From: Oceanobacillus timonensis
GTDB lineage: Bacteria > Bacillota > Bacilli > Bacillales > Amphibacillaceae
Length of the DNA: 64,000 nucleotides
Assembly (NCBI RefSeq): GCF_900166635.1
Contig: NZ_LT800497.1
Location: forward strand, 3,210,344-3,274,343
Direction of reading: 5' to 3'
Within the stretch, counting starts at the first letter, position 1, and every line of letters starts with the position of its first letter. This document shows positions 1-64,000 of the stretch, in pieces. The notes under the pieces are model-generated. The model worked only from the letters and a program-made list of their open reading frames with translations, ran no database searches and was not told the origin of the DNA. The translations under genes and the position numbers were made by a program.

Positions 1-1247
1 CTGTCAACATCACGGACAGCCATACTGTTTCCGACATAGAGTGTTGTATTATCAGGAATAACCTCCGCGATTCCGCGGACAGCTTCCCCTTCTGTTATTT
101 GCATTTCTTCTCCTGATAACAAATGATGCTTCGCGATGTTATTGTATGTTTGCCATTCTTGTAACCATGATCCATGATGTTGTTCACCTGGCGCTTTTGC
201 GATTAATTGCTGACATAACTGCTTTGGATCAGTATAGATGTAGGCTGTATCATTCCCGGTAGGATCACGAAAACCTTCGTCCTCCTCTACCACAAACTGC
301 GGAATAGCATGATGTTCTTTCACAAAAAATAAATACGCTTTTGATACAGGCATGGCTCCAAAACGAATGATATAATCCGGCTGCAATTGTGCTCGTATTT
401 CCGCATCACGCAAAAAAGCATCATACGCTTCGATGACATGGCTTTTTTCATGGCTGCCTGTCCGCAGCTGGGATAACGGATCTGCCAAAACAGGAATATT
501 CCAGCTTTGAGCTAATTGACATACAGACGCAGCAAAATCCCCATTCATCTCCGGACCGCAGACAAGGAGTCCTTTTTGGGAAGAGTTGAAAAGGGCTGCT
601 AGTTCTTCTATCTGTTCATCGGCCAAATGTTTGATGCCTTCTATTCTGTTCATCCCCGTACGCTTGGTATCTGCTTCTGTATTCCATATATCCGGAAGCG
701 TGAAATCCGGAGCAAGTGGTTCCCTAAATGGGAAATTCACTTGGACAGGGCCTTTGTTCGTTTGTTCTGTGTATGCAAATGCCTGTGCTGCTTTTCGGCG
801 CGCATACCCAAGCATCTGCGGTGTTGCTTCTGGGACCGCCATTTCATGAAACCATTTGACGTAATCCCCATACATTTTGATTTGCTCAATAGCTTGAGGG
901 GCGCCAACTTGACGCAATTCATGCGGACGATCCGCTGTCAAAACCAAAAGCGGCACCCTGCTGTAAAAAGCTTCCACAACCGCAGGATAATAATTCGCTG
1001 CAGCTGTACCAGATGTACATACTAAGGCAACCGGCCGATTGGTTTTTTTCGCTAATCCCAAAGCAAAAAAACCGGCTGAACGTTCATCAATCACAATCCA
1101 ATCCTTGATAGAAGGATGCTCTCGGAATGTCAGTGCTAAGGGAGTAGATCTGGAACCAGGCGAAATGACAACATCTGTCATTCCGTTCCCTTCCAGCTCA
1201 TCAATAAAATTGGCAGTATAACGTGTTAAACTCTCTGTGTAATTCAT
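1..1247 (-). CDS. menD: MenD, SEPHCHC synthase (partial, 3' end outside window)
   Basis: Thiamine-diphosphate enzyme of menaquinone synthesis: it joins succinic semialdehyde, made from 2-oxoglutarate, to isochorismate, giving SEPHCHC. The frame opens at an ATG at 1247 and stays open to base 1, giving about 415 of the usual ~580 residues. Early motifs VVISPGSRSTPLAL, VIDERSAGFFALGLA and LVCTSGTAAANYYPAVVEA are typical of MenD and the wider ThDP family; the C-terminal ThDP/Mg site lies outside. The start is 4 bases after the menF stop, with a GGAG inside the menF end, so the two genes are probably translationally coupled. The gene is transcribed leftward, so later men genes are expected beyond the left edge. 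Confidence 0.95.
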   Translation of the reverse strand, partial: MNYTESLTRYTANFIDELEGNGMTDVVISPGSRSTPLALTFREHPSIKDWIVIDERSAGFFALGLAKKTNRPVALVCTSGTAAANYYPAVVEAFYSRVPLLVLTADRPHELRQVGAPQAIEQIKMYGDYVKWFHEMAVPEATPQMLGYARRKAAQAFAYTEQTNKGPVQVNFPFREPLAPDFTLPDIWNTEADTKRTGMNRIEGIKHLADEQIEELAALFNSSQKGLLVCGPEMNGDFAASVCQLAQSWNIPVLADPLSQLRTGSHEKSHVIEAYDAFLRDAEIRAQLQPDYIIRFGAMPVSKAYLFFVKEHHAIPQFVVEEDEGFRDPTGNDTAYIYTDPKQLCQQLIAKAPGEQHHGSWLQEWQTYNNIAKHHLLSGEEMQITEGEAVRGIAEVIPDNTTLYVGNSMAVRDVD

Positions 1248-1251
1248 TTTT

Positions 1252-2652
1252 CTAATCCACTCCTAAAACAGATAACATCGGCATTAACTTAATTTTTGTT
1301 TCTTCATATTCACTCTCAGGAATGGAATCTTCCACAATTCCACAGCCCGCAAACAAGGAAGCCTCATCTTGTTGTACCAACGCAGAACGTAAAGCAACTG
1401 CAAACTCACCGTGCTTATTACTGTCCACCCAGCCGATGGGCGCTCCATACCAGCCCCGGTCCAACAGTTCATTGTCACGGATAAATGCCAACGCATCCTC
1501 TCTCGGCGTTCCTCCTAATGCCGGTGTCGGATGAAGCCCGCTGATAATAGAAAAAATGTGATGATTCTTTTTCAGCTTTGCACGTACCGGCGTATATAAA
1601 TGCTGCAACGTTTTATATTGATGCACAGCCGGTTCATCCGGAACGGTAACATCTGTACAATATGCTTCCATGGTACTTCGGATCATCTGCACAACGTAAT
1701 CATGCTCTTCCCGGTTCTTCGGATCTTCAAAAAGATGGTTCGCTATTGCCTCATCTTCTTCCATCGTGTTACCGCGCGGTGCCGTGCCAGCCAAACAGGT
1801 AGACAATACGTCCTCCCCTTTTACTTTCACAAGACGTTCTGGCGTAGCTCCAAGAAAACAATCCTCTCCCATTTCATAGGCAAATACATAGGAATTGGAT
1901 TGGGTGTCTACAAGACGGTTCAGAATGTCTGGAATGTTTGCTGACTGGTGAAAACGAAGGCGCACTTCTCTAGCAAGAACAATTTTATCAATTGTTGTAT
2001 GTTTCATGACGTTCGTTGCTTTTTGTATGGTTTCTTTCCATTGTTCCGGTGCTATTTCCTTTTTACTTTGCACACGCAATACATGCGTACTTTCTTGGTA
2101 AACCGTTTGATCCAATAACGTCTGACGATGCTTTTGCAATTCTTCCCGTACCGTTTCATCCTCCTCCCCTGGAATAAGGAGACGATTTGTAGTAAGGTAA
2201 TAATTACCATCTGTTTGCGTTAAAATATAATTTGGAATAGAGAAATGGTTACTCGGGAAATTCTCCCATAGTTTGGTCTGCGGTTTTAACGGATCAAATG
2301 AAAAACCTCCCATCGCCACAACGCCAGTTCCTGACGTGTGGTACGGATTAGAAATAACAGCATTTTTTAATAATGCATTCCAATCCTCCTCTACTTGCTG
2401 GTAGCGATTTTTAGAAGCATCTACAGACAGCTCCACTGCATGCCCTGCTCCCGCCATTTGAAAATCTTCGTCTGCGCTCGACCAAAATGTGCGCGGAAAT
2501 TTCAACTCACCTGCTTTTTCTAAAAATCTATATAAAGAAGCCTGATTTATTTTTTCCGTGTAGCTAAACAGTCTTTCGTGCTGATCTGTCTGAACAGATT
2601 GCATAGCAGCCTCCAAATCAGCTGTAAACTGTTTTTCTTTTACTTCCATCAT
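1252..2652 (-). CDS. menF: MenF, menaquinone-specific isochorismate synthase
   Basis: Converts chorismate to isochorismate, the first committed step of menaquinone synthesis, in the cytosol. It has 466 residues, the normal length, with the chorismate-binding fold in the C-terminal two thirds: KIVLAREVRLRF, LGATPERLVKV, LAGTAPRG, ISGLHPTPALGGTPREDAL and AGCGIVEDSIPESEYEETK are all present. An ATG ATG pair starts the gene; the first is preceded by GGAGG at 9 bases. It leads the menF-menD operon. A sigma-A-like promoter (2771-2799) and a 17-bp inverted repeat (2680-2726) lie upstream on the same strand. Identification is secure. Confidence 0.95.
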   Translation of the reverse strand: MMEVKEKQFTADLEAAMQSVQTDQHERLFSYTEKINQASLYRFLEKAGELKFPRTFWSSADEDFQMAGAGHAVELSVDASKNRYQQVEEDWNALLKNAVISNPYHTSGTGVVAMGGFSFDPLKPQTKLWENFPSNHFSIPNYILTQTDGNYYLTTNRLLIPGEEDETVREELQKHRQTLLDQTVYQESTHVLRVQSKKEIAPEQWKETIQKATNVMKHTTIDKIVLAREVRLRFHQSANIPDILNRLVDTQSNSYVFAYEMGEDCFLGATPERLVKVKGEDVLSTCLAGTAPRGNTMEEDEAIANHLFEDPKNREEHDYVVQMIRSTMEAYCTDVTVPDEPAVHQYKTLQHLYTPVRAKLKKNHHIFSIISGLHPTPALGGTPREDALAFIRDNELLDRGWYGAPIGWVDSNKHGEFAVALRSALVQQDEASLFAGCGIVEDSIPESEYEETKIKLMPMLSVLGVD

Positions 2653-2679
2653 GATGATAAACCTCCGTAATCATACGTG

Positions 2680-2726
2680 TTCAAACACTGCGCTAAAAAT
2701 AACACGCTGTTAGCGCAGTGTTTGAA
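2680..2726 (-). promoter_or_regulatory. 17-bp perfect inverted repeat in the menF leader
   Basis: Two 17-base arms (2680-2696 and 2710-2726) are exact reverse complements around a 13-base loop. The repeat lies between the predicted menF promoter and the menF ribosome binding site. No T-run follows on either strand, so it is not a standard intrinsic terminator. It could be an operator, an mRNA stability hairpin, or part of an attenuator. Confidence 0.6.
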
Positions 2727-2770
2727 TATCCTCTCGTTTATGAGACAGGTATTTTTTATTATCCCCTCTT

Positions 2771-2799
2771 ATTTTATGCCCTTTTTGTTACTTTCTCAA
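2771..2799 (-). promoter_or_regulatory. Sigma-A promoter for menF-menD
   Basis: On the minus strand TTGAGA (2794-2799) and TAAAAT (2771-2776) are separated by 17 bases. Transcription would start near 2764, giving a leader of about 110 bases that includes the 2680-2726 hairpin. Confidence 0.6.
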
Positions 2800-2881
2800 G
2801 AAAAGCCTACTAGTTCATAAAAATCAGTTATTCTTCCCTGTTTTACAGTCGATAAAGACCTATTTATCTCCTCAAGAGAAC

Positions 2882-2910
2882 TTGACATAAACCATTTTAC
2901 TGATTATTAT
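2882..2910 (+). promoter_or_regulatory. Sigma-A promoter for the zinc-ribbon membrane protein gene
   Basis: A consensus TTGACA (2882-2887) is followed after 17 bases by TATTAT (2905-2910), upstream of the gene starting at 2994. Confidence 0.6.
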
Positions 2911-2993
2911 AAAATGGCATTACTTTTATAATAATCTAGATATTTATATTCATTTTAATGATTTTGAATAACTTGAAAAAAGGGGGACACCTA

Positions 2994-3332
2994 ATGCCTT
3001 TTTGTTCTCAATGTGGTAAAGAAAACGATGAAAGTGCTAAATTTTGTAATTCATGTGGCAACCCATTAAATGTTGCGTCAGTAAATGATTCTTCTGAACC
3101 CGTTAAGAATCAGAATGCGAATAGCGGCGGAAATGTATATGCCATTTTAGGTTGGGTTTTTGCTGGTCTTTCCATTCTGTTCTTTCCCATTTTATTTGCT
3201 GGCGGTGCAGCAATTTTTGGATATTTACATAGAAAAGTTAATAAAACACACGGGACGATTATTATTATATCAGCCATTGCGTGCGGAATTTTTGGAGTTT
3301 TATTAGGGATTGAGTCAACTTATTATTATTAA
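2994..3332 (+). CDS. Zinc-ribbon membrane protein, function unknown
   Basis: A 112-residue protein with an N-terminal zinc ribbon (CSQCG near residue 4, CNSCG near residue 19), a short polar linker, then two hydrophobic segments (about residues 45-68 and 82-105) likely to span the membrane. I start it at 2994 rather than the earlier in-frame ATG at 2958, because a run of five Gs (GGGGG) sits just before 2994 and the zinc ribbon begins right there. It has its own promoter and terminator, so it is monocistronic. Short zinc-ribbon/transmembrane proteins like this are common in Firmicutes and mostly uncharacterised. Confidence 0.75.
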   Translation: MPFCSQCGKENDESAKFCNSCGNPLNVASVNDSSEPVKNQNANSGGNVYAILGWVFAGLSILFFPILFAGGAAIFGYLHRKVNKTHGTIIIISAIACGIFGVLLGIESTYYY

Positions 3333-3344
3333 TTCACCTATTTT

Positions 3345-3371
3345 AAGAGTAGCTTAGGGCTACTCTTTTTT
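3345..3371 (+). terminator. Intrinsic terminator after the zinc-ribbon gene
   Basis: Arms AAGAGTAGC and GCTACTCTT around a short loop are followed by a T-run. Confidence 0.8.
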
Positions 3372-3433
3372 ACTGCTTATAGAAATCGTAAAATGATTTG
3401 TGTATTGAAAATCAAAATATCCTAATGATGGGT

Positions 3434-3462
3434 TTGACACGCTCCCCCCACTTCACTAAAAT
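3434..3462 (+). promoter_or_regulatory. Sigma-A promoter for menA
   Basis: TTGACA (3434-3439), a 17-base spacer containing six Cs, and TAAAAT (3457-3462) lie 34 bases before the menA start. Confidence 0.7.
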
Positions 3463-3496
3463 AAATACGATATAGTTTTTTAGGAGGAAGCCCATA

Positions 3497-4432
3497 ATGA
3501 CGACAAACGATACAGCTGATATAAAAGAATTATTGAACGAACGGGAAGGTTTTCATAAATGGTGGCGATTAATGCGCCCCCATACACTGACTGCTTCCTT
3601 TGTTCCCGTTTTTGTCGGGACAATGATTGCTTTTAATGAAGGAACCATCGATTGGCTGCTGTTTTTGGCTATGATGATTGCTTCGTTACTTATTCAGGCA
3701 GCTACCAATATGTTTAATGAATACTATGATTTCGTGCGCGGATTAGATAACGATCAGTCCGTCGGCATCGGCGGTTCCATTGTGCGTGACGGGATGCACC
3801 CGGAGCGGATTCGTAATATTGCCCTTATTTTTTATGCTATATCCATTGGCATCGGCGTCTACATATGTATTGTTTCCAGCTGGTGGATTGCAATTATTGG
3901 TTTATTTTGTATGGCAATCGGTTATTTATATACTGGGGGTCCTATTCCGATTTCCTATACCCCGTTTGGAGAATTATTCTCCGGAGTCCTGATGGGTTCA
4001 GTGATTATCGGAATTACCTATTATATTCAGACCTCTGCTGTTACGATGGAAATGATTTGGATTTCTATCCCAGTAACAATATTTATCGGGTGCATTAACT
4101 TTGCCAACAATATCCGGGATCGGGACGGAGATAAAAGAGGCGGAAGAAAAACCATAGCGGTACTTCTCGGCAGACCAAAATCCATTAAACTGCTTGCTGT
4201 TTTATTTATTGCAGCTTTCGCAATAACCATCATACTGATTTTAATCGGTATTCTCCCTGTATGGTCATTCCTTACTTTATTAAGTGCTCTTCCGGCTATC
4301 GGTGTGATTAAAGGATTTAAGGGGAAAACACAGGCTATTGACATGATGCTGGCTATGAAAAACACTGGGAAAACCAATACCATATATGGTCTGCTCTTAG
4401 GTGTCTCTTTATTGATTTCCGGTTTTCTGTAA
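3497..4432 (+). CDS. menA: MenA, 1,4-dihydroxy-2-naphthoate polyprenyltransferase
   Basis: Integral membrane prenyltransferase of the UbiA superfamily. It attaches the polyprenyl tail to 1,4-dihydroxy-2-naphthoate, giving demethylmenaquinone. It has 311 residues and about eight hydrophobic segments. Both aspartate-rich motifs of the family are visible: NEYYDFVRGLD (about residues 74-84) and NNIRDRDGDKRGGRKT (about 204-219), which bind the Mg-diphosphate of the prenyl donor. The start follows AGGAGG. It lies 0.85 kb from the divergent menF-menD operon, so three quinone genes flank one small unrelated gene. A DksA-like gene follows 35 bases downstream. Confidence 0.95.
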   Translation: MTTNDTADIKELLNEREGFHKWWRLMRPHTLTASFVPVFVGTMIAFNEGTIDWLLFLAMMIASLLIQAATNMFNEYYDFVRGLDNDQSVGIGGSIVRDGMHPERIRNIALIFYAISIGIGVYICIVSSWWIAIIGLFCMAIGYLYTGGPIPISYTPFGELFSGVLMGSVIIGITYYIQTSAVTMEMIWISIPVTIFIGCINFANNIRDRDGDKRGGRKTIAVLLGRPKSIKLLAVLFIAAFAITIILILIGILPVWSFLTLLSALPAIGVIKGFKGKTQAIDMMLAMKNTGKTNTIYGLLLGVSLLISGFL

Positions 4433-4467
4433 GCAATGGGTGCAACTCAATGGAAAGGATGGTAATC

Positions 4468-4827
4468 ATGCAAGCGAAACATTTAACTGAAAAAGATATT
4501 ACTTTTTTCAAGAAACAACTGTTGGAAATGAAAAAAGAAGCCGAATCGTATACCGAGTCAGCTGACAACCAGGAAGATGAACTCGCTGCAGTAACGGTTA
4601 ATAATCATCCGGCTGATTTAGGCACAGAACAATTTGAACAGGAACGGGATGCAAGTCTGGAGTATATGCGGCAAGATGATTTGCATGAAATTGACCATGC
4701 CCTGCAAAAAATAGAAGAAGGCACGTACGGATTAAGTGAAAAATCCGGCAAGCCCATTCCTAAAGAAAGACTAGAAGCCTTACCTACCGCAAGAATGCTA
4801 GTGGAAGAGGCATCAGATACGAACTAG
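4468..4827 (+). CDS. YteA-like TraR/DksA family protein without the zinc finger
   Basis: A 119-residue protein of the YteA branch of the TraR/DksA family. The N-terminal half is charged and helical (a coiled coil is likely); then come LGTEQFEQERD (about residue 51) and EIDHALQKIEEGTYGLSEKSGKPIPKERL. The family tract 'GTYG.C..CG..I' is recognisable, but the zinc cysteines are replaced (LSEKSG). YteA proteins in bacilli are linked to general stress; the role is unknown. I start at 4468 because AAAGGA precedes it at 8 bases. It probably shares the menA transcript and ends at the terminator at 4854-4908. Confidence 0.8.
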   Translation: MQAKHLTEKDITFFKKQLLEMKKEAESYTESADNQEDELAAVTVNNHPADLGTEQFEQERDASLEYMRQDDLHEIDHALQKIEEGTYGLSEKSGKPIPKERLEALPTARMLVEEASDTN

Positions 4828-4853
4828 TTACTTGAAAACAAAAACAGAATTTC

Positions 4854-4908
4854 CAAAAAGAAGCTGTCGTAAAATACATGGTATGCATTTTACGACAGCT
4901 TCTTTTCT
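4854..4908. terminator. Bidirectional terminator between the yteA-like gene and ribU
   Basis: Arms of about 22 bases (from 4858, and its complement ending near 4904) match with one mismatch. An A-run on the left and a T-run on the right let it serve both convergent genes. Confidence 0.85.
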
Positions 4909-4913
4909 TATTC

Positions 4914-5495
4914 CTATATAAATCTGGTTCGCTGTTGCTGAATCCAGCTTTGCATTTTTTTAAATAGCGGGATAAACAAGATCGCGATAATAATTCCTTT
5001 AATCATATTAAATGGCAATACGCCGCCTACAACGGTAATCCACTTCACTTGGTCTGACATTTCCCAGCCCATAAACCAGCCGTATGCCGGTAAAATAAAG
5101 TAATAATTGAGCACACTCATCCCGACAGCCATAATCACTGTACCTGTCGCAAGTCCCGTAATAAGACCTTTTAGCCCTTTTATACGATGATAAATAAGAG
5201 AAACCGGTAAAACAAGTATAAGTCCTGCCACAAAATTGGATAAAACCCCAATTGGTTCACCAGACCCGGATATAGCCAGATATAACAAATTTTTAAATCC
5301 GACTACCAGCACTCCGGCAATTGGCGAGAATATCAATGACGCGATTAACGCGGGAACATCACTGAAATCCACTTTTAAATACGGTGTTGGTAAAAAGGGT
5401 AATGGAAAATTAATAAAAAATAAAACAAGCGAAACCGTACTTAATAATGCGATAATAATTAACTTTAACAGCTGATTTTTCTTCTTTTTTTGCAT
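4914..5495 (-). CDS. ribU: RibU, riboflavin-binding S component of an ECF transporter
   Basis: Membrane S component that binds riboflavin and works with the shared EcfA/EcfA'/EcfT energising module, encoded elsewhere. It has about 193 residues, six hydrophobic segments, and RibU-like blocks such as INFPLPFLPTPYLKVDFSDVPALI and FGKN-type loops replaced here by VVGFKNLLYLAISG. I start at 5495 because GGAGG lies 7 bases upstream; the frame is also open farther up (to 5561) but with no better site. The decisive context is the FMN riboswitch and terminator just upstream (5604-5814), which ties the gene to flavin supply. Confidence 0.9.
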   Translation of the reverse strand: MQKKKKNQLLKLIIIALLSTVSLVLFFINFPLPFLPTPYLKVDFSDVPALIASLIFSPIAGVLVVGFKNLLYLAISGSGEPIGVLSNFVAGLILVLPVSLIYHRIKGLKGLITGLATGTVIMAVGMSVLNYYFILPAYGWFMGWEMSDQVKWITVVGGVLPFNMIKGIIIAILFIPLFKKMQSWIQQQRTRFI

Positions 5496-5603
5496 CAGCT
5501 TTCCTCCTCCATCATTTTTTCGATTCCAACTCGTGATGAAGGTTCGATACTTTTTTATCACCCAAGCAATTCATAGAAGCAGAAAAATTTTTCTATTGCC
5601 GCT

Positions 5604-5637
5604 AAAAAACCCTAAAGCTCTTGAGGCTTTAGGGTTT
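5604..5637 (-). terminator. Terminator of the FMN riboswitch expression platform
   Basis: On the minus strand AAACCCTAAAGC pairs exactly with GCTTTAGGGTTT, followed by six Ts. It lies between the aptamer and ribU, as expected for transcription attenuation when FMN is bound. Confidence 0.9.
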
Positions 5638-5699
5638 GGAGTCATCGCTAAATAAATACGCTAATATACATACGCATTGTTAAATAAAACAAGCTCGAC

Positions 5700-5814
5700 A
5701 TCTTCTCCCATCCAGACTGTTACTGTCGGTTCTGGAATTTCACCAGATCAACTGCAAAAAATGCAGCTCGCGGACTATATCCGCCGGTCGGGAATTGCAC
5801 CCTGCCCCGAAGAT
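5700..5814 (-). ncRNA. FMN riboswitch (RFN element)
   Basis: Read on the minus strand, all conserved RFN blocks occur in order: ATCTTCGGGGCAGGGTG, AATTCCCGACCGGCGG, AGTCCGCGAG, TCTGGTGAAATTCCAGA, ACCGACAGT and GTCTGGATGGGAGAAGAT. The closing P1 helix (ATCTTC with GAAGAT) is intact. It should switch off ribU when FMN is plentiful. Confidence 0.97.
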
Positions 5815-5840
5815 TGGAATCGAATATTAAATTTAATCAT

Positions 5841-5868
5841 AGTATACCACATTAAATTTATTTGGCAA
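5841..5868 (-). promoter_or_regulatory. Sigma-A promoter for the FMN riboswitch-ribU transcript
   Basis: Minus-strand TTGCCA (5863-5868), 16-base spacer, TATACT (5841-5846), about 27 bases before the aptamer. Confidence 0.6.
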
Positions 5869-5905
5869 GCGAAAAATGTTGAATTCAATATACTTTATTT
5901 TTCCA

Positions 5906-6970
5906 TTATCCATCATCTCGTAATGGATCCAGGTTCTCTTCCCCAGTCAGCTTCGCAAGCATCGTAACCAGTAGTTCAATTTCCTGTTCCATATCTTTCT
6001 TACTTACTGTTTCTACAGGTGAATGCATGTATCGTAACGGTAAAGATACCAGCGCTACCGGGACGCCTTTCCCAGTATAACGCATTTTATCTGCATCTGT
6101 TCTTGTCGCTGCAGGTGTCAATTCATATTGTAAAGGGATGGATTTTTCTTCGGCTGCTTCTTCCAGCCACTGATTCACTTTGCGATGAATGGGTGCCCCT
6201 TTGGCTAAAACAGGCCCGCCTTCTAAATGGACCTCTACCAGCTTTTTCGTATCTACATTTGGGTAATCGGTGGCAAAGGTGACATCAATACCGATAGCAA
6301 AGTCCGGCTCTATCCCAGCAGCTGCAAAATAGGCGCCGCCCATATTGGTTTCTTCATTCACCGTGCTCGCACCGTAAACGCCGATTGGAATATTCTTTTC
6401 CGAAAGCTTGCGAATCACTTCCGCAACCATAAAAGCGCCGGTACGGTTATCTAATCCTCTTGCTGAAATATATCGATCCTGTAAGATTTCCGGTTCTGTT
6501 TTAAACACGCAAAGGTCACCAACCTGTACCTTGTTAAGTGCTTCTTGCTTTGATTGGAAACCACAGTCCATATACAAGTCCTGCACATCAAAGTCTCCTT
6601 TTATGCCACCTTGATGTTGTGCATTGACACCAATAACACCTGTAATTGTTTCCTTATATCCCAGCACGGTCACTCGCATACCAATAGCTGCTTTCGGATT
6701 GATACCGCCCATTTTTTCAAAAAATATAAAGCCGCGTTCATCGATACGCTGAATCACTAGGCCAATTTCATCACAGTGGCCTGCTAAAAGGACTTTAAAC
6801 GGAGCGTCCGGATTTAATACAGCTATCGCATTGCCAACGTGATCTGTTCTGATTTCATCCGCATACTCCTGAATATAATTTATCCATTTCTTTTGAATCG
6901 CCATTTCCATACTTGATGGAGAAGGGGTATGAAGCAGATCCATTAATACATCATATTGTGTGTCCGTCAT
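5906..6970 (-). CDS. M42 family metallo-aminopeptidase (YtoP/FrvX type)
   Basis: A 354-residue cytosolic, co-catalytic metallopeptidase, likely removing N-terminal residues from peptides as a large oligomer. The metal site can be traced: AGHCDEIG (His65, Asp67), ARGLDNRTGAF (Asp174, bridging), TVNEETNMGG (catalytic and metal Glu near 206-207), IDVTFATDYP (Asp229) and RYMHSP (last His). Length and residue order fit the M42 family (glutamyl aminopeptidase, endoglucanase-like names). AGGAGG precedes the start. It stands alone, upstream of and on the same strand as the FMN riboswitch. Substrate preference cannot be read from the sequence. Confidence 0.9.
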   Translation of the reverse strand: MTDTQYDVLMDLLHTPSPSSMEMAIQKKWINYIQEYADEIRTDHVGNAIAVLNPDAPFKVLLAGHCDEIGLVIQRIDERGFIFFEKMGGINPKAAIGMRVTVLGYKETITGVIGVNAQHQGGIKGDFDVQDLYMDCGFQSKQEALNKVQVGDLCVFKTEPEILQDRYISARGLDNRTGAFMVAEVIRKLSEKNIPIGVYGASTVNEETNMGGAYFAAAGIEPDFAIGIDVTFATDYPNVDTKKLVEVHLEGGPVLAKGAPIHRKVNQWLEEAAEEKSIPLQYELTPAATRTDADKMRYTGKGVPVALVSLPLRYMHSPVETVSKKDMEQEIELLVTMLAKLTGEENLDPLRDDG

Positions 6971-7089
6971 ATTATTTAACCTCCTAGTTACTTCCCCCTT
7001 TTACCTATATATCATGTGCATCTTTTGTTTACCAAATTCACAGAAAGGGGTACACTTACTATATCAAATAATTGAAATGAGGGATACAA

Positions 7090-7644
7090 ATGGCATTAAA
7101 CGCGTGGTATGAAAAAGGACTTGATCCAGATGAATATATTGAAGCGATGAAAGTAAATAAAGAGGATTTATTATACATTTATGATAACTTTTCATTACCT
7201 GCAGATGAAGATTTTTTTAAGGAGACAAGAAATAAGAATTTAAGAGCCATAATTCTTACAGAAGACTGGTGCGGAGATGCCATGTTGAACATGCCAGTTC
7301 TTCTCAAAATATCAGAGGCTGTCAATATGCCTGTTAAAGCATTGCTTCGGGATAATAACCTCGAATTAATGGACCAATATCTTACCAATGGTACAGCCAG
7401 ATCCATTCCTATCATCATCTTTATTGATACAGATGGAAATGAAGTTGGAAAATGGGGGCCGAGAGCAGAAAAAATCCAATCCTATATAGATGAATCCCGG
7501 GCGCAATTGCCGTCAAAAGACGCCGAAGACTTCGGAGAAAAGCAAAAGCAGATGCATCGCTTTATTTCCAAATCGTATCGTGACAATCCAGATAATTGGT
7601 CGATTGTTTATGAGAGTATCAAAAAAACATTACAGGCAATCTGA
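7090..7644 (+). CDS. Thioredoxin-fold protein with a single active-site cysteine
   Basis: A 184-residue soluble protein with a thioredoxin-like core: LTEDWCGDAMLNMPVL (about residues 56-71) at the place of the active site and RSIPIIIFID (about 103-112) with the cis-proline. The usual CxxC is reduced to WCGDA, so only one cysteine is present and ordinary disulfide exchange is unlikely. A role as a monothiol or binding protein is possible. It starts with a GAGGG ribosome site, is monocistronic, and ends in a strong terminator. Similar 'thioredoxin family' proteins occur across Bacillaceae with no settled role. Confidence 0.75.
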   Translation: MALNAWYEKGLDPDEYIEAMKVNKEDLLYIYDNFSLPADEDFFKETRNKNLRAIILTEDWCGDAMLNMPVLLKISEAVNMPVKALLRDNNLELMDQYLTNGTARSIPIIIFIDTDGNEVGKWGPRAEKIQSYIDESRAQLPSKDAEDFGEKQKQMHRFISKSYRDNPDNWSIVYESIKKTLQAI

Positions 7645-7648
7645 TTTT

Positions 7649-7683
7649 TAACACTGATTCAACTATATGAATCAGTGTTTTTC
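7649..7683 (+). terminator. Intrinsic terminator after the thioredoxin-like gene
   Basis: AACACTGATTCA pairs with TGAATCAGTGTT, followed by Ts. Confidence 0.85.
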
Positions 7684-7839
7684 ATGTAAGTTATCTCTCC
7701 ACCCCGTCAATCTCCTGAAAACATCTCCCAGCCACGAATAAGTCCCTCTCTTATCAGTCATACTAACCTATATGAATACTCCCGCCACTTCATTTCTAAA
7801 GAAATTTAAAGTGTGGATTTCTCACGTAAATACAAAAAG

Positions 7840-7986
7840 GCGATTCACCTCCCTCCTACTCATTGGGTTCACCCTGCACATTCCGACGTGCAAATGTTTT
7901 CAGCGGGGCGAGTAAGCGTAGCCCCAGCCCCTAGTCCCAGAACGTTGTGACGTCAGCTTGCCTTGAGGTTGGGAGTCCTATCGCCT
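7840..7986 (+). repeat. Dispersed structured repeat, copy C
   Basis: The element is bounded by GGCGAT (near 7840) and ATCGCC (near 7979-7984) and holds the family hairpin at 7905-7925: GGGGC, the loop GAGTAAGCGTA, then GCCCC. Its left part (TTCCGACGTGCAAATGTTTTC) matches copy A at 17754-17775 with few changes, and both continue to an ACGTTG/CTTGCC-like end. It lies in the probable 5' untranslated region of the K+ channel gene, ending about 28 bases before its start. Nothing else was seen in the 370-base gap except the terminator at 7649-7683. Confidence 0.7.
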
Positions 7987-8013
7987 AATCAAGATAAATT
8001 GGAGGGTTTCCCG

Positions 8014-9012
8014 ATGAATGATCGTTTTCTTAAACTGCTTTATCACCGTGTTCCTAATATTTTAAAACTCCTTTTGCTTGTCCTGATTACCATACCAATT
8101 TTCGGGTACCTTATCCATGTAATGGAACCCGAACGTTTTCCTACCGTTTTTGAAGGTGCGTGGTGGGCGCTTATCACCGGAGCAACTGTCGGTTACGGAG
8201 ACTATATCCCTGGAACAATACTGGGGAAGCTGCTTGCTGCCTTTTTAATTCTGAGCGGCGGCGGGTTAATCGCATTTTATATTGCCTCCTTATCTACGAC
8301 TGTCAGTAAACGGGAAAAGCAATCACAGGAAGGAAAACTGGCTTTTCACGGGGAAAATCATTATATATTTGTCGGTTTTAATGAACGGACCCGCCGGCTT
8401 GTTGACTTAATCATTCGTCATTATTCCAATAAAAAAATCGTTATTATCGACCGCAGTTTAGATAACTTATCCTATACAAAATTACCCGTGCATTACATCA
8501 AAGGAAATGCAACAGAGGATGACATTTTACATATGGCGAAGATAGAGGATGCAGCTTGCGTATTTGTTGCAGCGGATAATCAAAAAACAGATTATGAATC
8601 AGACACGCAGGCTATTCTGACTACCATCGCTATCCGTGGCAATAACCCGGACGTCCCTGTTGTTTCCGAGATTTTATCTGAAAAGCAAATCGATAATGCT
8701 GCCCGTGCCGGAGCTACTACGATTATTCGCTCCAATGATTTTATGAGCAGTCTGTTTTTTCATGAACTCGATCCGGAAGTGCAAGCAACCCCGTTTGAAG
8801 ATATTTATCATCTTTTGACACAACAAAAATTTATCCATCAGCCCCTTCCTGATTCACTAATTGGGAAAACTTATGTAGAGGCTGTTACCCCTTTTTTGGA
8901 AAAAGGATATATGGTGATTGGTATTCTTCGCGGGAAAGACTATATGCTGCATCCTAAAATAACATGTGTCCTAGAAGAAAAAGATATCGTTATCTGTATG
9001 GTGAATCGATAA
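8014..9012 (+). CDS. yugO: YugO-like K+ channel with RCK domain
   Basis: Two-transmembrane K+ channel of the MthK type, 332 residues: TM1 at about 16-37, pore helix and selectivity filter TVGYGD at 58-63, TM2 at about 70-92, then a cytosolic RCK domain beginning HYIFVGFNERTRRL with a Rossmann-like nucleotide/ligand site, and a C-terminal RCK_C part ending in KDIVICMVNR. In B. subtilis YugO carries K+ efflux, including biofilm electrical signalling (family knowledge). I start at 8014 because GGAGGG precedes it by 7 bases; the frame is open to 7963. It is followed by yugI and pgi as in B. subtilis. Confidence 0.92.
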   Translation: MNDRFLKLLYHRVPNILKLLLLVLITIPIFGYLIHVMEPERFPTVFEGAWWALITGATVGYGDYIPGTILGKLLAAFLILSGGGLIAFYIASLSTTVSKREKQSQEGKLAFHGENHYIFVGFNERTRRLVDLIIRHYSNKKIVIIDRSLDNLSYTKLPVHYIKGNATEDDILHMAKIEDAACVFVAADNQKTDYESDTQAILTTIAIRGNNPDVPVVSEILSEKQIDNAARAGATTIIRSNDFMSSLFFHELDPEVQATPFEDIYHLLTQQKFIHQPLPDSLIGKTYVEAVTPFLEKGYMVIGILRGKDYMLHPKITCVLEEKDIVICMVNR

Positions 9013-9234
9013 GCTGCCAGGTTTAAAGGATTAGAGTAGCTATTGTCTGCTATTTATGGTAAAATAGTGTATTGTGAAAAAAGCACATGTTCAAAAGATG
9101 CAGAAAAAGATTTTTAATGAATTTACTGGCTTCTTGCTGAGGTTAGTAAAGAGCTCCCAAAAGCTGCCTTTTCTTTTTCCATCCGCTTTGGATAACTCAT
9201 AACAGAATTGAAAAAGATATAGGAGATGTTTCAT

Positions 9235-9603
9235 ATGACTGCAAACGTAGAAAACGGCCAAGTAATAGAAGGAAAAGTAACTGGTATCCAGCCTTATGGT
9301 GCCTTTGTTGCAATTGATGGAGATACGCAAGGGTTAGTTCATATTTCTGAAATCACCCACGGTTATGTAAAAGATATTAACGATTATTTAAGTGTTGGTG
9401 ACACAGTAAATGTAAAAGTCATCCAGATTGATGAAGAAAAAGGAAAAATTTCTCTATCTATCCGCGCGACAGAAGAAGCGCCGGAAGAAACAGCAAAACA
9501 AGAATATGTCGCTAAAGGAAATGATTCCACTAATGATACTGGCGGTTTTAATATTCTTAAAGACAAACTGCAAGACTGGATTGACCAAACAAAAAATAAG
9601 TAA
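9235..9603 (+). CDS. yugI: YugI, S1-domain general stress protein 13
   Basis: A 122-residue protein with one S1 RNA-binding domain at about residues 5-76: GQVIEGKVTGIQPYGAFVAI, GLVHISEIT and VKVIQIDEEKGKISLSIRA. An acidic/polar tail follows. In B. subtilis the homologue is general stress protein 13 and associates with ribosomes. I start at 9235 because AGGAG at 9221-9225 is 9 bases away; the earlier ATG at 9226 overlaps that site. The gene sits between yugO and pgi, the B. subtilis order, and has its own terminator. Confidence 0.9.
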   Translation: MTANVENGQVIEGKVTGIQPYGAFVAIDGDTQGLVHISEITHGYVKDINDYLSVGDTVNVKVIQIDEEKGKISLSIRATEEAPEETAKQEYVAKGNDSTNDTGGFNILKDKLQDWIDQTKNK

Positions 9604-9611
9604 GTAAACAG

Positions 9612-9654
9612 ACATCCAAGTACCACATTCCAAATGTGTACTTGGATGTTTTTT
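9612..9654 (+). terminator. Intrinsic terminator after yugI
   Basis: ACATCCAAGTAC pairs with GTACTTGGATGT around an inner stem, followed by TTTTTT. Confidence 0.9.
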
Positions 9655-9837
9655 AATGTACCTTTTCCGCTTTTCCGTCCAACATATTCACTTTATTTCA
9701 TCACAATGTAACGTTAGTTATACCACATTTAAGTGCCTCTGTTCATGATGTGCTTCAGGTCTTCCTCCTTGATTTCATCATATTAATGGCTTAAAGTAGA
9801 AACAGATATGGAAGCAATCTTAGAGGAGGAAATATAA

Positions 9838-11184
9838 ATGACACATGTAACTTTTAAATATGATAAAGCACTTTCATTTTTTAATAAAGATGAAATGAAA
9901 AACTTGTCTCCATTTGTTTTACGTGCTCATCAGATGATTCATGAAAAAATTGGTGCAGGCAACGACTTTTTAGGTTGGGTGGACCTTCCGAAGAATTATG
10001 ACCAGGAAGAATATGCACGTATTAAAAAAAGTGCAGAAAAAATTAAAAATGATTCCGACATTCTCCTTGTTATTGGTATTGGCGGTTCTTACCTTGGAGC
10101 GAAAGCAGCGGTAGAAATGCTAAACCACTCCTTTCAAAACCTTCTTTCTTCAGAAGAAAGAAAAGCGCCTCAAATTATTTTTGCCGGCAATCATTTAAGT
10201 TCTACTTATATGAGTGAATTAACCGACATACTAAAAGATAAAGATTTCTCGATTAATGTTATTTCCAAAAGCGGGACAACTACAGAACCTGCCATTGCTT
10301 TCCGTTTCTTTAAAAAGCTGTTGGAAGAAAAATACGGAGAAGAAGAAGCGAAAAAACGTATCTACGCAACAACAGACCGGCAGCGCGGGGCTTTAAAAAC
10401 AACTGCTGACGAAGCTGGTTACGAAACATTTGTTATTCCTGATGATGTCGGTGGCCGTTATTCTGTCTTAACTGCAGTAGGTTTACTCCCGATTGCAGCA
10501 AGCAATATCGATATTGATGCTATCATGAAAGGTGCGCAGGCAGCGATGGAAGACCTGGCTGTACCTGATTTAAACAGAAATCCGGCTTATCAATACGCAA
10601 CTGTACGGAACGTTCTGTATCAAAAAGGAAAAGTAACGGAATTGCTTATTAATTATGAACCGTCCCTTCAATATTTCTCTGAATGGTGGAAACAGCTGTT
10701 TGGCGAAAGTGAAGGAAAAGACCAAAAAGGTATTTATCCGTCATCTGCAAACTTCACAACGGATTTACATTCGCTTGGACAATATATCCAGGAAGGAAGA
10801 AGAAATATTTTCGAAACCATCCTTCATGTAAACGAAGCGAAGAAAGACGTATCCGTGGAAGAAGAAGAAAATGATTTAGACGGTTTAAACTACCTTGCCG
10901 GCAAAACCATCCATGAAATTAATGATAAAGCATTCCAGGGGACATTATTAGCACATACAGATGGAGACGTTCCAAACTTGGTCCTCGAAGTTCCAAAGCT
11001 GGACGCTTATACATTCGGCTATTTAGTATACTTCTTTGAAAAAGCTTGTGCTGTCAGCGGCTATTTGCTCGGCGTTAATCCATTTGATCAACCCGGCGTA
11101 GAAGCATATAAGAAAAATATGTTTGCATTATTAGGCAAACCTGGTTTTGAAGCTGAAAAAGAAGAACTTGAAAAAAGATTATAA
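9838..11184 (+). CDS. pgi: Glucose-6-phosphate isomerase
   Basis: Interconverts glucose 6-phosphate and fructose 6-phosphate in glycolysis and gluconeogenesis. It has 448 residues, the short form used by Firmicutes. Family motifs are intact: [14 protein letters not shown] (about 77-90), [16 protein letters not shown] (phosphate loop, about 140-155), [17 protein letters not shown], and the C-terminal [16 protein letters not shown] with the catalytic lysine. GAGGAGGAAAT precedes the start. It is monocistronic and ends in a very long perfect hairpin. Confidence 0.97.
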
Positions 11185-11192
11185 AGGAAATC

Positions 11193-11248
11193 TGTGAAAA
11201 AGCTTCTTTTTATAGAGGGCGCCTTCTATAAAAAGAAGCTTTTTCACA
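11193..11248. terminator. 24-bp perfect terminator stem after pgi
   Basis: Arms 11193-11216 and 11225-11248 are perfect reverse complements with an 8-base loop. T-rich tracts lie inside the stem. The hairpin is far longer than usual and would work on both strands. Confidence 0.85.
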
Positions 11249-11327
11249 TGAAGCTATATATATAAATGGAGACATTCTAAAAACTTTTTTAAATTTCCGG
11301 TTTATTCTTTTTTACAGCGGGTATAAC

Positions 11328-11392
11328 TATAATTGTAAGGCTTTCTCGTATTCCCCCTGTAGGCAGAGCGTATTTACGCTTTGCTTTTTTTT
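11328..11392 (+). ncRNA. Possible small RNA: -10 box followed by an orphan terminator
   Basis: TATAAT (11328-11333) has only a weak -35 (TTCTTT). About 30 bases on, GCAGAGCG and CGCTTTGC (one G-U pair) form a hairpin followed by eight Ts (11363-11392). No reading frame lies between. The transcript would be about 50 nt. It could instead be a leftover attenuator, as patB has a separate -10 box at 11459-11464. Confidence 0.35.
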
Positions 11393-11458
11393 GTCCAAAA
11401 TAGGGAAACCTTTATATAAGTTTTAAGTTCCCTTTCTATCTTTCTAAAAAATATTTGT

Positions 11459-11464
11459 TATAAT
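11459..11464 (+). promoter_or_regulatory. Extended -10 box for patB
   Basis: TGTTATAAT has the TG-N-TATAAT extended form; no good -35 is visible. It would place the start of transcription near 11471. Confidence 0.45.
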
Positions 11465-11500
11465 AGAAAAATGAAACGATGTAAGGAGGCAAAGGAAAGA

Positions 11501-12688
11501 ATGAGTATTTTTGAAGAAGTACCTGACCGCAAACAAACCAAATCGATGAAGTGGGACATGCTGCAAATGAAATTCCAATCCGAAGATGTCCTGCCAATGT
11601 GGGTAGCTGATATGGATTTTAAAGCTCCCGAAGCAGTGAACCAGGCATTAATCAATCGTGCTGAGCACGGCATTTATGGATATACCGTCATTGATGAAGA
11701 TGTAACATCCTCGATTACAGATTGGGTTAAAAACCGCCATGGCTGGCATATTCAAGCTGATTGGCTGAATTATAGCCCAGGCGTGATTAATACGCTACAT
11801 ATGGCGTTACAGGCATTTACAGAACCAGGTGATAAAGTAATGATTCAAACACCTGTTTATACTCCTTTTTATAATATTATCAACGTGCTGGAGCGCGAAG
11901 TTGTTAAAAATCCGTTAATTCATCAAGATAATTATTACACCATTGATTTTGAGGATATGGAAAAGAAATTAGCTAGTGGTGTCAAAGCATTTATTTTATG
12001 CTCTCCGCATAATCCGGTAGGACGCGTCTGGACAGAAGAAGAATTACGTAAAATGGCAGAACTGTGTTTACAATATGATGCAATGATTTTCTCAGATGAA
12101 ATTCATGCTGATTTAGTCTTTAAAGACCATAAACACCTGCCAATCGCCAGCTTATCAGAAGAAATCGCTGATAAAACCATTACATGCATGGCGCCATCTA
12201 AAACATTTAATTTAGCTGGTTTACAGGCATCCTACGCTATAACACCAAATAAAGAAAATAAACAAGAATTAGAAAAAGCTTTTCGCCGCCAAGGTTTAAA
12301 TAATAACTTAAACGGGATGGCTGTTCCTGCAATGGAAGCTGCCTACCGTCACGGGGAACCTTGGTTAAATGAGCTATTAGATGTGGTGGAAGGTCATATC
12401 GCGTATATTAAGGAAATGTTCGCTACTTATGCACCGGAACTGAAAGTAACAAATTCAGAAGGAACGTACCTTGTCTGGGTCGATTGCTCTGCATTGCAGA
12501 TGGATAAAAAAGAATTACACAGATTTATGATTGACCAAGGACGCGTCGGCTTAAATTCCGGGCAGGATTACGGCGAAGAAGGAGACGCATTTATGCGAAT
12601 TAATGTTGCTTGTCCGCGGGCAACGATCGAAGAAGGCGTCAAGCGAATCATTCATGCAGTTGAAGCATGGAGAGAATCAAAAAATTAA
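11501..12688 (+). CDS. patB: PatB/MalY-type cystathionine beta-lyase
   Basis: Pyridoxal-phosphate enzyme of aminotransferase fold type I, MalY/PatB group, with C-S beta-lyase activity on cystathionine or cysteine conjugates (family knowledge). It has 395 residues. Visible motifs: VLPMWVADMDFKAP near the N-terminus, SPGVINTLHMALQAFT, FILCSPHNPVGRVWT (Asn contacts PLP), SDEIHADL (Asp contacts the PLP nitrogen), the Schiff-base lysine in APSKTFNLAGLQ, and a C-terminal arginine in AFMRINVACPR. I start at 11501, 11 bases after AAGGAGG, rather than at 11471, which is close to the likely transcription start. Confidence 0.9.
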   Translation: MSIFEEVPDRKQTKSMKWDMLQMKFQSEDVLPMWVADMDFKAPEAVNQALINRAEHGIYGYTVIDEDVTSSITDWVKNRHGWHIQADWLNYSPGVINTLHMALQAFTEPGDKVMIQTPVYTPFYNIINVLEREVVKNPLIHQDNYYTIDFEDMEKKLASGVKAFILCSPHNPVGRVWTEEELRKMAELCLQYDAMIFSDEIHADLVFKDHKHLPIASLSEEIADKTITCMAPSKTFNLAGLQASYAITPNKENKQELEKAFRRQGLNNNLNGMAVPAMEAAYRHGEPWLNELLDVVEGHIAYIKEMFATYAPELKVTNSEGTYLVWVDCSALQMDKKELHRFMIDQGRVGLNSGQDYGEEGDAFMRINVACPRATIEEGVKRIIHAVEAWRESKN

Positions 12689-12700
12689 TAAGAGACATGT

Positions 12701-12738
12701 AAAACAGCATCCTGCCATACGTAATGGGATGCTGTTTT
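12701..12738 (+). terminator. Intrinsic terminator after patB
   Basis: AAAACAGCATCC pairs with GGATGCTGTTTT. The A-run on the left allows use from the opposite strand by sodC too. Confidence 0.85.
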
Positions 12739-12797
12739 GTATGATGTGAACGTAAATAGCAATCTTTTCCGTTAATCGGTAAAATCACCAGCTATTT

Positions 12798-13406
12798 CTA
12801 TCCATTTTCTTCCGTTTCCTCTTTATCATTATTTTCTGTCGGATCCGTCGGGGCATCCTCCTCTTCCCCGCTCTGGGAACTTTTACTGATAACTCCACAA
12901 ACAATCCGTTCTCCAGAATCACCAGCTGGCTGACTCATTCCGTCATCTACGCCATCATGAATAATTAAAGAGGTTCCATTATCGGCAATTAAACTATTTT
13001 TCCCTTGCTTCAACGTCGCCTCTTCAATCATTAGTTCCTCTTGAACAAATCCATCTCCATTCGCTTCTATATTGGGAAGGTCACCGATATGTGGTCCATC
13101 CGTCCGTAAAAGGCCATGGTTTTTCCCATCCGGATTAAAATGATTCCCGCTGGAAGAGAAGTCAGGCTCTTCACATTTTCCATATTCATGAACATGTATC
13201 GCATGGAAACCGGGACTCAGCCCTTCCACTTCAACATTGACAGCTACACCACCATCTGTTTCATTCAATCTGGCTGTCCCTACCCGATCGCCATCTGTAT
13301 TGTACATCTCCACTGTTTCCGAGTTTTCATGCGGCAGCAGACATCCTGATAAAAGAACCAGTATCAATAATGATAGGATGAAGAACCTTTTATTCCATCT
13401 TCGCAT
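12798..13406 (-). CDS. Cu/Zn superoxide dismutase lipoprotein (YojM/SodC-like)
   Basis: Extracytoplasmic SOD anchored as a lipoprotein. A signal peptide ends in the lipobox LLSGC (Cys about 22). The SOD core shows GFHAIHVHEYGKC (two copper His), GNHFNPDGKNHG (bridging His and zinc His), HIGDLPNIEANGDG (zinc His and structural loop), SLIIHDGVDDG (last copper His) and ERIVCGVI, whose Cys pairs with KCEEP. Every metal ligand is present, unlike the reported B. subtilis YojM, which lacks one copper histidine. A 25-residue acidic tail (EEEDAPTD, EETEENG) follows the domain. 202 residues in all; monocistronic. Confidence 0.9.
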   Translation of the reverse strand: MRRWNKRFFILSLLILVLLSGCLLPHENSETVEMYNTDGDRVGTARLNETDGGVAVNVEVEGLSPGFHAIHVHEYGKCEEPDFSSSGNHFNPDGKNHGLLRTDGPHIGDLPNIEANGDGFVQEELMIEEATLKQGKNSLIADNGTSLIIHDGVDDGMSQPAGDSGERIVCGVISKSSQSGEEEDAPTDPTENNDKEETEENG

Positions 13407-13464
13407 CGATAAGCTCCTTTGCTTTTTTCTATAGTTTTAGCAAAGAACCCATTTTTAAACATAA

Positions 13465-13504
13465 AAATACCTCCCCCAAATTTTATTGATTGGAGGAGGT
13501 ATTT
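13465..13504 (-). terminator. Terminator of the 13483-13704 gene
   Basis: On the minus strand AAATACCTCC pairs with GGAGGTATTT and is followed by Ts. The hairpin overlaps the 3' end of the gene. Confidence 0.7.
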
Positions 13505-13704
13505 GTTACATGATTATTTTTCTTTTTCTGCTCTAAAACATCATGGTATTCCTGCTCAAAACGTTCTTGATCTTTCTTTGATTTTTTCATCATCCACCGC
13601 ATGACGAAAACAGCCAATACGATAAAAATAATTAATGTTATCACAGCAGGAATATATTCCATTTTATCTTCCGGAAAATAAAGGAATGGCATCATAAAAA
13701 ACAT
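13483..13704 (-). CDS. Small single-pass membrane protein, function unknown
   Basis: A 73-residue protein: a short extracytoplasmic N-terminus, one hydrophobic span (YIPAVITLIIFIVLAVFVMRW, about residues 17-37), then a highly charged helix (KKSKKDQERFEQEYHDVLEQKKK) in the cytoplasm. AAAGG sits 5 bases before the chosen ATG; a second ATG 14 codons later also has a fair site, so the first segment is uncertain. I do not recognise a family. It has its own terminator and stands between the sodC-like gene and ptsH. Confidence 0.6.
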   Translation of the reverse strand: MFFMMPFLYFPEDKMEYIPAVITLIIFIVLAVFVMRWMMKKSKKDQERFEQEYHDVLEQKKKNNHVTNTSSNQ

Positions 13705-13738
13705 TCACACCTTTCTGAAGACAATTTCAGAAAACCAT

Positions 13739-13782
13739 TTATTTATAAAAGCGTCCTGGAAACAGGACGCTTTTATAAATAA
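13739..13782. terminator. 20-bp perfect terminator after ptsH
   Basis: Arms 13739-13758 and 13763-13782 pair exactly around a GAAA loop, located 7 bases after the ptsH stop. Confidence 0.9.
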
Positions 13783-13789
13783 CCCAAGC

Positions 13790-14053
13790 TTATTCACCCA
13801 AATGTTCTTTGATAACGTCTGCAACTCCTTGCAGTGCTTCCTCTTCGTCGTTTCCATTTGCGCTTACTTCAATTTCAGCACCTTTTGGAATTCCTAAAGA
13901 CATAACGCCCATAATTGATTTAAGGTTAACGTTTTTGCCTTTGTAACTTACTTCAATTTCAGAATCAAATTGACCGGCTTTATTTACCAGCAATGTAGCT
14001 GGACGTGCATGTACTCCAGTTTCTGCAGTAATTTTAAATGTTTGTGCTTTCAT
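13790..14053 (-). CDS. ptsH: HPr phosphocarrier protein (stand-alone)
   Basis: HPr of the phosphotransferase system, 87 residues. It carries both regulatory sites: the catalytic histidine in ETGVHARPATLLV (His15 position) and the HPr-kinase serine in NLKSIMGVMSLGI (Ser46 position). So it is HPr rather than Crh, which lacks the histidine. It passes phosphate from enzyme I to EIIA domains, and as HPr-Ser-P is the co-repressor of CcpA. Start at 14053 after AAAGGA; upstream in-frame codons have no better site. No ptsI follows: the gene has its own promoter and a terminator 7 bases downstream. Whether a ptsHI operon exists elsewhere cannot be seen. Confidence 0.9.
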   Translation of the reverse strand: MKAQTFKITAETGVHARPATLLVNKAGQFDSEIEVSYKGKNVNLKSIMGVMSLGIPKGAEIEVSANGNDEEEALQGVADVIKEHLGE

Positions 14054-14132
14054 TATATACAACATCCTTTCCATTTTTGAAAATCTCTATTGTTTATGTA
14101 CTTATTAATTATTTCACATAAACCTACGTCCT

Positions 14133-14161
14133 ATTATATACAAAAAACAAGAAATATGAAA
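14133..14161 (-). promoter_or_regulatory. Promoter for ptsH
   Basis: Minus-strand TTTCAT (14156-14161), 17-base spacer, TATAAT (14133-14138). Confidence 0.55.
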
Positions 14162-14222
14162 TAATAATACACTTTTTTTATGAAAATGGATTCATTTGTT
14201 TTTCCAAAATCTTTATGATACC

Positions 14223-14239
14223 TTTATCTTAAAGATAAA
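14223..14239 (+). promoter_or_regulatory. 8-1-8 palindrome upstream of deoD (possible operator)
   Basis: TTTATCTT and AAGATAAA are exact reverse complements around one base. The site lies just downstream of a plausible promoter (TTCATT, 17 bases, TATGAT) and 22 bases before the deoD start. Its form resembles Fur/PerR-family half-site spacing but it does not match those consensus sequences well. Confidence 0.4.
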
Positions 14240-14261
14240 ATCAATAATGGAGGTATGCGAG

Positions 14262-14969
14262 ATGAGTGTACATATTGGCGCAAAGCAAGGAGAAATAGCA
14301 GATAAAATTCTATTACCCGGAGACCCGTTACGAGCAAAATATATCGCTGAAAATTATTTGGAGGATCCAAAACTTTATAATGAAGTCAGAGGAATGTATG
14401 GCTATACAGGAACTTACAAAGGAGAGCGTGTCTCTGTACAAGGAACCGGCATGGGAGTACCTTCAATTTCCATCTATGTCAATGAACTGATTCAGAGTTA
14501 TGACGTCAAAAAACTTATCCGTGTCGGTACATGTGGAGCAATCCAAAAAGATGTCAACGTCCGTGATGTCATCCTGGCACAAGCGGCGACAACAGATTCT
14601 CAAATGAACCAGCTCGTCTTTAATGGAATTGATTATTCCCCTATTTCTGACTTTGAATTATTAAAGAATGCCTACGAAGCTGGGACCGAAAAAGGACTAC
14701 AGTTACGTGTCGGAAATGTGTTTACAAGTGATACATTTTATCGCGATAATGCACAGGAAGTAAATGAATTGCTTGCTAAATATCAAGTTCTTGCCATTGA
14801 AATGGAGTCCACTGCATTATATACATTAGCTGCAAAATACGGTCGGCAGGCATTATCCGTTCTCACAGTATCTGACCACCTTATTACCGGAGAAGAAACC
14901 ACAGCGGAAGAACGGCAGACGACATTCCACGAAATGATGGAAATCGCTCTGGATACGATTATTAAATAA
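14262..14969 (+). CDS. deoD: DeoD, purine-nucleoside phosphorylase (hexameric type)
   Basis: Splits purine nucleosides with phosphate to the free base and (deoxy)ribose 1-phosphate in purine salvage. It has 235 residues, the standard length. Motifs: [67 protein letters not shown] (nucleoside ribose contact) and [10 protein letters not shown] (catalytic Asp). The start at 14262 follows GGAGG by 8 bases; the upstream in-frame ATG at 14196 has no ribosome site. Monocistronic, with a palindrome at the likely transcription start. Confidence 0.95.
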
Positions 14970-15089
14970 CTACCGGCAGGATATCTTACGGTCAATAACT
15001 GCTGGGATAAGCTTTCTTTTCATACATTACAGACTATGGTAAAATAACAGAAAATTGATGCGTTACTCAGGAAGGAAGTACCCTCATCC

Positions 15090-15569
15090 ATGACCTTATT
15101 AACGAATTTTCCATTATGGGCTGCACTCGCTGCCATCGTGTTTGCACAAGTTATAAAGATACCGATTAAACTGATTTTCACCAAAGAATTTCAGCCTGGA
15201 CTTGCCTTCAGTACAGGAGGAATGCCCAGCAGCCATTCCGCAGCAGTTACCTCCTTGGCTACTGCTGTCGGTATAGCAGAAGGTGTATCATCCAGTGTAT
15301 TTGCACTTGCTTGTATATTCAGTGTCATTACCATGTTTGATGCTTCGGGAGTTCGCAGACAGGCGGGGGAACAAGCTATTGTTATTAATCAGCTCGTCCG
15401 TGATTTCCAATTAATCACAAGCAGCGCGAAAGACTGGAGCAAAAAGAAAGAAAATGAAAAAAAGCAGGAACTGAAAGAATTACTGGGTCATCAGCCGATA
15501 GAAGTATTTTTCGGTGCAATCACAGGGATTATCATTGCTTTCTCTCTTGCACCGCTCTTTTCTTATTAA
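15090..15569 (+). CDS. yuiD: YuiD, divergent PAP2-family membrane protein
   Basis: A 159-residue membrane protein of the DUF212/divergent PAP2 family. Hydrophobic segments lie at about 8-28, 50-70, 72-88 and 138-158. The conserved GGMPSSHSAAVTSLA block (about 43-57) resembles the acid-phosphatase SGHS motif; FDASGVRRQAGEQA follows. Enzymatic activity has not been shown for the family as far as I know. AAGGAAG precedes the start. In B. subtilis yuiD also lies beside yuiB and yumB, as here. A terminator hairpin follows. Confidence 0.88.
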   Translation: MTLLTNFPLWAALAAIVFAQVIKIPIKLIFTKEFQPGLAFSTGGMPSSHSAAVTSLATAVGIAEGVSSSVFALACIFSVITMFDASGVRRQAGEQAIVINQLVRDFQLITSSAKDWSKKKENEKKQELKELLGHQPIEVFFGAITGIIIAFSLAPLFSY

Positions 15570-15574
15570 TCCAT

Positions 15575-15617
15575 AAAGAAGACCAATGCTTGGAGTTTAA
15601 GCACTGGTCTTCTTTTT
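15575..15617 (+). terminator. Terminator after yuiD
   Basis: AAGAAGACCA pairs with TGGTCTTCTT around an interrupted inner stem, followed by Ts. Confidence 0.8.
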
Positions 15618-15790
15618 ATGTAATAACTTCTTGAGTCTACACCAAATCAATAGTTGAAATAACTGACTGAATATGGTCTCAATATCCAGAAACACGAAGG
15701 CTCCCATGAGAAAGCGTCGTGTTTTTCCGGAGCGGTCGCTCTTTTAAAATATAACTGGTCACCCATCGCTTTTGATGAAAAGCCAACATT

Positions 15791-16102
15791 TTAAAACATC
15801 TGATAACCGCTTTTTCGTAAAAACCGGATCACAAAACCGGATACAATTGTTCCGATAATACCGGCTAATAAAATCACAATATCAGCAACAGTTAAACCGA
15901 CAATACGATCTCCAAGTGCTGAAAAAGATTCCCCCGGAGTTGTGAAATAACTGAAAAAAGAAACATTATCTATTATAAAAACCATAACAATTGGATAAAG
16001 GCACGCCATCAACCATGTTTTTCTTAATAACATATTTAATATAAAAGCAACACCAAAAAAGATAACAAAATATAATACCACAGACACAACCAGTTGAACC
16101 AT
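15791..16102 (-). CDS. yuiB: YuiB, small membrane protein
   Basis: A 103-residue protein with three hydrophobic segments (about 1-22, 27-47 and 68-92), ending in a basic tail RFLRKSGYQMF. Length, position and sequence fit the YuiB family of bacilli, whose function is unknown. I start at 16102 (MVQLVV), 6 bases after GGAGGGA, not at the open frame farther up (16144). It lies downstream of the NDH-2 gene on the same strand but behind a terminator. Confidence 0.8.
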   Translation of the reverse strand: MVQLVVSVVLYFVIFFGVAFILNMLLRKTWLMACLYPIVMVFIIDNVSFFSYFTTPGESFSALGDRIVGLTVADIVILLAGIIGTIVSGFVIRFLRKSGYQMF

Positions 16103-16160
16103 TCTCTTCCCTCCGTCCCTACTAAGGATGCATACAAAGGTCATTTTATCTTAAAATCGT

Positions 16161-16198
16161 AAAAAAGCAAAGTAGCATTTGCTAACCTTTGCTTTTTT
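16161..16198. terminator. Terminator between the NDH-2 gene and yuiB
   Basis: AAAAAAGCAAAG pairs with CTTTGCTTTTTT; usable on either strand, positioned to end the leftward NDH-2 transcript. Confidence 0.8.
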
Positions 16199-16269
16199 GT
16201 CAATTTATTTTTGAAAATATTTGAATCAACAGCATATTGTTTGTGTTTATATTATCTTTGTAGACACTT

Positions 16270-17478
16270 CTATAATAAATGGAAATGTCCCTTCTTCAGC
16301 AATAACTGCCATCCACCTAACTGGTATAAATAATGGTTATCATATATTCGTTTTACTAACACCGCTTTCCAGCCAAATATCCTTCGATTCTGTATGGTTG
16401 CGACGCCGTCATCTCTTCCTAACGTTGCAAATGTGCCTTGTTTAACAGGGCGGCAGGATGTAAGTTCTTTATTTCTCAGTCTTGAAGCGATATTTTTCGC
16501 AACAACAGCTGCCTCTTCGATTGCTTTTTTAGCTGTCGGAGAAATTTCTTCTCCATTTTCATCTGTGACATAAGCACACTCCCCTACGACAAATATGGAA
16601 TCATCTATTGTAGAAAGCATATTGGAATGCACTTCTATTTTTTTATTTTTCAAAGCCAGTCCTGCTTTTTCAAATACCGGATTCACCTGTACGCCTCCCG
16701 TCCAAATGAATGTATGCGTAGCGATTTTGCGCTCAATTCCACCTGCTTCATAAATGACTCTATTATCCTGGTATGCTTTCAACTGATCTAAATGGATAAT
16801 TTCTACTCCCCTAGATTGTAAAGAAGTAGCTGCATAATGCTCTAATTCCTCATCGAATCCCGGCAATAGAGACTTATTTTCCGCAAGCATATACACATGA
16901 ACCTGCGTTTTTTCAATATCAAATTCCCTGCATATCTCTGGTATTTGATGAATCAATTCTCCTGCAAACTCTACTCCAAGAATGCCTCCGCCGCTAATTA
17001 CGATATTTAATTTGCTGTCATCCTTCTTATCAGCATTTACATAGCTGGCAAAATTGTACTCTATATGTTCACGGACAAAACGGGCACTATTAATATCTGT
17101 AATAGAATAAGCATGCTCATACAGCCCCGGAATTCCCTCAGCCCTCGGCTCAAAACCAAGACCGATAACAAGCAAATCATAGTGCAGGTCTCTATTTTTT
17201 AATCGGACCTTTTTAGCATCTTTTTTGATTGAAACAACGTCATCTATTATAAAATTTATTTTTGAACGATTAATGATATCTTTGATTTTTATTTTGGAGC
17301 GATCCTGATGCAGCGTACCGGCAGCATTTTCGTGCAGACAGCTTGCTTGGAAATGATAATCATATTTATGAACTAACGTAATCTCCGCTTCATTCTGCCG
17401 CAGCTGCTTCTGAAGTTTTACTGCTGTCATTATACCTCCATAACCCGCTCCTAATATTACAATATGCGGTTTATTCAT
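16270..17478 (-). CDS. yumB: Type II NADH dehydrogenase (YumB-like)
   Basis: Peripheral-membrane flavoprotein that oxidises NADH and reduces menaquinone without pumping protons. It has 402 residues with two dinucleotide folds: FAD site IVILGAGYGGIMTAVKL at the N-terminus and NADH site IVISGGGILGVEFAGEL at about 160-176. SIFVVGECAYV (about 294-304) is the usual second FAD contact, and a C-terminal amphipathic tail can bind the membrane. The gene is divergent from yumC across a 680-base gap holding repeat copy A. It pairs functionally with the menaquinone genes at the left of the window. Confidence 0.9.
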   Translation of the reverse strand: MNKPHIVILGAGYGGIMTAVKLQKQLRQNEAEITLVHKYDYHFQASCLHENAAGTLHQDRSKIKIKDIINRSKINFIIDDVVSIKKDAKKVRLKNRDLHYDLLVIGLGFEPRAEGIPGLYEHAYSITDINSARFVREHIEYNFASYVNADKKDDSKLNIVISGGGILGVEFAGELIHQIPEICREFDIEKTQVHVYMLAENKSLLPGFDEELEHYAATSLQSRGVEIIHLDQLKAYQDNRVIYEAGGIERKIATHTFIWTGGVQVNPVFEKAGLALKNKKIEVHSNMLSTIDDSIFVVGECAYVTDENGEEISPTAKKAIEEAAVVAKNIASRLRNKELTSCRPVKQGTFATLGRDDGVATIQNRRIFGWKAVLVKRIYDNHYLYQLGGWQLLLKKGHFHLL

Positions 17479-17625
17479 GGTTTTCCACGACTCCTATTCA
17501 TTATTATCAATATACGAAACAAACGAATTTTGTCATATAAATAACTTCATTTTGTAATCAAACTGTAATAATACTAACCTATCTTAAATGCTGCCGCCCA
17601 AAATAGCAAGTTTAAAAGTCATTAT

Positions 17626-17987
17626 CTCAACTTTTGCCCTTTAAAAAGTAACTTCCTTTCCATCGAAACAGGAGTTGACCGTTTCTTCCATACATCTATT
17701 GATAAAGTTTAGAGGTAAAGTGTAAGGCAACCGCTACGGCGGACTGTTTTGCTTTCCGACGTACAAATATTTTCGGTGGGGTGAGTAAGCGCAACCCCAG
17801 GACGTTGCGACTTTAGTCTGCCTAGGGGCACGCTCTTCAGCTAACTTTTGCCAAGAAAAGCGCTTCGCAAAAGTGGATCTTCAGATGGTGCTGATCCCTC
17901 AGGAGTCAAAACGGCCCACCTCCGCTAGTAGGATATTCTATGCGGTTGTAATAGCTGAACAAATAAAAATTCGATCAGACAGAACCA
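17626..17987 (+). repeat. Dispersed structured repeat, copy A (long form)
   Basis: About 360 bases, nearly collinear with copy B at 29380-29676. It carries an outer inverted pair (GACTGTTTTG near 17742, CAAAACGGCC near 17907), a nested stem ACTTTTGC..GCAAAAGT, and AGGGGCAC..GTGC..CCCT arms. Between 17758 and about 17821 it has about 62 bases missing from copy B; this insert matches copy C and holds the hairpin GGGGT, loop GAGTAAGCGCA, ACCCC (17778-17798). It fills most of the 680-base gap between the NDH-2 gene and yumC; no gene was found there. Confidence 0.85.
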
Positions 17988-18158
17988 GTTTTTGTGGTGC
18001 ATGGTAAAATGTTCAGCAATCATTCCTTTATCTATAATGATGGAAAGAATATAAAAATACGTATCCTTACCTATCCTTCTAAAACGATATAATTCAAACC
18101 AAAACGAGTTTATGATACGATAGGAATGGTAAACGTTTAGACAGAAAAGAGGTATTAT

Positions 18159-19142
18159 ATGGAGAAAGTTTTTGATGTAACCATCATTGGAGCTGGACCT
18201 ACTGGCTTATTCACAGCCTTTTACGGCGGCATGCGTCAAGCCAGTGTTAAGATAATTGAAAGCCTGCCTCATATTGGAGGGCAATTAACGGCATTATACC
18301 CAGAGAAATATATATATGATGTTGCAGGATTTCCTAAAGTGCGTGCACAGGAGCTTATCGATCAGTTGGAAGAACAGGCAAATTTGTTTGACCCTGAAAT
18401 TGTGCTTGGACAGGCTATTGAAACAGTGGAACGCTTGGAAGATGATAGTTTCCGCCTCGTGTCCAATACCGGAGAAGAACATTTGACAAAAACAATCATT
18501 ATCACTGCCGGTAATGGCGCATTTCAGCCGAGAAGATTGAATGTGGGTGATAGTGAAGCATTCGAGGGAACCAACTTACATTATTATGTGACGGATATGA
18601 GCAAATATAAGAATAAGCATGTTGCCATTTTAGGCGGAGGAGATTCAGCTGTCGACTGGGCATTGATGCTAGAGCAAGTTGCTTCGAAAGTGTCATTGAT
18701 TCATCGGCGCGATCAATTCCGTGCCCATGAACATAGTGTAGAACAATTGGAAGCATCTACAGTAGAAAGATTGACCCCTTATGCTCCTACAGCTGTTGTC
18801 GCAGACGCCAAGATTGAAAAGCTCATCCTGCAGAAAATAAAAGAAGATGAACTGATTGAATTAGAAGTGGATGACGTCATTTGCAGCTATGGGTTTATAT
18901 CCAGTCTCGGCCCAATTAAAGACTGGGGATTGGAAATTGAAAAAAATAGTATCGTTGTTAACTCAAAAATGGAGACCAATATTCCAGGGATATACGCAGC
19001 AGGAGATGTTTGTACGTATGATGGAAAGGTGAAGCTGATTGCAACAGGATTTGGCGAAGGACCGACAGCGATTAATAATGCGAAAAATTACATGGATCCA
19101 AAAGCAAGAATACAGCCGAAGCATTCCACTGCGATGTTTTAA
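18159..19142 (+). CDS. yumC: Ferredoxin/flavodoxin-NADP+ reductase, thioredoxin-reductase-like (YumC)
   Basis: Homodimeric flavoenzyme that moves electrons between NADPH and ferredoxin or flavodoxin. It has 327 residues with FAD site [18 protein letters not shown] at the N-terminus, [29 protein letters not shown] site [15 protein letters not shown] (about 155-169) and the C-terminal FAD contact [11 protein letters not shown] (about 276-286). The CxxC of true thioredoxin reductases is absent, as expected for this class. GAGGT precedes the start. Same neighbour as in B. subtilis (yumB divergent). Confidence 0.95.
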
Positions 19143-19157
19143 GAAGACTTTAACAAA

Positions 19158-19189
19158 AGATTGGCAATATGTCTTTGCCAATCTTTTTT
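19158..19189 (+). terminator. Terminator after yumC
   Basis: AAGATTGGCAA pairs with TTGCCAATCTT, then TTTT. Confidence 0.9.
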
Positions 19190-19311
19190 CGTGAACTTTT
19201 TTAAATGCTCATTACATATCCATTGAATAATGCAAGCTATTATTTGAATTATACCTAAATACCACTTTCCAAACAAGCAGGAACTGCAGAGGCCAAAACC
19301 TGCTCTCTGCA

Positions 19312-19353
19312 ACTGGAAGCTCTCAGGTAAAAGAGAGAGCTTCCAGCTTTTTA
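19312..19353 (+). other. Strong hairpin with glycine-aptamer-like loop
   Basis: CTGGAAGCTCTC and GAGAGCTTCCAG pair exactly around a loop reading AGGTAAAAGA, followed by CTTTTT. The text CTCTCAGGTAAAAG echoes the glycine riboswitch core (CTCTCAGGCAAAAGG), but no same-strand gene follows, so it may only be a terminator. Confidence 0.4.
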
Positions 19354-19358
19354 TCTAT

Positions 19359-19601
19359 CCGCACAGAAAAAGTCACGCAATTTCGCTCTTCATTCATTTT
19401 CATGTTTCAATTTCTTAATCTCTTCCACATCTAAGCCTGTTTTTTTAGCTATAAGTTCCGGAGAAAGAACGTCTAATAGGTCTTTGGCAATTTTAATTCT
19501 TTCTTTTTGCTGGGCACTTTCCACTGCTTCTTTTTTCTCTTCCTCAAAGGCTCTGCCTACTTTTGTCATTACTAACAGCTCCTTTACTTGCTTAGCATAT
19601 T
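19359..19601 (-). repeat. Tandem duplication, copy 1 (3' end of the Rpn-like gene)
   Basis: This stretch repeats 19602-19890 in the same orientation with few base changes and a deletion of the internal EKAV-coding units. The unit runs from CCGCAnAGAAAAGTCAC beyond the gene's stop to TAGCATATTC inside its coding region. Confidence 0.9.
19390..19569 (-). CDS. Stand-alone copy of the Rpn C-terminal segment (candidate antitoxin)
   Basis: A 59-residue frame, MTKVGRAFEEEKKEAVESAQ and onward, nearly identical to the last 71 residues of the gene at 19642-20535 but lacking the repeated EKAV block. It starts exactly at the methionine matching internal Met227 of that protein and has AAAGGAG upstream. 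An in-frame TGA lies just above, with no other start, so if made at all it is made from this ATG. It ends in the predicted helical motif DLLDVLSPELIAKKTGLDVEEIKKLK. In E. coli Rpn loci a C-terminal protein made from an internal start blocks the nuclease; that role here is inference. It could also be a decaying duplication. Confidence 0.55.
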   Translation of the reverse strand: MTKVGRAFEEEKKEAVESAQQKERIKIAKDLLDVLSPELIAKKTGLDVEEIKKLKHENE

Positions 19602-19890
19602 CCGCATAGAAAAGTCACCCAGATTCACCCAGATTCACCCTTCATTTATTTTCATGTTTCAATTTCTTAATCTCTTCCACATCTAAGCCTGTTTTTTTAG
19701 CTATAAGTTCCGGAGAAAGAACATCTAATAGGTCTTTGGCAATTTTAATTCTTTCTTTTTGTTGAGCACTCTGTTGCGCTTTTTCTACCGCTTTTTCTAC
19801 CGCTTTTTCCACTGCTTCTTTTTTCTCTTCCTCAAAGGCTCTGCCTACTTTTGTCATTTTTAACCACTCCTTTACTTGTTTAGCATATTC
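19602..19890 (-). repeat. Tandem duplication, copy 2 (parent 3' end)
   Basis: Parent unit of the direct repeat. It contains the internal start and the full EKAV-coding array, and is preceded by a small direct repeat of CCCAGATTCA. Confidence 0.9.
19642..19857 (-). CDS. Candidate internal product of the Rpn-like gene (gene within gene)
   Basis: In-frame ATG at 19857 (Met227 of the full protein) is preceded by AAAGGAGTGG at normal spacing, inside coding sequence. It would give a 71-residue protein identical to the Rpn C-terminus. The same start and ribosome site are kept in the duplicated stand-alone copy at 19390-19569. Translation is an inference. Confidence 0.45.
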   Translation of the reverse strand: MTKVGRAFEEEKKEAVEKAVEKAVEKAQQSAQQKERIKIAKDLLDVLSPELIAKKTGLDVEEIKKLKHENK

Positions 19891-20535
19891 TTCATCAATA
19901 AACTTATCCGTAGATGTCAGAATTCCTGCTATAGCTTGTACCTGCTGGTTATCATCTTCTATTTCTTTAGCTGTCTCAATAGAATCATGGATGACATCAT
20001 CACGACTTCTTTCACTTTTCATCAATGGAAGGATGCTGAGCTTGAATAAATCTTCTTGTGTTAATTGCTGCTCATTCCTTATTTTATTCTTTATGCTTTC
20101 TAATGTTTCATCTCCATTAAATTGGTATAATAAAACGGGATTGGAATGGATTTTTAAATCCCCTACACTTAATTCATTTTTTGTATTGGTAACTTCACTC
20201 GTATATACGACAACAATCCGTATCCTTTTTACCTGCTTTTCTTTTTGAAAATATCTTTGAGAGATTCTGTGCACATACCGTATATACTTTAGATGATTTT
20301 CCATATAATTATTATCACTTTCATACTCTAACATCAATACAGAATCATCTTCCAATTGAAAAACCGTATCAGAACGCTTTTCGTTCGCTGTAACCTCCGG
20401 AAATTCGTTTGGCAATAATCTTTTGATTCTTGGTAAATTTTTAACTCCTAAAACGTCCAGTGTCGAATTTTGATACAAATCACTTAAATATTTAAACAAA
20501 ATATCCTTGTTCTGATATGCTATACCTTCTGACAC
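19642..20535 (-). CDS. Rpn/PD-(D/E)XK family nuclease (transposase_31-like)
   Basis: A 297-residue protein of the recombination-promoting nuclease type. The active-site region KRSDTVFQLEDDSVLMLEYES matches the family pattern: Asp56, then Glu70 and Glu72, the D..ExE variant of PD-(D/E)XK. A helical middle and a C-terminal segment with 12-base repeats coding EKAV units (about 239-253) follow, then SPELIAKKTGLDVEEIKKLK, typical of Rpn C-termini. Codon 227 is an ATG with AGGAG 9 bases upstream, so a 71-residue internal product is plausible. E. coli Rpn proteins cut DNA and give phage defence (family knowledge). No transposon ends were seen. Confidence 0.75.
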   Translation of the reverse strand: MSEGIAYQNKDILFKYLSDLYQNSTLDVLGVKNLPRIKRLLPNEFPEVTANEKRSDTVFQLEDDSVLMLEYESDNNYMENHLKYIRYVHRISQRYFQKEKQVKRIRIVVVYTSEVTNTKNELSVGDLKIHSNPVLLYQFNGDETLESIKNKIRNEQQLTQEDLFKLSILPLMKSERSRDDVIHDSIETAKEIEDDNQQVQAIAGILTSTDKFIDEEYAKQVKEWLKMTKVGRAFEEEKKEAVEKAVEKAVEKAQQSAQQKERIKIAKDLLDVLSPELIAKKTGLDVEEIKKLKHENK

Positions 20536-20633
20536 TTATCATCATCCTTTACCATTATTATAACATACTCAAATAAAAACCAGATTATGTTCTTATTCAC
20601 ATTCATCCCCTGTGTACAAACCAAGCAGTTCTA

Positions 20634-20691
20634 AAGAAAAAAAGCCTTCCCAAAAATTTATATTATCAACATAAACTGCTTGGGAAGGCTT
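20634..20691 (-). terminator. Terminator after yutM
   Basis: On the minus strand AAGCCTTCCCAA pairs with TTGGGAAGGCTT across a long loop, then seven Ts. Confidence 0.8.
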
Positions 20692-20776
20692 ATCATTTAC
20701 AACCTTGATTTTTTGTTTCTACATTTGTTACGATTTATTTTCTTTTCATGCTTACACAAAGAATAGATGGTACTTA

Positions 20777-21133
20777 TTAACAATCTCCCGGTGCGCCAGC
20801 ATTCTGTGCCGTACGGAAGGAAGAACCACAGCCGCAGGATACGATGGCGTTCGGATTATCGATGCTGAACCCGCCGCCCATCATATTTTCTTTATAATCA
20901 ATCTTTGTACCTTCAATAATTGGGATATCCTGATTGAAAAAGACAATTGGGATATCATTAATTGTTTCAACAACATCCAATTCTTCATTCACTTCATCGG
21001 CAAAACCTAATGAATAAGACAGACCGCTGCATCCGCCGCCTTTTATACCAAAACGGAGCAATGCCTCTCCTGGTTCATCCTTCATCATTTCTTTAATCTG
21101 TGCACTCGCACGATCAGTCAGTTCAATAATCAT
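20777..21133 (-). CDS. yutM: YutM, A-type iron-sulfur carrier (HesB/IscA/SufA family)
   Basis: A 118-residue Fe-S carrier that takes clusters from the scaffold to target proteins. The three family cysteines are in place: GGGCSGLSY (about residue 35) and the C-terminal SCGCGSSF (about 99-106). Length is that of SufA-type proteins plus a short tail ending PGDC. Its start follows AGGAGG. It lies 155 bases downstream of dapF on the same strand, as in B. subtilis where yutM and dapF (yutL) are neighbours, and near the NfuA-type gene yutI. Confidence 0.92.
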   Translation of the reverse strand: MIIELTDRASAQIKEMMKDEPGEALLRFGIKGGGCSGLSYSLGFADEVNEELDVVETINDIPIVFFNQDIPIIEGTKIDYKENMMGGGFSIDNPNAIVSCGCGSSFRTAQNAGAPGDC

Positions 21134-21288
21134 CTTCTGAACCTCCTTTTCTTTGTAAATCCTATAAAAAGTTCAAAATGTACATAAAAGAATTCTTTGA
21201 GAAATATCCAGTTCTTTTATCCACCCTCTTTGAACACATACTCTAATTTCAGTATACACCTGTACTTGTCAGAATCAAGTAATTCATT

Positions 21289-22143
21289 TTATGCATTAAA
21301 AATTCCTGAAGCAATTGTTTCTGCGCCGCCGGTCATCCAGATATGTCCGTCTTCTTTCCATTCAATTAGTAAATCGCCGCCGGCTAAATGAACAACAATC
21401 TTTTTCCCTTTGGTTACTTTATCATTCAGCGTTGCTGCGACAACCGCTGCACATGCCCCTGTTCCGCAGGCTTCGGTAACGCCTGATCCGCGCTCCCAGA
21501 CACGAAAATGGATTTCCTCATCTGATACAATTTCTATAAACTCTGTATTGACGCCCTCAGGAAAGCGTTCATCCTTTTCAATAATCGGTCCAAGTGTTGT
21601 CAGCGGCGCTTCATCAATCGCATCCACCACTGTTATCACATGCGGATTTCCCATGGAAACAGCTGTCACTTGTAAGGTCGTGTCTGCCACTGGGAAAGGT
21701 TCGTCAATAACTGTTGTACCTGCTTCACCGAGCATCGGAATCTGTTCTCTTTGTAAAATAGGTTCTCCCATATCAATGGTTACTTCTTCTACTTCTTGTT
21801 CCCTATTTTTTTTAACAATAGCTTGCACAATATTTGCTTTCGTCTGGATTGTAAATTCTGATTTTCTTACAATGCCTGTTTCATAAGCGTATTTTGCCGT
21901 GCAACGCAGGCCGTTTCCGCAATTCATTCCCTCAGAACCGTCCTTATTAAAAATACGCATGCCAACATCTGCTGTTTCTGCCGGATGAATTAAAATCATC
22001 CCGTCTGAACCGATGCCGGTATTCTGGTTCGACATCTTAACAGCTAGTTCAGATAATTTGTCCTCTGGCAGTTCGGTATGGAAAAGATCGATATAGATAT
22101 AATTATTTCCCAGTCCATGCATTTTGGTAAAAGGTATTTTCAT
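21289..22143 (-). CDS. dapF: Diaminopimelate epimerase
   Basis: Racemises LL- to meso-diaminopimelate for peptidoglycan and lysine synthesis, without a cofactor. It has 284 residues built of two similar halves. The catalytic cysteines are in MNCGNGLRC (about 75) and EACGTGACAAV (about 225), and ERGSGVTEACGTGA carries the signature. N-terminal MHGLGNNYIYID replaces the usual HGLGNDF. It starts 3 bases after the yuzD stop, so yuzD-dapF is an operon. Confidence 0.95.
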   Translation of the reverse strand: MKIPFTKMHGLGNNYIYIDLFHTELPEDKLSELAVKMSNQNTGIGSDGMILIHPAETADVGMRIFNKDGSEGMNCGNGLRCTAKYAYETGIVRKSEFTIQTKANIVQAIVKKNREQEVEEVTIDMGEPILQREQIPMLGEAGTTVIDEPFPVADTTLQVTAVSMGNPHVITVVDAIDEAPLTTLGPIIEKDERFPEGVNTEFIEIVSDEEIHFRVWERGSGVTEACGTGACAAVVAATLNDKVTKGKKIVVHLAGGDLLIEWKEDGHIWMTGGAETIASGIFNA

Positions 22144-22146
22144 GTG

Positions 22147-22521
22147 CTATTCTCCTTCTGCTTCGCCCTCTTTTACGGGTAACCCCTGTTCTTCCAACGC
22201 TTGATAAATCGGTTTCAAACGCGGGATACCTTCCGCAACCATTGTATCATTTATCCATACAACCGGATAAAAAAGATCCTCTTCTATTATTTTATCCACA
22301 TATGCCTGTTCCTCAAAATCTGATTGCGGTTGGTTGATATCAATATAACGATATTGAACATCGTCTGTAACATACTTTCTGCCAATTGCTGCCTGGAGCC
22401 ATTCATAGGTATCTTTTGAGCCTGGTGCTCCGACACAACTCGCACAAATTTGTTCACTTCCATAGACCGTTAATGTTATGGCAGGTATTTGACACACTTC
22501 CTTTCTACGTGGTGCTGTCAT
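22147..22521 (-). CDS. yuzD: YuzD family thioredoxin-fold protein
   Basis: A 124-residue protein of the DUF1462/YuzD family, with ITLTVYGSEQICASCVGAPGSKDTYEWLQAA near the N-terminus, where two cysteines form CASC at a thioredoxin-like position, and YPVVWINDTMVAEGIPRLKPIY after it (cis-Pro-like region). Function unknown. The start is uncertain: the ATG at 22521 lacks a good ribosome site, and AAAGGA sits farther in, close to a GTG 8 codons later, so the mature N-terminus may be shorter. It is divergent from yutI, with the Fur-like box between them. Confidence 0.8.
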   Translation of the reverse strand: MTAPRRKEVCQIPAITLTVYGSEQICASCVGAPGSKDTYEWLQAAIGRKYVTDDVQYRYIDINQPQSDFEEQAYVDKIIEEDLFYPVVWINDTMVAEGIPRLKPIYQALEEQGLPVKEGEAEGE

Positions 22522-22582
22522 CCGCTATACAAATCATTTTACAAAATAAGAAGAAAAAGATAAAATAAAATTAATCAACTAA

Positions 22583-22599
22583 TTGAAAATCATTTTCAA
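22583..22599 (+). promoter_or_regulatory. Fur box upstream of yutI
   Basis: TTGAAAAT, C, ATTTTCAA is a perfect palindrome. Its 7-1-7 core TGAAAATCATTTTCA matches the Bacillus Fur consensus TGATAATnATTATCA at 12 of the 14 defined positions. It lies between divergent yuzD and yutI, just upstream of a possible yutI promoter (TTTACG 22607-22612, TAAAAT 22629-22634). Confidence 0.65.
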
Positions 22600-22656
22600 C
22601 TAGATTTTTACGCTTAACTGCGTTATAATAAAATTGCGGGAAAGGAGTAGGTTAAT

Positions 22657-22881
22657 ATGCAAGAGCAAGTACAAGAAGTATTAAGCAAGCTTCGTCCATT
22701 TTTATTGCGTGATGGTGGAGACGTAGAGTTAATTGACGTTGATGATGACGGTGTTGTTTTATTGCGCCTTATGGGAGCATGCGGCAACTGCCCGAGTTCA
22801 ACCATTACCTTAAAAGCAGGAATTGAACGCGCATTGATGGCGGAAGTTCCTGGCGTATCAGAAATCGAACAGGTATTTTAA
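22657..22881 (+). CDS. yutI: YutI, NifU-like Fe-S scaffold/carrier (Nfu type)
   Basis: A 74-residue protein formed only of the NifU C-terminal domain, which binds a [4Fe-4S] cluster at a dimer interface and hands it to target enzymes. The cluster motif CGNCPSS (CxxC) is near residue 42, preceded by [32 protein letters not shown] precedes the start. The upstream Fur-like palindrome suggests de-repression when iron is scarce. Confidence 0.93.
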
Positions 22882-23004
22882 TATTTATTCATATAAAACG
22901 GAGTGTGTTCTGATGTTTGACAGAGACTCTCCGTTTTTATTTATCAACTATCCTTTTCAACCTCCAAGGGAGAAAATCAAATCTCCCTCAGAAGCTATCT
23001 TCAA

Positions 23005-23970
23005 TTAGGAAACCGGTGTTATTGCTTCCTTTCCGCTGACAACTGCCGCGATATTATCCATACACAGCTGAATCATTTTTGTTCTTGTTTCTACACTGGC
23101 TGATCCAATGTGCGGAAGACACACAGCATTTTTTAAACCGACTAATGGATGATCTGCCTCAATCGGCTCTTCCTCAAAGACATCCAGCCCTGCAGCCTGG
23201 ATTTCTCCCGCTTGGAGCGCATGGACCAACGCTTCTTCATCCACTACTTTTCCACGCGAGATATTGACAAAGACAGCGCTTGATTTCATTTTTTCAAAAG
23301 CAGCCTGATTAAACATTTTATCCGTTTCCTCCGTATGTGGGACAACCGTTACAACAAAATCAGAAGTCTCTAGCAATTCATCCAAGCTGACATATGTTGC
23401 CTGAAGTCGTTCTTCGGCATCTTTTTTACGAGAACGGTTATGGTACTGGATATTCATGTCAAAACCAGTTGCTCGCTTTGCTATTCCTTCTCCGATTCTG
23501 CCCATGCCGACAATTCCAAGTGTCTTGCCATAGATATCGGAACCGGCAAAGAAAAACGGCGCCCATGATTGCCATTTATCCTGCTTCACCCAGTCAGCCG
23601 CTTCTGTTATCCTTCTGGCAGCAGCCATCAGCAGCGAAAAACCTAAATCTGCCGTTGTTTCCGATAAAACATCCGGCGTGTTTGTTGCAACAACATCATG
23701 CTGTTTACATGCCTCGAGATCGATATTATCGTAGCCGACAGCCATATTTGCCACCACCTTTAAATGGGGTGCTTTTGCCAGCAAATCCTCATCAATAGCA
23801 TCACTTAATACGGAAAATAAAGCATCTGCCTCGGCAACTTCTTGATAAAGCGTTTCTTTTGGCACTGGTTCTTCCTCTTTTTCCCACATACGAACCTCTA
23901 ACTGATCCTGATAAGGTTCGAGATATTTGGCATCGATTTTACGGGTAATATAAACTTTTGGCTTGGACAT
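23005..23970 (-). CDS. D-2-hydroxyacid dehydrogenase (glyoxylate/hydroxypyruvate reductase-like)
   Basis: NAD(P)-dependent D-isomer 2-hydroxyacid dehydrogenase, 321 residues. The dinucleotide site is LGIVGMGRIGEGIAKRA (about 150-166). Catalytic residues are Arg in NISRGKVVDEEAL (about 236), Glu in LDVFEEEPIEADHP and His in CLPHIGSASVETR. MAVGYDNIDLEAC is the substrate loop. These fit GRHPR/YvcT-like enzymes acting on glyoxylate, hydroxypyruvate or 2-ketogluconate; the substrate is not certain. I start at 23970 (MSKPKVYI); the longer frame would need a TTG. No operon partner. Confidence 0.85.
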   Translation of the reverse strand: MSKPKVYITRKIDAKYLEPYQDQLEVRMWEKEEEPVPKETLYQEVAEADALFSVLSDAIDEDLLAKAPHLKVVANMAVGYDNIDLEACKQHDVVATNTPDVLSETTADLGFSLLMAAARRITEAADWVKQDKWQSWAPFFFAGSDIYGKTLGIVGMGRIGEGIAKRATGFDMNIQYHNRSRKKDAEERLQATYVSLDELLETSDFVVTVVPHTEETDKMFNQAAFEKMKSSAVFVNISRGKVVDEEALVHALQAGEIQAAGLDVFEEEPIEADHPLVGLKNAVCLPHIGSASVETRTKMIQLCMDNIAAVVSGKEAITPVS

Positions 23971-24035
23971 ATCCTGGTATTCTCCTTCCTGTGACAAGAT
24001 AAATATTTCTATTTTTTATTCTATTCCCATTTATC

Positions 24036-25001
24036 TCATAACCAGCTTATCATAGGAATCCGCCAATCGGAAACATCAACACCTACAGTTTCATAAAAAC
24101 GTGCCAGTCTTCGTTCATATGTTTCTTGATGGTTTAATAATTGCTGCAGCGCCCGAAAATCCGGATATTGAAAAGCCCCCTCCAAAAAATCATACAAATG
24201 TATCGGGAAAGATAACCTGGCAAAAATCAGTCTCCAAGCAAATACGGATAATGGTTGGTAGTCCTGGTAATCATTTAAAAACTGATTTATTTCTGCATCT
24301 GATTTATTTTGTAAGTATGCATACCGGATATACTCCGCAATATCGCGTGTCGGATGATCATATACCAGTTCATCTGTCCAAATAATCTTTTTTTCAGAAC
24401 TGCTCCACCTGGAGAAACTGATGGTACTCTGATCTGTCTGTAAAATACGCTGCTCCTTTTCACTTTCCCGCAAATACTGAATCGCATTTTCGCTGACTCC
24501 AACAATATACGGCAAAACATCCATGACTTCCGATAAATACTTACTTGACGTTTCTTCCTTTGCCTGCCTGGTTAATTCGTTTTCAAAAAAGGTTATTTTT
24601 TCTTCCCAAAGTTTTTTCCATAGACCATAACTCGAAATTGTCTTCGGCTCATATTGAAATCCGCTTCCAATACGGTGAATATCTCCAAGCATCTTTCCCG
24701 GACTTTCATTCCTAAACATCTGTACATCTTCTTCTAATACAAGTACCATCCACAGCTCATTACCATGATTAGTAAACCACTCCCCATTTATATTCCTTAT
24801 AGGATAAGCAACATGATATATGCCGTTTTCTCTTAGAAAATAAGCTAATGTTGCCTGTTCCATCAATATCATTTCCTTGTTTCCCGCAGGAATGGTAAAA
24901 TAATGATAATGCTCTTTTTGATATGCTTCACGCTCTTCGATGAATTGCTTCCCTTCCACCTGGATGGCATATTGGCTGCGGAGCATTTCTGACATAGGCA
25001 T
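24036..25001 (-). CDS. yutH: YutH, spore coat-associated protein
   Basis: A 321-residue protein of the CotS/YutH kinase-like group found in spore coats. The fold resembles aminoglycoside-phosphotransferase-type kinases: an N-terminal lobe (YHYFTIPAGNKEMILMEQATLAYFLRENG), a linker, and a C-lobe with IIWTDELVYDHPTRDIAEYIRYAY where the catalytic loop is expected, but no clear HGD motif, so catalysis is doubtful. I start at 25001, 7 bases after GGGGGAG. It shows that the organism sporulates; in B. subtilis it precedes yutG, as here (though divergent). Confidence 0.85.
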   Translation of the reverse strand: MPMSEMLRSQYAIQVEGKQFIEEREAYQKEHYHYFTIPAGNKEMILMEQATLAYFLRENGIYHVAYPIRNINGEWFTNHGNELWMVLVLEEDVQMFRNESPGKMLGDIHRIGSGFQYEPKTISSYGLWKKLWEEKITFFENELTRQAKEETSSKYLSEVMDVLPYIVGVSENAIQYLRESEKEQRILQTDQSTISFSRWSSSEKKIIWTDELVYDHPTRDIAEYIRYAYLQNKSDAEINQFLNDYQDYQPLSVFAWRLIFARLSFPIHLYDFLEGAFQYPDFRALQQLLNHQETYERRLARFYETVGVDVSDWRIPMISWL

Positions 25002-25088
25002 CAACAAACTCCCCCTTATCGTATATATTAACTATATGAAGGAAAGGGCTATACAATCCTATTAAATCGAAAAAAGGTGTGTTTTAAA

Positions 25089-25607
25089 ATGACAAAATAT
25101 ACAAGCAAAACAGAACTTGAAGTAAGAGCAAGACAACTTTTAAAAGAACGCGGCGTGAAAATAGAAGATATTGCAGAGTTAGTGTATTATCTGCAATCGA
25201 AGTATCATCAAGGGTTATCGATGGATACATGCCGTTATAACGTCAATCGTGTATTAACGAAAAGAGAAGTACAAAACGCCGTAATAACAGGTATTGAATT
25301 AGACATGCTGGCTGAGAAAAAACAATTAAGCGAACCTTTGCAAGGAACGATTGAAATTGATGAAGGATTATACGGAATTGATGAAGTCATTGCCTTATCT
25401 ATTGTCAATGTCTATGGTTCTATCGGCTTTACAAACTTTGGTTACATTGATAAACAAAAACCAGGTATTTTAGAAAAATTAAACGATAAAAGCAGCGGGG
25501 AAATTCATACATTTTTAGATGATATTGTTGGTGCTGTGGCAGCCGCAGCATCCAGTCGTCTGGCCCATGGGGATGCAGAAAATGAACATGAAGAGCTCGA
25601 TGGATAA
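25089..25607 (+). CDS. yutG: YutG, phosphatidylglycerophosphatase A-like protein
   Basis: A 172-residue protein of the YutG/PgpA group, assigned to removal of phosphate from phosphatidylglycerol phosphate in phospholipid synthesis (family annotation). Recognisable blocks: ELEVRARQLLKERGVKIEDIAELVYYLQ, YNVNRVLTKREVQNAVITGIELD and IDEGLYGIDEVIALSIVNVYGSIGFTNFGYIDK. Membrane character is weak. I start at 25089 after AAAGGTG. The gene is followed by two hairpins shared with yutF, which lies convergent. Confidence 0.85.
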   Translation: MTKYTSKTELEVRARQLLKERGVKIEDIAELVYYLQSKYHQGLSMDTCRYNVNRVLTKREVQNAVITGIELDMLAEKKQLSEPLQGTIEIDEGLYGIDEVIALSIVNVYGSIGFTNFGYIDKQKPGILEKLNDKSSGEIHTFLDDIVGAVAAAASSRLAHGDAENEHEELDG

Positions 25608-25620
25608 ACCCGGTGCGCAT

Positions 25621-25664
25621 AAAGGGGACACGAAAAAAAAATATACTTTCTTCGTGTCCCCTTT
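25621..25664 (+). terminator. Terminator after yutG
   Basis: AAAGGGGACACGAA pairs with TTCGTGTCCCCTTT; both flanks are A/T-rich. Confidence 0.8.
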
Positions 25665-25701
25665 AGTATATATGATGTGTCTGGTTTAACCGCCTACACA
25701 A

Positions 25702-25749
25702 AAAAGCATTCATCTCCCTATGACTGCCTGCAAGGAGATGAATGCTTTT
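25702..25749 (-). terminator. Terminator after yutF
   Basis: AAAAGCATTCATCTCC pairs exactly with GGAGATGAATGCTTTT; on the minus strand a T-run follows. It ends 3 bases from the yutF stop. Confidence 0.85.
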
Positions 25750-25751
25750 GA

Positions 25752-26519
25752 TTACTCAAAAGTCCATTCTGATAAATTCTCAATAATATACGTCGGCTGT
25801 TTTTCCAAGGTTGCCAGCTCCGCTTTTGAAGTAACTCCAGTATGGACAAATAATGTATCCACTTGTGCATTGAACCCGGATTGGATATCCGTTTGATAAT
25901 TATCCCCTACCATCAGAACCTCTTCCTTCGGTAAACCAAGTACCTCCAGCGCCTCTTTCATAATGATGGTATCCGGTTTTCCGATAAAAATAGGGTCCTG
26001 TTGCGTGCTTGTCTGGACCAAAGCTGTAAAAGCCCCATTTCCCGGTCCCATCCCATTTTCTGTAGGAATGGCATGATCCCGATTGGTGGAAATAAAGGCT
26101 GCCCCATTTCGAATAGCAATGCATGCTTTGGCAAGTTTATCATACGTAATATCTTTGTCCATACCAACGACAACAGCATCAGCATGGATATCATCCACTA
26201 ACTGAATTCCTTGCTTTTCCAACGCATTCTTCAGACCACTCTGGCCAATGCAATAGCATGTTTCCATGAATTGATCTTTTAAATAGTTCGCTGTAGCCAT
26301 GCTGCTTGTAACCACTTGATTATGATTAGCCTGAATTCCCAAATGGTTCAGTTTTTCGGCTACATCATGCGTACTTTTAGTGGAATTATTCGTAACAAAT
26401 ACATATGGTATATTTCTTTCTGCTAATTGATTGACAAAAGGAGCCGCTTCTGGAATAACTTCATTCCCTCTGTACATCGTTCCATCTAAATCAATCAAGT
26501 ATCCTTTATATTTTCTCAC
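25752..26519 (-). CDS. yutF: YutF, HAD-superfamily sugar phosphatase (NagD-like)
   Basis: A 255-residue HAD phosphatase of subclass IIA (NagD/AraL/PGP type). Motif I GYLIDLDGTMYRG carries the nucleophile and acid aspartates (about residues 10 and 12); motif II FVTNNSTKS; motif III lysine in FIGKPDTIIMKEAL; motif IV LMVGDNYQTDI. A cap domain lies between motifs II and III. Likely substrates are small phosphorylated metabolites. It has its own terminator and lies 64 bases downstream of the regulator gene on the same strand. Confidence 0.9.
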   Translation of the reverse strand: MRKYKGYLIDLDGTMYRGNEVIPEAAPFVNQLAERNIPYVFVTNNSTKSTHDVAEKLNHLGIQANHNQVVTSSMATANYLKDQFMETCYCIGQSGLKNALEKQGIQLVDDIHADAVVVGMDKDITYDKLAKACIAIRNGAAFISTNRDHAIPTENGMGPGNGAFTALVQTSTQQDPIFIGKPDTIIMKEALEVLGLPKEEVLMVGDNYQTDIQSGFNAQVDTLFVHTGVTSKAELATLEKQPTYIIENLSEWTFE

Positions 26520-26583
26520 AATCGTACACCTCTATTTTGATAACAACCTCGCTGCATGATTTCAACATACACCAGTTACGCAT

Positions 26584-27222
26584 TTACTTATCCGACGTCT
26601 CGGTAATATACCACTGGCAACATTTTTCCCCGTCCACCAGCAGCGATTTTGTCTTTACTTTTTGATCCGGAAATAAAGCTTCATACATTTCTTTTTCATG
26701 CTGACACATGACCGGATAATCCTTTGCCACTGCTAAAAAAGGACAATGGAAATTATTTAATTGAACCCCTTCTTTTCCTTTATCCTCCACTTGAAACATA
26801 TAACCGCTCCGATTTTGCATATCTTTTAACGCAGCAATTTTATCTTCTGTCGTGGAAAAGGGCTCTATATACTTCCTTACCTGTTCTGTTTCTTTCATGG
26901 ACTGCTTTTGAAGCAAGTCTTTGATAAGCTGGTTTCCCTGCAATTCTTCTAAATCATGAAGCAAATCTAAAGAGAGTTCTTTATAGCGGTCAGGAAAACT
27001 TTCCTGGCTCTTTTCTGTTAAACGGTAGGTGTGATAAGGTCGGCCGATCTCTTTTTTATGCTGCTTCACTTCAATAAATTCTTTTTGTACAAGTGTATGG
27101 AGCTGCTTCCGGACAGCGGTCTCCGAAATCGTAAAGTGCTCCATCATCGCGTCCATTGTTAAATCTCCTTGCTTTTTTAACAATTGGATAATCTTATCTT
27201 TTGTCGAGACACGTTTCCCCAT
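26584..27222 (-). CDS. SufR-like Fe-S repressor with one cluster ligand replaced
   Basis: A 212-residue regulator: an N-terminal winged helix (DKIIQLLKKQGDLTMDAMMEHFTISETAVRKQLHTLVQKEFIEV, with GRPYHTYRLTE as the wing), then a helical region, then cysteines Cys160, Cys173, Cys201 and Cys202. Cys160-x12-Cys173 and the distance from 173 to 202 (28 residues) fit the SufR pattern C-x12-C-x13-C-x14-C, but the third position (187) is Gln. SufR proteins repress suf operons and sense Fe-S status. It lies between yutF and the HepT-like gene on the same strand; targets are not visible. Confidence 0.7.
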   Translation of the reverse strand: MGKRVSTKDKIIQLLKKQGDLTMDAMMEHFTISETAVRKQLHTLVQKEFIEVKQHKKEIGRPYHTYRLTEKSQESFPDRYKELSLDLLHDLEELQGNQLIKDLLQKQSMKETEQVRKYIEPFSTTEDKIAALKDMQNRSGYMFQVEDKGKEGVQLNNFHCPFLAVAKDYPVMCQHEKEMYEALFPDQKVKTKSLLVDGEKCCQWYITETSDK

Positions 27223-27251
27223 CCGCTTAACCTCCCATTTAAACGCGCTTT

Positions 27252-27692
27252 TTATTTATTAGTAAAAGCATTTGCAACACCCAGTTCATTCTGTAAATAC
27301 GTGTGAATCCGTTCCGAAAAATGGGTGAGCACACCGATGTTTTCTTGCATAAACTGTGCTAATTTCTGATGATCTATGTTCTGATAATCATGTACGAAAG
27401 ATTTACGCCAACGAATAAGGTTTTTATACACATCTTCTTCCTCTGCAGGAAGTACTTTTTCATCCACCAAAATATCGATGATATCCTCATAACTTCCCGG
27501 ATCTCTCATAATAAAACCATCAATCATCATATTGCCGGTATCCAGCACGCCCTCTATAAAGACATGAGCCATGCGTTCCAAGGCAAAATAATCTAATTGG
27601 CTATTGTATGAATAACTTTTAAAGGTTTTTAAAATATCATTCATAAATGTAAGCGTGTGACTTATTTTTTGCTGATCTACAAAATACATCAT
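27252..27692 (-). CDS. yutE: YutE, HepT-like HEPN ribonuclease (solitary)
   Basis: A 146-residue helical protein of the DUF86/HepT family. The HEPN catalytic motif Rx4HxY is intact: Arg96, His101 and Tyr103 in RKSFVHDY. In MntA-HepT toxin-antitoxin pairs HepT cuts RNA and the MntA nucleotidyltransferase silences it by adding AMP to that tyrosine. No nucleotidyltransferase gene is next to it here; B. subtilis yutE is likewise single. GGGGGA precedes the ATG ATG start. The regulator gene follows 29 bases downstream, so the two may be co-transcribed. Confidence 0.82.
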   Translation of the reverse strand: MMYFVDQQKISHTLTFMNDILKTFKSYSYNSQLDYFALERMAHVFIEGVLDTGNMMIDGFIMRDPGSYEDIIDILVDEKVLPAEEEDVYKNLIRWRKSFVHDYQNIDHQKLAQFMQENIGVLTHFSERIHTYLQNELGVANAFTNK

Positions 27693-27853
27693 GATTCCCC
27701 CAAAAACGTCTATACTAAAGGATATTCAAATTACTACTATTATCATACCATATTTTTTAACGTTATTTCACTGGACTTTCCTTATCAAAGCGAATCGTGC
27801 TTTCTTTTTCAAAAAACATGATATAGTAAATCTAATAAGTATGAAGGGAATAA

Positions 27854-29290
27854 ATGCGGATGGAAAAAAGACATATTTTAAAAATGGATGCAACGAGTAT
27901 TGCGTCTGCAATTAAAAAGAAGCAATTAACCTCCGTGGAAGCTGTAACAGCTTTTATCGAACAGATTAAAACGGTTAATCCTTCCATCAATGCTGTTGTA
28001 GAAGACCGGTTTTCCGAAGCGCTGCAAGAAGCACAGGAAGCAGATAAGTTGCTTCAAAATCATGTGTCTTCAGGTAAATTACATGGTGTGCCAATCAGTA
28101 TCAAAGAATGCTTCCACGTGAAAGGGATGAAAACAACCGGCGGTTTAAAGCATCGGCAGGACCTTATTTATCAAGAAGATGCCGAAGTGGTTCGCCGCTT
28201 AAAACAGGAAGGGGCCATTATTCTCGGGAAAACAAACACTCCTGCACTTTGTTTCTGCCAGGAAACGGATAATAAACTGTATGGCAGAACCAATAACCCG
28301 TGGGATATCACGAAAACAGCCGGCGGATCCAGCGGCGGTGAAGGTGCCTTGCTTGCTGCCGGCGGTGCACCTGTCGGAATTGGTTCTGATATTGGCGGTT
28401 CCATTCGTTTCCCATCTCATTTTAATGGCGTTATTGGTTTCAAACCCGGGGAAAACACAGTCTCCACAGAAGGGCATTTTCCAGCAGTGCAGCATGAACT
28501 GCAACAGCGAATGCTCGCGGTCGGACCAATGGGGAAAACAATAGAAGATATGCAGCTGATTTACGACATCCTAGCTCCAGCAGCTATAGAGCCCCAAACA
28601 TTACATGCATTTAAAATGGAGATATTACCAATAAACCCGGGCTACCCGCTCTCTACCAGAACAGGGCAATTGTTAGGTGATTTGGAAAATTTCCTGGAGC
28701 GGATTTACAGTGTCCAGCAAATTATGCCGCCATATTTTAGAGACAGCGCATTAATCTGGCAGGAAATCATGTCCATCAACGGAAGCAAACTGGTAGAAGA
28801 TGAAGCTTTTAATAATGACCGCTCCGGGCTGGTACGCTCTTTCTTAAAAGAAAAACTGAGCCAACGTACTAACGTCCATCCTTATTTATCCTGGGCTATT
28901 ATGGGGGCGAAAATGTTTAAACCTTCTCAAAAAAGAGTCCGCGAAATTGCCGGTATTCTGCAGCAAGGTGATGAACTGCTTAAAACCTATTTAGTTAACC
29001 GGCTGCTGATTCTGCCTGTTTATTATCAAACTGCATCCAATCATGGCCAGGTTTTCAAAGAAATTTTTTCTATCCGTAAAACCTATCTGCAATACATGCC
29101 TTATACTGCCTATGCCAATGTATGGGGACTCCCTTCTCTTACCATACCTGTAGGAGAGGATGAAAACCATTTGCCAATCGGGATTCAAATTATCAGCGGA
29201 AATGGCAATGAAGATGCTATTTTCCGGCTGGGTAAATTGCTTACGAAACGGTTCCGGGGATATAAATTAGCAGAGATGGGTGAAAGGTAA
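27854..29290 (+). CDS. Amidase-signature family amidase
   Basis: A 478-residue hydrolase of the amidase-signature family. The Ser-cisSer-Lys triad can be placed: Lys in GVPISIKECFHV (about 83), cis-Ser in AGGSSGGEGALLAAGG (about 158), and nucleophile Ser in GIGSDIGGSIRFPSHFNGVIGFKP (about 182). The C-terminal part (YTAYANVWGLPSLTIPVGED) is typical. The substrate is unknown; it is not GatA, as no gatB/gatC lies nearby. AAGGGA precedes the ATG at 27854. Monocistronic. Confidence 0.88.
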   Translation: MRMEKRHILKMDATSIASAIKKKQLTSVEAVTAFIEQIKTVNPSINAVVEDRFSEALQEAQEADKLLQNHVSSGKLHGVPISIKECFHVKGMKTTGGLKHRQDLIYQEDAEVVRRLKQEGAIILGKTNTPALCFCQETDNKLYGRTNNPWDITKTAGGSSGGEGALLAAGGAPVGIGSDIGGSIRFPSHFNGVIGFKPGENTVSTEGHFPAVQHELQQRMLAVGPMGKTIEDMQLIYDILAPAAIEPQTLHAFKMEILPINPGYPLSTRTGQLLGDLENFLERIYSVQQIMPPYFRDSALIWQEIMSINGSKLVEDEAFNNDRSGLVRSFLKEKLSQRTNVHPYLSWAIMGAKMFKPSQKRVREIAGILQQGDELLKTYLVNRLLILPVYYQTASNHGQVFKEIFSIRKTYLQYMPYTAYANVWGLPSLTIPVGEDENHLPIGIQIISGNGNEDAIFRLGKLLTKRFRGYKLAEMGER

Positions 29291-29379
29291 TTATTTTTAT
29301 CAAAAGTTCAGCTTATTTTTGCTAAAAATTATTTTGCAATAGAATAAAGAAAAATAAATGCGTTTCAGCAGATTTGTAA

Positions 29380-29676
29380 CTCCACTTTCGCCCTTTAAAA
29401 AGAACTTCCTTTCTATAAGAACAAGGGTTGCTTGTTTCTTTCATACATCTGTTGACAAAGATTAGAAGGTTAAATGTAAGGCGACCGCTGCGGCGGACCG
29501 TTTTGCTTTCCTAGGGGCACGCTCTTCAGCTAACTTTTGCCAAGAAGAACACTTGGCAAAAGTGGATCTTCAGATGGTGCTAATCCCTCAGGAGTCAAAA
29601 CGGTCCGCCTCCGCTAGTAGGATATTCTATACGATTGAAACAGCTAAACAAATAAAAGTTAAATCAGACAGAACAA
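29380..29676 (+). repeat. Dispersed structured repeat, copy B (short form)
   Basis: About 300 bases matching copy A (17626-17987) from CCCTTTAAAAAG to AAATCAGACAGAAC, but lacking the 62-base hairpin insert. Its secondary structure is the best preserved: GGACCGTTTTG (near 29495) pairs with CAAAACGGTCC (near 29597), and inside it ACTTTTGCCAAG pairs exactly with CTTGGCAAAAGT. Arms AGGGGCAC and GTGC..CCCT lie between. It occupies the middle of the 750-base gap between the amidase and lipoprotein genes; the rest of the gap is A/T-rich with no gene seen. Confidence 0.85.
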
Positions 29677-30040
29677 AATATTTCAGTGGCAGGTAGCTTT
29701 AACAACTCTCAAAACCATCTGCTGTTTTTCTTAACCTTTACTTAAAAATGTTGTTTACTATACTGTTCGGTTCATCTGTAAATTAATCATTTATTTCGTT
29801 TTTATTTTTATTTGCCCGATTAATTCTTCCCTATTATTTTCCATACGAACAGGTGTAAAGAACTCTCTTCAAAAATCCTAGCCGTTATAATTTACATTTT
29901 TTAAAGACTTTAGAAATGTGGAATTTATCGACTCGTTATATTGGCATAATAGAAAGAAGCAAAAAGTTACGAAAAAATGAATTTGCCTAGGTTTATTTTC
30001 TTAGTTTTTTACGAAAACATATTCCCTTAATTACTGCTTT

Positions 30041-30574
30041 ATGGTATTAATGGCTATTCTATTGATAGGATTTCTTGCAGCATGCGGAGATGAAGAATCG
30101 GATGCTTCAACAGACAATTCTTCAGAGGAAAATGCAGAAGCATCAGAAGATAACAACGAAGATGAAGGTACTGAAGAATCAGAAGACGCAGGCGACCAAG
30201 TTTATGGTGTTGGAGATACAGTTAATCTAGGTGATTTAGAAGTAACTCTCACGAGCGCTTCTTTTACAGAACCGGATGAATTCATGGAACCAGATAACGA
30301 TTCTGTTCTAGCTGTTGAATTTGAAGCTGTTAACAACGGAGATGAACAAGTATATCTTGGATCTGATGAGTTCACTATTTCTTCAGAAGAAGGTACTCAG
30401 TATGATGAATACTTCAGTGGAGATGGATTTATGAATGAAAACATTGGAGCTGGAAACAACATAACTGGAACAATTCTATACGATGTTCCTGAAGAATCTA
30501 ATTATACGATTGTTTATGAACCAACTTTCTCTTTAGATTCGGATTCAACTACATTTGAAATATCACCTGAGTAA
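30041..30574 (+). CDS. DUF4352-type lipoprotein with an abnormal 5' end
   Basis: A 177-residue secreted lipoprotein: hydrophobic start, lipobox FLAAC (Cys 15), an acidic Ser/Glu/Asp-rich linker (about 17-53), then a beta-rich domain of the DUF4352/telokin-like type (VYGVGDTVNLGDLEVTLTSASF, VLAVEFEAVNNGDEQVYLG). The start is odd: no ribosome site precedes the ATG at 30041, the signal peptide lacks its usual lysines, and an in-frame TAG lies 13 codons upstream with no other start. Either the 5' end is damaged or translation starts unusually. Confidence 0.65.
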   Translation: MVLMAILLIGFLAACGDEESDASTDNSSEENAEASEDNNEDEGTEESEDAGDQVYGVGDTVNLGDLEVTLTSASFTEPDEFMEPDNDSVLAVEFEAVNNGDEQVYLGSDEFTISSEEGTQYDEYFSGDGFMNENIGAGNNITGTILYDVPEESNYTIVYEPTFSLDSDSTTFEISPE

Positions 30575-30582
30575 CATAAAAT

Positions 30583-30613
30583 CAAGGCTCTCGCTCTTAA
30601 GTGAGGGCTTTTT
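30583..30613 (+). terminator. Terminator after the lipoprotein gene
   Basis: AAGGCTCTC pairs with GAGGGCTT (one G-U), then TTTT. Confidence 0.7.
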
Positions 30614-30851
30614 AATTGCATCTATTTCCAATTGAGAAACGAATATAGTTATAAAGAGTCCTTTAAATATAGAAAATAATTGAAAAAGTGCACTGAATGC
30701 GATTGAATATGAAGAAATATCAAATGAAATGAAGGACTTTTATTTCCCATCTTATTATTAAAGACGTTTCTACAGATTTTAGAAAGGTAATTATTAGAAC
30801 GCGTTATTCCCCTTCCTTTTGCACAAACTGAACCAGAAGGAGGGAGATTGT

Positions 30852-31100
30852 ATGCCTAAAAAAGATTACCAGGAACTTTCCACTGTTCAGAAACAGCATG
30901 ACACCATCATTCCAGAAGAATTTCCAGAAGGATCCTATGGATCAGATATACGTGAAAATGATCCGGTTTCCGGAAAATCAACCGATTGGGAGGAAGGACA
31001 GCAACGTGCAAGTGCCTTCACGTATGCGGATAAAGAACAGCACAAAAAACTGCAACGAAGAGCTCCCGGCGCACATCCTTTAGGGGAAAAAGACAATTGA
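30852..31100 (+). CDS. Small hydrophilic protein, function unknown
   Basis: An 82-residue, very polar protein (MPKKDYQELSTVQKQHD, then SYGSDIRENDPVSGKSTDWEEGQQ, ending RRAPGAHPLGEKDN). No signal peptide or membrane segment. I recognise the general look of small bacillar cytosolic proteins but no defined family. I start it at 30852, where AAGGAGGGAG lies upstream; the longer frame from 30819 has no site. Convergent with yutD, sharing the terminator at 31122-31172. Confidence 0.65.
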   Translation: MPKKDYQELSTVQKQHDTIIPEEFPEGSYGSDIRENDPVSGKSTDWEEGQQRASAFTYADKEQHKKLQRRAPGAHPLGEKDN

Positions 31101-31121
31101 TAAACGTTTTCTGAGCCAATA

Positions 31122-31172
31122 AAAGAAGTTCAAAATGCCTTCTTATCCGGAGAAGATATTTTGAACTTCTTT
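31122..31172. terminator. Bidirectional terminator between the 30852 gene and yutD
   Basis: AAAGAAGTTCAAAAT pairs with ATTTTGAACTTCTTT; an inner CTTCT/AGAAG stem adds to it. Confidence 0.85.
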
Positions 31173-31446
31173 ATTTCTGCACCTTTTCCAATACGAAATA
31201 GGCGCAGCCAAAATTACAATATTCGTAAATATAATCCTCAAAGCAGCTGATTTTAGCGTCTATTGGCGCCTTGGCATGGCTATCATGATAAAACCCCTTT
31301 AAACGAAGCTGTTCATATGCCCAATCGCCTACGATAAAATCGTATTTGGATAAAACTTCGGAATAACGCTCTTTAACCGTTTCTGCTTCGAAGCCATTTT
31401 TATTTTCTTCAATCAGTTCATATGTTTTCCCATTTAATTCAATCAT
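31171..31446 (-). CDS. yutD: YutD family protein
   Basis: A 91-residue protein of the YutD family (DUF1027), widespread in Firmicutes. Conserved blocks: FVYELIEENKNGF-like start (KTYELIEENKNGFEAE), ERYSEVLSKYDFIVGDWAYEQLRLKGFY and a C-terminal YIYEYCNFGCAYFVLEK with two cysteines. Its role is unknown. In B. subtilis it lies between yutE and yutC, and here yutC follows at once in divergent orientation. Confidence 0.88.
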   Translation of the reverse strand: MIELNGKTYELIEENKNGFEAETVKERYSEVLSKYDFIVGDWAYEQLRLKGFYHDSHAKAPIDAKISCFEDYIYEYCNFGCAYFVLEKVQK

Positions 31447-31589
31447 GAGAGGACATCCACTCCTTATCCATTATCCTTATTTTATCACAGAAACAGTTAG
31501 AAAAACCAGAAAAAATTACCTGCATGATTTGCGCCTGTTTTCCAAAACTAAGATATAAGAAATAGACCTTGGAAAGGAGCCATATAAAT

Positions 31590-32135
31590 ATGAAAAAAGG
31601 ATTAGGAATTATTTTATTAAGTTTTGTTATAACCCTTTCAGCTTGTGCACCTAATCAAAATAACAGCGAACCGGACCCGTTAGATCCAAAAAATAGAAAT
31701 CCGGAAATGGAAACAGATACTAACGGACCATCGCGCGATCAGATTGGTTTTGTACGTTACACGCAGGATGAATTTGAGCAAAATAATACGTCTAAACCAA
31801 AAGAAATCCATATAGACAGAAACGAGACAGCTGAAATGATCACCAGCATCTTGTTACAGAATCCGGATTTTAAAGAAGTAGCAACGCTTGTAACGGATGA
31901 AGAAGCTTTAATTGCATTTGAAGCCTCGGATAATATATCAAAGGAAACCGCTATTGATAATGCTGAAAAAACAGCAATGTCTATCCTTCCCGGTTATTAT
32001 ACGATTCATGCTTCAAACAACAGGAGTCTAATTCATAATATCGAAACCCTCCATTATTCTGTGATGGAAAATGAGGATACAGATATTAATCCGCTTGTAC
32101 AGGAAATCGTTGATACCATGAAAAAAGATGATTAA
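31590..32135 (+). CDS. yutC: YutC, YhcN/YlaJ-family sporulation lipoprotein
   Basis: A 181-residue lipoprotein with signal MKKGLGIILLSFVITLSAC (lipobox TLSAC, Cys 19), a polar linker with DPLDPKNRNP, and a YhcN/YlaJ domain from about residue 75: EMITSILLQNPDFKEVATLVTDEEALIAFEAS, then AEKTAMSILPGYYTIHASN. Members are found in spores or the forespore envelope. Start at 31590 with AAAGGAG upstream. It lies 23-32 bases ahead of lytH, so the two probably form an operon. Confidence 0.87.
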   Translation: MKKGLGIILLSFVITLSACAPNQNNSEPDPLDPKNRNPEMETDTNGPSRDQIGFVRYTQDEFEQNNTSKPKEIHIDRNETAEMITSILLQNPDFKEVATLVTDEEALIAFEASDNISKETAIDNAEKTAMSILPGYYTIHASNNRSLIHNIETLHYSVMENEDTDINPLVQEIVDTMKKDD

Positions 32136-32167
32136 AACAACACTTATTTCATAAGGGGGTGATTCAA

Positions 32168-33130
32168 CTGGCAAGCATTCGCACGGTTATATGGCTTGTA
32201 TTCTGTTTTTTTCTCTTTTGTCAACCAGCCTCTTTCGTACATGCGGAATCAGAAAATCAAATATATGAAGACAGAATGGCACTATTTAAAAAAGTAGAGA
32301 GCCTCACACAAGTACCATGGTATTATTTTGCGGCAATGGATAATTACGAACGGAATACACTTCCTTCCTCAGAAGATGAGAAAGTCATCTCCATTCAATT
32401 TGATGAAACAGAGTGGTTTGGTTTGGGCAATGCAGCTCAATCTACCGAACAGGAGGTCATCCAGCAGTTTGGTGGAGTTGGTAAAGACGGAAACGATGAT
32501 AACCAGGCTGATCCCGATGATCCGGAAGATATCCTTTATACGATGGCCAACCATATATTAACATATGGTTTAGATAAGGATGACGTAAAAATTGCACTTT
32601 GGGAGCATTATAAACGTGACCTGACTGTACAAACAATCATGAATACAGCAAAAGTATTTGAACAATTTGGAGTTATTCATCTGACAGATCGGTCTTTTCC
32701 ATTGGATACGGGATATAATTACAGCTATCGCAGTACATGGGGAGACCGCCGCGGCTTTGGCGGATTACGGATTCATGAAGGTACAGATATTTTTGCTTCT
32801 TACGGCGTACCGGTTCATTCGACAACTTATGGTGTCGTGGAAATGATGGGTTGGAACTTATATGGAGGATGGCGTATTGGTATTCGTGATATTTATAATA
32901 TTTATCACTACTATGCGCATATGAGCGGTTATGAAGATGAAATAAAAGTAGGCCAAGTTGTAAAACCAGGAGACGTACTGGGCAGTGTCGGCTCTACCGG
33001 TTACGGCCCGCCAGGAACTTCCGGTAAATTCCCTCCCCACCTGCATTATGGAATGTATAAAGATAATGGATACAGTGAATTTTCATTTGATCCGTATCCT
33101 TATATTAAAAAATGGGAACGGATGAAGTAA
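32168..33130 (+). CDS. lytH: LytH/YunA, M23 peptidoglycan peptidase of the spore
   Basis: Secreted zinc metallopeptidase of family M23; B. subtilis LytH trims stem peptides in spore cortex. A signal peptide (IWLVFCFFLFCQPASFVHAES) is followed by about 160 residues without a known domain and the M23 domain at about 195-310, with zinc ligands in LRIHEGTDIFA (HxxxD), YHYYAHMSGY and PPHLHYG (HxH). The start is unusual: a GTG at 32159 lies inside AAGGGGGTGA, whereas the in-frame CTG at 32168 stands 8 bases after the five Gs, so I prefer CTG. The alternative gives 3 more residues. Confidence 0.85.
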   Translation: MASIRTVIWLVFCFFLFCQPASFVHAESENQIYEDRMALFKKVESLTQVPWYYFAAMDNYERNTLPSSEDEKVISIQFDETEWFGLGNAAQSTEQEVIQQFGGVGKDGNDDNQADPDDPEDILYTMANHILTYGLDKDDVKIALWEHYKRDLTVQTIMNTAKVFEQFGVIHLTDRSFPLDTGYNYSYRSTWGDRRGFGGLRIHEGTDIFASYGVPVHSTTYGVVEMMGWNLYGGWRIGIRDIYNIYHYYAHMSGYEDEIKVGQVVKPGDVLGSVGSTGYGPPGTSGKFPPHLHYGMYKDNGYSEFSFDPYPYIKKWERMK

Positions 33131-33154
33131 AACAAACATCCGCTTTTTATACAA

Positions 33155-33198
33155 AAAGGTGTGCATCCCAGCCAGATACAGGATGCACACCTTTTTCA
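33155..33198. terminator. Terminator after lytH
   Basis: AAAAAGGTGTGCATCC pairs exactly with GGATGCACACCTTTTT; works on both strands (also for metS). Confidence 0.9.
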
Positions 33199-33214
33199 AA
33201 TAGAACGTAAATAG

Positions 33215-33322
33215 TTACACTTTTTCTTTCCCTTTCCGAATGGCATTCCAGATACTAACCACTAAACCGCCCCATATAACAAGAATCCCGATAATCATGA
33301 CAATAATTGCTGAAACGCTCAT
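33215..33322 (-). CDS. metS: MetS-like small subunit of the NSS transporter
   Basis: A 35-residue single-span membrane protein: MSVSAIIVMIIGILVIWGG, then LVVSIWNAIRKGKEKV. It starts 12 bases after the NSS gene stop, and its ribosome site GGAGGAG lies in that gap. Size, one helix and basic C-terminus match the methionine/alanine importer small subunit MetS that works with MetP in Corynebacterium. It is too short for most gene finders. It is probably needed for activity of the partner carrier. Confidence 0.85.
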   Translation of the reverse strand: MSVSAIIVMIIGILVIWGGLVVSIWNAIRKGKEKV

Positions 33323-33334
33323 CTCTATCTCCTC

Positions 33335-34858
33335 CTAATTGTCGTTATAATCAGATAATGAATCATCTGATTTCCACTTTGTTAATGCCAGGATAATCCC
33401 AAGTACCAGCACACCGACTACAACTGCCCAGCCTGAATAGTTAATAAAAGCATCGGGATAATTTTCATAGTTACCGGATTCCGTATCAAATTCTCTTAAT
33501 AAATTCAGTTTAAAGAGTCCAAACATCATATAGCCCATAACAATTGGTGTAATAACGGCTATACTGATCGTCCACCAAGCTCCCAGACGGATATCAGAAA
33601 TCTCATTGGCATGATTTTTAAGGACATTGGTCCGGCGCAGAATCCAGGCAATCAACACGACTTCTACCAGGCCTATCATCGCTACTCCGAACTGATTAAT
33701 GAAATAATCGACATTATCTAAGAAATACATGCCGCCCCGGGAAGCATAGAGTAAGGAAACCAGTGCCGCGAGACCCCCGCCAATAAGAACTGCTTTGGCA
33801 CGCGTAATTTTAAATTTATCTACTAATGCAGCTACGTACGCCTCGGTAATAGACATCAAAGAGGTGATCCCTGCAAGCGTCAGCGATATAAAGAAAAGCG
33901 CGCCGAACAATCCATTAAAAGCCGGTAATTCATTGATAATTGCCGGAAAGACAACAAAGGCAAGCCCAACCCCTCCGGCTACTACTTCTTCAATACTTAC
34001 CCCAGCAGAGGAAGCCATGAATCCCAATATTCCAAACACACCAATTCCCGCTAACAATTCAAAACCGGAATTACCAAAACCAACAATAAATGCATTATTA
34101 GTAATATCTGATTTCTTAGGTAAATAACTGGAATAAGTAATCATAATAGCAAATGCAATCGATAAACTGAAGAAAATCTGGCCATAGGCAGCTATCCATA
34201 CTCCAGGTGACAGAATTTGACTGAAATCAGGCGTGAAGAATGCGTTCAGTCCATCCAGCGCCCCTGGTAACGTAACTGCCCTGATAACGATAATTAAAAA
34301 TAAGATCAGAAGTAAAGGAATAAAAATACGGTTTGCCATCTCGATTCCTTTTTTAACGCCTCGAAATAAAATACCCAGCACCAACACCCAAACAATAATC
34401 AACGGGATAAGTACACCAGGAACGAGTCCGCCGATTTGCCCGGGAATTTCTGCTAACTGCAAGTGCTCTCCAAATAAAAATGCTTCTGTATCTTCTCCCC
34501 AAGATTGATTGAAAGAGAAAATCGAATAAGATATTGCCCAGGCAATAATCACGGAATAATACGTTGAAATCACAAACGCAACAAGTACAGCCCACCACCC
34601 GATAAACTCTGTTTTCTTATTCATTCTCCGGAATGTTAAAGGTGCAGAACCGCGATACTTCTGCCCCATGGTAAACTCCATAATTAAAATGGGAATACCG
34701 GCAGTCAATAGCGCAAATAAATAAGGAATAAAAAATGCTCCACCGCCATTTTCATAAGCAACAGATGGAAAACGCCATATATTTCCTAAACCAACTGCTG
34801 AACCGACAGCCGCTAAAATAAACCCTGCTCTTGTCCCCCACTGCGAACGAGTTTCCAT
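33335..34858 (-). CDS. Neurotransmitter:sodium symporter (NSS) family amino-acid importer
   Basis: A 507-residue sodium-coupled carrier of the LeuT fold, 12 predicted helices. TM1 holds the signature GFILAAVGSAVGLGNIWRFPSVAYENGGGAF (about residues 12-42), the unwound region that binds substrate and sodium. It forms an operon with the MetS-like subunit, which in known pairs imports methionine and alanine; substrate here is inferred from that. AAAGGGGG precedes the start, and a near-consensus promoter lies at 35008-35035. Confidence 0.92.
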   Translation of the reverse strand: METRSQWGTRAGFILAAVGSAVGLGNIWRFPSVAYENGGGAFFIPYLFALLTAGIPILIMEFTMGQKYRGSAPLTFRRMNKKTEFIGWWAVLVAFVISTYYSVIIAWAISYSIFSFNQSWGEDTEAFLFGEHLQLAEIPGQIGGLVPGVLIPLIIVWVLVLGILFRGVKKGIEMANRIFIPLLLILFLIIVIRAVTLPGALDGLNAFFTPDFSQILSPGVWIAAYGQIFFSLSIAFAIMITYSSYLPKKSDITNNAFIVGFGNSGFELLAGIGVFGILGFMASSAGVSIEEVVAGGVGLAFVVFPAIINELPAFNGLFGALFFISLTLAGITSLMSITEAYVAALVDKFKITRAKAVLIGGGLAALVSLLYASRGGMYFLDNVDYFINQFGVAMIGLVEVVLIAWILRRTNVLKNHANEISDIRLGAWWTISIAVITPIVMGYMMFGLFKLNLLREFDTESGNYENYPDAFINYSGWAVVVGVLVLGIILALTKWKSDDSLSDYNDN

Positions 34859-35007
34859 TCATCATACCCCCTTTTAATAAATAGCAATAGCATGAAAGCG
34901 CGTTACAAAATGGATTCAAAAATGATCCAAAAATAAAATTTGAATTTTTCGAATACATATTTTAAAAATAATAGAAAAAATCATTACTTTCAGACTATTT
35001 TAATTGT

Positions 35008-35035
35008 ATTATATCCTTTCTAGTCGTTTTGTCAA
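35008..35035 (-). promoter_or_regulatory. Sigma-A promoter for the NSS-metS operon
   Basis: Minus-strand TTGACA (35030-35035), 16-base spacer, TATAAT (35008-35013): both boxes are exact consensus. Confidence 0.8.
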
Positions 35036-35084
35036 ATGTTATTATTTGGATTTGTCCTATCTTACTGCGTTTGTTTTATGACAA

Positions 35085-35116
35085 AAGCTTGGAATACTAA
35101 AATGTATTCCAAGCTT
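35085..35116 (-). terminator. Terminator after nhaC
   Basis: AAGCTTGGAATAC pairs exactly with GTATTCCAAGCTT; TTTTG follows on the minus strand. Confidence 0.85.
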
Positions 35117-35120
35117 CCTA

Positions 35121-36683
35121 TTAAGATGCCTTCTTTTTTCCTCTTATGAATAATAAATGTGTCAGCCAGACAATTCCTGCTAACAGAAGAATGGTCACAG
35201 CTAATGCAATCCAAACAGAATGAGTGAATCCAATAACACAAAAACCGATAAAAGCTGTAAAAGCTGCTATTAAAGCATACGGCAGCTGTGTAAGAACATG
35301 GTCAATATGATGTGCCCCTGCCCCCGTTGCAGATAAAACAGTCGTATCAGAAATCGGCGTACAATGATCCCCAAATACTGCTCCAGCAAGTACAGCTGCT
35401 AATGCAGGCAACAATAACGTCATATCTGTATTTGCCATGATTTCTACAGCAATCGGCAGCATGATACCGAACGTTCCCCAAGAAGATCCTGTTGCTAAAG
35501 CCATCAACCCTGCAATCAGGAATAAAATCGCCGGAAGAAAATCAGATGATACGGATGCGTTATTAACTACACCAGCTAAATAACTTCCTGTTTCCAATTC
35601 CCCGATAATCGCACCAATCATCCAGGCAAGTATTAAAATGTTAATAGCCGGAATCATCGTCTTAAAGCCCTCTATAAAAATCTGCTTTAATCTTGAACGC
35701 GGATGGCTTTGCTGCATATGAAAAATAACAGAAGTCAGCACTGCTGCAATCCCGCCGATAATTAAGGAAAGGTTGACATTTGTATTTGCAAAAGCATCTA
35801 TAATAGATGCACTGCCTTCTGTCTCCATGATACCTGTTCCAACCATTGCGATAACTGTAACTACAAACAGTACGATAATCGGAACAATCAGATGAAAGAT
35901 TTTCCCCTCTTTATGCGGGTCAAATACATCACTTAAATCTCCCGAAACCTGGTTTCTTTTTGGGTCCAGCAGGCCTCCATCTTCTTTTGCTCTTTTTTCG
36001 TGTGTATACATGGAACCAATATCAAAATGGAAATAGGCGACAATAAACACAAGTATAATCGAAGCAATCGCATAAAAATTAAGTGGAATCATTTGTATAA
36101 ATGCTTCCATCGGCTGTACATCTGTAATCCCATTGGCTACAAATAAACCGCCCAAAAGACCGATAATATATGCTCCCCAGCTTGATATTGGTGCGATTAC
36201 CGTAACCGGCGCCGAACTGGAATCAATATAGTAAGCCAGTTTCGCACGGGATATTTTTTGCCGATCGGTAACCGGTCTGGCAATCTGCCCAACTGCTAAG
36301 CTATTAAAATAGTCATCAATAAAAATAACCAATCCAGTAATTACAGTCATTATTTCCGCGCCAGTACGTGTTTTCACCCGTCTCAGCATCCAATCTCCAA
36401 ATGCTTTTGCTCCTCCTGAAGCTTGTAAAAATGCCGTAAGTACTCCTAAGAAAAGAAGGAAAAGAATTAATAGTATATTTCCAATTTCAAGTGCGCCATC
36501 CACATAAAAAATCGTGTAAAATACAGTCCATATTTCTTTTATTGTTCCCCATATATGAAAATCATTTAATAATAATGCGCCTACCACAATTCCTGTACCA
36601 ATCGAAATAAGCACTTTTCTTGTTACGATCACTAATATCAACATGACAATTGCAGGTAACAGCGACCAATATGTAGCTTCCAT
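35121..36683 (-). CDS. NhaC-family antiporter under lysine riboswitch control
   Basis: A 520-residue membrane carrier of the NhaC family, with about 11-12 helices. Conserved blocks: FIDDYFNSLAVGQIARPVTDR (about 118-138), SSSAPVTVIAPISSWGAYIIGLL, ATGSSWGTFGIMLPIAVEI and AGAVFGDHCTPISDTTVLSATGAGAHHIDHVLTQLPYAL. Annotated family members exchange Na+ and H+ or organic acids. The lysine riboswitch upstream (36967-37120) indicates that this one carries lysine, like the L-box-controlled NhaC-type transporters (LysW) predicted in other Firmicutes. The 5' untranslated region is long, about 190 bases beyond the riboswitch terminator. Confidence 0.88.
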   Translation of the reverse strand: MEATYWSLLPAIVMLILVIVTRKVLISIGTGIVVGALLLNDFHIWGTIKEIWTVFYTIFYVDGALEIGNILLILFLLFLGVLTAFLQASGGAKAFGDWMLRRVKTRTGAEIMTVITGLVIFIDDYFNSLAVGQIARPVTDRQKISRAKLAYYIDSSSAPVTVIAPISSWGAYIIGLLGGLFVANGITDVQPMEAFIQMIPLNFYAIASIILVFIVAYFHFDIGSMYTHEKRAKEDGGLLDPKRNQVSGDLSDVFDPHKEGKIFHLIVPIIVLFVVTVIAMVGTGIMETEGSASIIDAFANTNVNLSLIIGGIAAVLTSVIFHMQQSHPRSRLKQIFIEGFKTMIPAINILILAWMIGAIIGELETGSYLAGVVNNASVSSDFLPAILFLIAGLMALATGSSWGTFGIMLPIAVEIMANTDMTLLLPALAAVLAGAVFGDHCTPISDTTVLSATGAGAHHIDHVLTQLPYALIAAFTAFIGFCVIGFTHSVWIALAVTILLLAGIVWLTHLLFIRGKKKAS

Positions 36684-36873
36684 GTTAAAACCCCCGTCTA
36701 TTTATTTCCTGTATCTTAAAAACCATGTATAAGGCGGATAATACAACACGAAATCATGACTATTATCTCTTTTCCTCCCTACACATGCGCAACTGATTCG
36801 AAAAAAGAAGGTAGACAGGGATCTTCGCATCTCTGCACTGTCCGTAATATCATACAAATTCCCCTGTAAACGC

Positions 36874-36910
36874 AAAAAAACAATGATAGAAAATAACCTA
36901 CCATTGTTTT
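36874..36910 (-). terminator. Terminator of the lysine riboswitch expression platform
   Basis: On the minus strand AAAACAATGGTAG pairs with CTATCATTGTTTT (one mismatch), then more Ts. It lies between the aptamer and nhaC. Confidence 0.8.
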
Positions 36911-36966
36911 AACAACTCACGTTATCCTCCATTTCGATCAATAGTTCTCCATGTAAAAAATACATA

Positions 36967-37120
36967 CATGACAGCATGTAACTTTTTCAGTAACATGCCA
37001 GCAGTATAAAGCATGACCCCTTTATACGCTTCGGCAAACCAACCTTTTCCCAGCTATCATCGTTGTCATTCTCCTGCCGGGTACTCATCTGATTTGCACC
37101 TCTACCTCACCGATCTGTTA
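36967..37120 (-). ncRNA. Lysine riboswitch (L-box)
   Basis: Minus-strand blocks fit the L-box in order: GGTAGAGGTGCAAATCAG, GATGAGTA, GGAGAATG, AGCTGGGAAAAGG, TTTGCCGAAGCG, a stem TATAAAGGGGTCATGCTTTATA, CTGCTGGCATG, a stem-loop GTTACTGAAAAAGTTAC, and a closing GCTGTCATG. The order and spacing resemble the B. subtilis lysC leader closely. Lysine binding should favour the terminator at 36874-36910. Confidence 0.93.
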
Positions 37121-37166
37121 AGGTTTTATTCAAATGTAAATGTTAATAGCTTCTTCACTAATTTGT

Positions 37167-37195
37167 ACTATACTACATATTTATTCGTTCTGCAA
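37167..37195 (-). promoter_or_regulatory. Promoter for the lysine riboswitch-nhaC transcript
   Basis: Minus-strand TTGCAG (37190-37195, inside the end of yunB), 17-base spacer, TATAGT (37167-37172), about 47 bases before the aptamer. Confidence 0.6.
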
Positions 37196-37972
37196 ATCAT
37201 CTTTAGGGACAGCAATATCTGGCGTGTTTCCGTCTCCTCCGTAAAAATCAGGGACTTTTCCCATAATGGCTCCTCCATCTAAATATAATTCGGTATGTAC
37301 CGTTCTTACTTCTGATGTAAATGGCACAATAATTTGTACATCAGCTTCTACATTTATATATAAAGACACCCAGGCCCCATTAATGCCAAACTCTTCTTCC
37401 TCACTGACAACGTTCGTTCGGACAGCCCCGATTACTTCCATATTAATCGGTATTCTAGGACCTAAATTAGCCAGTACAGAATTTCCGGTTACTTGCCCCA
37501 ATGGAATCTCAATCAATGTTGGATCGATTTCAGCTTTTCCTTCTGCACCACCCTCGTATTCATATGGTTCTTGCAGATTGTGATCAAATTCAAGCTGCTC
37601 CCCCCGGTTCACATGAGCAAAAAACTCCTCCACCCGATCGGTAGCAACCCGATTAATTTCACTGATTATTGCCGGGTCCCTGTTATATGTTACTAAATTG
37701 CCTTCATTATCATATGTGATGTTAAGAATATCCTCAAATCCATATTCCTCTACATAATATACAGCTGTATTAATCGCTCTTGTAGCAAATTCATCTGCTC
37801 TTCTCTCCGCAATATCGATCACAATTGGTTCAATCTTTACGTTAATTATATAAAAACTGAAACCAACTGCAGCAAAAAATAAAATAAAGGTCAGCACTAA
37901 AACAGAGCGCCGGGATGGAGGTATTCTTCTTTTCCTGCTTTTTCGATAGCGGTATCGCTTTTTAAATTTCAA
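37181..37972 (-). CDS. yunB: YunB, sporulation protein
   Basis: A 263-residue sporulation protein of the YunB family (sigma-E regulon in B. subtilis; mutants make defective spores). A very basic N-terminus (KFKKRYRYRKSRKRRIPPSRR) precedes one membrane span (SVLVLTFILFFAAVGFSFYI) and an extracytoplasmic domain with ERRADEFATRAINTAV and VTGNSVLANLGPRIPINMEVIG. I start at the TTG at 37972, 8 bases after GGGGG. The ATG at 37993 lies before that site and has none of its own. The yunEDC operon lies upstream on the same strand, separated by repeat copy D. Confidence 0.88.
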   Translation of the reverse strand: MKFKKRYRYRKSRKRRIPPSRRSVLVLTFILFFAAVGFSFYIINVKIEPIVIDIAERRADEFATRAINTAVYYVEEYGFEDILNITYDNEGNLVTYNRDPAIISEINRVATDRVEEFFAHVNRGEQLEFDHNLQEPYEYEGGAEGKAEIDPTLIEIPLGQVTGNSVLANLGPRIPINMEVIGAVRTNVVSEEEEFGINGAWVSLYINVEADVQIIVPFTSEVRTVHTELYLDGGAIMGKVPDFYGGDGNTPDIAVPKDDLQNE

Positions 37973-38141
37973 CGCAACTACCCCCTTCTCCATAATTTAT
38001 GCAATGATTGAAGGGGATTAGAACTGAAGTCTTTTCACTCTTATTTCAATTGCTATATGATACGCTTACAGACGGGTATCATATACTTCCATAAAAATTT
38101 ACATAAAGAAAACTTGGCATTCGTTAAAGGGAGCCTTAAAA

Positions 38142-38273
38142 GCGTGTTTTGCTTTCTTAGAATCCCTTATGCTCTTGAGTGCAAGCCTTTCGACGAATGC
38201 CTAAGTTGGGACTGGGACTGCGCTTACTCGTCCCACCGGAGACATTTGCGGTTACTCGCCCCATCAAAACCGC
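38142..38273 (-). repeat. Dispersed structured repeat, copy D (opposite orientation)
   Basis: Read on the minus strand, GCGGTTTTG (38265-38273) pairs with CAAAAC..CGC (38142-38151). Inside are two copies of the family loop: GGGGCGAGTAACCGC near 38250-38263, and the hairpin GGGAC, GAGTAAGCGCA, GTCCC at 38214-38234. The GTTTTG..CAAAAC ends match copies A and B; the hairpin matches copies A and C. It lies in the 440-base gap between yunB and yunC. Nothing else was seen there apart from the yunC terminator. Confidence 0.7.
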
Positions 38274-38352
38274 TGCACTTATACTTGGTACCTAAAAATT
38301 TTTACTACGTCGAAATTCTTCTGCGTTAAAATTTTATACTTTCCTAACGTGT

Positions 38353-38401
38353 AAAAAACACTTCTTTCGTTCCATACAAAATAGTATGAACAAAAGAAGT
38401 G
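38353..38401 (-). terminator. Terminator of the yunEDC operon
   Basis: CACTTCTTT..ATAC pairs with GTAT..AAAGAAGTG with small mismatches; TTTTTT follows on the minus strand. Confidence 0.8.
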
Positions 38402-38414
38402 CCTTAAAGGACTA

Positions 38415-38723
38415 TTATGATATTTTAAGCAATGCTTCTTTGCCTGTCATCCCAACTTCCCATCCATGTTCTTTGGATGCATCCGTTATTTTTTGCAACG
38501 GTGCTTGCAACAGCTGGTCAATGGAGCGTACTCCCATTGCCCGGCCAGCGATGACATTTCTTTCTTTCAACTTAGGTATTTCATTAAAAATATCCACATC
38601 AAGTGCTGCGCACATAATATACCCGACATCATTGCTAATGGTTAATAAGGTTGTTTGCGGCAACTCCACACTCACTGCTGTAAAAATAACGCCATCCACC
38701 TCAAGAGGTTCTACTGTAATCAT
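38415..38723 (-). CDS. yunC: YunC, DUF1805 protein
   Basis: A 102-residue protein of the YunC family (DUF1805). It begins MITVEPLEVDGVIFTAVSVELPQTTLLTISNDVGYIMCAALDV and ends with an Arg/Gly-rich VIAGRAMGVRSIDQLLQAPLQ. The family is conserved in bacilli and archaea without a known role. I start at 38723 after GAGGGGG (7 Ts between), not at the longer frame to 38825, which overlaps the end of yunD. It is the last gene of yunE-yunD-yunC. Confidence 0.87.
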   Translation of the reverse strand: MITVEPLEVDGVIFTAVSVELPQTTLLTISNDVGYIMCAALDVDIFNEIPKLKERNVIAGRAMGVRSIDQLLQAPLQKITDASKEHGWEVGMTGKEALLKIS

Positions 38724-38805
38724 AAAAAAAGCCCCCTCTGTTTTTCTCTCGTGATAAGTGTATGCAGAGGGAGAGCAGAACGTCACAGGTAAAGCCAGAA
38801 ATATC

Positions 38806-40200
38806 TTAATGCTGTTTGACAGCATACGTCAGCAGGTCACGTAAAAATTCCGGGACAAAATACTGTTTTTTCGCAGAACGGGCAATTTCCGGCAGTAGCT
38901 GACCAAAGGTAAACGTATCCGCAGTGGCCACATAATATACCTTATCCGGGTGAATTGGATATCCGTCTTCTGTATAAACCTGCTTCACATATTCCCCTCC
39001 ATTGCGATGAAAAGCAGTCTCCACTTGAATCCCTGAGAAAATCATTTTTCCTAAAATCTCTCCCCGGAAACCAAAACCTTTTAATTTCAATTCGGTGAAA
39101 GCAGGAGATAAGGCAGCTCTGACAGTTTCCACAATTTGATCTCCTCTTAAATCAACCAGAACAGGATTAATTGGATGTGGACAGATTCGGTGGATATCTC
39201 CTTTGGTAATAGGACCGGCCGGCAAAGAATGTAATAATACACCGGCATTCAGCATGGAAATATCTGCATTAGTCCACCTTCCCAGCACTTTCGTTAAAGA
39301 CTGGATAATCGGTGTTTCTGCAAACCATTTCACCTCCAGAGGCTGATCCACATTCGCTACAACTTGATTCAAATAATGATTGGCCTGTTCCGATAACTGT
39401 TGTAAATGAGCCTCTGTTTCCAGATCCTTGGCGCTATCTTGCAAACGGATCGCATTTGCTTTTTTAAAAACAACTTTCTTCTTCTCATGATTCCAGACAA
39501 GCTCTACTTCACCAGCATAGTAACAGTGTTTCCCCGCTGCTGTTATCAAGGTCCGATTCACTGTTTCTCCTTCTTCTAACAGATGGTGTGTATGTCCGCC
39601 GATAATGACATCAATATCCGGATAGCGCCGGGAAATTTCCTGATCAACAGAAATTCCTAAATGGGAGAGCAGAACAATAACATCCGATTCTTTTTTTAAT
39701 TCCTCTAAATAGCGGTCTATCATATCAAATTCATTTTCCACATGCCAATCAAGCAGCTCGTAAAAAGCATTAAATGGCGCTGTCAATCCAAAAAAACCTA
39801 TCCGGACACCACTTTCTGTCGTTAATGAAAGCGTGCGTTTTAACCAAAATGGCGTAAATTGATCCCTGCTGAATAAATTACTGCAAACAACCTGGAAATC
39901 CGCTTCATCGTACAATTGATATAATTCTTGATGAGACAGTGTAATTCCTTCGTTATTTCCCAATGTGACAACATCATAACCTGCTTCGTTGAGTAACTCC
40001 ACGTTTGCTAAACCGTCAGAGGCTTCTGTAACAGGATGCGAACGGTCAACATGATCCCCTATGTCCACCGTAAAATAAGCTTCTTTATTTTCTTCTCTTA
40101 ATCCCCGTTTCTCTTTTAAAAAAGCCGCTACTCTTGGCCACTGTTCAAAATTACTATGCAAATCATTGGTATAGTAAAGATAAATTTTTTCTTCTGACAT
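38806..40200 (-). CDS. yunD: YunD, metallophosphatase/5'-nucleotidase family protein
   Basis: A 464-residue protein with an N-terminal metallophosphoesterase domain and a C-terminal 5'-nucleotidase domain. Metal-site motifs: YTNDLHSNFE (Asp, His), DIGDHVDRSHP, LGNNEGI (GNHE-like, with Asn for His), LLSHLG and IIGGHTHH. The C-terminal part holds SMLNAGVLLHSLPAGPITKGDIHRICP. No signal peptide is visible, so it acts inside the cell; the B. subtilis protein is a predicted nucleotidase. It follows yunE with a 12-base gap. Confidence 0.9.
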   Translation of the reverse strand: MSEEKIYLYYTNDLHSNFEQWPRVAAFLKEKRGLREENKEAYFTVDIGDHVDRSHPVTEASDGLANVELLNEAGYDVVTLGNNEGITLSHQELYQLYDEADFQVVCSNLFSRDQFTPFWLKRTLSLTTESGVRIGFFGLTAPFNAFYELLDWHVENEFDMIDRYLEELKKESDVIVLLSHLGISVDQEISRRYPDIDVIIGGHTHHLLEEGETVNRTLITAAGKHCYYAGEVELVWNHEKKKVVFKKANAIRLQDSAKDLETEAHLQQLSEQANHYLNQVVANVDQPLEVKWFAETPIIQSLTKVLGRWTNADISMLNAGVLLHSLPAGPITKGDIHRICPHPINPVLVDLRGDQIVETVRAALSPAFTELKLKGFGFRGEILGKMIFSGIQVETAFHRNGGEYVKQVYTEDGYPIHPDKVYYVATADTFTFGQLLPEIARSAKKQYFVPEFLRDLLTYAVKQH

Positions 40201-40212
40201 ATTCCAACGCCC

Positions 40213-41043
40213 CTAACCGATTCCTTGTAAAATCATACGAATTCCCATGATAATTAATAAAATCCGCAAAAACAGCTCTAATAAGGAGCTGGAAATCTTT
40301 TGATTTATCAATGCACCAATCTTGCCGCCAATCCATGCACCCGGTATAAAGAAAAGGACATACGCCCATGCTACATTGCCCAGTATTACATGCGTGATAC
40401 TTCCAAATAGGCTGACAAAAATAATCATAAACATCGATGTCGCCGTGGCGATATGGGCAGGAAATCCAAAAACAAGCAGCATTACTGGTACCATAATAGC
40501 GCCCCCGCCGATGCCAAAAAAGCCTGACAGCATCCCGACAAAGAAAGCAATCATAATAGCAGGTAGCGCCCGAATTTTATATGTATATATTTGCGTTCCT
40601 AATTTCGCTTGACGGGATCCTTTTTCTGATGTATCCACGCTTCTCGGCTGCATTCCTTTTAATTGACGATAAAAAAGAATTGCTGCAATCAATATAATTA
40701 AACTGCCGAAATAAATATAAAAGGTATTGGCTTGCACAAATTGATTCAGCCAAGCCCCGCACATACTACCCGGAATACTGCCAATCAAAAACAAAGCCCC
40801 AGCTTTATAGTCAATCCGTTCTGTTTTTGCAAAGGATAGTGCGGAGGAAATACCTGTAAAGCACATAACGAATAAAGACATTGCTACTACCGTTTGGGGA
40901 GTAATCCATTCAAAACCTTCGATATTTCCGTTTGCCAGAAAAAGCAATGGAATTAAAACAACTCCACCTCCTAAACCGGCCAGACTTCCAACAAAAGCGG
41001 CCAGCATAGCAACTGTAAAACAAATAAGAATAACCACTACCAA
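40213..41043 (-). CDS. yunE: YunE, TSUP (TauE/SafE) family permease
   Basis: A 276-residue membrane permease of the TSUP family, linked to transport of sulfite, sulfonates or similar anions. It shows the internal duplication typical of the family, with repeated GSLAGLGGGVVLIPLL (about 18-33) and GMLSGFFGIGGGAIMVPVML (about 165-184) and eight or so helices. First gene of yunEDC; overlap-free. The solute cannot be read from sequence. Confidence 0.88.
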   Translation of the reverse strand: MVVVILICFTVAMLAAFVGSLAGLGGGVVLIPLLFLANGNIEGFEWITPQTVVAMSLFVMCFTGISSALSFAKTERIDYKAGALFLIGSIPGSMCGAWLNQFVQANTFYIYFGSLIILIAAILFYRQLKGMQPRSVDTSEKGSRQAKLGTQIYTYKIRALPAIMIAFFVGMLSGFFGIGGGAIMVPVMLLVFGFPAHIATATSMFMIIFVSLFGSITHVILGNVAWAYVLFFIPGAWIGGKIGALINQKISSSLLELFLRILLIIMGIRMILQGIG

Positions 41044-41130
41044 CCTGTGCCCACCTTCTTTCTGTGTTTCTCTAAATTATCATATCATATTGTTGAAGAG
41101 ATGAAAGGAAAGAGGCTTTTTCCTATTATG

Positions 41131-41176
41131 TAAAAAATAAGGATACCTCCTATTTGGATAGCACCCTTATTTTCTA
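41131..41176 (-). terminator. Terminator of the envelope-stress operon
   Basis: On the minus strand AAAATAAGG pairs with CCTTATTTT around an interrupted inner stem, then Ts; 14 bases after the SPFH gene stop. Confidence 0.75.
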
Positions 41177-41189
41177 TCTAATATTGTAT

Positions 41190-42260
41190 TTAGACCAGCT
41201 TATGTCCGCAATTTCCACAGAAATTCATTCCCTGTGTTTTACTGCCACAGTTCGGACAGAAATTGGGAATCGATCCGCCTTCGTTGCCCGAAGCGGGTTG
41301 TTGATTATCGTTCTGCTGATTTTGCTGCTGATTCTGATTCTGTTGTCCATTTTGATTTTGCTGTCCGCTTTGGTTAGACTGCTGTTGTTGATTCCCAGTA
41401 TTTTGCTCGTTCGCACCGCTCATCATTTCTTTCGCCATATTCATTCCCATCATCATTCCGGCCATATCCGTTGCCGAATTACCGCCTTCTGAATTGCCGG
41501 AAGCAATCGCATCCGTCATAGCAACATCTTTATAGCGTCCCATATCGCCAATCATGCCATGTGACGCAGTTTTGGTAATCATATCTTGAATTTCTTTTGG
41601 ATAATTAAAGCTCATAATTTGAAAACCAGTAATTTCAAAACCATCCTGATTGACCTGCATATCCAAATCTTCTTTGATTCCCTCACCGATTTCAAAGGAA
41701 TTGGCCTGCAGATTAAACATATCCTTTCCTTCTTTTGTAATCCACTTCATTAATAACTGGTCTAAAATGGCAGTGATCCGCAGCCGGATGTCTTCTACCA
41801 GAAAACTGTCTCTTACGCCAGCAATGTTATCAATCAGCTTTACGTAATCTTTCACCGTGAATTGAAAAGTGCCATTTGCACGGATTGGGATGCCTCCAGG
41901 AAGTTGTTGGGACGGAATATTTATGGCATTTTTTGTTCCCCATTTCACGGTAAACTGTTTTGTATTTACAAACAGTACTTCTACACGCATCCCACTGTTA
42001 AATCCAAATTTAAATCCTTTTAACGTGGACAAGAAAGGAATAATATCCGATTCAATTTCATACTCGCCCTCTTCTTTAAAAACACCTTCTATTTTCCCTT
42101 GATTAAAAAAGATTGCATCCTGCCCGGGACGGATAATTAATTTACTTCCTTTTTTGATCTCGCTGTTATTCCATTTCCAGAAAATCATATCATCCCGGAA
42201 TGACTCCCATTCGATAACATTTGCTAATTGCCCTCTAAAAAAACCCATCATGCTTTTCAT
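41190..42260 (-). CDS. ydjI: YdjI-like SPFH-domain protein with zinc ribbon
   Basis: A 356-residue protein with an SPFH-like ('virion core') domain at about 15-235, a Met-rich stretch (DMAGMMMGMNMAKEMMSG), a Gln/Asn-rich linker of about 50 residues, and a C-terminal double CxxC zinc ribbon (FCPNCGSK, FCGNCGHK). B. subtilis YdjI localises PspA at the membrane during envelope stress (family knowledge). Last gene of a four-gene operon with a sigma-W-type promoter. The Q/N-rich linker is unusually long and may be disordered. Confidence 0.88.
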   Translation of the reverse strand: MKSMMGFFRGQLANVIEWESFRDDMIFWKWNNSEIKKGSKLIIRPGQDAIFFNQGKIEGVFKEEGEYEIESDIIPFLSTLKGFKFGFNSGMRVEVLFVNTKQFTVKWGTKNAINIPSQQLPGGIPIRANGTFQFTVKDYVKLIDNIAGVRDSFLVEDIRLRITAILDQLLMKWITKEGKDMFNLQANSFEIGEGIKEDLDMQVNQDGFEITGFQIMSFNYPKEIQDMITKTASHGMIGDMGRYKDVAMTDAIASGNSEGGNSATDMAGMMMGMNMAKEMMSGANEQNTGNQQQQSNQSGQQNQNGQQNQNQQQNQQNDNQQPASGNEGGSIPNFCPNCGSKTQGMNFCGNCGHKLV

Positions 42261-42284
42261 CCTTTCTATATAACTTTCTGTAAG

Positions 42285-43067
42285 TTAAAATTTCCCACGC
42301 GCTCCAGAATGTGAATGACCTCCTCTTGTCATTCCACCTCCACCGCCACCGCGGCCACCTCCAGAGCTTTTTTGAATTTTCGTTTTCGTTACAGATTTGC
42401 GTAAATACCTGTCAGATTTACTTTTTACACGTGAATTATTTGCATCCAGATACGTACTGGCATTTGTTGTTACACGGCCGCCCATATTAAAAATCATTGA
42501 TCCGACAATAATTGCTCCAATTATAACAGCTACTAATAAATGAAACCATGTCTGAAGTAAAAAACCATCTGGATTTACTAATGGGCTAACTCCCATATAT
42601 TGATCTACTTTTTCAAAATATAATAAACTTGCATCATAATAATCATCTGCTGATAAATCTGGAATAATCTGGTCAACAATTTGTGCGCCCCGATCGTTAT
42701 CTATATATTTTTCTCCTTCATAAAAACCAGCAACATATAAATCACGTTCTCCAGAACCTCCAGAAAAATCAAGACCTAAAATAACTGTATCTCCATGGTC
42801 TCCATCATATCCTGGGCCTTGGTCATCATAAAAATCACCAATATATGGTTCAATATCCTTCCTACTTGAATCATCCTTCGTCAAAATAAGAATATCAATC
42901 TCGTTTTCTTCACTATACTCCGCCGCTCGCTGCTCCAAATCTGCACGTTCATTTTCTGTAAATATGTCCGCATCATCATAAATATATTGCTTCTCTGCAA
43001 AAGCAGCAGGCATTATAAAGAAAGATATAAGTAAAAGAATACTAGCACTAATTAAATACTTTCTCAT
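42285..43067 (-). CDS. ydjH: YdjH-like TPM-domain membrane protein
   Basis: A 260-residue protein: signal peptide (ISASILLLISFFIMPAAFAEKQ), TPM domain (about 28-150: YIYDDADIFTENERADLEQRA, ILILTKDD, VILGLDF), one membrane span (about 173-195) and a cytosolic basic, glycine-rich tail (GGGRGGGGGG, then RGGHSHSGARGKF). B. subtilis YdjH belongs to the ydjFGHI (pspA) operon. The start overlaps the end of the zinc-ribbon gene by 4 bases (ATGA), so translation is coupled. Confidence 0.88.
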   Translation of the reverse strand: MRKYLISASILLLISFFIMPAAFAEKQYIYDDADIFTENERADLEQRAAEYSEENEIDILILTKDDSSRKDIEPYIGDFYDDQGPGYDGDHGDTVILGLDFSGGSGERDLYVAGFYEGEKYIDNDRGAQIVDQIIPDLSADDYYDASLLYFEKVDQYMGVSPLVNPDGFLLQTWFHLLVAVIIGAIIVGSMIFNMGGRVTTNASTYLDANNSRVKSKSDRYLRKSVTKTKIQKSSGGGRGGGGGGMTRGGHSHSGARGKF

Positions 43068-44092
43068 AAAATATCACCGCCCAGCATCACCGCGATTGCT
43101 TTCATCAAAATAAATGATCCGCCGGCAATGCTAGAAAACCATATTGCTGCCTTCGAATAGCTCAACGGCGGCTTGCCGACAATTTTTCCAGTCTGCCCAT
43201 TCATCGCAAAAGTATGCTCCTGCTGATCAAAATCATAATATACCATCCAGACAGGCAAAAGAACATAATAGCTATTTGCTTTCTTCGTACGAATATTTTT
43301 CTGTTGATAGCTGACGGAACTGTAACCCCGGATGGTTGAAGCAATATACGTATCTAAAAAACCTTTCATCTTTGCCTTGACCCGATCAAATAATTCCTCA
43401 TCCGTGTAATTATATTTTTCAGCTAAGTATCCTGCTAAATAAGGTGTTTTAAAGCTTTCCAGCTTGTTATAATCATAGGGCTCTAACTTATCCATCAGCT
43501 CATCATTCATTTTCTCCGACGCATCGACAGGAACTTTTAAATAGCTGACATCGATATCACGATAGACACGATAGTATTTGGTTTCTTTATAACGATAATC
43601 TCCGCGCCGATACGTACGCACCTTGGTTCCTGTTGCTTTAACATCGACATCGTTATCTAAATCATACATCCAAAACGGGACATACATTCCAGTGATATTT
43701 TTCACCCGATTGGCTGTCATAAAACCCTTTGGCGTTAAACGGCCATTTTTACACCATTTTTTAAATGCTTGCATCGCTTCCTCTTTACTAATGGTAAAAG
43801 GAATCACTTTAGCCGGAGCTAAATCCCCTGATAAACGATCAGCAAGAACTACCCCTGCTCCGCAAAAACTGCAAGATGTTGCGGTTGTATCTGCATCTGT
43901 CAAAACAATCGCCCCGCAATTTTCACAATGGTATTCTTTGGCTTCATCTTCTTCAAAGGATTGGGAGATATTCACGTCATCATACGTATCAATATGTTCC
44001 TCATGACCGCAACTGTCACAAGCCAAGTGTCCGGAACCACTATCAAACTCCATATCCGCTCCGCAGTTGGGACATTTATAATGTACTAGCAT
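43064..44092 (-). CDS. ydjG: YdjG-like zinc-ribbon membrane protein
   Basis: A 342-residue protein with two N-terminal zinc ribbons (CPNCGADMEF..CDSCGHEE and CENCGAIVL..CSFCGAGV, about residues 7-85), a beta-rich domain with RVKNITGMYVPFWMYDLDNDVDVKATGTK, and a C-terminal hydrophobic segment (about 315-338). B. subtilis YdjG forms a membrane complex with YdjH that anchors PspA/YdjI under stress. Second gene of the operon, 11 bases after the coiled-coil gene. Confidence 0.88.
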   Translation of the reverse strand: MLVHYKCPNCGADMEFDSGSGHLACDSCGHEEHIDTYDDVNISQSFEEDEAKEYHCENCGAIVLTDADTTATSCSFCGAGVVLADRLSGDLAPAKVIPFTISKEEAMQAFKKWCKNGRLTPKGFMTANRVKNITGMYVPFWMYDLDNDVDVKATGTKVRTYRRGDYRYKETKYYRVYRDIDVSYLKVPVDASEKMNDELMDKLEPYDYNKLESFKTPYLAGYLAEKYNYTDEELFDRVKAKMKGFLDTYIASTIRGYSSVSYQQKNIRTKKANSYYVLLPVWMVYYDFDQQEHTFAMNGQTGKIVGKPPLSYSKAAIWFSSIAGGSFILMKAIAVMLGGDIL

Positions 44093-44103
44093 CCATCTTC
44101 ACC

Positions 44104-44613
44104 TCATTTTTCTGACCGTAATTCAAGCAAAGCCTCTGCCTCAGCAAGCTCAAACTGGATCTTCTCTTCTTCTGCTGCAGTGTATTTCTCTATCTCTACT
44201 TTATTTTGTTTCGCCGATGCTTCTCTTTCCAGTGCATCCATCCGAGCAAAGGTTTCCGAAAAAGTCTGATTCATTCGATCATAACTTTGCTGAAAAGGAA
44301 TGAACTGCGTTTCTAAATCATATTTTTGATTTTGTAATTTTTCAACTTCTATTTGTGCTGTTTCTTTTTGTTTTTGAAACCGGCTTTTTTCATGCGGCTG
44401 CGTAGTTTTTTCTTCATACCTAGCAAACTTTTCCGCAAGTCCTTGTTGCTCCAATAACTTTTCATCTATTCTTGTTATGTTTAATTGAATCGTATCTATT
44501 TTGGCTTGCATCTCCCGCATCATTTTATCCATTTCTTTTTTACGTTTTTGGAAGTTTTGTTTGCCCTGCTTCGTTTCCCGTTCAGATGAATCAAATCCTT
44601 TAAAAAAACGCAT
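44104..44613 (-). CDS. Coiled-coil protein in the pspA position of the operon
   Basis: A 169-residue, charged, almost wholly helical protein with long heptad-like runs (KMMREMQAKIDTIQLNITRIDEKLLEQQ, FQKQKETAQIEVEKLQNQKYDLETQF). No membrane segment. It holds the place of ydjF (PspA) in the B. subtilis ydjFGHI operon but is about 60 residues shorter and has no clear PspA N-terminal amphipathic helix, so I do not call it PspA. It is the first gene after the sigma-W promoter and probably acts with the YdjG/H/I-like proteins. Confidence 0.65.
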   Translation of the reverse strand: MRFFKGFDSSERETKQGKQNFQKRKKEMDKMMREMQAKIDTIQLNITRIDEKLLEQQGLAEKFARYEEKTTQPHEKSRFQKQKETAQIEVEKLQNQKYDLETQFIPFQQSYDRMNQTFSETFARMDALEREASAKQNKVEIEKYTAAEEEKIQFELAEAEALLELRSEK

Positions 44614-44649
44614 TCCCTATCATCCCTTCCTTGACTGCTTATATATTTG

Positions 44650-44676
44650 TACGATGAAACATCCTGAAAGGTTTCA
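44650..44676 (-). promoter_or_regulatory. Sigma-W type promoter of the ydjGHI-like operon
   Basis: On the minus strand TGAAAC (44671-44676) and CGTA (44650-44653) are 17 bases apart, the ECF sigma-W signature, about 37 bases before the first gene. B. subtilis ydjFGHI is a sigma-W operon. Confidence 0.7.
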
Positions 44677-44947
44677 ATACCTCTTTTTGGAAGTATGCTA
44701 TCGGAAAAAGACTCGTCACCTAAAAGGATACCTTATTTTCCCGTAGATTTCTAATTACTTTTTTAAAAATTGTGTTTTCTTTTACATTCTTGTAATAATT
44801 ATGGCTTTTAGAAATGAAAATGAAATGAAAAATCCCCCAAACCTTCGAAAAATGTTGATATATGACACTTCGTGTATGTCGATTCATGTAATATATTTTA
44901 ATAATTTGTTACCATCCTTTAAAAGTTTGGTTATTTTCCTGTGATGT

Positions 44948-45121
44948 CACTATGTTATGTTATACATAGTGAAAGTTTACAAGTTCAGTCGAGTATTTGC
45001 TGAACAAGTATTAAGGGTGTCGTGTTCGTATAATCTATCATTCCATTCAATTTGTACTCCCCATATAGTTAAAATGGTAGATTTACGGGCAACGGCACCA
45101 TGGTGAAGTGAAATCTTCTAC
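44948..45121 (+). promoter_or_regulatory. Structured leader of the NlpC/P60 gene (three hairpins)
   Basis: Hairpin 1: CACTATGT (44948-44955) and ACATAGTG (44964-44971). Hairpin 2: GTTCAG (44983) and CTGAAC (ending 45005). Hairpin 3: GTAGATTT (45077-45084) with AAATC..TAC (45111-45121), enclosing CACCATGGTG. Hairpin 1 could also be an operator. No U-run or known riboswitch core (ydaO, GEMM, M-box) was recognised. The rest of the 560-base gap (44614-45174) holds only the sigma-W promoter. Confidence 0.4.
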
Positions 45122-45174
45122 ATAGGTTTCGTTTTTTCAAAACAATAAATTAAAATTCTTAAGGAGGAATTCTT

Positions 45175-46125
45175 TTGGCACCATCGAATCTTAGCGCAAA
45201 AAAATATGTTATTTCTACTGCATTTGCAACCACGCTTGCACTTACTCCAGTAGTAGCTTCCAGTGTCTTTGCAAATGCGGGTGAAGGATCAACAGAAGGA
45301 GATATCACCTACGAAGAAAGTAACCTCCCTGAAATACAAGAGGAACAATCTTCTGAGGAACAAACACCTTCAGCGTCTGTTAATTCTTCTCTTGTTCAGC
45401 AAGGTGACTCAGGAGAAGAAGTAGAAAACGTTCAAAGCAATCTGCAAAATCAAGGTTACGCTTCCAGTAATGTCGACGGTATTTTCGGAGACCTTACGGA
45501 GCAAGACGTAAGAGATTTCCAAGCTGATCAAGGGTTACAAGAAGACGGAATTGTTGGACCGGATACTTCCAGTGCATTAGGAGGTTCTGGTGAATCCAAT
45601 TCTGATTCTGAAGAAGCGTCAGAACCAGAAACAAATGAGGATGAAGCAACAGAAGAAGAATCTCAAGATGATATTATTATTGAGGAAGTTTCCAACGATG
45701 GAGACGATGGCTCTGACGTAGGACCACAGTCAGGTTCAGTAAGCGGACAAGCTATCGCTGACGCAGCTGAAAGTGCATTAGGCATTCCATATCAATTTGG
45801 AGCATATACTCCAGGAGAATCAAATCCTTCTGCATTAGACAGCAGCGGATTAATCAACTATACTTTTGATCAAGTAGGCATTGATGTTTCCCGTACACAC
45901 AGTGAAATGTGGGCAAATGACGGCGTACAAGTAGATTCTCCAAGTGTTGGCGATGTCGTTTTCTTTGAAGGAACGTATGATACTGCTGGTGCATCCCACA
46001 GCGGAATCTATATTGGTAATAACCAAATGATTCACGCAAGCAGCGGCAGCGGTGCAATGGTTGTAGCTGATATGAGCGTTGACTATTGGCAACAACACTA
46101 TCTTGGAGCTAAATCTTTCAATTAA
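45175..46125 (+). CDS. NlpC/P60 cell-wall protein with catalytic Cys replaced by Ser
   Basis: A 316-residue secreted protein: signal peptide (about 1-34, ending VFANA), acidic linker, peptidoglycan-binding domain (about 72-136: LVQQGDSGEEVENVQSNLQ, VDGIFGDLTEQDVRDFQ), a second acidic linker, and an NlpC/P60 domain (about 190-316). The nucleophile motif DCSG reads DSSG (Asp222-Ser223-Ser224-Gly225), so the Cys is lost. His275 (ASHSGIYIG) and His287 (MIHASS) remain. Normal members are DL-endopeptidases; this one is probably a wall-binding pseudoenzyme. Start codon TTG after AAGGAGG. Confidence 0.88.
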   Translation: MAPSNLSAKKYVISTAFATTLALTPVVASSVFANAGEGSTEGDITYEESNLPEIQEEQSSEEQTPSASVNSSLVQQGDSGEEVENVQSNLQNQGYASSNVDGIFGDLTEQDVRDFQADQGLQEDGIVGPDTSSALGGSGESNSDSEEASEPETNEDEATEEESQDDIIIEEVSNDGDDGSDVGPQSGSVSGQAIADAAESALGIPYQFGAYTPGESNPSALDSSGLINYTFDQVGIDVSRTHSEMWANDGVQVDSPSVGDVVFFEGTYDTAGASHSGIYIGNNQMIHASSGSGAMVVADMSVDYWQQHYLGAKSFN

Positions 46126-46137
46126 TCATTGTAAAAA

Positions 46138-46170
46138 ACAAGCGCAAATCATCGCGCTTGTTTTTTTATA
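46138..46170 (+). terminator. Terminator after the NlpC/P60 gene
   Basis: AACAAGCGC pairs with GCGCTTGTT, then six Ts. The following stretch to 46482 is A/T-rich and shows no gene. Confidence 0.85.
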
Positions 46171-46482
46171 TCTACTTTTCTATCATTTTTGAAATACAAA
46201 ATTTAATATAGACTTTTTATTTTTTTTGCGATATACTTGTCAACAATTTCTTAGAAGGGTTTCCGTAAAAGAGGATAACGATTGATTTTACATAGTGAAT
46301 TTTCAGATTAATAAAATATTATATTTTTGTCATATCGTTTCTTCCCTGCCAGTTTGTTTATCCATATGAATAGATGACTAGCAGTCTATAAACAGACAGC
46401 TGCAAAAGCAAAAGGATATACCAAAACGAATTACGGAATCCTATTCTATTTTATATTAGCGTAAGGGAGTATTTTATAGAAT

Positions 46483-47448
46483 ATGAAAGCATTAATCCGT
46501 CTCAGTAATTTTTCGAATAAGTATTTTGCATTCATCACCATTTTAGTCGCTGTGGCCGCATTCTTTCTGCCAGATGGTTTTAATTGGTTAAATAACTATA
46601 TGACTATTTTGCTTGGTATCGTCATGTTTGGAATGGGTCTCACTATGACACCAAACGATTTTAAACTGGTGTTAACCAAACCAGTGCCTGTCATTATTGG
46701 CGTTATTTTGCAATTTACCATCATGCCATTACTTGCATTTGGAATTGCAAAACTTTTGAATTTACCGCCTGCTCTAGCAGCTGGAATTATTTTAGTAGGT
46801 TCTGTTCCCGGTGGTACCGCATCGAATGTGATGGTATATCTCGCAAAAGGAAATGTTGCATTATCCATTACAATGACATCTGTATCCACCATGCTGGCAC
46901 CGATAATGACACCGGTACTTTTGTATCTTCTAGCCGGGCAATGGATTCCAGTAGATCCGTTTGCGATGTTTTTATCCATCATTCAAGTAATTATTGTTCC
47001 TATCGTTTTAGGAATTATCTTTCAAAGATTTTTCCCAACAGCGGTTGGAAAAAGCATCGAAGTATTGCCGCTGATTTCGGTTATAGCTATTTCAGGTGTT
47101 GTGGCAGCCGTCGTTTCTGGAAATACAGAAAACATTGCATCTTCAGGGCTGCTCATTTTTGTTACGGTTCTCTTGCATAATTGGTCCGGGCTGCTTCTTG
47201 GCTTTTTAGTCGCTACCCTACTGCGGCTCAATGAAGAAACAAGAAGAGCGATATCCATCGAGGTCGGCATTCAAAATGCCGGATTAGGTACCACCTTAGC
47301 GAGCGCTCACTTTGCAGCACAGCCATTGACTGCTTTGCCTGGTGCCATCGCAGTTGTGATGCACGTAATCAGCGGTTCGATTCTTGCATCTATCTGGTCA
47401 AGAATACCGTTGAATAAAAGAAAATCAAATAAAAGAGATATTGCTTAA
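46483..47448 (+). CDS. Bile acid:sodium symporter (BASS) family transporter (YocS-like)
   Basis: A 321-residue membrane protein with about ten helices, BASS family. Conserved blocks: GIVMFGMGLTMTPNDFKLVLTKP (about 45-67), LVGSVPGGTASNVMVYLAKGNVALSITMTSVSTMLAPIMTP (sodium-site region, about 106-146) and EVGIQNAGLGTTLASAHF (about 261-278). Bacterial members import organic anions such as pantoate, 2-keto acids or bile acids with sodium; the substrate here is unknown. AAGGGAG precedes the start. Confidence 0.88.
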   Translation: MKALIRLSNFSNKYFAFITILVAVAAFFLPDGFNWLNNYMTILLGIVMFGMGLTMTPNDFKLVLTKPVPVIIGVILQFTIMPLLAFGIAKLLNLPPALAAGIILVGSVPGGTASNVMVYLAKGNVALSITMTSVSTMLAPIMTPVLLYLLAGQWIPVDPFAMFLSIIQVIIVPIVLGIIFQRFFPTAVGKSIEVLPLISVIAISGVVAAVVSGNTENIASSGLLIFVTVLLHNWSGLLLGFLVATLLRLNEETRRAISIEVGIQNAGLGTTLASAHFAAQPLTALPGAIAVVMHVISGSILASIWSRIPLNKRKSNKRDIA

Positions 47449-47466
47449 TTCATAATTTTTCCAATC

Positions 47467-47494
47467 TTGTCTTTCATGCCATTTTTGTTATAAT
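47467..47494 (+). promoter_or_regulatory. Promoter for the GNAT leader
   Basis: TTGTCT (47467-47472), 16 bases, TATAAT (47489-47494) with an upstream TG (extended -10). Transcription should start near 47501. Confidence 0.65.
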
Positions 47495-47525
47495 AAGCAT
47501 CATGTTATTTAAAGGAGCTGATAAA

Positions 47526-47558
47526 ATGAAACAGGTTATCCAGGTGATTGGAAAGTAG
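47526..47558 (+). CDS. Leader peptide MKQVIQVIGK of a putative attenuator
   Basis: A 10-residue frame with a strong ribosome site (AAAGGAG, 8 bases before ATG). Its last codons (GTG ATT GGA AAG TAG) overlap the left arm of the hairpin at 47545-47592. A ribosome stalled here would keep that arm from pairing. It stands between the promoter and the GNAT gene. Confidence 0.6.
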   Translation: MKQVIQVIGK

Positions 47559-47592
47559 CATATATTATTTTTCCCTTTTCAATCATTTTTTC
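47545..47592 (+). terminator. Leader terminator (attenuator) before the GNAT gene
   Basis: TGATTGGAAAG (47545-47555) pairs with CTTTTCAATCA (47575-47585), one G-U pair, followed by TTTTTT. The stem is A/T-rich and the loop is 19 bases, so it is only moderately strong. Confidence 0.55.
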
Positions 47593-47640
47593 AGAAAAAC
47601 GATAGGAACTAAAAATGAAATGAAGAGGAGATTTACTCAA

Positions 47641-48192
47641 TTGATATATACAGATAATAACCTAACCATTCGACCAATCGAAGAAAACGACCTGCCTCGT
47701 CTGTGGGAACTAATTTTTAAAGAAGAGAAACCGGAATGGAAAAAATGGGATGCTCCTTATTTTCCACATCAGGCAAAATCATACGAAACCTTTTTATTAG
47801 AGCAAGCGCAGTGGGTAGCTTCTGAAAAACACCGTGTGATTGAAGTGGATGGCCATATTAGAGGTACTGTTTCTTATTATTGGGAACATGAGCCTTCCTA
47901 CTGGCTGGAGATGGGCATTGTCTTGCATGAAGCGGGTTCATGGGGAAAAGGCATCGGCACCCGGGCTTTGAAATTATGGATGAATCACCTTTTTACTCAG
48001 TTACCGCTCGTTCGTCTCGGTTTAACGACTTGGTCCGGCAACAGGCGCATGATTCGAGTAGCAGAGAAGCTCGGTATGCAGATGGAAGCACGGATTCGCA
48101 AAGTCCGGTATTATAACGGAGAATACTATGACTCCATCCGTATGGGGATACTGCGTGAGGAATGGGAGCAGCAGCATTATAGTGTATCTTAA
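47641..48192 (+). CDS. GNAT-family N-acetyltransferase (RimJ/RimL-like)
   Basis: A 183-residue acetyltransferase. The acetyl-CoA loop is EAGSWGKGIGTRALKLWMNHLF (about residues 100-121, Q/RxxGxG/A as WGKGIGTRAL), followed by VRLGLTTWSGNRRMIRVAEKLGM (about 130-152), the usual 'NxRMIRVAEKLGF' block. Substrate unknown; such enzymes modify antibiotics, amino acids or protein N-termini. I use the TTG at 47641, preceded by GAGGAG at 10 bases, instead of the earlier frame. The leader peptide and terminator upstream suggest control by ribosome stalling, which would fit a resistance role (inference). Confidence 0.8.
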   Translation: MIYTDNNLTIRPIEENDLPRLWELIFKEEKPEWKKWDAPYFPHQAKSYETFLLEQAQWVASEKHRVIEVDGHIRGTVSYYWEHEPSYWLEMGIVLHEAGSWGKGIGTRALKLWMNHLFTQLPLVRLGLTTWSGNRRMIRVAEKLGMQMEARIRKVRYYNGEYYDSIRMGILREEWEQQHYSVS

Positions 48193-48197
48193 TGTCA

Positions 48198-48235
48198 AAG
48201 ACAGGTCTTGTTTTGAAGCAGACCTGTCTTTTTTC
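48198..48235 (+). terminator. Terminator after the GNAT gene
   Basis: AAAGACAGGTCT pairs with AGACCTGTCTTT, then TTT. Confidence 0.9.
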
Positions 48236-48258
48236 ACTACATTAGATAGCAACGAATC

Positions 48259-48567
48259 TTATAAAACACCTTTTGTTACCTTCCCTAATACTTTATGAAG
48301 CAAGTTCAAACTAAAAAAGAGCACAATAATGACAATGACCGAAAATGCAGCATAGCGGAGAAAAGTAAACGGAATAAAGCTGACTAGCCAATTGCCAACA
48401 TAATATATCAGTACAAATACAAAAGCAATCGTGATTAAATACGAAAGAATAACACCTATTATTTGCACATAATCAAGCTTTGAATACGTTTCTTTCAGTT
48501 CTTTTCTGTTTTTCCAAAAAACAGCGACCAATATAATACCACTTAAAACAGAAAGTACACCAGCCAA
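48259..48567 (-). CDS. Small three-span membrane protein, function unknown
   Basis: A 102-residue hydrophobic protein with spans at about 3-18, 36-59 and 65-92 (TFLRYAAFSVIVIIVLFFSL), and a basic end (LLHKVLGKVTKGVL). The charged loop WKNRKELKETYSKLDY lies between spans 1 and 2. I do not recognise a family. It is encoded just downstream of the ABC exporter genes on the same strand (65 bases), so it might be the last gene of that operon. Confidence 0.6.
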   Translation of the reverse strand: MAGVLSVLSGIILVAVFWKNRKELKETYSKLDYVQIIGVILSYLITIAFVFVLIYYVGNWLVSFIPFTFLRYAAFSVIVIIVLFFSLNLLHKVLGKVTKGVL

Positions 48568-48631
48568 GAACCTCCACCTCTATTTCTATTATATCCACTA
48601 AATCATCGTTCACCCATCATACCAATATATA

Positions 48632-49336
48632 TCAACGTCTTCTATTTGCCACGATAAGAAACAACAGCATAAGAATGCCAGTATAAATCGCAATCCATAA
48701 AAATGGAAAATAGGATAAACTGGACAAATTTTCTTCTTCCCATTGGAACAACGGCTGTTGCATAGCCGTTGCCGGCGGTATAATCCACGTGATATATCGA
48801 ATAGATGCCGGTAAAGCATTCTCGATACCAATTGAAGCAATAGAAAGAATCATCGTCAGTGCCAAACCACCATAGGCATTGATAGCACTTTCCATCATTA
48901 CTTTACTAAAAAAGGCGGCAATACAAATCCCGAGCATAGCTAAAAGAATATGATTCATAAACGATACGAAACCAACAGCGAAAGATACGGAATCAGAAAA
49001 CAAATTAAAAATAATCGGGTAAAAAAATGCAAACACTGCCAATAACAATGCAATCAGCCAAACAGTGCATAATTTTGCTATGTAATACCGATAGCTGCTT
49101 CTCAAGTGTAAAATCATCAGCTGCCTTTGTACCTGTGCATCCTGGGACAAGACACTCATACATAACCAGGCGGATACCACAAACAAAAATAATGCCGTAA
49201 TCGCATAACTATCGACAATTGGATTTGGCTTATATGTGTAAAAAACGACGATTAGCACAAAAAACGTGGAAATCGGCGGAAAATATTTATGGGAACGGAT
49301 ATAATCATGCAAGCTGTATGTAATAACTTCTTTCAA
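48632..49336 (-). CDS. ABC-2 type transporter permease
   Basis: A 234-residue membrane protein with six hydrophobic segments, fitting the permease of an ABC-2 exporter whose ATPase is encoded just upstream. Sequence detail is low: KYFPPISTFFVLIVVFYTYKPNPIVDSYAITALFLFVVSAWLCM and a conserved-looking MILHLRSSYRYYIAKL in the first half. I start at a TTG at 49336, 7 bases after GGAG. The longer ATG frame (49387) overlaps the ATPase gene and has no site. Exported substrate unknown. Confidence 0.75.
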   Translation of the reverse strand: MKEVITYSLHDYIRSHKYFPPISTFFVLIVVFYTYKPNPIVDSYAITALFLFVVSAWLCMSVLSQDAQVQRQLMILHLRSSYRYYIAKLCTVWLIALLLAVFAFFYPIIFNLFSDSVSFAVGFVSFMNHILLAMLGICIAAFFSKVMMESAINAYGGLALTMILSIASIGIENALPASIRYITWIIPPATAMQQPLFQWEEENLSSLSYFPFLWIAIYTGILMLLFLIVANRRR

Positions 49337-49376
49337 ACAAACATCTCCTTCTATGTAAAACAACAACGTACATTCC

Positions 49377-50219
49377 TTATTCTTCATTCTTTTTTAAATC
49401 GATATTGCCGACGTACTCCACACTTCCCTGTAATGCAAGAATTCTGGTCAGAATCTGATTACTGTTTTCGGAGCGGACATATAACAATAAATGGTCTTCC
49501 CTCTTTACTGTATCCAGTATTTCCTTCCATTCCTGTACATCGGTAACGTTTAAACCCTTCACTTCAATCTGTTTGATCGTCTCTTTTTCTGTGAATGGTT
49601 CTTCTCTTAAATGTCTATCTTTGATGTAATAAGTTTGGTCAACCACTTTTTCAAAAATGGATGATTCATGATAGGTTAATAACGTGGTTGTCCCCTGCTC
49701 TTTTAACTCACTTAAAATGGAAACTAATTCCTGCTGCGCAGTAAAATCCAATCCGGATAAAGGTTCATCTAAAATCAATACATCTGGCCGGTGAAGGATA
49801 GCTTGAACAATACCTACCTTTTGGACATTTCCTTTAGATAATTCGTTTATTCGACGGTCACGCCATGTATCTAATTGGAACCGATGCAGTAATGATGAAA
49901 TACGCTGTTTGAGCACAGCATCTGGAACACCGCTTATCTTCCCAATATAGTACAAATATTCGTCCGGAGTAAAACGAAGATATTTCGGAAACCGTTCTGG
50001 TACATAGCCTATCCGAATATTTTTATCCGTATATATGACCCGCCCTGCATTCGGCCGTTCGATTCCTGCCGCTATGCGCAAAAATGTACTTTTACCGCTG
50101 CCGTTTCCTCCTAATATAGCAATAATCTGTTTTTCCCTTATCTGTAATGAAATATCGTATAACACATTTTTCTTCCCATATGTTTTGTTGATATCCTTTA
50201 GCTCTACAAGTTGATCCAT
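49377..50219 (-). CDS. ABC transporter ATP-binding protein
   Basis: A 280-residue ATPase: Walker A GGNGSGKST (about 37-45), Q-loop region VPERFPKYLRFTPDEYL, signature LSKGNVQKVGI (about 132-142), Walker B VLILDEPLSGLD (about 152-163) and switch His in LLTYHESS. A C-terminal extension of about 70 residues (TEKETIKQIEVKGLNVTDVQEW) follows, as in CcmA-type exporters. It probably powers the permease encoded 40 bases downstream. A short palindrome, ATTTGG/CCAAAT (50237-50254), lies just above its ribosome site. Confidence 0.9.
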   Translation of the reverse strand: MDQLVELKDINKTYGKKNVLYDISLQIREKQIIAILGGNGSGKSTFLRIAAGIERPNAGRVIYTDKNIRIGYVPERFPKYLRFTPDEYLYYIGKISGVPDAVLKQRISSLLHRFQLDTWRDRRINELSKGNVQKVGIVQAILHRPDVLILDEPLSGLDFTAQQELVSILSELKEQGTTTLLTYHESSIFEKVVDQTYYIKDRHLREEPFTEKETIKQIEVKGLNVTDVQEWKEILDTVKREDHLLLYVRSENSNQILTRILALQGSVEYVGNIDLKKNEE

Positions 50220-50360
50220 GTCATTCTCCTTATATCATTTGGTATATGCCAAATATATATCTAATCATCTGAAGCTATTCTATCATAGTCTCTCAACGAA
50301 ATGATTCATTAATGTCTATATCCTAATATTATTTTTCACGTCATTAAACTTGGAGCCAGT

Positions 50361-50413
50361 AATCGTAATCGCGCCCTCAGGATGTGCCGCAGATATCGGC
50401 TGCGATTACGATT
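50361..50413. repeat. 12-bp perfect inverted repeat in a gene-free gap
   Basis: AATCGTAATCGC (50361-50372) and GCGATTACGATT (50402-50413) pair exactly, extended by GCC/GGC with a one-base bulge, around a 23-base loop. On the plus strand TTTT follows almost at once. It lies in the 313-base gap between the ABC ATPase and the phosphoesterase gene (both minus strand). Nothing else is seen there except a doubtful plus-strand frame. Confidence 0.5.
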
Positions 50414-50532
50414 TTCTAGCATACATCATGCTGAATGGGACGAATCTATTTACTGCCAATGGTTCTGCGGTAAAAGCAAAGACTCCAAAAACAGGATGCT
50501 GTCATCATCTTTCTAAACCCGCCTTGAAGCCG

Positions 50533-51237
50533 TTACGTTAAAACATTGGCAATAAATTCGGTATTTGGATAATCGAAGCTGTTTAACTGTTCGATCACTT
50601 TTTCCGTATTATATTTCACCCTGACAATCGAACATTCATAGCTATTCTCTTTTATATCCACGATAGCATAAGAGGCCATATTCAGCCTGTAAAAAGGTAA
50701 ACCGACACTGCCGGTATTGATAAGACACTTTCCATCTATATACCGAATATATGATTTATGGATATGCGCATAAATATGGATATCCGCTTCCCTCGCCATT
50801 AATTTCTCACTTAACACTTCATCACTTTCCGTTGGCTGCACTACTTCAAATAAGCTTTCCGGTGTGGCATGAAATGCATGTATACTCACTTTCCCAAATG
50901 CCAGATTTAATTCTTCCGGTAAATTTTTTAAATAATCCAGGTCTTCCTCAGCTAATTTTGCATAAGACCAGTCACATTCCTTGTTCATGATGGAATAAGC
51001 TTCATCTGGAACTTCTCCTGTACGTATACCGCGAACAACCCATTCATCTGCATTTCCCTTAATCACTTCTGTATTTGTTTCCCTTACTAAATCAAGTGCG
51101 CGTTTCGGTTCTGGTCCTCTAAAGCAGAGATCACCGAGAATATACGTTTTATCAATATTTCTTCCTTTGATATCTTGCAATACTGCATCAAGCGCTTCTG
51201 CATTGCCATGTATATCAGATACAAATGCCAGTCTCAT
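50533..51237 (-). CDS. Metallophosphoesterase (calcineurin-like)
   Basis: A 234-residue cytosolic dinuclear-metal phosphoesterase. Motifs in order: SDIHGN (Asp8, His10), YILGDLCFRGP, IKGNADEW (GNHD/E position with Ala), SIHAFHATP and YAHIHKSYIRYIDGKCLINTGSVG. These match the short YfcE/ApaH-like group acting on nucleotides or phosphoproteins; the substrate is not evident. It has no operon partner. Confidence 0.85.
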   Translation of the reverse strand: MRLAFVSDIHGNAEALDAVLQDIKGRNIDKTYILGDLCFRGPEPKRALDLVRETNTEVIKGNADEWVVRGIRTGEVPDEAYSIMNKECDWSYAKLAEEDLDYLKNLPEELNLAFGKVSIHAFHATPESLFEVVQPTESDEVLSEKLMAREADIHIYAHIHKSYIRYIDGKCLINTGSVGLPFYRLNMASYAIVDIKENSYECSIVRVKYNTEKVIEQLNSFDYPNTEFIANVLT

Positions 51238-51374
51238 GACTTTTCCTCCTTCTAAAAGAATGAAATGAATTTCAGTTCTCCTTTCATATTACCGTATACA
51301 AAAGATTTCAAACCCATTTGAACAATATTTGGATGCGAAGCTATTACTTCCTGTACACTTTTAATAGACCTACA

Positions 51375-51427
51375 ACAATAATAAAGCTTGCCAGAAATGT
51401 AGAAGTTCCTGACAAGCTTTATTGTTT
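51375..51427 (-). terminator. Terminator after the SLC13 transporter gene
   Basis: AATAAAGCTTG pairs with CAAGCTTTATT around an interrupted inner stem; T-rich on both ends. Confidence 0.8.
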
Positions 51428-51447
51428 CTCCTTTGTAGCGTTATGAA

Positions 51448-53145
51448 TCAATTCCCTTTCAAAAACACATCAGGAATCGTATTCAAATCGATTCCCCATA
51501 CTACAGGGACAAGATAATAAACACATAGAACGATAACGATTGTTGCTACAATATTCACCCAGAATCCGGTTTTTATCATCTCGATAATCTTCAATTTTCC
51601 TGTACCAAAAATAATCGCATTAGGTGGTGTCCCGACCGGCAGCATAAAGGCACAGTTTGCTGCTAATGCACATGGAATCATCAGTGCAAATGGATGTATA
51701 TTTAAAGCTACTGCCAATGCACCGACGACTGGCAGAATCATGGTCGCTGTTGCTGTATTAGACGTAATTTCTGTCAGCGCCATAATCATCAGGGTAGCAG
51801 CGGAGATAATGACGAATAAATGTAAGCCGTCTAAAACGGTCAACTGTTGTCCCAGCCAATCAGATAGACCTGTCTGTGTAAACCCTGCTGCAATCGCTAA
51901 ACCGCCGCCAAACAGTAAAAGCACGCCCCAGGGGATATCACGAGAATCTTTCCAGGACAGGATACGTGTTTCTTTTTTACCCGGAATCGCAAATAATAAT
52001 ATTGCTGCAACTACGGCAATCATCCCGTCAGAAATTCCTGGAATAGTAACCATTACACCATCTTCTGTCCAGAAAAAATCCCTTGTAATCCACATAAATG
52101 CTGCAAATAGAAATACAACAGATACCATTTTCTCTTCATAACTTGTCTTGCCTAATTTGCTTCTTTCTTGTTGAATTAATTCTTTTCCGCCCGGCAATTG
52201 TTTTATTTCCGTTTTGAATGCAAGTTTATCTATATATATCCATGCGAAGAAAATCATGAATACCACAACCGGAACAGCGAATAGCATCCATGTTGCAAAC
52301 GAAATATTTACACCGAATAACTCATCCAGCTGCCCTGCCAGAATAATATTTGGAGGGGTTCCAATCAATGTTCCCAGACCGCCAATTGTTCCAGCATATC
52401 CTATCCCAAAAATAAGCGACTTCTCAAACTTTGGCAATTCTTTTTCTTCCGGTTTTCCTTTTAAGACACTTGCTACTTGTGCCGTAATTGCCAGCCCCAT
52501 CGGGATCATCATCATAACGGCAGCTGTATTGGAAACCCACATGGATAAGAATCCGGTTGCTACCATAAACCCTAATAAAATGCGTTGTATACTTGTTCCA
52601 ATGACAGAAATGATAAAAAGGGCAATACGTTTATGTAAATTCCATTTTTCCATCGCTGTCGCAATAAAGAAACCGCCTAAAAATAGAAAGATAATATCAT
52701 TTCCATAGGAAGAAGCTACGTCCTCCCCTTCCATTGCTCCAGTAATTGGCAAGAGAATTAGCGGTAACAAGGAGGTAGCAGGTATAGGCAGCGCCTCTGT
52801 AATCCACCACGTTGCAACCCACAGCGTAATAGCAAGTACAGCTTTTCCTTCTGTGGATAATCCTTCCGGCTGAAATAACAGCATCGTTAAAGCAAACAGT
52901 AATGGACCTAAGATAAAACCAATGATTTGCGCGCGGGAATAAGGTTTCTTTGGAGGCTCATTCCCGGAATTTTCAGGCTGTCCCTGTTCCTGGTTGGCAT
53001 TATCCTTCACTGCCGTTTCTTGCCGCTTCTTTATATCTTCCTTTTTCGCAGCTTCCTTTTTATGTATGGCAAAAACATTTAATACACTTTTCGTACGTCT
53101 ATGCTGTTTCCAAAGTTCCTGCCATGTCGACGTTAAATAGTTCAT
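51448..53145 (-). CDS. SLC13/DASS family sodium:dicarboxylate or citrate symporter
   Basis: A 565-residue carrier with a hydrophilic N-terminal extension of about 70 residues (KKEAAKKEDIKKRQETAVKD, GNEPPKK) and about 11-12 membrane spans. The two sodium-binding SNT motifs of the family are present: VSNTAAVMMMIPMGLA (about 204-219) and ITSNTATATMILPVVGAL (about 470-487); LPVGTPPNAIIFGTG completes the second half-site. It lies 101 bases downstream of a CitS/CitT-like pair on the same strand, which probably induces it in response to its substrate (malate, succinate, citrate or similar). A cre-like site precedes the start. Confidence 0.9.
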   Translation of the reverse strand: MNYLTSTWQELWKQHRRTKSVLNVFAIHKKEAAKKEDIKKRQETAVKDNANQEQGQPENSGNEPPKKPYSRAQIIGFILGPLLFALTMLLFQPEGLSTEGKAVLAITLWVATWWITEALPIPATSLLPLILLPITGAMEGEDVASSYGNDIIFLFLGGFFIATAMEKWNLHKRIALFIISVIGTSIQRILLGFMVATGFLSMWVSNTAAVMMMIPMGLAITAQVASVLKGKPEEKELPKFEKSLIFGIGYAGTIGGLGTLIGTPPNIILAGQLDELFGVNISFATWMLFAVPVVVFMIFFAWIYIDKLAFKTEIKQLPGGKELIQQERSKLGKTSYEEKMVSVVFLFAAFMWITRDFFWTEDGVMVTIPGISDGMIAVVAAILLFAIPGKKETRILSWKDSRDIPWGVLLLFGGGLAIAAGFTQTGLSDWLGQQLTVLDGLHLFVIISAATLMIMALTEITSNTATATMILPVVGALAVALNIHPFALMIPCALAANCAFMLPVGTPPNAIIFGTGKLKIIEMIKTGFWVNIVATIVIVLCVYYLVPVVWGIDLNTIPDVFLKGN

Positions 53146-53165
53146 TCATTCCACTCCTTTTTATA

Positions 53166-53179
53166 TTGAAAACGCTTCC
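53166..53179 (-). promoter_or_regulatory. cre-like CcpA site before the SLC13 gene
   Basis: TGAAAACGCTTCCC on the plus strand fits the cre consensus TGWNANCGNTNWCA at 12 of 14 positions. It lies 20 bases upstream of the transporter start, consistent with a road block by CcpA. Confidence 0.45.
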
Positions 53180-53246
53180 CAAAAGTGGTTATTCTCTATT
53201 TTCGTCGATTTTATTTTGTTTGTATATATTTTTTAACTAATCGAAA

Positions 53247-53945
53247 CTAAAATTGTCGAAGATTGTCTTTTCCTGCCTGTGAGAGTTTATATTGCTGCAG
53301 CGGGCGTCCAAAACTGTGATAAATCACGTTCTTTTCAAGCAGCTTTTGTTCCTCAAAAAAGCGTAAATATTTTCGTAATGAAACATGGGAAATCTGTGCA
53401 TAAGCGCTTAATTCTGCTGCAGACAGCCAATCTTCGTGTTCCTTCATAACCGTTAATATATTACGGCATGTCTCTTTTGTAATTCCTTTAGGTAAGTCAT
53501 CCGGTTTTAACACTGGCTGTTCTCTCGGGTGAAATAAACGATCGACTTCCGCTTGCTGCACCTTTCCTTCCGTTGTTCTTACCGTCTGGCGATAACGTAA
53601 AAGTGACTCTTGGAAACGCTCGAAGGTAAATGGTTTTAAAAGATAATCCACTACGCCATAACGATACCCCGTTTGCAATGATTGTTGATTATTAGCAGAA
53701 GTAATTAAAATGACGTCCACATTAATTTCTTCTGCACGAATTTGTTTTAATAAATCCAACCCATTTTGTTGCTGTAAATAGACATCCAGTAAGATTAAAT
53801 CTATATCCGGCTGTTTTGCTAGCTCCAAACCAGTCTCTACCGTTTCTACGCTTCCGGCACAGCAAAACCCATCTACTTTTTCAATATATTTCTGATGAAA
53901 CTTAGAAATCAACGGCTCATCTTCAATGATTGCTACATGTATCAT
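53247..53945 (-). CDS. CitT/DcuR-type response regulator
   Basis: A 232-residue regulator: receiver domain (about 1-120) with IIEDEPL acidic pocket, phosphorylatable Asp in LILLDVYL (about 56), Thr/Ser in LITSANN and Lys in LLKPFTFERF. The C-terminal DNA-binding domain has a winged-helix look (SAAELSAYAQISHVSLRKYLRFFEEQKLLE), typical of the CitB/DcuR group. Its start overlaps the kinase stop by 4 bases (ATGA), so the two are coupled. Likely target: the SLC13 carrier gene next to it. Confidence 0.9.
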   Translation of the reverse strand: MIHVAIIEDEPLISKFHQKYIEKVDGFCCAGSVETVETGLELAKQPDIDLILLDVYLQQQNGLDLLKQIRAEEINVDVILITSANNQQSLQTGYRYGVVDYLLKPFTFERFQESLLRYRQTVRTTEGKVQQAEVDRLFHPREQPVLKPDDLPKGITKETCRNILTVMKEHEDWLSAAELSAYAQISHVSLRKYLRFFEEQKLLEKNVIYHSFGRPLQQYKLSQAGKDNLRQF

Positions 53946-55555
53946 CGTGTATTATTCCCCTCTTCCTCATGCTGTTCATATGGCATTTTTATTTGTAAAC
54001 AAACACCTGCACCGATATCTGATTGAATATGGTAACTGCCATTCCCCGCTTTTATAGCACGCAGCATAATCGTCATTCCATATCCACGGTTTAATCCCTT
54101 TGTGGAATAGCCGGTTTCTAATATAGAAGGCAATTCTTCCACATCAAATCCTACGCCATTATCGCAAATTTCGTAAAGTAGCTGGCCATCTTTCCTATCA
54201 AATAGAAGGGTAATCTTTTTTTCTTCTTGCCCTACCATTGCGTCGACGGCATTTTCCAGGCTGTTTCCAATAATCGTAATCCAGCGGTCCACCATGATTG
54301 GATCAGAAAGACTCGGCCATTTATTTTCCCCTTGAATCTCTACATCAATTTGCAGTTGCTCTAAACGTTCTAATTTAGTCAATAAATAACCGGCAATAGC
54401 TGCATCATCCATATGTGCAGAAATGATTCCTGTTTCCCGCTGATAGATTTTTGACAGGCTGTCCACATATTCCGTCAGCTCTTCATAGGATTCAGTATGA
54501 ACCATTGCGCCGATAATATGAAGTTTATTCATAAACTCATGTGTCTGCATCCGCAGTGTATGTGCATAAGATTCTACTCCAGACAGCTTTTTCATCATCG
54601 CATCCAGCTCATTCCGGTCCCGAAACGTGACAAGTGCGCCAACATGTCCTTTATCTACTTCAAAAGACACACTGTTCGTAATCATTTCTAAATTTCCTAA
54701 GTGAACTACTTTATCATAGACGGTTTTTTGCCCGTTTAATAAATTCCCCATGTTAAGTTCCGGCCAAACGTCAACGATTTGTTGACCAATCACATCTCTG
54801 TAACAGCCGGCGCGTTCCATCATCCCTTTTGCTGATGGATTGGCAATAATAATTTCATGGTCTGTATTGATGGCAATAACTCCTTCACTGACACTGTTAA
54901 GCATTGCTTCCCGTTCCTCTATCATATGCGCAATCTCCGGAGGTTCTAAATCAAACAGGGTTTTTTTCAACCTTCTAGCTAAAAAATAAGATCCGATTAA
55001 CCCAAGGCCGAGGCTTACCATGGTTCCTAAGATCGTTACTTTGACGCTATCCCACACAGCCTGATGGAGTACTTCTGTGGTAATTCCAATTGAAACCGCT
55101 CCTATTTGAGTCCCTGCTTGATTATATACCGGTTCAAAAGCGCGCATCGAGGGACCTAATGTGCCAACAGCCTCGGAAGTATAATGCTTGCCTTCAAATA
55201 CATCATCTACATCTCCTCCTGCAAAATTTTCTCCTATCCGGTCTGGAACAGGGTGTGTCAGCCGGATTCCTTCCATATCCATGATTACGATATATTGTAA
55301 ATGATTATTTTCTCGAATTTCTGTCGTAAGCGTATGAAGCGTTTCATCAGCTTCTCCATTTTCAAGCGCATCCATTACCAGCGGCATACGAGCAAAATGA
55401 CTGGCACTTAAAGCAGCTTTGTCAGAAAGGGCTTCTTTTGTTTCCGATGCTTGATTATAACCAATCAACAAACCAGTCACAAGCAGCGTTAAACAAATTA
55501 ATCCACTTGTGAATAACATCATTTGAAACATGAACGGCATGCCTTTCTTCTTCAT
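53942..55555 (-). CDS. CitS/DcuS-type sensor histidine kinase
   Basis: A 537-residue membrane kinase: TM1 (about 11-33), an extracytoplasmic Cache-like sensor (about 36-168, with HLQYIVIMDMEGIRLTHPVPDRIGENF and EPVYNQAGTQIGAVSIGI), TM2 (about 171-193), PAS domain (about 215-320), phosphoacceptor His339 in THEFMNKLHIIGAM, and HATPase_c (NSLENAVDAM, DNGVGFDVEE, GYSTKGLNRGYGMTIM). The sensor type binds C4-dicarboxylates or citrate in known members. Forms an operon with the regulator gene, then the carrier gene. Confidence 0.92.
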   Translation of the reverse strand: MKKKGMPFMFQMMLFTSGLICLTLLVTGLLIGYNQASETKEALSDKAALSASHFARMPLVMDALENGEADETLHTLTTEIRENNHLQYIVIMDMEGIRLTHPVPDRIGENFAGGDVDDVFEGKHYTSEAVGTLGPSMRAFEPVYNQAGTQIGAVSIGITTEVLHQAVWDSVKVTILGTMVSLGLGLIGSYFLARRLKKTLFDLEPPEIAHMIEEREAMLNSVSEGVIAINTDHEIIIANPSAKGMMERAGCYRDVIGQQIVDVWPELNMGNLLNGQKTVYDKVVHLGNLEMITNSVSFEVDKGHVGALVTFRDRNELDAMMKKLSGVESYAHTLRMQTHEFMNKLHIIGAMVHTESYEELTEYVDSLSKIYQRETGIISAHMDDAAIAGYLLTKLERLEQLQIDVEIQGENKWPSLSDPIMVDRWITIIGNSLENAVDAMVGQEEKKITLLFDRKDGQLLYEICDNGVGFDVEELPSILETGYSTKGLNRGYGMTIMLRAIKAGNGSYHIQSDIGAGVCLQIKMPYEQHEEEGNNTR

Positions 55556-55691
55556 ATCGCCTCTCTCCTCTCTCTATGTAAAAGCGAATCGATTTTTATT
55601 ATTTTAAAAACACTTCTTCCCAAGACATAATATAGCTTATTTACATCTTTTCTACAACGCAGCTCATACTAATCAAAAAGGGGGTGTTCTC

Positions 55692-55790
55692 ATGAGTGTC
55701 GATAAAGGGAAAAAGAAAAAGAAGAAAAATAAAGAAGAATTGAATGCCATGAAAGGCGGGAAAGAAAGACATCGCAGAAATCGTTCTTAG
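55692..55790 (+). CDS. 32-residue lysine-rich protein, function unknown
   Basis: A short frame, MSVDKGKKKKKKNKEELNAM and onward to HRRNRS, with a strong ribosome site (AAAAAGGGGGTG) 9 bases before the ATG. Over half of its residues are charged, mostly basic. It is divergent from the kinase gene and convergent with the prenyl-synthase gene. Such tiny basic proteins occur in bacilli (some in spores); I cannot assign a family. Confidence 0.55.
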   Translation: MSVDKGKKKKKKNKEELNAMKGGKERHRRNRS

Positions 55791-55865
55791 ATTAGAATAC
55801 GCATCATTTTATATGGTAAAAACGCTCGGTGTTGAGAAATCAAGACTCCGGGCTTTCTTTGCTAT

Positions 55866-55925
55866 GCAAAAACACCGGATAAACGTTACATCCTGCATCA
55901 GAATGCCGCATTTATCCGGTTGATA
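55866..55925 (-). terminator. Terminator after the double prenyl-synthase gene
   Basis: CCGGATAAA pairs with TTTATCCGG across a long loop that holds a second small stem; TTTTT follows on the minus strand. Confidence 0.7.
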
Positions 55926-55940
55926 AGACCAGCTTTGCCT

Positions 55941-58247
55941 TTAACGGTCGCGCAATATCAGATAATCCAACAGCTGATCAAAGAAAGGAATCTCCGGAAG
56001 CTGTGCTAATTCTTGTCGGGCTGCCAAATAATGCTCCCACATCTCCTTTTGCGCCGCTTCCCTGCCGAGAATGGACACAAAAGTCGTATTTTGATTCCGA
56101 TAGTCGCTTCCCGGTTGCTTCCCTAACAATTTCGAATCGCCGGTTATATCCAATAAATCATCTTTAATTTGAAAAGCAATCCCTGCGTGACGAGCGAAAC
56201 GTTTGACGGTCTGTTTCCGCTCTTCCGATGCACCGGCAGCAATCAGCGGCATCATCCAAGCTGCTTCAAATCCAAGGGCCGTTTTATACATCGATAATTC
56301 TTCCAGTTCCTCAAGCGTTAATGATTTCCCTTTAGCATGTAAATCAACGTATTGCCCCTGACACATATGTTGCGTTGTTCTGGTCGAATAAGCAATCAAT
56401 TCCAGCAGGCTGCTTGGGTCTTGATGTTCGATATTAGCTTGCTCCTCAACAGCACGTTGTGTTAGCCAAAGCCCTGTAAGTTCTGCAGTCGCATGATTAT
56501 ATTTCTCATGCAGCGTCTGCTTGCCTCTTCGCTCCGGCGCATTATCCTGCGATGGCAAATCATCAAAAATAAGCGAGGCTGTATGCATATACTCTATCGA
56601 TTTCACTAATGGCAATACGAAATGATCTGGCAAATTATAACCTTCTTTGGCCATTATCCACGTCATTATCGGACGCAATCGCTTGGCATTGCCTAACAAA
56701 CTATAATCAGCCGCTTCTTCTAAAGTACCCATCCCTGATTCAAAACGGAGATGCTCTTCTATCTGATCCTTGACTTCCTTCATTTTCGTCCTGAACTGCT
56801 TCTTGGATTCCTCTTTTTGTTTTAATGTCGTTAAAAACTGATCCCGTATCCATTTATCAAAAAAAGCGACGTGTTGATTCCGGTTGACGACTTTTTCCAG
56901 AGCTTTCTCAAAATCCGTATCAAAAGAAAATTGCTGCATCAGCTCCTGGTAGCGTTCTTTTCCTAATCTTTCTTTCAACCGTTTGAGCCCGTTGACTGCC
57001 CGGTCCAGAATCATATCTCTTATCTCCGGTTTCCCCGGATAAACCTGATGGATAAAATAATAAATGACCGACCAATACATGGCAAAAGGATTGATGAAGT
57101 CGTTCCGTTGATGCTGATACGTTATAAAGTACGTATATGGCGTGACATTTTTATTAACAAGGTCTTCTTCCAAATCGGTTAAATCATCTGCAAGCTGATT
57201 ATATAAACCGTAATGAAACATGTTTGACTCAATATGGTCCCCTTCAGAAAATGGTTTAAAAGAACGAATAATCAGTCGGGAAGAAGCTGATTTTAATATC
57301 ACAGAAGTATACAAGTCTTCATTCGTATAATCGGGGTTATCCAATTGTTTTTCTCGGTCCAGCTCTTGCGCTTCAAAAAATAAATACGCATTTTCCAGGA
57401 ACAACTGTCTATTCTCCGCCGGCTGGCATGATTGTAAATATTGAAATGCCTCAGACAGTTCTTGGTGGACAGCGGAAATGAACTGCCAGTGATTATCTTG
57501 CCAATCGGAGGCTTTTACTGGAAGTACTTCCCCGGTTAATAATGTTTGTTTGATAAAATAAGCAAACGTCTTCTTCTCCGAGACTGTTAATAAGTCTGCA
57601 TCCAGAATATCATCAATGAATGGATAGGTTAACCCGTAATAGTAGCCGGTGCGGATTGCCTGATCCAGCAGCTGCCTTCTCAAGCTTTTCGAAGGCTCTC
57701 CATCTAACTCTTCTAATTCATGCATAATAACACCAGCAATAATCTTCATGATTTTTCTCCTGGCTTCCTGCTTATTCACTTGTTCAGGAAGGATGGAAGA
57801 AATATATTGCAACTTATCCATCACCCAAAAAAAAGCCTCTTCCAGCGATTCTTTCTTGGCCATTTGATATAACTCCGTCATGTGAAAAGGAACGATCTGG
57901 TCTTTCTTATTCAAATAGTTCTTTACACTTTCGGTAACCTCAGCGATTCTATTTTGCATTGTGTGCGAAGTAATATCTCTGCCAAGGTCACGAAAATAGA
58001 TATAAGATATACTGCGGTGTAAATAAGAATCAAGCTGACCTGTCTTTGCTAAATAAGAAAGAAAAGACCGGCTTGGAGGATTTCCCCCTTTATCGAAATG
58101 AACCCACGTTTTCTTTTTGTTCTGCTGATATTGGGATAGTGTCTCCGTCAATGTAGACGCAAAGTTATCTTGTTGTATCTGGGCTTGCAGCGTGTGAAAA
58201 TATGCTTTTGCCTGCTTTTGTTTCGCCTGAAAATATTCTTTTTCCAT
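55941..58247 (-). CDS. Two-domain isoprenyl diphosphate synthase-like protein
   Basis: A 768-residue protein. The C-terminal third (about 490-768) is a normal short-chain trans-prenyl synthase: GNAKRLRPIM, FARM DDLPSQDNAPERRG (562-575), QGQYVDL, KTALGFEAAWM and SARM FQIKDDLLDITGD (692-704). The first ~450 residues are also helical and carry YPFIDDILDAD (DDILD at 212-216) and LADDLTDLEEDL (DDLTD at 354-358), spaced 142 residues apart, close to the 134 in the C-terminal domain. So the N-half may be a second, diverged synthase-fold or terpene-cyclase-like domain. Usual bacterial enzymes have ~300 residues. I start at 58247; a TTG-led longer form (58325) lacks a site. Confidence 0.8.
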   Translation of the reverse strand: MEKEYFQAKQKQAKAYFHTLQAQIQQDNFASTLTETLSQYQQNKKKTWVHFDKGGNPPSRSFLSYLAKTGQLDSYLHRSISYIYFRDLGRDITSHTMQNRIAEVTESVKNYLNKKDQIVPFHMTELYQMAKKESLEEAFFWVMDKLQYISSILPEQVNKQEARRKIMKIIAGVIMHELEELDGEPSKSLRRQLLDQAIRTGYYYGLTYPFIDDILDADLLTVSEKKTFAYFIKQTLLTGEVLPVKASDWQDNHWQFISAVHQELSEAFQYLQSCQPAENRQLFLENAYLFFEAQELDREKQLDNPDYTNEDLYTSVILKSASSRLIIRSFKPFSEGDHIESNMFHYGLYNQLADDLTDLEEDLVNKNVTPYTYFITYQHQRNDFINPFAMYWSVIYYFIHQVYPGKPEIRDMILDRAVNGLKRLKERLGKERYQELMQQFSFDTDFEKALEKVVNRNQHVAFFDKWIRDQFLTTLKQKEESKKQFRTKMKEVKDQIEEHLRFESGMGTLEEAADYSLLGNAKRLRPIMTWIMAKEGYNLPDHFVLPLVKSIEYMHTASLIFDDLPSQDNAPERRGKQTLHEKYNHATAELTGLWLTQRAVEEQANIEHQDPSSLLELIAYSTRTTQHMCQGQYVDLHAKGKSLTLEELEELSMYKTALGFEAAWMMPLIAAGASEERKQTVKRFARHAGIAFQIKDDLLDITGDSKLLGKQPGSDYRNQNTTFVSILGREAAQKEMWEHYLAARQELAQLPEIPFFDQLLDYLILRDR

Positions 58248-58364
58248 CGGCCTGTTCCGTCCTTCATGTTTTGTTAAGTAATTAAGTATATCATGAAACA
58301 GGGCAAACAATGATTCCAGAAGCAAAAACTTAACCGAATCTTTACATTTTAAACGCCATATATC

Positions 58365-59579
58365 TTATTCTCTCTGCGCTTTTAGCTGATCCTCCTTCTC
58401 CAGCTGAACAGCTTTGGGAACAGATAATTTAAACGCTAAATAAATAGAAAGGAAAGCCGCTACAATCTTTCCAAGCATAATTGGTAAAATTAAATTAGGC
58501 TGAAAGTTAGCAGTGAAGGATAAATGATCACCAAATACCGTCGCAATACACACAGAAAAGGCAATATTAATGACCTTATCCTTGGCCGGCATATCTTTCA
58601 CCATGCGAAACATCGCCAGTGTATTGGCTACGGATGCTACCAGCCCCATGCTTCCCGCTTCCTGCATTCCCAAAGCTCCTGCCAGTTTTTGAAGCGGCTT
58701 TGCAAATACATTCCGGAATATATAAATAAAGGGAAAAGAACCTGCCAGCATAATTCCGATAAATCCAGCAACTTCCAGAGCTCTATACGTATCCGCTTCA
58801 TCAGCAATGATGGGGTCAAATCCCCAGCCGCCAAACACAAAGCTGAAAAAGCCTGTAAAGTATTCCACAATAGAAAACACCAAGACTAATTTAATACCAA
58901 CATCTAAAAACTTACCGTAAAATAAAAAGCCTTTAATCATCTTATTCGGATACAGTTTTAACCCAATAGCCAGCAAAATCACAAAAAGAAGCAGCGGAAT
59001 CATGGTGATGAAAATTTCCGAAAAACTTAACATTAACGGGTATAAAGACTGTGCATTCGTCGAAACAGCTTCTCTGATTTCCGGTTTGGAAATCGCAATA
59101 AATAGACAAGAAACAAGGATTCCTACCGGGATGGTTAATATTCCTGCCATAACGCCTAAAGCCATATATTTATAATCTTTTTTAGTAATAAGCGCCAGTC
59201 CAACCGGAATCAAAAATGTCAGCGTCGGCCCCAGAAAATAGCCGACCACCATCGCGATAATCCATGATTCTCTTGTGTCTGCCAGCGCATCCGCTAATTG
59301 ATAACCTCCCATATCGACCGCTATCATCGACGTTGCGGCAATGGCAGAGTCGATTCCAAATTGGTTAAGAAAAGGACCAATAACAGAAGATATAAACTGT
59401 GATAAATACGGAATAGATGCCATAATCCCTGCGCAAGGTATAAAAACCTGACCAATCACATAAAAGCCTTCCATAAACTCTCTGCCAAGCCCTGTTTCTG
59501 CATTTTTTATTGCGGCAAATGCACCTGCCACTGCACATGCCATAATCATATAAATAATTAAATCACTGATAAAAGCCAT
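58365..59579 (-). CDS. EutH-like ethanolamine permease family protein
   Basis: A 404-residue membrane protein with about 11 helices. Its sequence resembles EutH: LGREFMEGFYVIGQVFIPCAGIMASIPYLSQFI, then TSMIAVDMGGYQLADALA, YFLGPTLTFLIPVGLALITKKDYKYMALGVMAGILTIPVGILVSC and TVFGDHLSFTANFQPNLILPIMLGKI. EutH imports ethanolamine. No eutBC, eutR or microcompartment gene is nearby, so the substrate is not certain. It is followed 118 bases on by the double prenyl-synthase gene on the same strand. Confidence 0.78.
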   Translation of the reverse strand: MAFISDLIIYMIMACAVAGAFAAIKNAETGLGREFMEGFYVIGQVFIPCAGIMASIPYLSQFISSVIGPFLNQFGIDSAIAATSMIAVDMGGYQLADALADTRESWIIAMVVGYFLGPTLTFLIPVGLALITKKDYKYMALGVMAGILTIPVGILVSCLFIAISKPEIREAVSTNAQSLYPLMLSFSEIFITMIPLLLFVILLAIGLKLYPNKMIKGFLFYGKFLDVGIKLVLVFSIVEYFTGFFSFVFGGWGFDPIIADEADTYRALEVAGFIGIMLAGSFPFIYIFRNVFAKPLQKLAGALGMQEAGSMGLVASVANTLAMFRMVKDMPAKDKVINIAFSVCIATVFGDHLSFTANFQPNLILPIMLGKIVAAFLSIYLAFKLSVPKAVQLEKEDQLKAQRE

Positions 59580-59728
59580 TCTTTATGTATACTCCTTCCT
59601 TATAACGATTGCTCTGTATTCGTACTATCCGGTAATCACCTTTCCTTCTTCTATCTATTTTTTCAGATGATGATCAATATGATTTACTATACATTTATTT
59701 TGTTTATTTTTAAATACTTTTATAGACA

Positions 59729-59782
59729 ATAATAAAGACCTTCTACACATTGCAGCAACTAACAAAGCATAAAAGGCCTTTA
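59729..59782 (-). terminator. Terminator after the Ca2+ ATPase locus
   Basis: On the minus strand ATAAAGGCCTTTT pairs with AAGGTCTTTAT (one mismatch), T-rich after. Confidence 0.65.
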
Positions 59783-59786
59783 TCAT

Positions 59787-62436
59787 TTATTCCGTTTTTG
59801 AAAAATATTTCAACATCATTTTAGCGATTTCCATACAAATGACAGCAGCAACAGCTAATCCTGTTGCAATTCCCCACTCTGCCAAACCAAACGCTGCAGG
59901 GATATTAAATACGTCTCTGGCAAATGGCAGTAATGTAATTCCATATAACGCAAATCCGAGAACAACCGCTCCAATCACATATTTATTGCCGAAGAAACCC
60001 AGTTTAAAAGATGTCTGTGTATTTGAACGTGCTGCAAAAGTCTGCAGCGTCCGTGACATAATCAGCGTAGTAAATGCCATTGCTACCCCCATCTCATTGG
60101 AATCAGCCAAGCCGATATAAAAAGAAATAATCACAACGACAGCAATTAAAATTCCACGTGTTAAAACCGTCCGCAGCGTGCCACCCGCAAATATGCCTTC
60201 GTTAACCGGACGCGGTTTCCGCTTCATCACACCAGCCTCTGACTTCTCCACACCTAACGCAATCGCAGGCAGCGAATCATTGACCAGGTTAATAAACAAG
60301 AGCTGTAAGGCTGTAAATGGATTCGGCAGATTGAAGATAACCGCATACAGAATCGCGAGAATGGCTCCAAGGTTTCCAGCAAATAAGTAGCCGATAGCTT
60401 TTTTAATATTGTCAAATACCGTTCTGCCAACCTGTACCGCATTGACAATCGATACAAAATTATCATCGGTCAGTATCATTGCCGAGGAATCTTTCGAAAC
60501 ATCCGTACCACTTCCCATCGCAATGCCAATATCCGCCTGTTTTAAAGCAGGCGCATCATTCACGCCATCGCCTGTCATAGCCGTTACAGCACTTCTTTGC
60601 TGCCAGGCGCGCACAATTCTGATTTTATTTTCAGGAGATACGCGGGCGTACACGGAGATTTGTTCAATCTTTTCCTCTAATGCTTCATCCGACATTTTAT
60701 CCAAATCTCTTCCAGTAATCGCAATATCGTCATCACCCATTAAGCCGATATCCCGTCCGATTGCTTGGGCGGTTGTTTTATGATCTCCGGTAATCATAAT
60801 GGTCCGGATTCCTGCTGCCTTTGCTTCTTCAATCGAGCCATATACCGCTTCTCTTGGCGGATCCATCATAGCTGTCAGACCAACTAACACAAAATCATGT
60901 TCATCCTCATAGGTTATTTCTGTCTGTTTATCTGGCAGACGTTTATAACCATAGGCTAACACACGTAAAGCCTGGTTAGAGAAATCTTCATTAGCTCCTT
61001 CAAACCGTTCCAGTAAATCATCGCTCAATGGCTGTTCTACCCCATCTAAGAGCACCTGACTCGCACGGTGAAACATCACGTCCGGGCCGCCTTTGGCAAA
61101 TAACAGATGCTCCCCGTCAATATGATGAACCGTTGACATAAGTTTACGGTCTGAATCAAAAGGCAGCTCCGTCTCTCTCGGATACTTTTCTCGTAACGCC
61201 TGATAGTCATGTGCTTGATTATTTGCAAATTGTATTAAAGCAACCTCTGTCGGGTCCCCAATTTCTTGGTTCTCCTGGTTCACATACGAATCATTACAAA
61301 GCGCTGCGATATACACAAGGAATTTCTCGGACTTGTCCCAATCATCTGGATTTTTCGGTAAACGTTCATTTGCATGAAAAGGTAAAAATTCATCCGTGAC
61401 TGTCATCTTATTTTGTGTCAGCGTTCCTGTTTTGTCTGTACAGATAATACTTGTCGACCCTAACGTCTCTACAGCCGGCAACTTACGAATAATTGCATGC
61501 TGCTTCGCCATTTTATTCGTACCGACAGATAGAACAATCGTAACAATCGATTGTAACGCCTCCGGAATAGCTGCAACAGCAATAGCTACGGAGAACATCA
61601 GTGCATTTAATAATGCGGTTGTTGTATCTGCTTCGCTGCCGCCAAAGCCGATACGTGTTGCCTGCACAGCAAAAATAGCAATACATAAAATCAGAATGCC
61701 TACTCCGAGTTTCTTGCTGAAGCTATTTAATTTTTGCTGTAATGGCGTTTCTTTTTGTTCTGCCGTAGAAAGCATATCGGCAATTTTACCGACTTCTGTT
61801 TGACTCCCGGTACCAGTAACAACAAAAGACCCCCCGGCCATAAACAACAAGTGAGCTGCTGTATAGCATATTCAGCCGATCGCCTAAAGCAACTTCTTCT
61901 TCAATAACATCTATGTTCTTTTCAACAGCTTCCGACTCGCCAGTCAGCATGCCTTCATTCACCCGTAATGAACCGCTTTCCAGCAGACGCCCATCCGCCG
62001 GAACATAGTCCCCAGCCTCTAAGTAGACAATGTCTCCAGGAACAAGCTCTTTTGCAGCAATGGTCTTTTCTGTTCCATCCCGCATCACATTCGCATCTGG
62101 TGCAGACATATCCTGTAATGCCTCCAGAGAGCTTTCCGCTTTTCTAGTCTGGACAACACTGATGACTGCATTGATTAACAGGACAAGGAAAATAATAATA
62201 GACTCGACCCATTCTCCAATTAATATTTGTACTGCAGCAGCTGCCAACAGAACAATAACCATGGGATCTTTGAAGGTCTCCAGGAATAATTTCCAAGTCG
62301 GTACTTTTTCTTTATCCTCTATTTCATTAAACCCGTATTTATCCAGTCTGGATGCTGCTTCTTGCGTCGATAAGCCCTGTTGGGAAGTGTCTGCTTCTTC
62401 CAAAACTTCTTCTGCCTTTTTTTGATATATTTCCAT
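59787..62436 (-). pseudogene. P-type Ca2+ ATPase (YloB/SERCA-like), split by a one-base frameshift
   Basis: Two frames form one normal ~880-residue SERCA-type pump. Frame 1 (62436-61786): N-terminal domain, TM1-TM2 and actuator LTGESEAVEKN (TGES), ending in nonsense after SSSLVVYGRG. Frame 2 (61850-59787): from GSFVVTGTGSQTEVGKIADML through phosphorylation motif DKTGTLTQNKMT, KGGPDVM (ATP site), TGDGVNDAPALKQADIGIAMG hinge, and the last membrane helices. The shift is one extra G in the run of six Gs (plus strand Cs at 61830-61835); removing one restores the protein. A sequencing error, a real pseudogene and phase variation are all possible. If intact, it would export Ca2+ using ATP. Confidence 0.88.
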
Positions 62437-62658
62437 GTCCGAATCTCCCTGCTGTTCTTTTTTCAGTTACATGATACTGTCTGAATTTGACATAATCAAG
62501 AAAATGCCGATTATACTTGTTATGCTTAACGTTTTTCTGCTTATTAAACATTGTTCTCTTTTGTGAGCTATTACCTTTTTTCAAGCGATTAAAACGCATT
62601 ATTGACAGAAAAAGTATTCTTTACAAAATCGTCATATCTTTTACCTTCTTTACATAGC

Positions 62659-62693
62659 AAAACAGGAGAAAGCTTTATGCTTTCCCCCATTTT
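62659..62693 (-). terminator. Terminator after sirC
   Basis: On the minus strand GGGGAAAGC pairs with GCTTTCTCC (one G-U), then TGTTTT. The rest of the gap to 62436 shows no gene. Confidence 0.65.
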
Positions 62694-62732
62694 TATCCCG
62701 ATCTCTGCTTCTATTGTCTTTCCGAATTCGTA

Positions 62733-63350
62733 TTATGTAGATTGAATCGTTTCAAGCATCGTTTCAAACAATTGTTGCCGGTTCTCCTCACGTAAGAATT
62801 CTTCCAATGTGATTTGCTGCAGCAGCTCCTTCTTTTGCTTTGCCGTCAATGGATAAGCCAGAATCCGTTTTCGAGCCTGATCAAGAAAAGCAAGATCTTC
62901 TTCCACGTCTCGAGGAAGATGCTCCTCCAGCTGCTTTTTGAGCCGCTTTGCATATATCGGGCTGGCACCGTTTGTGGACAGCGCAATCGTTAACTGCCCC
63001 TTCTTCAAAACAGCAGGAAAATGAAAATCACTTTTCTCTGCATTATTTACTATATAGACCAGCTGATTCGGCTGCTTATTTTCATAAAGAGACTGATTCA
63101 GTTCCGCTTTTTCCGTCATTAATAGGAGTATGGAACTGTCAAACCGCTCTCCTTCCTGCACCATTCTTTCCTGCCACTTTATTTCTCCATTTTCATACAA
63201 TACCTGCAAATCAGGATGAAGTTCAGGTGCGATAAGCGTTATGTCCGCGCCGGCTTCGAACAAAGGCTTGATTTTTTTTACTGCAATCGCTCCTCCGCCT
63301 ACAGCAATCACGGTTTTATTTTTTATCTCAAACAAAATCGGAATTCGCAT
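62733..63350 (-). CDS. Precorrin-2 dehydrogenase (YlnF/SirC-like)
   Basis: A 205-residue enzyme that oxidises precorrin-2 to sirohydrochlorin with NAD+ in siroheme synthesis. The N-terminal dinucleotide site reads MRIPILFEIKNKTVIAVGGGAIAVKKIKPLF (GxGxxA-type as VGGGAIAVKK), followed by ITLIAPEL and a C-terminal helical part (LVYIVNNAEKSDFHFPAVLKKGQLTIALSTNGASP, with catalytic-site Asp/Ser). I start at 63350 (AAGGGAGG upstream); it overlaps the end of sirB by 23 bases. Same order as B. subtilis ylnE-ylnF. Confidence 0.9.
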   Translation of the reverse strand: MRIPILFEIKNKTVIAVGGGAIAVKKIKPLFEAGADITLIAPELHPDLQVLYENGEIKWQERMVQEGERFDSSILLLMTEKAELNQSLYENKQPNQLVYIVNNAEKSDFHFPAVLKKGQLTIALSTNGASPIYAKRLKKQLEEHLPRDVEEDLAFLDQARKRILAYPLTAKQKKELLQQITLEEFLREENRQQLFETMLETIQST

Positions 63351-64000
63351 CAGCAGACTGCCTCCCTTGTAGCGCATGAACCCGGTCAACCAGGACATCT
63401 ACCAACTGATCATCAAAACCCAGATACGGACACAAAATAAATTGTTTATCAGTCCGTTCCGATAATTCATCCAGTTTCTGGCGCAATTCCCTCATTAATA
63501 TACCGGAGAATAACAAATACGGAACAACAAATACACGGTCATAAGAACTGTTCACTTCTCGCTCCAGCCCTTCATTCAGTTTCGGATGTGTGGCAGCCAG
63601 ATAACACGTATTTACTTCGCTTACCGGAGCCGCTTCCCACAGTAAACGGGCAATTTTGGCAAGGTCACTATTCGCATCAGGGTCGCTGCTGCCTCTGCCT
63701 ACCAGCAGCACGGAAGCTGATTCACGTTCTTCATAAACAGGCTTTTGGCCTGTTTGCTCTAATCCGCCCATTTCCAGACGCTTGGTAAGTAAATCAATCA
63801 TTGCCGGATCCACCCCCATGACATTTCCATAAGAAAATGTCACTTCCGGATAGCGTTCCTCCGCTTCTGCAATCTCGTTTGGGATATCCAGTTTTGCATG
63901 TCCGGCAGAAAGCAGCAGCACCGGTACTACCGCAATTTGCGTGGCCCCTTGCCGCACACAGTTGTCAATCCCTGTTTGGATAGGCGGCGAAGCAAGTTCA
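63328..64000 (-). CDS. Sirohydrochlorin ferrochelatase SirB/YlnE-like (partial, 5' end outside window)
   Basis: The C-terminal 223 residues of a CbiX/SirB-type chelatase that inserts Fe2+ into sirohydrochlorin to make siroheme. The frame is open to 64000 (ELASPPIQTGIDNCVRQGATQ), so the start lies beyond the right edge. Two similar halves can be recognised: VVPVLLLSAGHAKLDIPNEI with a catalytic His, and LLVGRGSSDPDANSDL then VVPYLLFSGILMREL. It overlaps the next gene by 23 bases. The uroporphyrinogen methyltransferase (ylnD) is expected upstream. Confidence 0.9.
   Translation of the reverse strand, partial: ELASPPIQTGIDNCVRQGATQIAVVPVLLLSAGHAKLDIPNEIAEAEERYPEVTFSYGNVMGVDPAMIDLLTKRLEMGGLEQTGQKPVYEERESASVLLVGRGSSDPDANSDLAKIARLLWEAAPVSEVNTCYLAATHPKLNEGLEREVNSSYDRVFVVPYLLFSGILMRELRQKLDELSERTDKQFILCPYLGFDDQLVDVLVDRVHALQGRQSADANSDFV

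Follow-up and report, generated by a model that had tools for sequence, protein, structure and literature searches.

The three hairpins picked out by an initial annotation in a 64,000-nt stretch of the Oceanobacillus timonensis genome (the window) are part of a larger unit of 34-35 nt, approximately AATGTTTTCGRTGGGRYGAGTAANCGCARYCCCA, which is probably a very small, non-autonomous mobile DNA hairpin of Oceanobacillus-type bacteria. The unit has defined ends, a short target, pairs of empty and filled host sites, nested copies, and a copy number that swings widely between relatives. Its movement we infer from comparing species and paralogues.

The hairpin family and its covariation

A direct sequence check found all three hairpins with the 5-bp stems and compensating changes that had been claimed. 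Matches to a unit model and alignment placed each hairpin in a 34-nt unit.

7905..7925, plus strand: hairpin of copy a, stem GGGGC/GCCCC
17778..17798, plus strand: hairpin of copy b, stem GGGGT/ACCCC
38214..38234, minus strand: hairpin of copy c, stem GGGAC/GTCCC
7893..7926, plus strand: 34-nt unit, copy a
17766..17799, plus strand: 34-nt unit, copy b
38213..38246, minus strand: 34-nt unit, copy c, inner

Each unit starts with a 5′ arm of roughly 11 nt, continues as a 6-bp hairpin whose loop has 11 nt, and ends in CA. The sixth pair, T-A, closes the hairpin in 30 of the 33 copies of alignment A2, a count that is biased because these copies were picked by eye, with at least four stem pairs, from 84 (39 from O. 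timonensis, 45 from named genomes). Pfam assigned the neighboring genes to an ion channel with TrkA_N, two Pyr_redox_2 enzymes, YunB and DUF1805. With up to one mismatch the loop occurred seven times in the window, compared with 1.12 expected (0 of 100 shuffles reached seven), and genome-wide its exact form was found 47 times against 4 for the reversed control. The reported invariance of the loop holds among the three window copies but not in the wider family, where G, T or C can occupy loop position 7.

The unit model gave at least 84 matches in the O. timonensis genome, which disposes of the possibility that the family has no further copies. The 28 genomes of the genus contained 0 to at least 120 matches, with 23 genomes positive, and in the family 79 of 159 genomes had matches. 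High values are lower bounds, as scoring was limited to the best 150, 118, 43 or 23 candidates in a genome, depending on the search. A search of plasmids and phages with one 36-nt copy gave no match at an E-value of 0.01. The 21-nt pattern matched one viral contig and two Paenibacillus contigs, all without the 5′ arm, and these were excluded from alignment A2. By rough ORF calls, 27 O. timonensis units were located in 13 tandem, 6 divergent and 2 convergent gaps and, in 6 cases, within opposite-strand ORFs of 91-139 amino acids that are probably spurious.

Covariation was examined by shuffling over paralogous copies, not by R-scape. The cleanest test used O. timonensis copies selected by the loop alone, with 46 distinct contexts. 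Over all five pairs 190 of 230 were standard, while 5000 shuffles gave a mean of 181.7 and a maximum of 189. For the inner pairs of the 30 copies with an outer stem of GGG and CCC the result was 58 of 60 (mean 50.8, maximum 57). Eleven of the 46 copies had three or fewer of the five pairs, and in several of these another unit or other sequence follows the loop. Wider sets are biased, since part of them was gathered with a structure model or with a pattern that includes the stem; they gave 93 of 96 standard pairs in O. timonensis (from 48 of 72 copies; shuffle mean 81.0, maximum 89), 107 of 110 in relatives (55 of 64 copies; mean 94.2, maximum 103) and 69 of 70 in the named genomes (35 of 38 copies; mean 67.5), where 234 of 5000 shuffles reached the observed value and the signal is not clear.

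The covariation of the hairpin is thus real, and the description of a dispersed family with a covarying hairpin is borne out by many more copies in O. timonensis and related bacteria. The further claim of selection on RNA structure is not established at the RNA level, because a hairpin recognized as single-stranded DNA would covary likewise. The evidence points instead to a mobile DNA unit on account of filled and empty host pairs, the fixed insert length, the target and self-nesting.

Insertion into host repeats

The insertion point lies directly 3′ of CA, with a single orientation relative to any given host repeat. The target was CA/G, the slash marking the insertion point: 96% of 150 distinct units have A at position −1, 70% have C at −2 and 80% have G at +1. 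These 150 units (from 155 matches scoring above 40 among 189 scoring above 22) represent copies and not independent events. The hosts are hairpin tips of the Rfam family RF01690 'Bacillaceae-1', on the opposite strand, other repeats, and copies of the unit itself.

In three host repeats the filled copies exceeded the empty ones by 34, 35, 67 or 69 nt. The H2 host, of which copies were located by one regular expression in fetched loci, measures 29 nt when empty (L121), 63 nt in L033 and L037 (+34), 64 nt in L005 (+35) and, with two nested units, 98 nt in L027 and L187 (+69). The Bacillaceae-1 host is empty in L092 and 34 nt longer in L093 and L096. The repeat around copy c (site c) is empty in L117, L118, L134 and L135, carries 67 nt in the window and, at the identical point, 35 nt in L188. 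Among the site-c relatives, L136 does not represent a clean insertion, since it exceeds the empty host by 29 nt yet lacks some host bases. The layers at the three window sites were as follows, from alignment and, for H1, from repeat families D1, D5 and D9 and a repeat search.

38103..38358, minus strand: host repeat of site c; empty O. timonensis copies at G000:C3:2946408-2946596 and 3350105-3350296
38247..38273, minus strand: 5′ part of the outer, older unit, with the inner unit inserted after its ACCGCA
38207..38212, minus strand: displaced 3′ stem GTCCCA of the outer unit
7883..7962, plus strand: site-a insertion (78 nt net), apparently a collapsed antisense Bacillaceae-1 element plus unit
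17756..17822, plus strand: site-b insertion (65 nt net) within H1, apparently a collapsed antisense Bacillaceae-1 element plus unit
17633..18006, plus strand: host repeat H1, filled copy
29386..29695, plus strand: host repeat H1, empty copy (GCTTT-CCTAGGGG)

Site c is a unit inside a unit inside a repeat. Self-insertion occurs between the loop and the 3′ stem, which leads to nested units with stacked GTCCCA ends, and in genome G011 five 34-bp units form a tandem array. Judged from the alignments, the unit at sites a and b seems to sit within a collapsed Bacillaceae-1 element that itself lies in a larger repeat; the insertions at both sites had no Rfam match with an E-value threshold over positions 7000-40000. 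The site-a insertion was missing from all five empty host copies compared (L222-L226). At orthologous loci, obtained as matches with 1.5-kb flanks from 19 (site c) and 11 (site a) of the 27 other genomes of the genus, the unit was found in 0 of 19 and 0 of 11 cases, the gene-to-gene distance exceeding the flank in a few.

Filled Bacillaceae-1 copies retain their match to the RF01690 model around the 34-nt insert. All 12 interrupted matches were on the strand opposite to the unit, eight of them below the gathering score. In the window the unit itself matched neither the RF01690 model nor any other Rfam family (gathering threshold for the whole window, E-value threshold for 7000-40000), while hosts elsewhere matched RF01690. 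The question whether the repeat belongs to a known RNA family thus has a divided answer, one host being such a family on the opposite strand. Relative to the Bacillaceae-1 RNA (PMC2864571), the unit is an insert in the terminal loop, on the opposite strand, and it also sits in unrelated hosts. Predicted insertion at hairpin tips was clear only with GGACG or GGATG after the unit (30 of 43, compared with 12% of control positions). In three other site classes the values were 27%, 14% and 29% against 23%, 16% and 21% for controls, so general targeting of hairpin tips is unsupported outside the Bacillaceae-1-type class. When folded as DNA, single units did only mildly better than shuffles, and a stretch of filled Bacillaceae-1 showed no advantage (z 0.04).

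Bacillaceae-1 loops read CAGGA(C/T)G in the GAG orientation, which resembles the CsrB repeat. The idea of CsrA binding was dropped since 5 of 17 extracted copies show CACGA, without GGA, in a loop and Rfam annotates the other strand.

A structured RNA, with the hairpin selected as a cis-regulatory or processing signal and spread through its usefulness, would account for the compensatory pairs in the loop-only set, the excess of G.T over A.C in the stem, and the presence of part of the family within a catalogued RNA family, once within a 16S-23S spacer (L119). We consider it very unlikely in view of the copy number range inside one genus, the fixed point within other repeats with exact empty sites, and the annotation of Bacillaceae-1 on the opposite strand. 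Moreover, in the 13 gaps between tandem genes the unit ran opposite to the genes in 8 and with them in 5 (by the rough ORF calls), which is no clear bias in orientation.

Candidate mobilizing genes and mode of movement

A mobile DNA unit would move as a single-stranded hairpin, cut out beside the CA at either end by a putative trans-acting enzyme. Insertion would follow just 3′ of CA, into Bacillaceae-1 hairpin tips, other repeats or the unit's own copies, and the covariation may keep the hairpin recognizable to such an enzyme. IS200/IS605 elements and REPs work on this principle, with an enzyme acting in trans on single-stranded hairpin DNA.

Y1_Tnp (PF01797) gave no match in the O. timonensis genome, and a Y1 gene is present in 21 of the 28 genomes of the genus. 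Uncorrected for kinship, unit number showed a weak, non-significant trend with all Y1 matches (Spearman 0.35, p 0.07) and no trend with intact ones (−0.19), nor did IS110 (rho −0.14) or reverse transcriptase (rho 0.02) track it. The 19 Y1 loci that were fetched, which account for 21 of the 60 Y1 matches, contained no unit, and an Rfam scan of 18 of these loci gave no match. Since none of the three gene types clearly tracks copy number, they were rejected as mobilizers.

An RNA route, in which the transcript of a unit would become joined into a different structured RNA, at its loop, before being copied back into DNA, agrees with the preference for Bacillaceae-1-type hairpin tips and with the 10 reverse-transcriptase matches in O. 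timonensis. Four genomes with at least 40 units each (G015, G016, G019, G025) nevertheless have no reverse-transcriptase match and all five unit-free genomes of the genus have one, which makes this route the least probable of those weighed. Enzyme-free template switching is also unlikely, if less so than a structured RNA: forks stalled at palindromes would copy 34-35 nt from another unit via CA microhomology and then return. The CA at both junctions, insertions in or beside palindromes in several hosts, the nesting and the 34-bp tandem array would fit this, but a 2-base microhomology is little for ends so uniform, and three unrelated hosts, as well as relatives, show one and the same length. 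We prefer the mobile DNA hairpin.

Relation to known elements

By analogy, the cyanobacterial SDR elements and REPs appear to be the closest kind. SDR4 and SDR5 of cyanobacteria, from work by Elhai et al. in 2008, are reportedly very small mobile repeated elements of tens of nucleotides in hairpin form, and SDR elements are not known to have a transposase. Like them, by description, the unit is dispersed and inserts exactly into a short, constant site within another repeat. It also shows a sharp-ended length of a few tens of nucleotides, with three hosts longer by 34 or 35 nt, and filled and empty pairs at its target. By the same description they differ in phylum; the unit furthermore nests in itself with stacked 3′ stems and has an Rfam RNA family as one host. 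Its target also differs from HIP1, the short fixed site into which SDR5 inserts, according to PMC4390886 and PMC2884548.

REPs and REPINs, as described in PMC3733652 and PMC3116915, are likewise palindromic repeats of 20-40 bp with high copy number and compensating stem changes. In contrast to REP/RAYT systems (PMC3733652), the unit consensus has no unpaired GTAG or CGTC end tag, CGTC occurring only on the other strand, where it spans the border between loop and stem; O. timonensis lacks a Y1 match and the fetched Y1 loci are not flanked by units. Units were seen nested directly in one another. Mitochondrial repetitive hairpins (GC clusters and double hairpins; PMC2800124) resemble the unit by description as small and potentially mobile, and differ in being organellar. 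Classical MITE features are absent, there being no terminal inverted repeats (a single hairpin at one end) and, in alignments of filled and empty hosts, no target duplication beyond the common CA.

A broader reading is possible, though we hold it only tentatively. The self-nesting 34-nt hairpin would be among the smallest mobile elements, moved by a kind of enzyme not yet linked to such elements, and Bacillaceae-1, its main host, would itself be a mobile hairpin of like logic, inserting at CC with its own end CC and perhaps annotated on the wrong strand. The two might then represent one layered class of minimal transposons, each a single hairpin, in Bacillota.

With its ends, target, empty sites, nesting order and zero-copy relatives defined, the unit offers a base-exact system for how elements too small for coding or terminal repeats can move. 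The results also suggest that the Rfam small RNA family Bacillaceae-1 is a mobile repeat and landing pad in these bacteria, which has a bearing on RNA annotation.

The unit and its distribution

The hairpin family described in the initial annotation is real and turns out to be one layer among several minimal mobile elements that nest in each other. All three hairpins are present as described, and in the window the motif of their 11-base loop (the GAG motif) is more frequent than expected by chance. In the 4.49 Mb genome of O. timonensis the motif occurs 47 times and the reversed motif 4 times. The conserved stretch exceeds the hairpin: 46 distinct copies printed with flanks share about AATGTTTTCGRTGGGRYGAGTAAGCGCARYCCCA, usually with CA on its 5' side. 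The window carries this 34-35 nt unit at three sites:

Site a: 7893..7926, plus strand, unit copy
Site b: 17766..17799, plus strand, unit copy in host repeat H1
Site c: 38213..38246, minus strand, unit copy

A covariance-model search, as suggested in the initial annotation, was performed with a model 36 positions long, covering CA and the 34-nt unit, and recovered further copies in this genome and in related bacteria. O. timonensis gave 95 matches at E values up to 1; with a limit of 0.01 there were 84. Same-genus genomes were positive in 23 of 28 cases, with 0 to 120 matches each, as were 3 of 6 other genomes of the same family, and the model matched 0 of 24 genomes from other families of the order. 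A wider family sample contained 79 positive genomes out of 159, spanning 33 of 46 genera, and an order-wide draw 7 out of 299; of these 7, G189 (22 matches) and G280 (one match) belong to other families. Named carriers found with a 21-nt pattern were Virgibacillus, Oceanobacillus, Pseudogracilibacillus, Paucisalibacillus and Amphibacillus; two Paenibacillus matches to this pattern were without the 5' arm. At locus L094 (G011:C1:3532349-3532520) five units form a tandem array with a 34-bp period.

The unit itself had no Rfam match in the window, and no published account of it was found among the matches listed in the literature searched, mostly open papers. Among known elements, the SDRs, reportedly small mobile repeats of cyanobacteria, served as a comparison. 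Other features of the window are long direct repeats (189 and 105 nt, 85-87% identity) at 19373-19895, a lysine (36934-37112) and an FMN riboswitch (5696-5818), both on the minus strand, and a sub-threshold match to the Bacillus sRNA ncr1241 (11334-11391; 41.4 bits, gathering score 60).

Empty and filled host sites

The chief evidence is provided by pairs of empty and filled host repeats, which are exact to the base.

Empty and filled host repeats (slash, insertion point; L numbers, fetched loci)
H2, empty: CTCCTGCGGGAAAGCGCA / GTGGGAAGACC, 29 nt; L121, own genome
H2, one unit: 63 nt; L033, L037
H2, unit of the AAAGC variant: 64 nt; L005
H2, unit nested in unit: 98 nt; L027, also L187 of G018
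Bacillaceae-1 (RF01690), empty: TGACTTCTGTGTTGTCCACA / GGACGTGGACGT; L092
Bacillaceae-1, filled: 34 nt longer than L092; L093, L096
Site c host, empty: L117, L118 (own genome), L134, L135
Site c host, filled: +67 nt, read as 33 + 34 nested; window
Site c host, partial: +35 nt at the point of the window insertion; L188
H1, site b: empty 29386-29695; filled 17633-18006 with 65 nt
Site a host: five empty copies (L222-L226); 78 nt in the window

The H2 rows comprise all six copies matched by one expression in the fetched loci; additional H2 copies with altered arms exist outside this set. L136, a further site c host, is 29 nt longer with host bases lost, and is at odds with a clean insertion.

Among 150 distinct units, which are copies often sharing host families and not independent events, the base at -1 was A in 96%, that at +1 was G in 80%, and that at -2 was C in 70% and A in 28%, the latter because the AAAGC variant is shifted by one base. 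Since CA ends both unit and target, insertion without any duplication would look the same as insertion with a 2-bp duplication. Of 43 units with GGACG or GGATG on their 3' side, 30 had the insertion point within the loop of a predicted hairpin, compared to 12% of control positions; three other classes had no such preference.

A series of loci accounts for sites a and b. It runs from H1 in its empty form to H1 holding an antisense Bacillaceae-1 element into which one unit is inserted (L010, 37.8 bits; L034, 33.0 bits, just under the RF01690 gathering score of 35), then to the corresponding arrangement with two units (L174, 26.9 bits; L171, 23.6 bits, both under that score), and last to a collapsed one-unit form in which the Rfam match is lost (window, L022, L184). 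The collapse may have occurred by recombination between the two units. On this reading Bacillaceae-1, marked as certainly RNA in Table 1 of PMC2864571, would itself be mobile, inserting at CC and also ending in CC. All 12 interrupted RF01690 matches (L010, L034, L088, L090, L091, L093, L095, L119, L122, L124, L171, L174) are antisense to the GAG motif, and 8 score below gathering. Numbers of units and of Bacillaceae-1 elements were positively associated (Spearman 0.77, 28 genomes, kinship ignored). One interrupted match, L119 (G000:C3:3187700-3188400), lies in a 16S-23S rRNA gene gap on the rRNA strand.

Three places (L122, L123, L124) share yet another layer, an element of 346-347 bp that has terminal inverted repeats around GTTCAAAAAGTC. 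By alignment it contains two Bacillaceae-1-like elements, one of which has a unit in each loop and the other of which is empty; in an Rfam scan of L122 and L124, one of two matches in each exceeded the gathering score.

Covariation and the probable folded strand

The covarying stem proposed in the initial annotation was borne out by copies collected by their loop only. These copies cover 46 distinct contexts, where 190 of the 230 stem pairs were standard (mean 181.7 and maximum 189 in 5000 shuffles), and in the 30 copies with outer GGG and CCC, 58 of 60 inner pairs were standard (shuffle mean 50.8, maximum 57). Larger copy sets, gathered partly by the model or a stem-bearing pattern, were in line with covariation in O. 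timonensis and in relatives, and gave an unclear result for the named genomes.

At the fourth stem pair G.T exceeded A.C in all three larger sets (11:1, 7:2 and 7:1, from related copies and not independent events), which suggests that it is the GAG strand that folds, whether as RNA or as single-stranded DNA. Bacillaceae-1 stems also weakly favour this strand, with 6 A.C-type and 1 G.T pairs in Rfam orientation (16 distinct copies) and 8 G.T and 3 A.C in GAG orientation (17 copies, largely loci of the 16-copy count). Folded as DNA, single units surpassed shuffles only slightly (z -1.5 to -1.7); z was -1.3 for the nested site c stretch, -3.1 for one empty stretch of Bacillaceae-1 and 0.04 for another that was filled.

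Mechanism and candidate enzymes

The unit, its ends, target and orientation, its nesting and its swings in copy number are established. Movement would be in trans, hairpin-guided and of a single-strand type. The REP classes (RAYT-associated palindromic repeats) used for comparison were taken from PMC3733652. Y1 genes (IS200/RAYT-type transposases) had no match in the O. timonensis genome and were present in 21 of 28 genus genomes. Unit number showed a weak trend with all Y1 matches (0.35, p 0.07) and none with intact Y1 (-0.19; intact genes, counted by hand, being stop-free open frames of at least 130 aa), and no unit occurred at 19 fetched Y1 loci covering 21 of 60 Y1 matches. At least 40 units were present in 11 genomes, of which 6 were without IS110 and 4 without any reverse transcriptase.

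Two reverse-transcriptase matches in O. timonensis (G000:C3:1965808-1966503 and 2651945-2652640) lie about 0.5 kb from unit-bearing H2-type repeats (L026, L030); they are perhaps group II introns, placed as if these also targeted H2-type palindromes.

Either the mobilising enzyme comes from another family, or many carriers have lost it, or movement needs no enzyme.
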